Origin: Euperipatoides rowelli
Lineage: Eukaryota; Onychophora; Udeonychophora; Euonychophora; Peripatopsidae
Direction: 5' to 3' (one strand)
DNA length: 20,049 nt
Assembly (NCBI GenBank): GCA_003024985.2
Contig: PXIH01S0000226.1
Translations under genes and position numbers: made by a program
Shown: positions 1 through 20,049 of the stretch, in pieces
Layout: each line of letters begins with the position of its first letter
Numbering within the stretch: position 1 is the first letter of the stretch
Notes under the pieces: generated by a model
Databases searched by the model: none
Told to the model about the DNA's origin: nothing
Seen by the model: the letters and a program-made list of their open reading frames with translations, nothing else

Positions 1-181
1 AATTGTTCTTTATAGTTTTAGGCCAATAGAGGTCACTATCTCTAATTTACATAATCGGTTAAGCTGACCAATCAGCTTTCAGCATCAATAACTCCTAAAC
101 CGCTTGGCCGATTTTAATAAAATTAATTTTATACTTCTTAAAATCACTCCCAGAAGCCCACCACGCCATCAACAGATAACT
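1..181 (+). other. Leader (5' UTR) of element A
   Basis: Non-coding sequence before the likely ORF1 start at 182. It contains one small perfect inverted repeat, AAGCTG (61-66) and CAGCTT (73-78), around a 6-nt loop. An upstream in-frame ATG at 104 would add 26 residues, but the start at 182 has A at -3 and G at +4 and fits the start of ORF1 in element E better. I see no similarity to the 5' leader of element E. No telomeric repeat is visible at the left edge, so the 5' junction of A is not in the window. Confidence 0.5.
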
Positions 182-2135
182 ATGGATGACCAAAATATAG
201 AAAAAGATTTATACCTATCGGACATCTCAAACGGACCCGAGCTGGTTCCCACTGAGGACCCTGAGTCCAGTAAAAATGCTGAACAAGCCCTCCACAATGT
301 GAGCACGGCACTTTTTAGCTGTAACCAACTCTCTACAACAATGACCAATCTCAACACCCTTGTTGACCTTGAGGGCGAGATGTGGGAGAGTGAACTGGTC
401 ACCCAGACCGAAGAAGAGGTTTAACCATCCCTCCCAGTCAAATCTGCAGGAAAGAGTTCCTCAAAGATCCTCCCACCTCAAACTGCATCAGAAAAACCAG
501 TTGCGTCTCCCGCAAACTCTCAGTAAAACGTTCACCAACTCTTTGTTTTACCATCCCCTCAGAAGATATCACCTCAAAGGGCCCTCTTCATGACCCACTG
601 AACCACACAGGTCCCGATATCCCGACATCACCTGAGAACAATCTAATCATATCGGCCTACCATGCCACCAGAGTTCAGAACCAGGCCAGCCCACTGATAA
701 GCAGCAGCCAGGCCCCTATAACCATTCCCCAAGAAGCCTGTCCGTCGCTAGTCTCCTCCGACACCCCGACTGAACCAACTGACAGCAGCTCATCCAGGGG
801 TGTCAAGGAAAGAAATGAGACAATAATTCTAGAAGGATACCTCCAGTCCATGGTTTGGGTCTCGCGCACATTCGGGTACTCATTCCAAGACTACCTGTCG
901 GCCGCAGGTCAAATAGTAGGGGATGACAATGTGATCTATTTCAATGGCAACGATCATTCCAGATTCAAAATCACATTTCAACGGCCATCTGTCGCAGAAA
1001 AACTAATAAAATCGGGCCTTAATTTGAACAACACCTGGCTTAAGGCTTACCAACTCGCTGAAAAACCGCTTCTTCTCCTTCTGTACAACGTTCCGCCATT
1101 CATCCCTCATGAGTCACTTTGCACGGCACTCACTCCCTTTGGACAGTGCCTCTCTGAGGACTGCAAATTCGTCTTCACACCCGGCATAAACGAATGTCTC
1201 AAACACATCAAATCACACAGGCGTAAGATCTGGGTCCGCACAAACAGCAATACTGAGATCCCAGATGAAATCACAATCCACTATGCAGGCAACCCCTTCA
1301 AAATTTCCATCTCGGATGGATTGCCCAAATGCTTCGAATGTGGAAAATCTGCCACATCTGGCAAAACTGCAGAGCTTACAATAGGAGTGACCCCAACCTC
1401 CTTAGCTCACAAGCATGAAAAAATTCAGACCAGAATGGCCATCCCACCACCTGGAAGGCCGCTCTGCTCAAAAACATCGAGGCAAAGAGGCCAGCTAAAC
1501 CATTGGCGAAGAACGAATCAACTCTACCTGACCTGAAGTCAAACACACCCACCAATACACCCCGAACAAACATCAACAACGCATTATCAAAACAGTCGCA
1601 GACTAAAAAGATTAAGAATATTCTACGATCCAACCACTCCAGATCCGTCTCGCCATCTGAGGTTTCTATCCAACCCTTGACATTGACTGCAGAAGGCTTT
1701 TTTCCTCCTCAACCTGACATCCAACAAATCTGGGACCCCGGAGCCGATGTCTCTGACACAGAGCCCAGCCGAACATCAGTTGATGATAAGGACCAGTTCA
1801 TCTTTGAAAACATCGCCGACAATGCTTTTCAAAGTCGAGACTCTAAAGGCAGCTTCCCAACCCAACTACTCTTAGAAATCAATGTAAATAAAGCAAGACT
1901 ATTACTTATTGAAAATGAAGAAGAATACCGACAAGAAAGAACTTATAACAAGCTTACAGAATTAGTAGATGCTGCCTACGATCAACAGGCAATGGTGACA
2001 ACAGTCAGTAAGAACTCCCGGAAGAGACATCCATCATCCTCACAGGATGACTTGTCCTCCACTACGTCTACGTCGACAAACGACTACCAAAGTAGTAACA
2101 AAAGTAAAAAAGGTAAAGCTGAGAAAACACATTAA
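182..2135 (+). pseudogene. ORF1 (gag-like CCHC RNA-binding protein) of element A, broken
   Basis: Nucleocapsid-like ORF1, about 650 codons over three frames. The first part (182-424) ends in an acidic stretch, EMWESELVTQTEEE, which matches WEDECVTTTEE in ORF1 of element E. A TAA at 422-424 and a frame change between about 425 and 510 follow. The next frame stays open to about 1350 without an early ATG. It carries an RRM-like segment (YNVPPFIPHESL, FGQC, KHIKSHRR) and the first half of a zinc knuckle (CFECGK). A 1-base loss near 1346-1352 splits the knuckle; the other half (HIWQNC) is in the third frame. A TGA at 1416-1418 interrupts that frame before it runs to the TAA at 2133-2135. Near the C-terminus is SKGSFPTQLLLEINV, a motif shared with elements B and D. 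The tail is Ser/Thr/Lys-rich. This layout is known from Tx1-type ORF1 proteins; RNA binding is inferred. Confidence 0.85.
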
Positions 2136-2189
2136 CTGAACTTTTACATTAAAACAGCAGTCACAAACGCTATATACTAGATCACCATA

Positions 2190-5100
2190 ATGGACATAAC
2201 AACTATAACTCTAAACACCTGTGGCCTAAAGACACTTGACAAAAAAGCCAGCCTCATTGCATTCTTGGAAGATCAGCGGTGTGACATCGCCTTCTTGCAG
2301 GAGAACAAATGCTCCAGGCTATACATTCAAAATAGAGCCTGGAACTTCTTCTCCTCACAACTAGGCATAAATAAATGATGGGGCACCGCCATTCTACTAA
2401 ACAATGAAAAAGGTAAATTTGGGAAAACTAGTATTGTTGACGGATTCAACAAAAAAGACGGAAACCTCTTTGCCATCAAACCCGTCATTAACAACCTCAA
2501 AGTGACGCTGATCTCTGTTTATCTGCCATCGAAACCCATAAACAGAAGGATAGCCCTAATCAATAAACTAAAGACTCTCCTCCTGTCCCTCGATCACGGT
2601 CCAATAATACTTGGTGGCGACTTTAACTGTGACTCTTCAAACCAAATGAGCAATGACCTCTACATGTCACTAGACGAGGCTGGGCTGAGCAACCTCTGGC
2701 AAATATTCAAAGGCAACACACCCGGTCACACACCTTTATCCGGTCCAAGAACAGAATTGACAAAATTTTTATCTCTTCAAGCCCCAATAGAGTAACCGGC
2801 AAGACCATTGACAGGCTAAACTGTGGCTTCTCTGATCACTACACTGTCTCCGCCACCATCCAGATTGGCACCAATGCATTGGGCCACAAATCGCCAGTCT
2901 GGAAATGCCCTGAGGAAGTCTTTGAGTCCCCCGCCGCACACAAAAAACTAATCGATTTCACCGATCGACACTTTAACAATAAAACCGGGGACATCTTTCA
3001 GCTATGGGAAAGCTTTAAAGAAACCATCCCTGATGAAATTAGAAACATCATGATGATTACTAAAGACTTAATCAAAAAATTCAAGTCAAAACGATCGGAC
3101 ATAAGAATAAAAGACTTCACCACACCCACAATGACCAACACAAATAATATTACAGAGAATATCGCTAACCAAGCTTTTCTGGTCAACTGGGACACTCAAA
3201 TGATCATGAACTATAGCATCGATCTGGGACATGGGCTGCACCGACTTGAAACTAAATTCTGGAACTCCACATGCAAAACCCTCAACACAAAAAATTCTGC
3301 AAATTCGAAAAGATCGAAATTGATGGTAAACTGGCCTCTACCCCCAGCGAGATCCATTCAATAATCTTCAACACCTTCTCTGCACAACTAAAAGCTTTTG
3401 AGCACACCACACCAATAGACCCCATCTGGCTGGCCAATATCAAAAAGCTTGAAGCACCAGTCAGCAAAATGGTCACTAGGCCGCCCTCAATTGAAGAAAT
3501 TGAACACATCGTCAAAGACTTCAAAAATGGTAAAACACCCGGTCTGGACGGTCTCACAGCCCTATTGTATAAAAAGCTACTTCCTCAACTATTAAAACAT
3601 CTCCATAGGCTGATGGTTGAAATCTTCACAACCGGTACCCTGCCTAAATCTTGTCAAGAGGCGTACACAGTCTTCATCCCAAAAAGAGTGACCTAACTAA
3701 ATTCTCGGAGTGGAGACCAATCACACTACAGAATCTAAACTACAAAGTCTTCTCCCGGGTCATGGCAAATAGACTGATGGAGATTGCCGACCAGTCAGTC
3801 TCTCCAGAACAGGCATATTCAATCAGAGGAAGGTGTATGCTAGGGAATGTCAATGCAACACATGACATTGTCTGGTTCGCCAACAAAAATCGACAACAAA
3901 TAATAGTCGCCTCTCTGGACCAGGCAAAGGCATTCGATTCGGCCTCTCATGTCTTCTTGGACAAAATACTTAATGCACTCAACCTCAATGACCACTCCAG
4001 GAAATTGATCGGCCTAATCTATAAGGACTCTGCCACACATCTTCTAATAAACGGGTCCCTTACTAAGGGCATCCCAGTCAATCGTGGCATCCGGCAAGGT
4101 GACCCTAGCTCAGGGGTCCTCTATTCACTGTTCATAGACCCCCTGGTCATACAACTCAAGAAATCTCTCCTACCAACAGCCTTCAAGATCGGTAGAAAAC
4201 GATTCCCACTGTCAGTATATGCGGACGACATCACATTGTTTATGTCATCTCCAGAAGGCCTACAGAACGCCTATAAAATATTCAGAGAATTTGGCAGATC
4301 CTCCAGCGCATCCCTCAATGAAGGAAAAACTCAAATTCTCGTTACTGACCACTGTTCACAACATTGTAAAAATACATTATCCCCAACAGGCACTAACAAC
4401 ATCAAATGTCTAGGCATAACCTTTGGCAACCTAAACACCGACCGAGTCAACTACCAAAAGGCAATTACCAAACAAAGAGCCACTGCTAACAAGATCCAGC
4501 CAATATTAAATAAAACAACCTACACTATCTGGGTCAACCTCATTAAAACGTACTTAGTATCACAAGTGATGTATACGATGCACACAATTGCCCCTACAGC
4601 AAAAGAGGTCAGTGAAATAAACTCAATTCTCACTAAAACATTCTGGGGCAATCGCAGATGGAAATGGGTCGCCAGAAAAATTCTAATCCTCCCAAGAGAG
4701 AACGGTGGACTCGATTTCCCTGACCCAGACATAAGATTTAAGACCTGCCAACTAAGCCGCATCTGCAGACTTCAAAACGCTAGTAAAGATAGTCTCGAAG
4801 CCAGGACTATGAAAGCAGTCATGGACAACTGCGGATCTGGAACACTGGGCACCAAATACTTCTTCTGCACTGCTGACAGCTTCCCTTCTGGTATGTTCCC
4901 GCCAGAGTACAAACACATCTGGACCACACTGGATCTTGCAGGGGCATGCCCTCCAATTCCAAACCTGAAACAACTACTTGCACAACCTGCCTACCACAAT
5001 AGGATCCTGTCAGCCCAAGGTGTGACATTCCTGAATTGGAACACCTGTCGGATTGACTACTCAATCTCCTCTACAACCACATCTCAGTGCAGACTCAAGG

Positions 5101-5839
5101 GGGCCGAACTAGTTTCTTCTCAGATACTAGACTGGCTAGGAGCAAGATATACACTAGCAGAAATTCGAGAAAATCTCAATAGTAAAACTAAACTCCGACT
5201 CCACGCCAATTGCATTCCACACGGAATATTGTATTGAGTGCACCACTAACAAAATTCAAGAATGAAAAGTCCTTAAAACAGTATACACCGGGCGAATTGT
5301 ACAAGAACCTCCTAAACTTAAAGAACATAAATACTCCTAAACCAATTCCAAGAACCATCAGCCACTTGAACATAAAATGGACTCAGTTACGGCACCCCTG
5401 CATACCAGGGCACTGGTCTGACACGATGTGGAGAGCCCTGCACGACCGACTAACCTCACCCAGGAGAAATTTTAAAATGGGGATCCAGGACACTCCACTA
5501 TGTCCCTTGTGTGACAAACTTGATGAGGACAACCTCCACATCTTCAAAGACTGTCTATACAATGGCGACATGCACAAAGAACTCAGGCTCACTATTCTGA
5601 ACTTACAAAACAACAACTCACAAAGCGAAACCCTTAAAAAAATCACAAAGAAGAGAACAAGATGGATCACACGTGCAGCTGAATTCCTCTACATCTACAC
5701 CATATATAAATTATTCAATGCTGTGGTCAATGACAATCTGGATAAACTAAAAAAACCTGAGCTATGGTTCAGAGCCCTCTTCAAGTATTATCTAGAGGCA
5801 CTGTGCTTCCATTATAAAGATAGTCTTAGACCACCATAA
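2190..5839 (+). pseudogene. ORF2 (APE endonuclease + reverse transcriptase) of element A, broken
   Basis: About 1,216 codons spread over several frames, starting 54 nt after ORF1 in a good Kozak context. The endonuclease carries LNTCGL, FLQEN, SVYLPSKP, GGDFN, NRIDKIF and SDH, the standard APE catalytic motifs. The RT carries WRPITLQN, SLDQAKAFDS (motif A aspartate), NRGIRQGDPSSG (motif B), SVYADDITLF (motif C) and CLGITFG. A C-terminal finger, CPLCDKLDEDNLHIFKDC (C-x2-C-x8-H-x4-C), and PELWF lie near the end. Defects: TGA at 2376-2378 where element B has Arg, and frame changes near 2731-2738, 3291-3300, 3681-3685 (one A lost from a run) and 5225-5235. In the family, ORF2 nicks the target and reverse-transcribes its own RNA there. 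The long open stretch 3651-5237 contains most of the RT. Confidence 0.93.
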
Positions 5840-5950
5840 TTTAGAAGGCGCCATATTGGGACTTCCGGCCATCAAAACTGGGCTTATTACACTCCAATTT
5901 TGATTCCCATAGGGGGGTGTCCCAAAGGGGGAGGCACAGAAATCTACTGT

Positions 5951-5986
5951 GCATGTGCAGAACCTTCCTGGACCTACTGCACATGC
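5951..5986 (+). other. Perfect 10-bp inverted repeat (RNA hairpin candidate)
   Basis: GCATGTGCAG at 5951-5960 pairs with CTGCACATGC at 5977-5986 across a 16-nt loop. It lies about 110 nt after the ORF2 stop. I see no equivalent at the same place in element B, so conservation is not shown. Confidence 0.5.
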
Positions 5987-6727
5987 CATCCAGTGTCCAT
6001 CATACTTCAATTTCCTTTAAATATAAACTTCCAAACTACCAAATTCAAAGCCATTTCTCCAAGCCAATAAGTGTCGCACAACCTTAATTCTTCCAGATTG
6101 TATACTCAATTAATATACACCAAAACATAATCTGTCAAAGAAAATCGCCTCCCTAAACAACTATAGCCTCCAGACAACTTTCAAAACACATAGTTGGAAA
6201 ACTGCCAAAAAACATCTCCCACTAGCATCAAAGAACCCACACTAAAAACTACCCCAACAACAAGACACTGAACGATATGAAGCAGTCAAGAACCAAATCT
6301 CACATAAACAACATCTCCAGTCTAACATACAACCCAGAGAACACTCTATACAACCAGTCAGGACTCTCAAACCAATGAACATTCCTTTTCCTGAGACTCC
6401 CATTGAACTTTAAAAACACTAAACCTCAACCAGCCAAGAACACTTAATTTGCAGCTCTCAAAAAACTTTAAATAAACATTCATCAAGAGTCCAGGTGCAA
6501 CTCTCTGAGCGCCCTAGAACTGATCAAGTTTAGATTGCCAAATGAATAGATGATTTTGTACCGTGAAAATGACGATACCTATAACTAACACCTTCCATCC
6601 TTAGTTCAAAGTTTCTGAAATTGACTCAATTCCTTGCATAAAGTCGGGGATCCAGGGGCACGTGTCATGCTGGTTACTAAATCATGTGGTCCGCCCACAA
6701 TCTAAAATCAGTCCTCTGTCATCGGAC

Positions 6728-6750
6728 ATGCCTATAAATGGCCTCTAGTC
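6728..6750 (+). promoter_or_regulatory. Conserved TATAAA block in 3' UTR of element A
   Basis: The core CCTATAAATGGCCTCTAGTC matches the block at 13777-13799 of element B with two transitions in 23 bases, inside UTRs that otherwise do not align by eye. TATAAA is at 6733-6738. It could be a Pol II promoter facing the next downstream copy, as known for the 3' region of Drosophila HeT-A, or another conserved RNA signal. Function is inferred. Confidence 0.4.
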
Positions 6751-6814
6751 CGAGCGACAGAACAGGGCAACAAACTCATCCCCAGACCACAGCACATTGA
6801 GGCCCGCCTTGCTC

Positions 6815-6865
6815 ATAGCTCAATGGAGTAGCACTGCTACACATGGGGAGAGCCTTGTGCACATA
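6815..6865 (+). other. Degenerate tRNA-like (A-box) segment
   Basis: TAGCTCAATGG resembles a Pol III A box and D-loop. The following TGCTACACATGGGGAGAGCC resembles the anticodon-side region of tRNA-derived SINE heads. No good B box (GGTTCGANNCC) sits at normal distance; the nearest candidate, GGTCGATCGCC near 6893, is poor and too far. It could be a decayed SINE head or chance. Confidence 0.22.
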
Positions 6866-7202
6866 CTGGAGTACCGCCTGTCACCTGCCCTGGTCGATCG
6901 CCCACTCTCTTGAATTTTTTAAGATCAAACCTCACCAAAGTTCCTGGCATTACCCATGAGTTTCCATGTACTTACTCCTGAGCCATGTCAGTGAACGCTC
7001 ATCTTGGGGTAGTTAGTAGTATAAATGCTGAGTGAATAATACTGTTTGTCCCTGTCCAATTGTCCTTTCAGTTCCAATTGTTTCATAATTGTCACCAACG
7101 CCTCATCAATCCTCCCTCACTTCCATTCATGCCCATCTCACCAACACCCTAAGGTGCATCACGTCTTAATGAGGATTAAACCCCCATCTAGGAGTGTCGG
7201 AC

Positions 7203-7239
7203 TGTGCCAGATCAGGTACTTGGTTACCTGTCTGGCACA
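7203..7239 (+). other. Strong hairpin, 15 paired bases with one bulge
   Basis: TGTGCCAGA (7203-7211) pairs with TCTGGCACA (7231-7239). After a single bulged T at 7212, CAGGTA (7213-7218) pairs with TACCTG (7225-7230) around the 6-nt loop CTTGGT. All 15 pairs are Watson-Crick. It lies 0.4 kb before the 3' tail of element A. I did not find a counterpart in element B. Confidence 0.6.
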
Positions 7240-7535
7240 TGAGACCTTACCCTATGTTCCTATGGAAGGGATGTGACCCCTAGGCCTGCTCCCCAGCAGA
7301 TCACCAGTGGCCACCCCAAGTCCCTTCCCTGCAGAAAGATACTAACCTATCCAACTGCAGTGGAACATCCCCCTTCCTCTCCTCCCCCTGAACTCTCACT
7401 TGGGGATAGTCAAGTGCCATTCAGGGGTCCTTCAAATTTCATCTATCATCAACTTATACACACTTCATTTTTCTTATTAGATATTTTATTTCAGTTTATC
7501 CAAAGAAAAGTACATTACCATTATTTCCTCAGCAA

Positions 7536-7569
7536 GCTCTCACCTGGGAGTAAACCCTCAGGCAAGAGC
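7536..7569 (+). other. Hairpin just upstream of the 3' tail of element A
   Basis: GCTCT (7536-7540) pairs with AGAGC (7565-7569). After a symmetric CA/CA internal loop, CCTG (7543-7546) pairs with CAGG (7559-7562). It sits about 40 nt before the conserved tail, roughly where element B carries a different fold (14746-14861). Confidence 0.35.
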
Positions 7570-7607
7570 ATAGATCTATCATATGTCTTCTATCATTCTG
7601 TGGATAC

Positions 7608-7746
7608 CTATCTGCAAAACCCTTATCTATGACTTTATCTTCTACTGTCAATAAAAAGTTTTTGATTCCTTGCACTCCAACTCTCGGGGCCCAATGCTTT
7701 CACCCCTCTACCAAGGTGAAAATATCCCGGACGAGGAGGCAGGATG
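7608..7746 (+). promoter_or_regulatory. Conserved 3' tail of element A with covarying hairpin
   Basis: About 140 bp closely matching 14906-15046 of element B, although the rest of the two UTRs has diverged. Shared blocks include TATCTGC/CATCTGC, AATAAA (7650-7655), GATTCCTTGCACTCC, CCCCTCTACCAAGGTG and GGCAGGATG. At 7698-7721, TTTCACC pairs with GGTGAAA around the loop CCTCTACCAA. Element B keeps the loop exactly but changes the stem with compensation, which points to selection on RNA structure. In related LINEs a 3' stem-loop is what the RT recognises, so that is the likely role here. The element ends within a few bases, then (CCCTAA)n begins. Confidence 0.8.
7650..7655 (+). terminator. AATAAA poly(A)-signal-like hexamer, element A
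   Basis: AATAAA, conserved at the same place in element B. The conserved tail hairpin begins 43 nt downstream of this signal. Ordinary cleavage 10-30 nt after it would remove the hairpin, so it may not define the end of the transposing RNA. Confidence 0.4.
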
Positions 7747-7752
7747 ACTACA

Positions 7753-7792
7753 CCCTAACCCTAACCCTAACCTAACCCTAACCATAACCCTA
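7753..7792 (+). repeat. Telomeric tract 1, (CCCTAA)n with variants
   Basis: About 6.7 units of CCCTAA, including one 5-mer (CCTAA) and one CCATAA. It begins a few bases after the 3' tail of element A and stops at CCCTA, where element B starts inside ORF1. The + strand is the C-rich strand, so if this region was once terminal the chromosome end lay to the left. Confidence 0.95.
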
Positions 7793-7794
7793 CA

Positions 7795-9127
7795 GGGAAA
7801 ATTGTCGGGAATCAAAATGTCATTTCCTTTAATGGTGATGATAGGAGTAAGGTTGAAATAACGGTTAAAAGTCTGAAAATGGTCGAGGTAATTGTACGTC
7901 GTGGTCTTACAATTGACAGAGCGTGGTCTCGTGCTTACAGGTTGGCAGAAAAGCCAATGTCGATTGCATTAAGCAATGTTCTGCCTTTTATTCCACATAA
8001 GGCCATCTGTCAAAGTCTTGCATTTTTGGGGCAGTGTACTCCTAGTGATTGCAGGTTTGTTCTTGCGCCGTGCGAGAACAAAGCTTTAAAACACATTAGG
8101 TCTTATAGAAGGCACGTTTAAATAAGGGTTGAGGGAGATGTCACTATCCCTGAATCAGCTTCTGTTCGTTTTGGGGGGGAAGGACTTTTGGTATAACATA
8201 TCAAGTGGAGTTCCTAAGTGTTTTGGGTGTGGGGGAGTAGGTCATTACAAGAATAATTGCACTAATCTCGGTGCTAGTTGGTTGGGGGGTGAGTCCTCTC
8301 AAAGTAAATCTAAAGTGGTCTCTGGTGATGTCATTAAATCACCATGGAGAGATGCACTACTGAATAAAGGTAATGGAGAAAGTAGTGTGTCAGTGAAGAA
8401 TGTTGGTGGCGATACCGAAGTGTTACATACGAGTGCAGGACCCAGTACTCAAGGTGAGGATGTGCGCCCCCTTAAGGTGAACCCTGGTGGTATAGGACCT
8501 TCACCAACTGTAGATGTGGGTGGAGCAAGGTCAAAGTGTCTTGCTATGGAGTTGAAGGTGAATAAAGGGTCAGGGTGGGCTGCGGTCAACAGGGCTGTGT
8601 ATAATAAGGGTCTGCACAGTTTTAAAGTCAGTGAGGTGAGTGGTGAAATAGGTGACGTAGGGGATCGAGATAAGGATGGGTGTGATAATCTTGAATATGA
8701 TCCAAAGTATAAAGAACAATTGTGTTTGATTATTGATAATGCTGTAGAAGTAAGGTCTAAAGCGGGTGAATTTCCAAGGGATTTACTGCTAGAAGTGAAC
8801 ATTAGGTAGGCTCAGGCCGTTGTACAGCATGTAGACAATGCAGAGTTTTTTGATAATGATAGTAGATTTAAAGCTGTGCATGAGTTTATTGATGAGGCCT
8901 CAGTTGCGCAGCATATGAATGAAGAGCTGTCTAACAACANTAGGAAAAGGGATAACCCTTACGGTGAGGAGGATCTATCATCTGTTGCTTCCATCAGGAT
9001 GGTTGGTCATTTAAGTATGAGTGGTGCAGGCAACACTACAAAACTTGTGAATAAGGATAATAATAAAGGGCAATATGTTAAGAATAACGGTGGGAGTAAG
9101 AGAGGAAGGGTAGATAAGTTTTTATAA
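7795..9127 (+). pseudogene. ORF1 (gag-like CCHC protein) of element B, 5'-truncated and broken
   Basis: The reading frame opens at the telomere junction with no start codon of its own; the ATG at 7879 is internal. SRAYRLAEKPMSIAL, NVLPFIPHKAI and KHIRSYRRH align with ORF1 of element A. A TAA at 8119-8121 and a frame change in the seven-G run at 8173-8179 follow. The next frame carries an intact knuckle, CFGCGGVGHYKNNC (C-x2-C-x4-H-x4-C), then SPWRDALL and, near the C-terminus, FPRDLLLEVNIR. A TAG at 8807-8809 breaks this motif region; the frame then continues to the TAA at 9125-9127 with a Lys/Asn-rich basic tail. An ambiguous base (N) is at 8940. The likely role is RNA packaging or chaperoning in the retrotransposon particle, known for the family and not testable in this broken copy. 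Confidence 0.85.
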
Positions 9128-9229
9128 AATTTTGTTAAAAGTTTTTGGAAATTATTTTTTAAAAAAAATTTTTTTAATTGTTATATTTTTGAGTATAAAA
9201 GATTCTAGAGTATTTATTTAAATCTATTA
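9128..9229 (+). other. AT-rich spacer between ORF1 and ORF2 of element B
   Basis: 102 bases, almost all A and T, with long T and A runs near 9158-9180 that could fold back. Element A has only a 54-nt spacer here. No start context or known internal entry element is recognisable. Confidence 0.4.
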
Positions 9230-12200
9230 ATGGCCGTACATCTTATCACAATAAACGTATTGGGGTTGGGGGTGCTTGAGAAACAGTGTGAACTGTTGGC
9301 TCTTTTCGAGCGTAATGGGTGTAATGTGGCATTCCTTCAGGAGACCAAAGTTGACAAGTTGTTCATTCAGAATAATGAATGGGACATATTTGTGTCAGGT
9401 AAAGGTCACACTAAAAGGTGGGGGTGTGCGCTTATGTTTAAAGCGGATGGAGCTTTTGAGGATATTAAGGTTATTCCTTTTGACGGGAGGGATGGAGGTA
9501 ATTTTATAGCTGCTGAAGCTTTGGTGCAGGGGGTTAGGACTATTTTTGTATCGGTATACGTCCCGTCAAAGCCAGTTCATCTTAGGGAGAATCTTTTAAC
9601 AAAATTAAGGAATTTTATGTTTAAATATAAGGACGAGAAGATTATAATGGCGGGCGANTTTAATTTTGCTGGGGAGATTGAGTTTGGATCTACCAGTGAG
9701 GAGGTGGTGAATGAATGTCGTCTAGATGATCTTTGGGTTATGCTGAAAGGAAAGGAGGGGGGAGGTACCTTTAAAAGAAGTGGTAATAGGCTTGACAGAG
9801 TTTTCATGTCAAGAGATGATCCTAGGGTGCTGGGTAAGAGTATAGGAACGGTAGATTGGGATAAGTCTGATCATCTCGGGATCAAGGCAATTATTGAATT
9901 TAATGCTAGTGGGTGCTCTAGTAAATTGCCAGTCTGGAGGTGCCCGATAAGATTGCTGGAATCGGCATTCTTTAGGCGTGAAATGAGCAAGTGTATTAAT
10001 GAGGCATTAGGAAACAGAGATGTAGATATCTTTGAGTGATGGGAATCGCTTAAAGAATCCCTACCCGACTGGGTATATTACATTGAGTATCGGATGAGAA
10101 GTGAGGTGAAGCTGAAGAAGCCTAAGCCGCTTGGGTTTAAAAAATGTGAATTCATTAAAGATCAAATGATTAGTGATGAAGAGTGCATTAGAGATGATAT
10201 TAACAGGTGCATGGGCAGGTCGGTTTGGGAATCAGATGAGGTCAGGAATATTAGCATGAGGGTGGGGCACGGGATTGAGCAGGTGATGGGAAGTTCTGGG
10301 CCAGAGCCTGTAAAGTAATGAGGAGTAGAAATTTCATGTCCTTCGATAAATTAATAATTGATGGTATCGAGTGTGTGAATAGTCAGGATATTCGGACGAA
10401 TATTTGTGAAGTAGTCGGGAAACAGCTTCAGGCGGTGGTACACGATGCTCCTGTTGATCTTAAATGGTTCGATAGGCTACCAAGGTTAGGGGTCAGGGAT
10501 AATAGTGAATTGAGCGCCCTTCCCAATAGAGACGAGATCATGCGCATTATTAAAAACTTGAAAAATGGTAGATCCCCGGGGATCGACGGTATACCACCCG
10601 AGTTCTATAAAGTCTTTGCGGATGTTTTAATTGAGGGGTTTATTGAATTAATGGGAGCTATTTTTGAAAGAGTAACGGTCCCTGAGTCTTTTAGGGTCGA
10701 TTATACAGTGTTTATTTCCAAAAAGGGAGATTTAAGTAAGTTTGATCAGTGGAGGCCTATCACGCTTCAAAATATCGATTATAAGATTTTCTCTAGGATT
10801 ATGGCCGTACGGTTAGATAAGGTAGCTGATGAATATATTTTGATTGAGCAGGCATACTCCATTAAGGGGAGGTGTATGCTCAGCAATTTGGTGGCTACTA
10901 GGGACATCTTATGGTTTGCAGAGAAAAAGAAGTTGCCTTTAGTGATGGTGTCTCTAGACCAGGCGAAGGCGTTCGACTCCACTTCGCACGACTATCTTGA
11001 TGCCATGTTTAAGGCTATGGGAGTTGATGGGAGGGTGGGTGAGTTGATAGGTCTAACTTATAAAGGGTCTGCAACTCACTTAGTAGTTAATGGAATTTTG
11101 ATGGATAGAGTAAACGTGAATAGAGGAGTTAAGCAGGGTGACCCTAGCTCAGGGATTTTATATGCTATGTTTCTTGAACCTCTGGTGAGGAGGCTCAAGA
11201 GTAATTTGGTGACTTCAGCTTTCTGTATTGGTGAACTTACGGTTCCTCTCTCAGTGTATGCTGATGACGTCACCCTATTTCTCAAATCAACCGGGAGATT
11301 AGAGGTAGCACTTGAGGTAATTAATGAATTTGGGAAACAATTGGGGGCTTCACTTAATGTCGGTAAAACCCAGATTTACTTTTCCGGTTGCTGCCCAGAA
11401 AGTTTTGCTGAGCAGATGCCGAATGGATTAGAGGAAGTGGTGATTGGCAATATTAAATCTTTGGGGATTATTTTTGGGAGGAGGGGAGTTGATCGGTTGA
11501 ATTACCAACATGCTATTGGGAAGATCAGGAGTACCGCTGGCAGATTATGGCCTCTGATCAGGGGGGCTTCCTTTGCGGAAGGGTTCATCTTATCAAGACT
11601 TACTTGTTGTCTCAAGTGCTTTTCTTAATGCACATAATTGAACCAAGTAGTAAAAAGATCCAAATGATTGATAGTGTTATGGTCGAAACGTTCTGGAGGA
11701 AGGGTAGGCGTAAGTGGGTTTCATGGCATGTTATGATTAAGCCTAAAGGGGAAGGTGGGCTAGGGTTTCCTGATGCTCACACCAGATTGATTACTTTTAG
11801 AATTAGTAGGGTAAGGAGAATGGTGAACGCTACTAGGGAGAATCTTGAAATTGTAACCACCACTGCCATTGTCGATGTGTGTGGGTCGGGTGGGGCGTCA
11901 GCTGGTCAGTGGCTGTGTACGAGTAAGAGTTTTTTGTTGGCCTGGTTTCCTCCTGAGTATAAGGCTTTATGGAGTGCACTGGACCTGACAGGGCTTCTGC
12001 CGCCTGTTGTTGGTTTAGCATCAGTCTTATGGCAACTGGCCTATCATAATCGGACACTATCTGCTGATAATGTGTGGTTCCCTAACTGGTGTGCTAGAAG
12101 AGTCAATGTTACTGTGAACGATGTAATAACTAATCAGTGTGCACTCAAAGAGGTTGAGAGATTTAGTGTTGAGGTAATCGGGTGGATCGGTGCAATGTTC

Positions 12201-12858
12201 TCTGCGGCACAACTGTTGAGTAGTAAACCTGAGGTGGAGGAACTACATTTGGGGTGCTTGCCCTTGGGGCTTGTGAATGCTCAGCTGACTAACTTTGAAG
12301 GAGCCAAGGGTCTGGGTGGCTATGTTCCCCATCAGGTGTATGCTAATGTGATGAGGATTTTATATGACGGCGACCCTGTATGTGTTCCTAAAGTAGTTGG
12401 GAACACTCCAATAGGGTGGAAACAAATTTGGAGCGTGAGTATTCCAGGGGCCTGGTCAGATGTTATGTGGAGGGCGCTGCATGATAGGCTCGGTTCCCCT
12501 CATCACAATTACAAAATGAAAGTCTTGGAATCTCCCTTATGTCCGATATGTGACATTTTCGATGCAGATAATCTGCATGTGGTAGAAAGTTGTCATTATC
12601 CTGAAAGTGTAGGTAGAGAAAGGAAAAGAATTGAAAAGGAATGGCTGAATAGTGTGGTTATCAAAAATGTGGTGTTAAAACAAGTGCTAAAAAAGAAAGG
12701 GCGTTGGGTGAGGCGTGCTGCCATGTTTCTAGGTGTCTACACCTGTTATAGAGAAAATGATTCTGACAAGGCACCCTGAACTGTGGTTCAGGGCGGTATT
12801 CTTGTACTACCTAAAAGAGCTGTGCTATGGAAGGGAGGTTAATTTTAGGCCACCATGA
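9230..12858 (+). pseudogene. ORF2 (APE endonuclease + reverse transcriptase) of element B, broken
   Basis: Starts at ATG 9230. Endonuclease motifs are ITINVLGL, FLQETK, SVYVPSKP, AGxFN (the catalytic Asp codon holds an N at 9658), NRLDRVF and KSDH. RT motifs are WRPITLQN, SLDQAKAFDS, NRGVKQGDPSSG, SVYADDVTLF and SLGIIFG. The C-terminal finger is CPICDIFDADNLHVVESC, and HPELWF follows near the end. Defects: TGA at 10037-10039 (element A has Leu), a base lost between about 10282 and 10291, a frame change near 11570-11585, and a small deletion with a frame change near 12735-12765. The true stop is TGA 12856-12858, matching the RPP-stop ending of element A. The main RT block, 10318-11570, is otherwise open. 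Function as in element A: target nicking and reverse transcription at a telomeric site (inferred). Confidence 0.93.
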
Positions 12859-13149
12859 GTGAAGTGGCCACGAGTAAATTAGATGTGAGTAGTTGAGACG
12901 GAGTTTCTGATAGTCTGCAAAGGTGGTAATTTCAGATCTCTGTAACGAAATGCATGTTTTTCTTGTAAACGTTGAGTGTCGTATAAATGAGCATTTTTTG
13001 TCGGAATGAGTGTGGTATTGTATGAGGAATGAATATGAAATAGTCTAATTGGCCGAGTCTTTACTGGAGTTTGGGGAGGGGGCGGTTGTGATGATAAAGC
13101 TAGTGAGGTAGTATTCGCAAGGGTTATCCTCAGTGTGCCTCCTCTATTG

Positions 13150-13243
13150 CGACTGATCGGTTGAGGATGTGCCAAGGTCAGTCGTATTTAAAGATCCTGG
13201 GGAAAAGGATCTTGAAAAGCCACATGGTACTATGGGGCCCCAT
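13150..13243 (+). other. Cluster of three inverted repeats in 3' UTR of element B
   Basis: CGACTGA (13150-13156) pairs with TCAGTCG (13178-13184). AAGATCCT (13191-13198) pairs with AGGATCTT (13206-13213) around GGGGAAA. ATGGGGCCCCAT (13232-13243) is a perfect 12-bp palindrome. Three perfect repeats within 94 bases suggest a folded RNA segment; element A has no clear counterpart. Confidence 0.45.
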
Positions 13244-13776
13244 GCAGTGTAGAGGTTTGTTGGCCCACCTCGTGTCCTTGCTGCTGCTCCTTCCCCTCTT
13301 CAGTGTGGATTCGGTTTATAATTTTAAGTAATGAGTGTTTGAATGAATTATGGAATTAATGGGCTGGGGTGTATTTTATATTTAAATTCTGCTTTGAGGG
13401 GTAGTTTATTATTTTAGTGATTTTGGGGTTCTCTCAATATGGTTTGCTCAATAAGTATGCAAAGCACAATGCTTGATGTGAGATGGCACTTAGATGTAAA
13501 TAACGTGTGGCATGATACTGTAAGTGCTGTTAGGTACTTTTTTGTTGTATTGATCTTTTTTTTCTTTGGCCCTGTAAGTATGTGGGCGGGTTAGGTGTGT
13601 TTGCTAGTGGACATTGGCCTGTTGCTTAGTGCTTTTTTTGGGTGGTGGAACGTAAATATGGTCAGGATCTTTTGCACTACAGGGTGTATCGGTAGTTGCC
13701 TGTTTTCAAGACTTTCGTGCTCCTTTAGTCCTTTTTCAACTTCTGGGACTTTTATCCATGTTGCCATTCACCAGAT

Positions 13777-13799
13777 ATGCCTATAAACGGCCTCTGGTC
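13777..13799 (+). promoter_or_regulatory. Conserved TATAAA block in 3' UTR of element B
   Basis: Core CCTATAAACGGCCTCTGGTC, 21 of 23 bases identical to 6728-6750 of element A; both differences are transitions. TATAAA is at 13782-13787, about 1.27 kb before the end of the element. See the element A entry for possible roles. Confidence 0.4.
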
Positions 13800-14745
13800 T
13801 GGGGTGGGGGCATGGGGTACTTGTGAGGGGTACGGGAGTCTAATCGGAGACTCGCGCCTTGGCATTGGTGCTTTCTTAAGTGTCTCTGCTAAGTGTTAGA
13901 TGTCCTTTTGGAGCATCAGGGGAAGGGCAGGTCTGCCATACATACCGGGGCACCCGATGGCCGTCTGGGTGCATGGGTCTTTGGTCGTCTGTTATTGTTC
14001 TTCACCACCTGATAGTTGCATGATGAATCTCGGTCTGCTTCCATGGTGCATCACCTGGCCCTCCACTGCTTGTAGTGCTGAATCAAAGATGTACGTGCTA
14101 GTGGTTAATGACGTGTTGTGGCCAACATTGAAATCTTACATGCTATATTTTTGTCTCTCAATTGTTTTGCTTAGTGCTGGCCTTGTTGGCAGATAGGATA
14201 TTTTGATTTTGGGGGCTTTTACTTATTTAAAGTATCTTTTTTTGATGTATGATTGTAGTGCGTTTCGAATGAATGATTGTGGCTGTCTTGGTTTTGTGTT
14301 CGTGGTTATGTCATCATCTCGCCCATTTATCCTTCATCAATTTCCTATTTCGTTTCATTTCCTTTCATCTTCCCCTCCTCCTTATGCAGGCATTCAATAC
14401 TGGTTTTGGTTGTTTCGCATGAGGTCTGATCATTTTTCCGCCTTCCCTGTGATCTGGATGTAGCAACTTAGACTGCTTTTTTTTGTCAGCTAAGCAGAGT
14501 TCACTGGTTGCTACTAAGTCCAATCCTGAAATTTCTTGGTTAATTCCAAGGATTTCTGAGGGACTGTATCATCTTCCTTCCCCCCTGTTCCGCCTGTTTG
14601 GTGATGGTGAAATGGGTGGTTCGGGTACTTCAAATTACATTTGATCGTTTTATTACTACTTATGTATATTATGTGTGATATAATAATTTTTCTTTTCTAC
14701 TTATTAGGAATTCTTATCACGGCGAAGGAAGTATAAGTAATATGT

Positions 14746-14861
14746 CGGAGTGCAGTGAGCCTGTGCTACATTCCCTCAACTAGTGGACTGAAGAGATAGT
14801 TCTGCTGTCTCTTTTTTGTTCACATGTCTTGAGATAGTGGTACCATTCTCGCTGCACCCCG
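14746..14861 (+). other. Long stem with internal hairpin before the 3' tail of element B
   Basis: CGGAGTGCAGTGAG (14746-14759) pairs with CTCGCTGCACCCCG (14848-14861): 12 Watson-Crick pairs, one G-U and one mismatch. Inside, AAGAGATAG (14791-14799) pairs with CTGTCTCTT (14805-14813) with one G-U and a 5-nt loop. The structure lies just upstream of the conserved tail. Confidence 0.45.
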
Positions 14862-14905
14862 ATGTTCTAGAAATCTGTCATAATTATGTCTCTGTCATTT
14901 GGCGG

Positions 14906-15046
14906 GCATCTGCCCATTTAAACCCTCTGTATCTTTGACTCTGAATAAAAATTGTTTCGATTCCTTGCACTCCGACTCTTGGTGCCCAGCATCACACCCC
15001 TCTACCAAGGTGTGGTGTACCGTTAGGAAGAGGCAGGATGGGCTAT
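14906..15046 (+). promoter_or_regulatory. Conserved 3' tail of element B with covarying hairpin
   Basis: Counterpart of 7608-7746. It has AATAAA (14944-14949), GATTCCTTGCACTCC, CCCCTCTACCAAGGTG and GGCAGGATG. At 14990-15017, CATCACACC pairs with GGTGTGGTG (nine pairs, one G-U) around the loop CCTCTACCAA, identical to the loop in element A. Two stem positions differ from A on both sides while keeping pairing. It ends at GGCTATTT, followed directly by CCTAACCC. Confidence 0.8.
14944..14949 (+). terminator. AATAAA poly(A)-signal-like hexamer, element B
   Basis: AATAAA at the same position in the tail as in element A, 41 nt before the hairpin. No poly(A) tract follows at the element end. Confidence 0.4.
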
Positions 15047-15048
15047 TT

Positions 15049-15129
15049 CCTAACCCTAACCCTAACCCTAACCTTAACCCTAACCCTAACCCTAACCCTA
15101 ACCCTAACACTAACCCTAACCCTAACCCT
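15049..15129 (+). repeat. Telomeric tract 2, (CCCTAA)n
   Basis: 81 bases, about 13.5 units of CCCTAA with two variant units (CCTTAA and CACTAA). It joins the 3' tail of element B to the truncated reverse transcriptase of element C. It ends at CCCT. Confidence 0.97.
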
Positions 15130-16794
15130 CTTTGACACTGCATTTTGCCTAGCGGGCTGGGCTTTTTTATTATCTGTTTACGCAGATGATGTCACGTTAT
15201 TCTTTTTGGATCTTGACGAGCCAAACCGGGCAATTGCCATCTGCAAAAGGGTGGGCAGATATTCGGGTGCTAGCCTCAACTACCGCAATACGCAAGTCTA
15301 CCGGACTATGGTGGTGGGACAGGAGTGGGGCACCCTTAAGCTCAGCAATGTTTCATACTCTCNAGAAGGCTTTAAGAGCCTTGGATTATATTTCGGACAA
15401 GCTAGTTATGAGCGCCGCAATTTTGTTGCCTGATTGGAGGGCCTTATCGGCACCCTAGGGCCGATTTTCCGGAGTGTTGATTATGTGTGGCGCACCAAGC
15501 TTGTCAAGGCCTTCCTCTTGTCCAGGATTACCTTTTTAATGCAAGTTTTCAGGGTCACTAAGTTGCAGATTGGATGATTACAGAGTATCATGGGGGGTTT
15601 CTTTTGGGGCAGGAAGCGTCGCAGGTGAGTGAGTACCAAGGTCATGGTGTGGGGCCATAGACAGGAGGGTTTGTCTTTCCCCCACCTGGCCAGTGTGGTT
15701 CAGGCTCTCCATCTGCAGAGGGCAAATAGGTTAACTTCTGGCAGTATTGAGTTGCTAGAAGTGCGGGTCTTTGATGCCGTAATGCAATCCTTTTTTTGGA
15801 ACTTGGGGAGCATCAATATGCTTTTGCAGAGTGGAAGTGTCCTGAGGGGTTGTAAGGTGCCGCCGGAATACGTTGAGCTTTGGGCGGCATTGGACGCGGT
15901 AGAGGCCCGAACAGTGGGCATAAAGCTTTCTGAGATTTTGCAGCAGCCATTTTTTTATAACCGGGTATTGGCATCATGGGTGTTTTCCTTCGAGGGCATT
16001 CCATCGACGGCCGTCGTTTGCACCATAGCACAGATTTTGTGTGGGACAGCGCCCGGCAGTTACCCTGACACTGTTTTTGAGCGAGTTACCAACTTGTTGG
16101 GTGCTAGGTTTTCATTGGCTCGACTCCAACTAGCGTGGGGTCCCCTATGCTGGCTGGAAGACTGTCCTCATCGTGTGTCTGTGGATGTGGGACTTGCGGT
16201 GATGTGTGTGGCACGGGGAGACAGAGTTGTTAGGCTAAAAGAGGTTGATATGCATAGTGTGTATATTATCTACTGAGATAAGTATGTTGAGGGTGGACCC
16301 CGGTGGTTAGGCCAGTAGAGTATATGGGATGAATTTCGTGGGGAATAATGTATAATAAGATAATCCCTCGTAGATGGTCGGACGCATGCTGGAGAGCCGG
16401 GCACGATATCCATCTGACCCTGGTGAGGCATGTGGAGATGGGGTTGGCCCCAGACGCAGTATGTAATCTGTGTGGTAGGCCGGCACCGGACTCTGATCAC
16501 TTCTTCCTTGGCTGCCCGGCCCTGGGACCGCTTCGGCGAGAGCTTGACCAGGCGGTGAGAGTGTGTCGGGGTTTCAAGCGTCGTGTCGACCCTGGTTTTC
16601 AAAGAGTAATTTGGCGATATCGCCGCATTTACGGTCTTATCCCTAGATACCTTTTTTTCTATGTCGCCAGTCGCACCTTTTCCTCAGTTGTGGTGCCTGG
16701 TCTTACGCCGGTTCGGCAGCCGGAGTTGTGGTACCACGAAATGCTGAGACTTTATTTGGCTGCCTTGTTTGATTTGCTGGGAAGCGATGCCTAG
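15130..16794 (+). mobile_element. Element C: LINE truncated inside the RT
   Basis: A third, more GC-rich and more divergent lineage. It begins at the end of telomeric tract 2, about 21 residues before the YADD box, and stops exactly at the ORF2 stop codon. No 3' UTR, tail or telomeric repeat follows; the next base belongs to an ORF1 fragment (element D). Confidence 0.85.
15130..16794 (+). pseudogene. ORF2 3' half (RT motif C to CCHC finger) of element C
   Basis: AFCLAGWAFLLSVYADDVTLF aligns with the motif C region of A and B, followed by SLGLYFG, KLVKAFLLSRITFLMQ and, at the end, the finger CNLCGRPAPDSDHFFLGC and QPELWY. Three TGA codons lie in one frame: 15431-15433, 15575-15577 and 15626-15628, the last where A and B have Trp. 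The frame changes near 16260-16280, and another TGA at 16330-16332 again replaces an aligned Trp. The stop is TAG 16792-16794. An N at 15363 is ambiguous. The endonuclease and the first RT motifs are missing because of the 5' truncation. The short stretch in front that reads as Thr-Leu repeats is only translated telomeric repeat. Confidence 0.88.
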
Positions 16795-17469
16795 TGTTGG
16801 GCAANCTGCAGATCTCTTAAACGAGATGGGAATAATAGTAATGCTACTCCTCCTCCATGTCATTTTGCAGCTAATTCTAGTGGTCAAACTACCCCTTGGA
16901 CGGATGCTTTGACTAAAGGTCTAAACCCCCCTGATCGCCCAGCTCCCTCTATGGGAAGTCTTAGTGATGGGACAGCCAGAGCCCCTGGTCTCCCCAGATG
17001 GACTTCCCCTTCTAAGGATTTGGTACCTAATAAGGTTACCACATTGTATCAGTCTTCCACCACTTCGAATAGGGATCTAAAGAAGCCTTCTTCGAGAGTT
17101 ACTGCTTCTGGTACTCTGGCCCCAAGGGGACTTGCTGCTGAGCCTAGGCCTATACCTCCCCTGCTTCAGAGGCAGCATGATTCAGAGGGGTATCCATTAC
17201 CATCTGCAGGGAACCAATGGGAAATGGACGAGGACTTAACTCATTTGGGTAACAATGACCAAGTTCTGCATTTAGAGGGGGAATATGCTTTTACCCTGTG
17301 TAGTATTTTTCAAGATGCCCTAAGTTATNAGGCTAGCAAAGGTAATTACCCTACCTCATTACTCCTAGAAATCAATGTAGAAAAGGCTCTGAATGCCATC
17401 AATGATAATGATGCTTTCTTTTCACAGCAGAGCTTTAAGAATAGCAGACAAGCTTGTCCTCCATTTTAA
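16795..17469 (+). pseudogene. ORF1 fragment (end of CCHC knuckle to C-terminal motif) of element D
   Basis: Open in one frame from the junction to TAA 17467-17469. It starts with the last five residues of a CCHC knuckle (CWAxC then RSLKRDG), an N at 16805 lying in the fourth. Then comes TTPWTDALTKG, matching SPWRDALL of element B and a Trp-Lys-Ala-Ala-Leu-Leu run in element A. A Pro/Ser-rich linker follows, then SKGNYPTSLLLEINVEKA, the motif shared with A and B. N at 17329 falls in a codon that could be Lys, Glu, Gln or stop. Similarity to the other ORF1 proteins ends around 17450, so the last few codons are probably not original. The ATG at 16909 is internal. Confidence 0.8.
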
Positions 17470-18810
17470 AGGGCGCTCTGCGAGTGCCCCATGGGGGGGG
17501 GGGGGTATCACAAAAAAATAAGAAAAAATTCATCCTCCCATGGGTTTCAAGGGCCCGAGCCTCTGAGTTACACTCCCACCCCCAGCAATGGGGCTGTTCT
17601 GGTGCAGGGTTATTAGTTCTGTTTACTTCGCAGTGTGTTTTAGTCCCTGTTGTCGTGTTGGTGATGGTAAGGACAGTCCTAGTATCGGGTTTCCGGGCCA
17701 GACTGTGGTCGTTGTTTTTGGCGTGAGGTCAGGTGGCAGGTTGGGGTTGTGGGTGCGGTGGGCACGGTGCATCTGGGGTTTGCTGCAGAAGGGGGGTTAT
17801 TGATACAGGGGTGCTTTGGTGGCCTCACTGTTGGGGGCGGGGTTCTTTTCCTCTTGTTCCTTGTTTGTGATTGTGTTTCCTGTGCTGCACTGCATATCTG
17901 CAGTTGGTGTATGTGAGTGAATGTGTTTGTGATGTGTGGATATCTGGCACCCCTGGGAGGTGCTCAGGAACAACTATTTTGGGTGGCTTAGCCGGGCCTG
18001 TCACCTGTTTTTTATCCAGGTGTCTGTGCTTATATGATTATGTGCAGGTCGCACGTTGATTTTTTGTGATTTTATTTATTTTTCCCCCTTTTTTGGGTGG
18101 GGTCTACGTGAGGGTGGGGGGGGAGGGGTTCCTCCCCCACTGTTTTCTTTCGCTTAATGTGTATGTTTTTTTTTAATATTCATTTTTTATCTTTTTAACC
18201 GTCTAGGGTTTGTGGTTTGGGTCGGATAGGGCCCTTCCCCTTGTAGTTCAGCGCTTCCGTTTTTTTTTGTGCATTTTCACATCAGGAACACGTGTTTTCA
18301 GGGTTTTTCCCTGTCAGCATGTTTTTTACTGTGTTGGTTTTTCACCATTGTGGCATATCATTAGGTCTGGCTTGCTTACCCTGTGCAGCCGGGTGACATT
18401 GCACTTTGTCATCTGTCGTCCTTTTATCCTCATCCCAGATTCCATTTATTCCATTTATTCGGGGTTTTTTTTTTGGTTTGTTTAGTGTGTCCCATTGTTG
18501 TTTGTTGTTGCACCCTGCATGTTTGCTTGCTTGCGTACCTCTGTCCTTGTTTCCATTCCAGTCCAATCCTGCAGCAGCTTGTGGTCAATCCCTCCTTTGG
18601 AGATGGAACTGGGAGTGCTGTGGGGGTGGACTGGTGCAGTGGAGACGGGGACGTGGGTGTAGGACCTGCAGATTGTGTGTCCTGGGAGGCCATGGGCTCC
18701 GAACACTTATGGCTGGGCACCGGCATGTCCCTGTGGGGCTTAGGCCTTAACACAGAGACCGAATCCAGGGTCTGGTTGTGTTCAGGGGCATGGTCTCTAT
18801 CGGTTAGTTT
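17470..18810 (+). other. G/T-rich stretch of unknown origin, 3'-UTR-like
   Basis: No recognisable coding region. It has a 13-G run at 17493-17505, many T runs and a composition like the 3' UTR of element B. ORFs here, including 18383-18943, are hydrophobic or low-complexity and the longer ones run through the telomeric tract. Near its end, AGAGACC (18754-18760) pairs with GGTCTCT (18792-18798), with CCAG/CTGG inside the loop. I see no AATAAA-plus-tail block as in A and B. It is probably the 3' UTR of another telomeric element. Confidence 0.45.
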
Positions 18811-18817
18811 CCTAACC
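18802..18817 (+). other. Fold-back at the junction with telomeric tract 3
   Basis: GGTTAG (18802-18807) pairs with CTAACC (18812-18817) across TTTC. One arm is telomeric and the other lies in the flanking sequence, so a telomere-like unit faces the tract in opposite orientation. It may be chance. Confidence 0.35.
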
Positions 18818-18831
18818 CTAACCCTAACCCT
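18811..18831 (+). repeat. Telomeric tract 3, (CCCTAA)3.5
   Basis: 21 bases of perfect CCCTAA repeat. Like tract 2 it starts after TTT with CCTAACCC and ends at CCCT. It separates element D from the leader of element E. Confidence 0.93.
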
Positions 18832-19050
18832 CATTGCTGACTTAGAAGTCGGCCTGGAAGGTTGTGTGGAACTGCAGCTCCTCATTTTGGTTTATAACTC
18901 AACTTTGATTCGAGGTAAGGTGATTAAATTATACATTTTCTGAAAGTAGAGATCAAGATCTATAACCCAAGATTAATTTAGAAAAAAAATTTAAAAATTT
19001 TCTGTCAAGAAATCGTGTTTGATGCTAGTTTCGTTTTACATGTATAAATT

Positions 19051-19621
19051 AACATGGGGAGTATAGGAAATTTCATGTAGTGCCCATTCATAGGTTCAGT
19101 TTTGATTTTCTTTCAAAAATTCTTGCTTCCCCCCTATATAAGTGACCAGGTTCGCACCTGGTCCAATTAGTAAAAATTTGATTAATTGATTTGTAAAATT
19201 TTTTTGAAATTTCCCTTGATTATTGATTTCCCATGTTAAAGTTTAACATGGGGAGATAGGGATTTTCTCCTTTTGCATTTTTTTGAATGAAAATTTTGAA
19301 ATTGTGTTAAATTAATGATAACTAGCCTATGTAAACTATACCTTTTAAACACTTTTTAACTAACAGAATTTTTGTTTAGAGATTATTAATGATTTTAGAA
19401 AATTTTCCAAGCTTAATGATTTTTATATGCTAAGATTTAACATGGACAGATAGGAACGTTTTTTTGGGTGATTTATTGAATGGGAATTTTTGATTTTCTT
19501 GATTTTTTTTTTAAATTTTCTGGTATAAATTGACATCTCCAACTACATTTCTTTGGAAAAAAAAAAAGAATCCGACTCATAGTATAGATTTTGTCAGTCA
19601 ATTCTGGTGCTTGTTAAATTT
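19051..19621 (+). repeat. Three diverged ~194-bp tandem repeats
   Basis: AACATGGGGAG starts at 19051 and recurs at 19245 (AACATGGGGAGATAGG) and 19439 (AACATGGACAGATAGG), both steps exactly 194 bases. A shorter partial copy, TTTAACATTAAT, begins near 19619. Units 2 and 3 also share TTGAATG followed by an AATTTTTGA-like stretch; unit 1 is more diverged. Each unit is T/A-rich. Confidence 0.6.
19135..19163 (+). promoter_or_regulatory. TATA-like box followed by a perfect 8-bp inverted repeat
   Basis: TATATAAG at 19135-19142 follows a C run. GACCAGGT (19144-19151) and ACCTGGTC (19156-19163) form a perfect stem around TCGC. The palindrome sits where a transcription start would be expected from the TATA box. 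Its GGTTCGCACC core also resembles a Pol III B box with mismatches. Promoter function is inferred. Confidence 0.4.
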
Positions 19622-19644
19622 AACATTAATCAATCACTGATAAA

Positions 19645-20049
19645 ATGAGTGATTTTAAGTCACAAGCTGATTCCACACCTATTAAGGACCCCCCGGTGGG
19701 CCATTCTGATGTACCACAGTCGGCTGGCATCATTACCACTAGAGACAAGACCAAGCTTTTTGACGGACAGCTCGAGGTAGATCTGTTTGTGTCAGACTCT
19801 AGTTCTGACATTAATGGTGAGGATTTGACATGGGAGGATGAGTGTGTCACTACAACTGAAGAAAAATCAGTGCTCCTTCCTTCCTCCCATCATTTCCTTA
19901 AGGTTTCTTCCCCAGTCTCCACTCATGTTACTAAAACGACCAGACATATATCCCGTACATTTTCCTTAAAACAGTCTCCTACTAAGAAACTATATTTCCT
20001 TGATGCTCTTGGTAGGCAACTCCCTCAGCAGGATCTGACTAAAAAATTT
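19645..20049 (+). CDS. ORF1 N-terminal part of element E (continues past the window)
   Basis: ATG at 19645 with A at -3; 135 codons open to the end of the window without a stop. The first 75 residues are acidic and contain TWEDECVTTTEE, matching the end of the first ORF1 segment of element A. The following residues are Ser/Thr-rich and basic (VSTHVTKTTRHISRTFSLK, then QSPTKK). These match a stretch of element A near 511-545 that reads SRKLSVKRSPT in its second frame. That correspondence supports both this start and the frame assignment in A. The knuckle and RRM-like region would lie to the right, outside the window. Predicted role: RNA-binding gag-like protein. Confidence 0.75.
   Translation, partial: MSDFKSQADSTPIKDPPVGHSDVPQSAGIITTRDKTKLFDGQLEVDLFVSDSSSDINGEDLTWEDECVTTTEEKSVLLPSSHHFLKVSSPVSTHVTKTTRHISRTFSLKQSPTKKLYFLDALGRQLPQQDLTKKF

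Follow-up and report, generated by a model that had tools for sequence, protein, structure and literature searches.

LINEs that target telomeres are few, and the best studied of them are insect elements aimed at TTAGG. The usual telomere unit of animals is CCCTAA/TTAGGG, and Drosophila lacks telomerase repeats. TRAS1 has a poly(A) tail, Zepp is an L1-like case from the plant lineage, and human L1 depends on poly(A) and is not telomere-specific. Telomeric LINEs have been described as falling into four clades, CRE, L1-like, R1 and Jockey, and SART/TRAS, GilM/GilT, Zepp, MoTeR1 and Tx1-1_ACar are listed among them (PMC10088271). The EN of Bombyx TRAS1 is described as nicking TT^AGG on the bottom strand (PMC7265360). 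Tx1-1_ACar, from the green anole, is described as a telomere-specific Tx1 non-LTR retrotransposon and is credited to Kojima and Jurka (2013, Repbase Reports; PMC10088271).

We analysed a stretch of 20,049 nt (hereafter the window; C110:30399-50447) at the right end of the 50,447-base contig C110, of which bases 1-30000 are N. Nearly all of the window is LINE DNA on the + strand. As had been proposed by an earlier reading made from the letters of the window (the sequence-only reading), five LINE segments (E1, E2, E3a, E3b and E4) lie in a single orientation, all on +, and CCCTAA tracts occupy three of the four joins: E1/E2 (7752-7792), E2/E3a (15049-15129) and E3b/E4 (18811-18831). The E3a/E3b join near 16795 is without CCCTAA. 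Tandem Repeats Finder reports CCCTAA arrays at 7752-7792 and 15049-15129. The proposal that several LINE lineages are present also holds, since the RT of E1 is 51% and that of E3a 30% identical to the RT of E2. The LINE copies in the window are broken, and their features are as follows.

1..7746, + strand: E1, a broken LINE copy with ORF1 pieces, EN, RT, zf-RVT and a 3' UTR of 1.9 kb; its 5' end is not seen in the window
2211-3046, + strand: EN pieces of E1 (tblastn; queries were ORF1 and ORF2 from other copies)
3651-5237, + strand: RT of E1 (RVT_1, 7.6e-35)
5210-5839, + strand: zf-RVT of E1 (zf-RVT, 2.7e-8)
7664..7746, + strand: structured 3' tail of E1, an 83-nt covarying hairpin, with AATAAA at 7650
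7752..7792, + strand: telomere-like tract (CCCTAA)n, slightly degenerate
7793..15040, + strand: E2, a broken LINE copy, 5'-truncated within ORF1, with a long 3' UTR
8219, + strand: zinc-knuckle motif of E2
9230-10039, + strand: EN of E2 (Exo_endo_phos, 2.8e-5; 24.4 bits, just under the cut-off of 24.5)
10318-11628, + strand: RT of E2 (RVT_1, 4.1e-30)
to 12779, + strand: zf-RVT region of E2 (25.8 bits against a cut-off of 27.5)
14959..15040, + strand: structured 3' tail of E2, with AATAAA at 14944 (scores 82 bits against the tail model, E2 being one of its members)
15049..15129, + strand: telomere-like tract of about 13.5 CCCTAA units
15130..16794, + strand: E3a, a broken 3' part of ORF2 (RT end and zf-RVT region) from a further lineage; tblastn matches at 15140-16135 and 16333-16767, 29% each; zf-RVT 26.6 bits against 27.5
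16795..18810, + strand: E3b, with an ORF1-like piece at 16807-17433 and the remainder to 18810 unmatched; a search with the shared tail model found no tail in it
18811..18831, + strand: telomere-like tract CCTAACCCTAACCCTAACCCT, shorter than the other two
18832..20049, + strand: E4, a LINE copy with 5' UTR and ORF1 from 19645 (tblastn match 19768-20043), continuing past the window end

The 5' UTR of E4 begins CATTGCTGACTTAGAAGTC, directly 3' of AACCCT, and E4-like 5' starts also follow CCCTAA tracts on contigs C127 and C943.

Longer frames of these elements are found elsewhere in the assembly. Contig C4243 carries a 1207-aa ORF2 frame with Exo_endo_phos (3.7e-15), RVT_1 (1.4e-32) and zf-RVT (7.9e-8), and ORF1 frames of more than 700 aa with a zinc-knuckle motif lie on C4007, where the motif is below the Pfam cut-off (14.4 against 20.8 bits), and on C2280. 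Among solved structures (PDB), the RT matches human LINE-1 ORF2p best (3e-35), with R2 next, and the LINE matches of the EN are L1-type constructs (best 3.7e-9), in keeping with the L1-like nature proposed from the sequence. Of the 12 PDB matches with E of at most 0.1, none is named R1 or TRAS1, and the RT tree holds no R1 RT. An APE-type EN thus precedes the RT and both are closest to L1, as is characteristic of the L1 group. The closest RTs in the database reach 34% identity (P0001, and P0002 from Ixodes) and the best full ORF2 relative 26%, in searches restricted to proteins sharing exact words.

In the RT tree of 50 rows, the 15 copies from this assembly form one clade with 100/100 support, and human L1, plant, alga and tick rows fall outside it; most deeper forks are weak. 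The rows were the 15 own RT matches of at least 300 aa and 35 others, chosen out of 115 database proteins and a single human L1 segment (116 candidates in all), leaving out rows with less than 220 aa of the domain and unnamed ones after the first 25. Some of the database rows bear an organism name only. The tree therefore speaks for the monophyly of the 15 copies against the rows included and, holding no named Tx1, R1 or CR1 references, gives the clade no name. Paired RTs of the clade (105 pairs) share a median identity of 44% and at most 69%, and the 12 closest pairs have dN of 0.23-0.41 with dS of at least 2.2 or saturated. These values indicate that the lineages are old and were under purifying selection.

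We next searched the draft assembly (4324 contigs with gaps; 100.9 Mb) with the last 116 bases of E1. This assembly carries bacterial-looking DnaK and MreB genes, and four HSP70 matches (in three places) look bacterial. A search for COX1 gave no match. It also holds 24 matches to rhodopsin-type GPCRs, which point to an animal, and the source is very likely one, as the sequence-only reading had supposed. The E1 tail matches at 29 places on 20 contigs, including two within the window (E1 itself and E2). The 29 copies were sampled via the tail and not via the RT, and are thus a biased sample of the family. The sequence-only reading had proposed a survey of 3' ends against (CCCTAA)n; CCTAA occurs within 16 nt past the tail in 22 of the 29 copies, against 1.5% in a random control (20,000 random stretches of DNA retrieved from the assembly), and at least two CCTAA lie within 45 nt in 19 of 29, against 0.4%. 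One of these 19 (L037) has its second CCTAA out of repeat order. The ten tails with fewer than two CCTAA comprise three (L018, L020, L035) inside an approximately 80-bp satellite containing CCTAA-like units, three (L021, L025, L030) with a single CCTAA followed by other DNA or the contig end, two (L027, L029) followed by degenerate units, and two (L026, L043) with no CCTAA past the tail. A clear poly(A) tail is found at none of the 29 junctions; L025 has five A after CCTAAC before the contig ends, and the sole run of eight A within 60 nt lies about 40 nt downstream of L024, beyond the repeats. Among the copies found through the tail, the majority therefore do not end in non-telomeric DNA with poly(A), the pattern that the sequence-only reading had named as contradicting it.

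The repeat itself is rare in the assembly. Exact (CCCTAA)4 occurs at three sites in 100.9 Mb, each a few bases 3' of a LINE tail, and its reversed control at none. A census with (CCCTAA)2CCCT gave 36 matches, grouped into 17 tracts, and the reversed pattern gave no matches. A recognised LINE tail adjoins ten of these tracts, two others are within arrays of this kind (window 18811, and C207:22777 next to a gap), and five are elsewhere, in satellite on C577, C2275 and C4198 and in other DNA at C1885:6936 and on C1922. The CCCTAA tracts are short, and many of them are degenerate. The assembly contains no (CCTAA)4, which was sought as an indication of TTAGG telomeres. Telomerase (PF12009) has no match in it, nor in any of the control genomes. 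The recurrence of telomere-repeat joins on other contigs shows that the array in the window is no local oddity.

We then aligned the tails. The alignment (A1) holds 24 of the 27 extracted tails, leaving out L044, which has a deletion in the hairpin, and the diverged L080 and L081; L020 and L030 had been dropped at extraction by the filter for an AATAAA-like signal, L038 and L039 lack GGATG, and L063 and L064 are outside the extraction pattern. The 24 tails form one long imperfect hairpin of 25 pairs, with 96.3% of cells paired and double changes in 12 of the 25 pairs. None of 500 shuffles, which ignore relatedness, reached any of five hairpin measures, and in slid structures the paired cells drop to 42-48%. 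Folded singly, tails only mildly beat shuffles (z of -2.0 for E1, -1.5 for E2 and -0.3 for L063), except L080 (-4.1). A covariance model of the 24 tails, searched against 54 sources (211 kb), recovered copies from outside the alignment: L020, L030, L038 (twice), L039, L063, L080 and L081. By rough E-values, the diverged tails score 2.5e-8 (L080), 8.7e-6 (L063) and 1.6e-4 (L081), and the second tail in L038 1.5e-13; all four adjoin CCCTAA. L057 is a weak match (E 0.6), and the tail-like end of C470:53184 (L064) is missed by the model. No Rfam family matches the window at gathering thresholds. An AATAAA lies 5' of the hairpin in 26 of 29 copies (25 detected by script and L039 by eye), about 100 nt upstream of the junction, and the hairpin may bring the signal and the junction close together. 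The 25-pair covarying hairpin is a conserved structured 3' tail common to the copies, the feature of a "stringent-type LINE", a term used in PMC4176376. Dependence of the RT on this tail is predicted.

The junctions are also ordered in strand and register. Six contigs bear at least two tails, 15 in total, and within each of these contigs the tails share one strand (chance 1/512); the strands of the RT match (at least 40%) and of the tail agree on 13 of the 14 contigs having both, the exception being C3709, with its RT match on - and its tail on +. Registers were counted in 22 tail-flagged tracts out of 42, located on 13 contigs; C470:48582 and C110:49209 were missed by the tail filter and lie outside the 22. 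The tracts are 9 to 117 bases long, 13 of the 22 being shorter than 25 bases. At the 3' junction, the tract begins CCTAAC in 15/22 (binomial 1.1e-7 against 1/6), although these would not be independent events if CCTAA is element-borne. At the 5' junction, the tract ends AACCCT in 11/21 (1.9e-4; C207:23160 runs into N and is excluded), and the other ten end in other registers, E2's included, several off by one base. AACCCT stands before the recurrent 5' UTR starts CATTGCTGAC, GATTGGCTGA and CACTTCCTGTTTGGC, and also before the truncated E3a. We take the 5' register bias as the best sign of choice at the target. Because the flanks consist of the target repeat itself, target-site duplications are unreadable. 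Most of the tail-sampled copies thus lie in telomeric repeats with a preferred register, as expected of a telomere-repeat-specific LINE and in agreement with the sequence-only proposal of a LINE group that targets TTAGGG repeats.

The recurrent telomere-repeat junctions, the one orientation per array, the register bias at both ends, the covarying RNA tail and the coding selection on the RT are observed. We consider it probable that the array was left by a clade of L1-group LINEs that use target-primed reverse transcription to enter TTAGGG/CCCTAA repeats and carry a structured tail instead of poly(A). For this reading we infer the telomeric location, the nicking site and priming by CCUAA. The APE-type EN would nick the repeat on its G-rich strand, the RT would bind the conserved hairpin at the RNA 3' end, and this RNA end, usually GGATG NN CTACA CCTAA, would align with a TTAGG primer, giving a fixed-register start without poly(A). 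The other end would be joined at CCCT^AA, mostly in a single register, and younger elements would enter short repeat tracts between older ones, which could produce head-to-tail arrays. Judging from the 3' junction, priming would come from the G-rich strand. A tail ending in CTACA would place the nick at TTAGG^G; if CCTAA is element-borne, as suggested by L021 and L030, a nick at TT^AGGG is conceivable, facing the CCCT^AA of many 5' junctions. Counting against the insertion reading are the tail-based sampling, the ten of 29 tails with fewer than two CCTAA, the ten of 21 off-register ends and the strands of C3709, as well as the lack of a tail in E3b by the model, the missed L064, the mild single folds, the short tracts and a host telomere that is only presumed to be TTAGGG.

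A second account is addition at chromosome ends, in which LINE RNA would be reverse transcribed from the G-strand 3' overhang, telomerase would add TTAGGG to the 5' end, and repeated cycles would build the array. HeT-A is a known case of reverse transcription from the 3' end of a chromosome end. The orientation of the elements, with the 3' end followed by CCCTAA, is that expected from end addition, and telomerase starting on a new end could likewise give the AACCCT before 5' ends in 11 of 21 tracts. However, the elements code for an EN domain that end addition would make superfluous, and the three tails in the interstitial satellite (L018, L020, L035) resemble nicking events. We regard this account as rather unlikely; it shares its target with the insertion reading and differs in the priming step, and the two are not mutually exclusive.

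Still less probable, in our judgement, is that CCCTAA is part of the element, as a repeat tail added to the RNA or produced when the RT slips, and that new copies enter old tails, telomeres not being the original target. CCTAA follows the tail even where the adjoining DNA is non-telomeric (L021, L030) or the contig ends (L025), so at least CCTAA may be element-borne, and the variable tract length (9 to 117 bases) also favours an element-borne repeat. However, the 5' junctions of different elements adjoin CCCTAA too, 11 of 21 in one register, for which an element-borne repeat alone is insufficient; the shared 5' register calls for target choice beyond a tail alone. The diverged tails L063, L080 and L081 carry the same repeat, this repeat is the one usual at animal telomeres, and insertions are also found in a separate CCTAA-bearing satellite (L018, L020, L035), all of which argue against an element-borne origin. 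A simple-repeat tail as the sole explanation is disfavoured because the 5' junctions share a register too. False joining of unrelated sequences through repeats at LINE ends is very improbable, because tail-linked tracts with shared registers occur on 13 contigs, most of the tracts (13 of 22) are under 25 bases long and offer little to mislead an assembler, and the orientation is consistent, even in a draft of 4324 gapped contigs with bacterial DNA mixed in.

The insertion reading can be extended to an ancient animal L1-group clade of a dozen or so lineages, whose shared telomere-repeat targeting would run through a 3' RNA hairpin ending in an element-borne CCUAA, a short template like that of telomerase that replaces poly(A). 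We put this forward tentatively, as possible rather than probable; the RNA would then end at CUACACCUAA without poly(A). A diverse, selected clade aimed at TTAGGG, which is also the vertebrate repeat, and bearing a hairpin tail would illustrate how LINEs become dependent on telomere repeats. Its priming step is open to direct test through the conservation of the tail and the preference for certain registers. We found no report of a multi-lineage, telomere-targeting L1-group clade with a hairpin replacing poly(A) in the open-licence literature at abstract level.

Compared with the known systems, these elements resemble human LINE-1 ORF2p, which belongs to the best group of solved relatives for the RT and is L1-type in the EN, but human L1 lies outside their clade in the RT tree. 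Zepp of Chlorella, GilM/GilT of Giardia, MoTeR1 of Pyricularia and HeT-A/TAHRE/TART of Drosophila are likewise described at telomeric repeats or chromosome ends (PMC10088271), as is the retrotransposon FoTeR of Fusarium. An animal LINE of Tx1 type with telomere specificity is in itself no novelty: Tx1-1_ACar, absent from the telomere-specific LINEs listed in the sequence-only reading, had already been reported, which weakens that reading's suggestion of a distinct case. Tx1-1_ACar is similarly inserted in telomeric tandem repeats of an animal (PMC10088271), whereas here many lineages form one clade, set beside Tx1-1_ACar by description. SART1 of Bombyx is described as having, as here, a fixed register at the telomere-repeat junction (PMC7265360). 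TRAS1 also inserts into telomere repeats; the G-rich strand that it nicks is the one that would prime here, and the possible TT^AGGG nick resembles its TT^AGG nick (PMC7265360). However, TRAS1 is placed in the R1 family (PMC10088271) and targets TTAGG, whereas the elements described here combine an L1-like EN and RT with a hairpin tail without clear poly(A).

Three LINE tails (L018, L020 and L035) are located inside a satellite with a period of ~80 bp, which contains CCCTAAC-like units together with a TATGTATTAAACCCAC-like sequence and is likely an off-target insertion site of these LINEs. The satellite is found at the following loci:
L075, L078, L079, L020 and L035: ~80-bp satellite
L018 from ~1612 (C3576:24844-25875): ~80-bp satellite

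At window position 16795, the ORF2 end (E3a) passes directly into the ORF1-like piece (E3b) with no CCCTAA between them, and E3b, whose last bases read CCTAACCC, lacks the shared hairpin tail. E3a/E3b may be a rearranged copy or a lineage bearing a different tail. Similar, spaced GTTAAAGTTTAACATGGGGAGATAGG-like stretches are present in the 5' UTRs of E4 (window 18832-19645) and the L005 locus (1615-2400), and are possibly promoter units.

The assembly (G000) also contains bacterial-looking genes and seems to be a mixture of animal and bacterial DNA:
L082, G000:C85:9638-11416: DnaK
L083, C380:500-2100: DnaK-like gene
L084, C425:33700-34140: MreB
By eye, these three genes have a spirochaete-like aspect.

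The same assembly holds further, more distant LINE RTs (RT identity 23-31%), for example:
C156:20320-21399: distant LINE RT
C2445:5407-6453: distant LINE RT
C589:49248-50078: distant LINE RT
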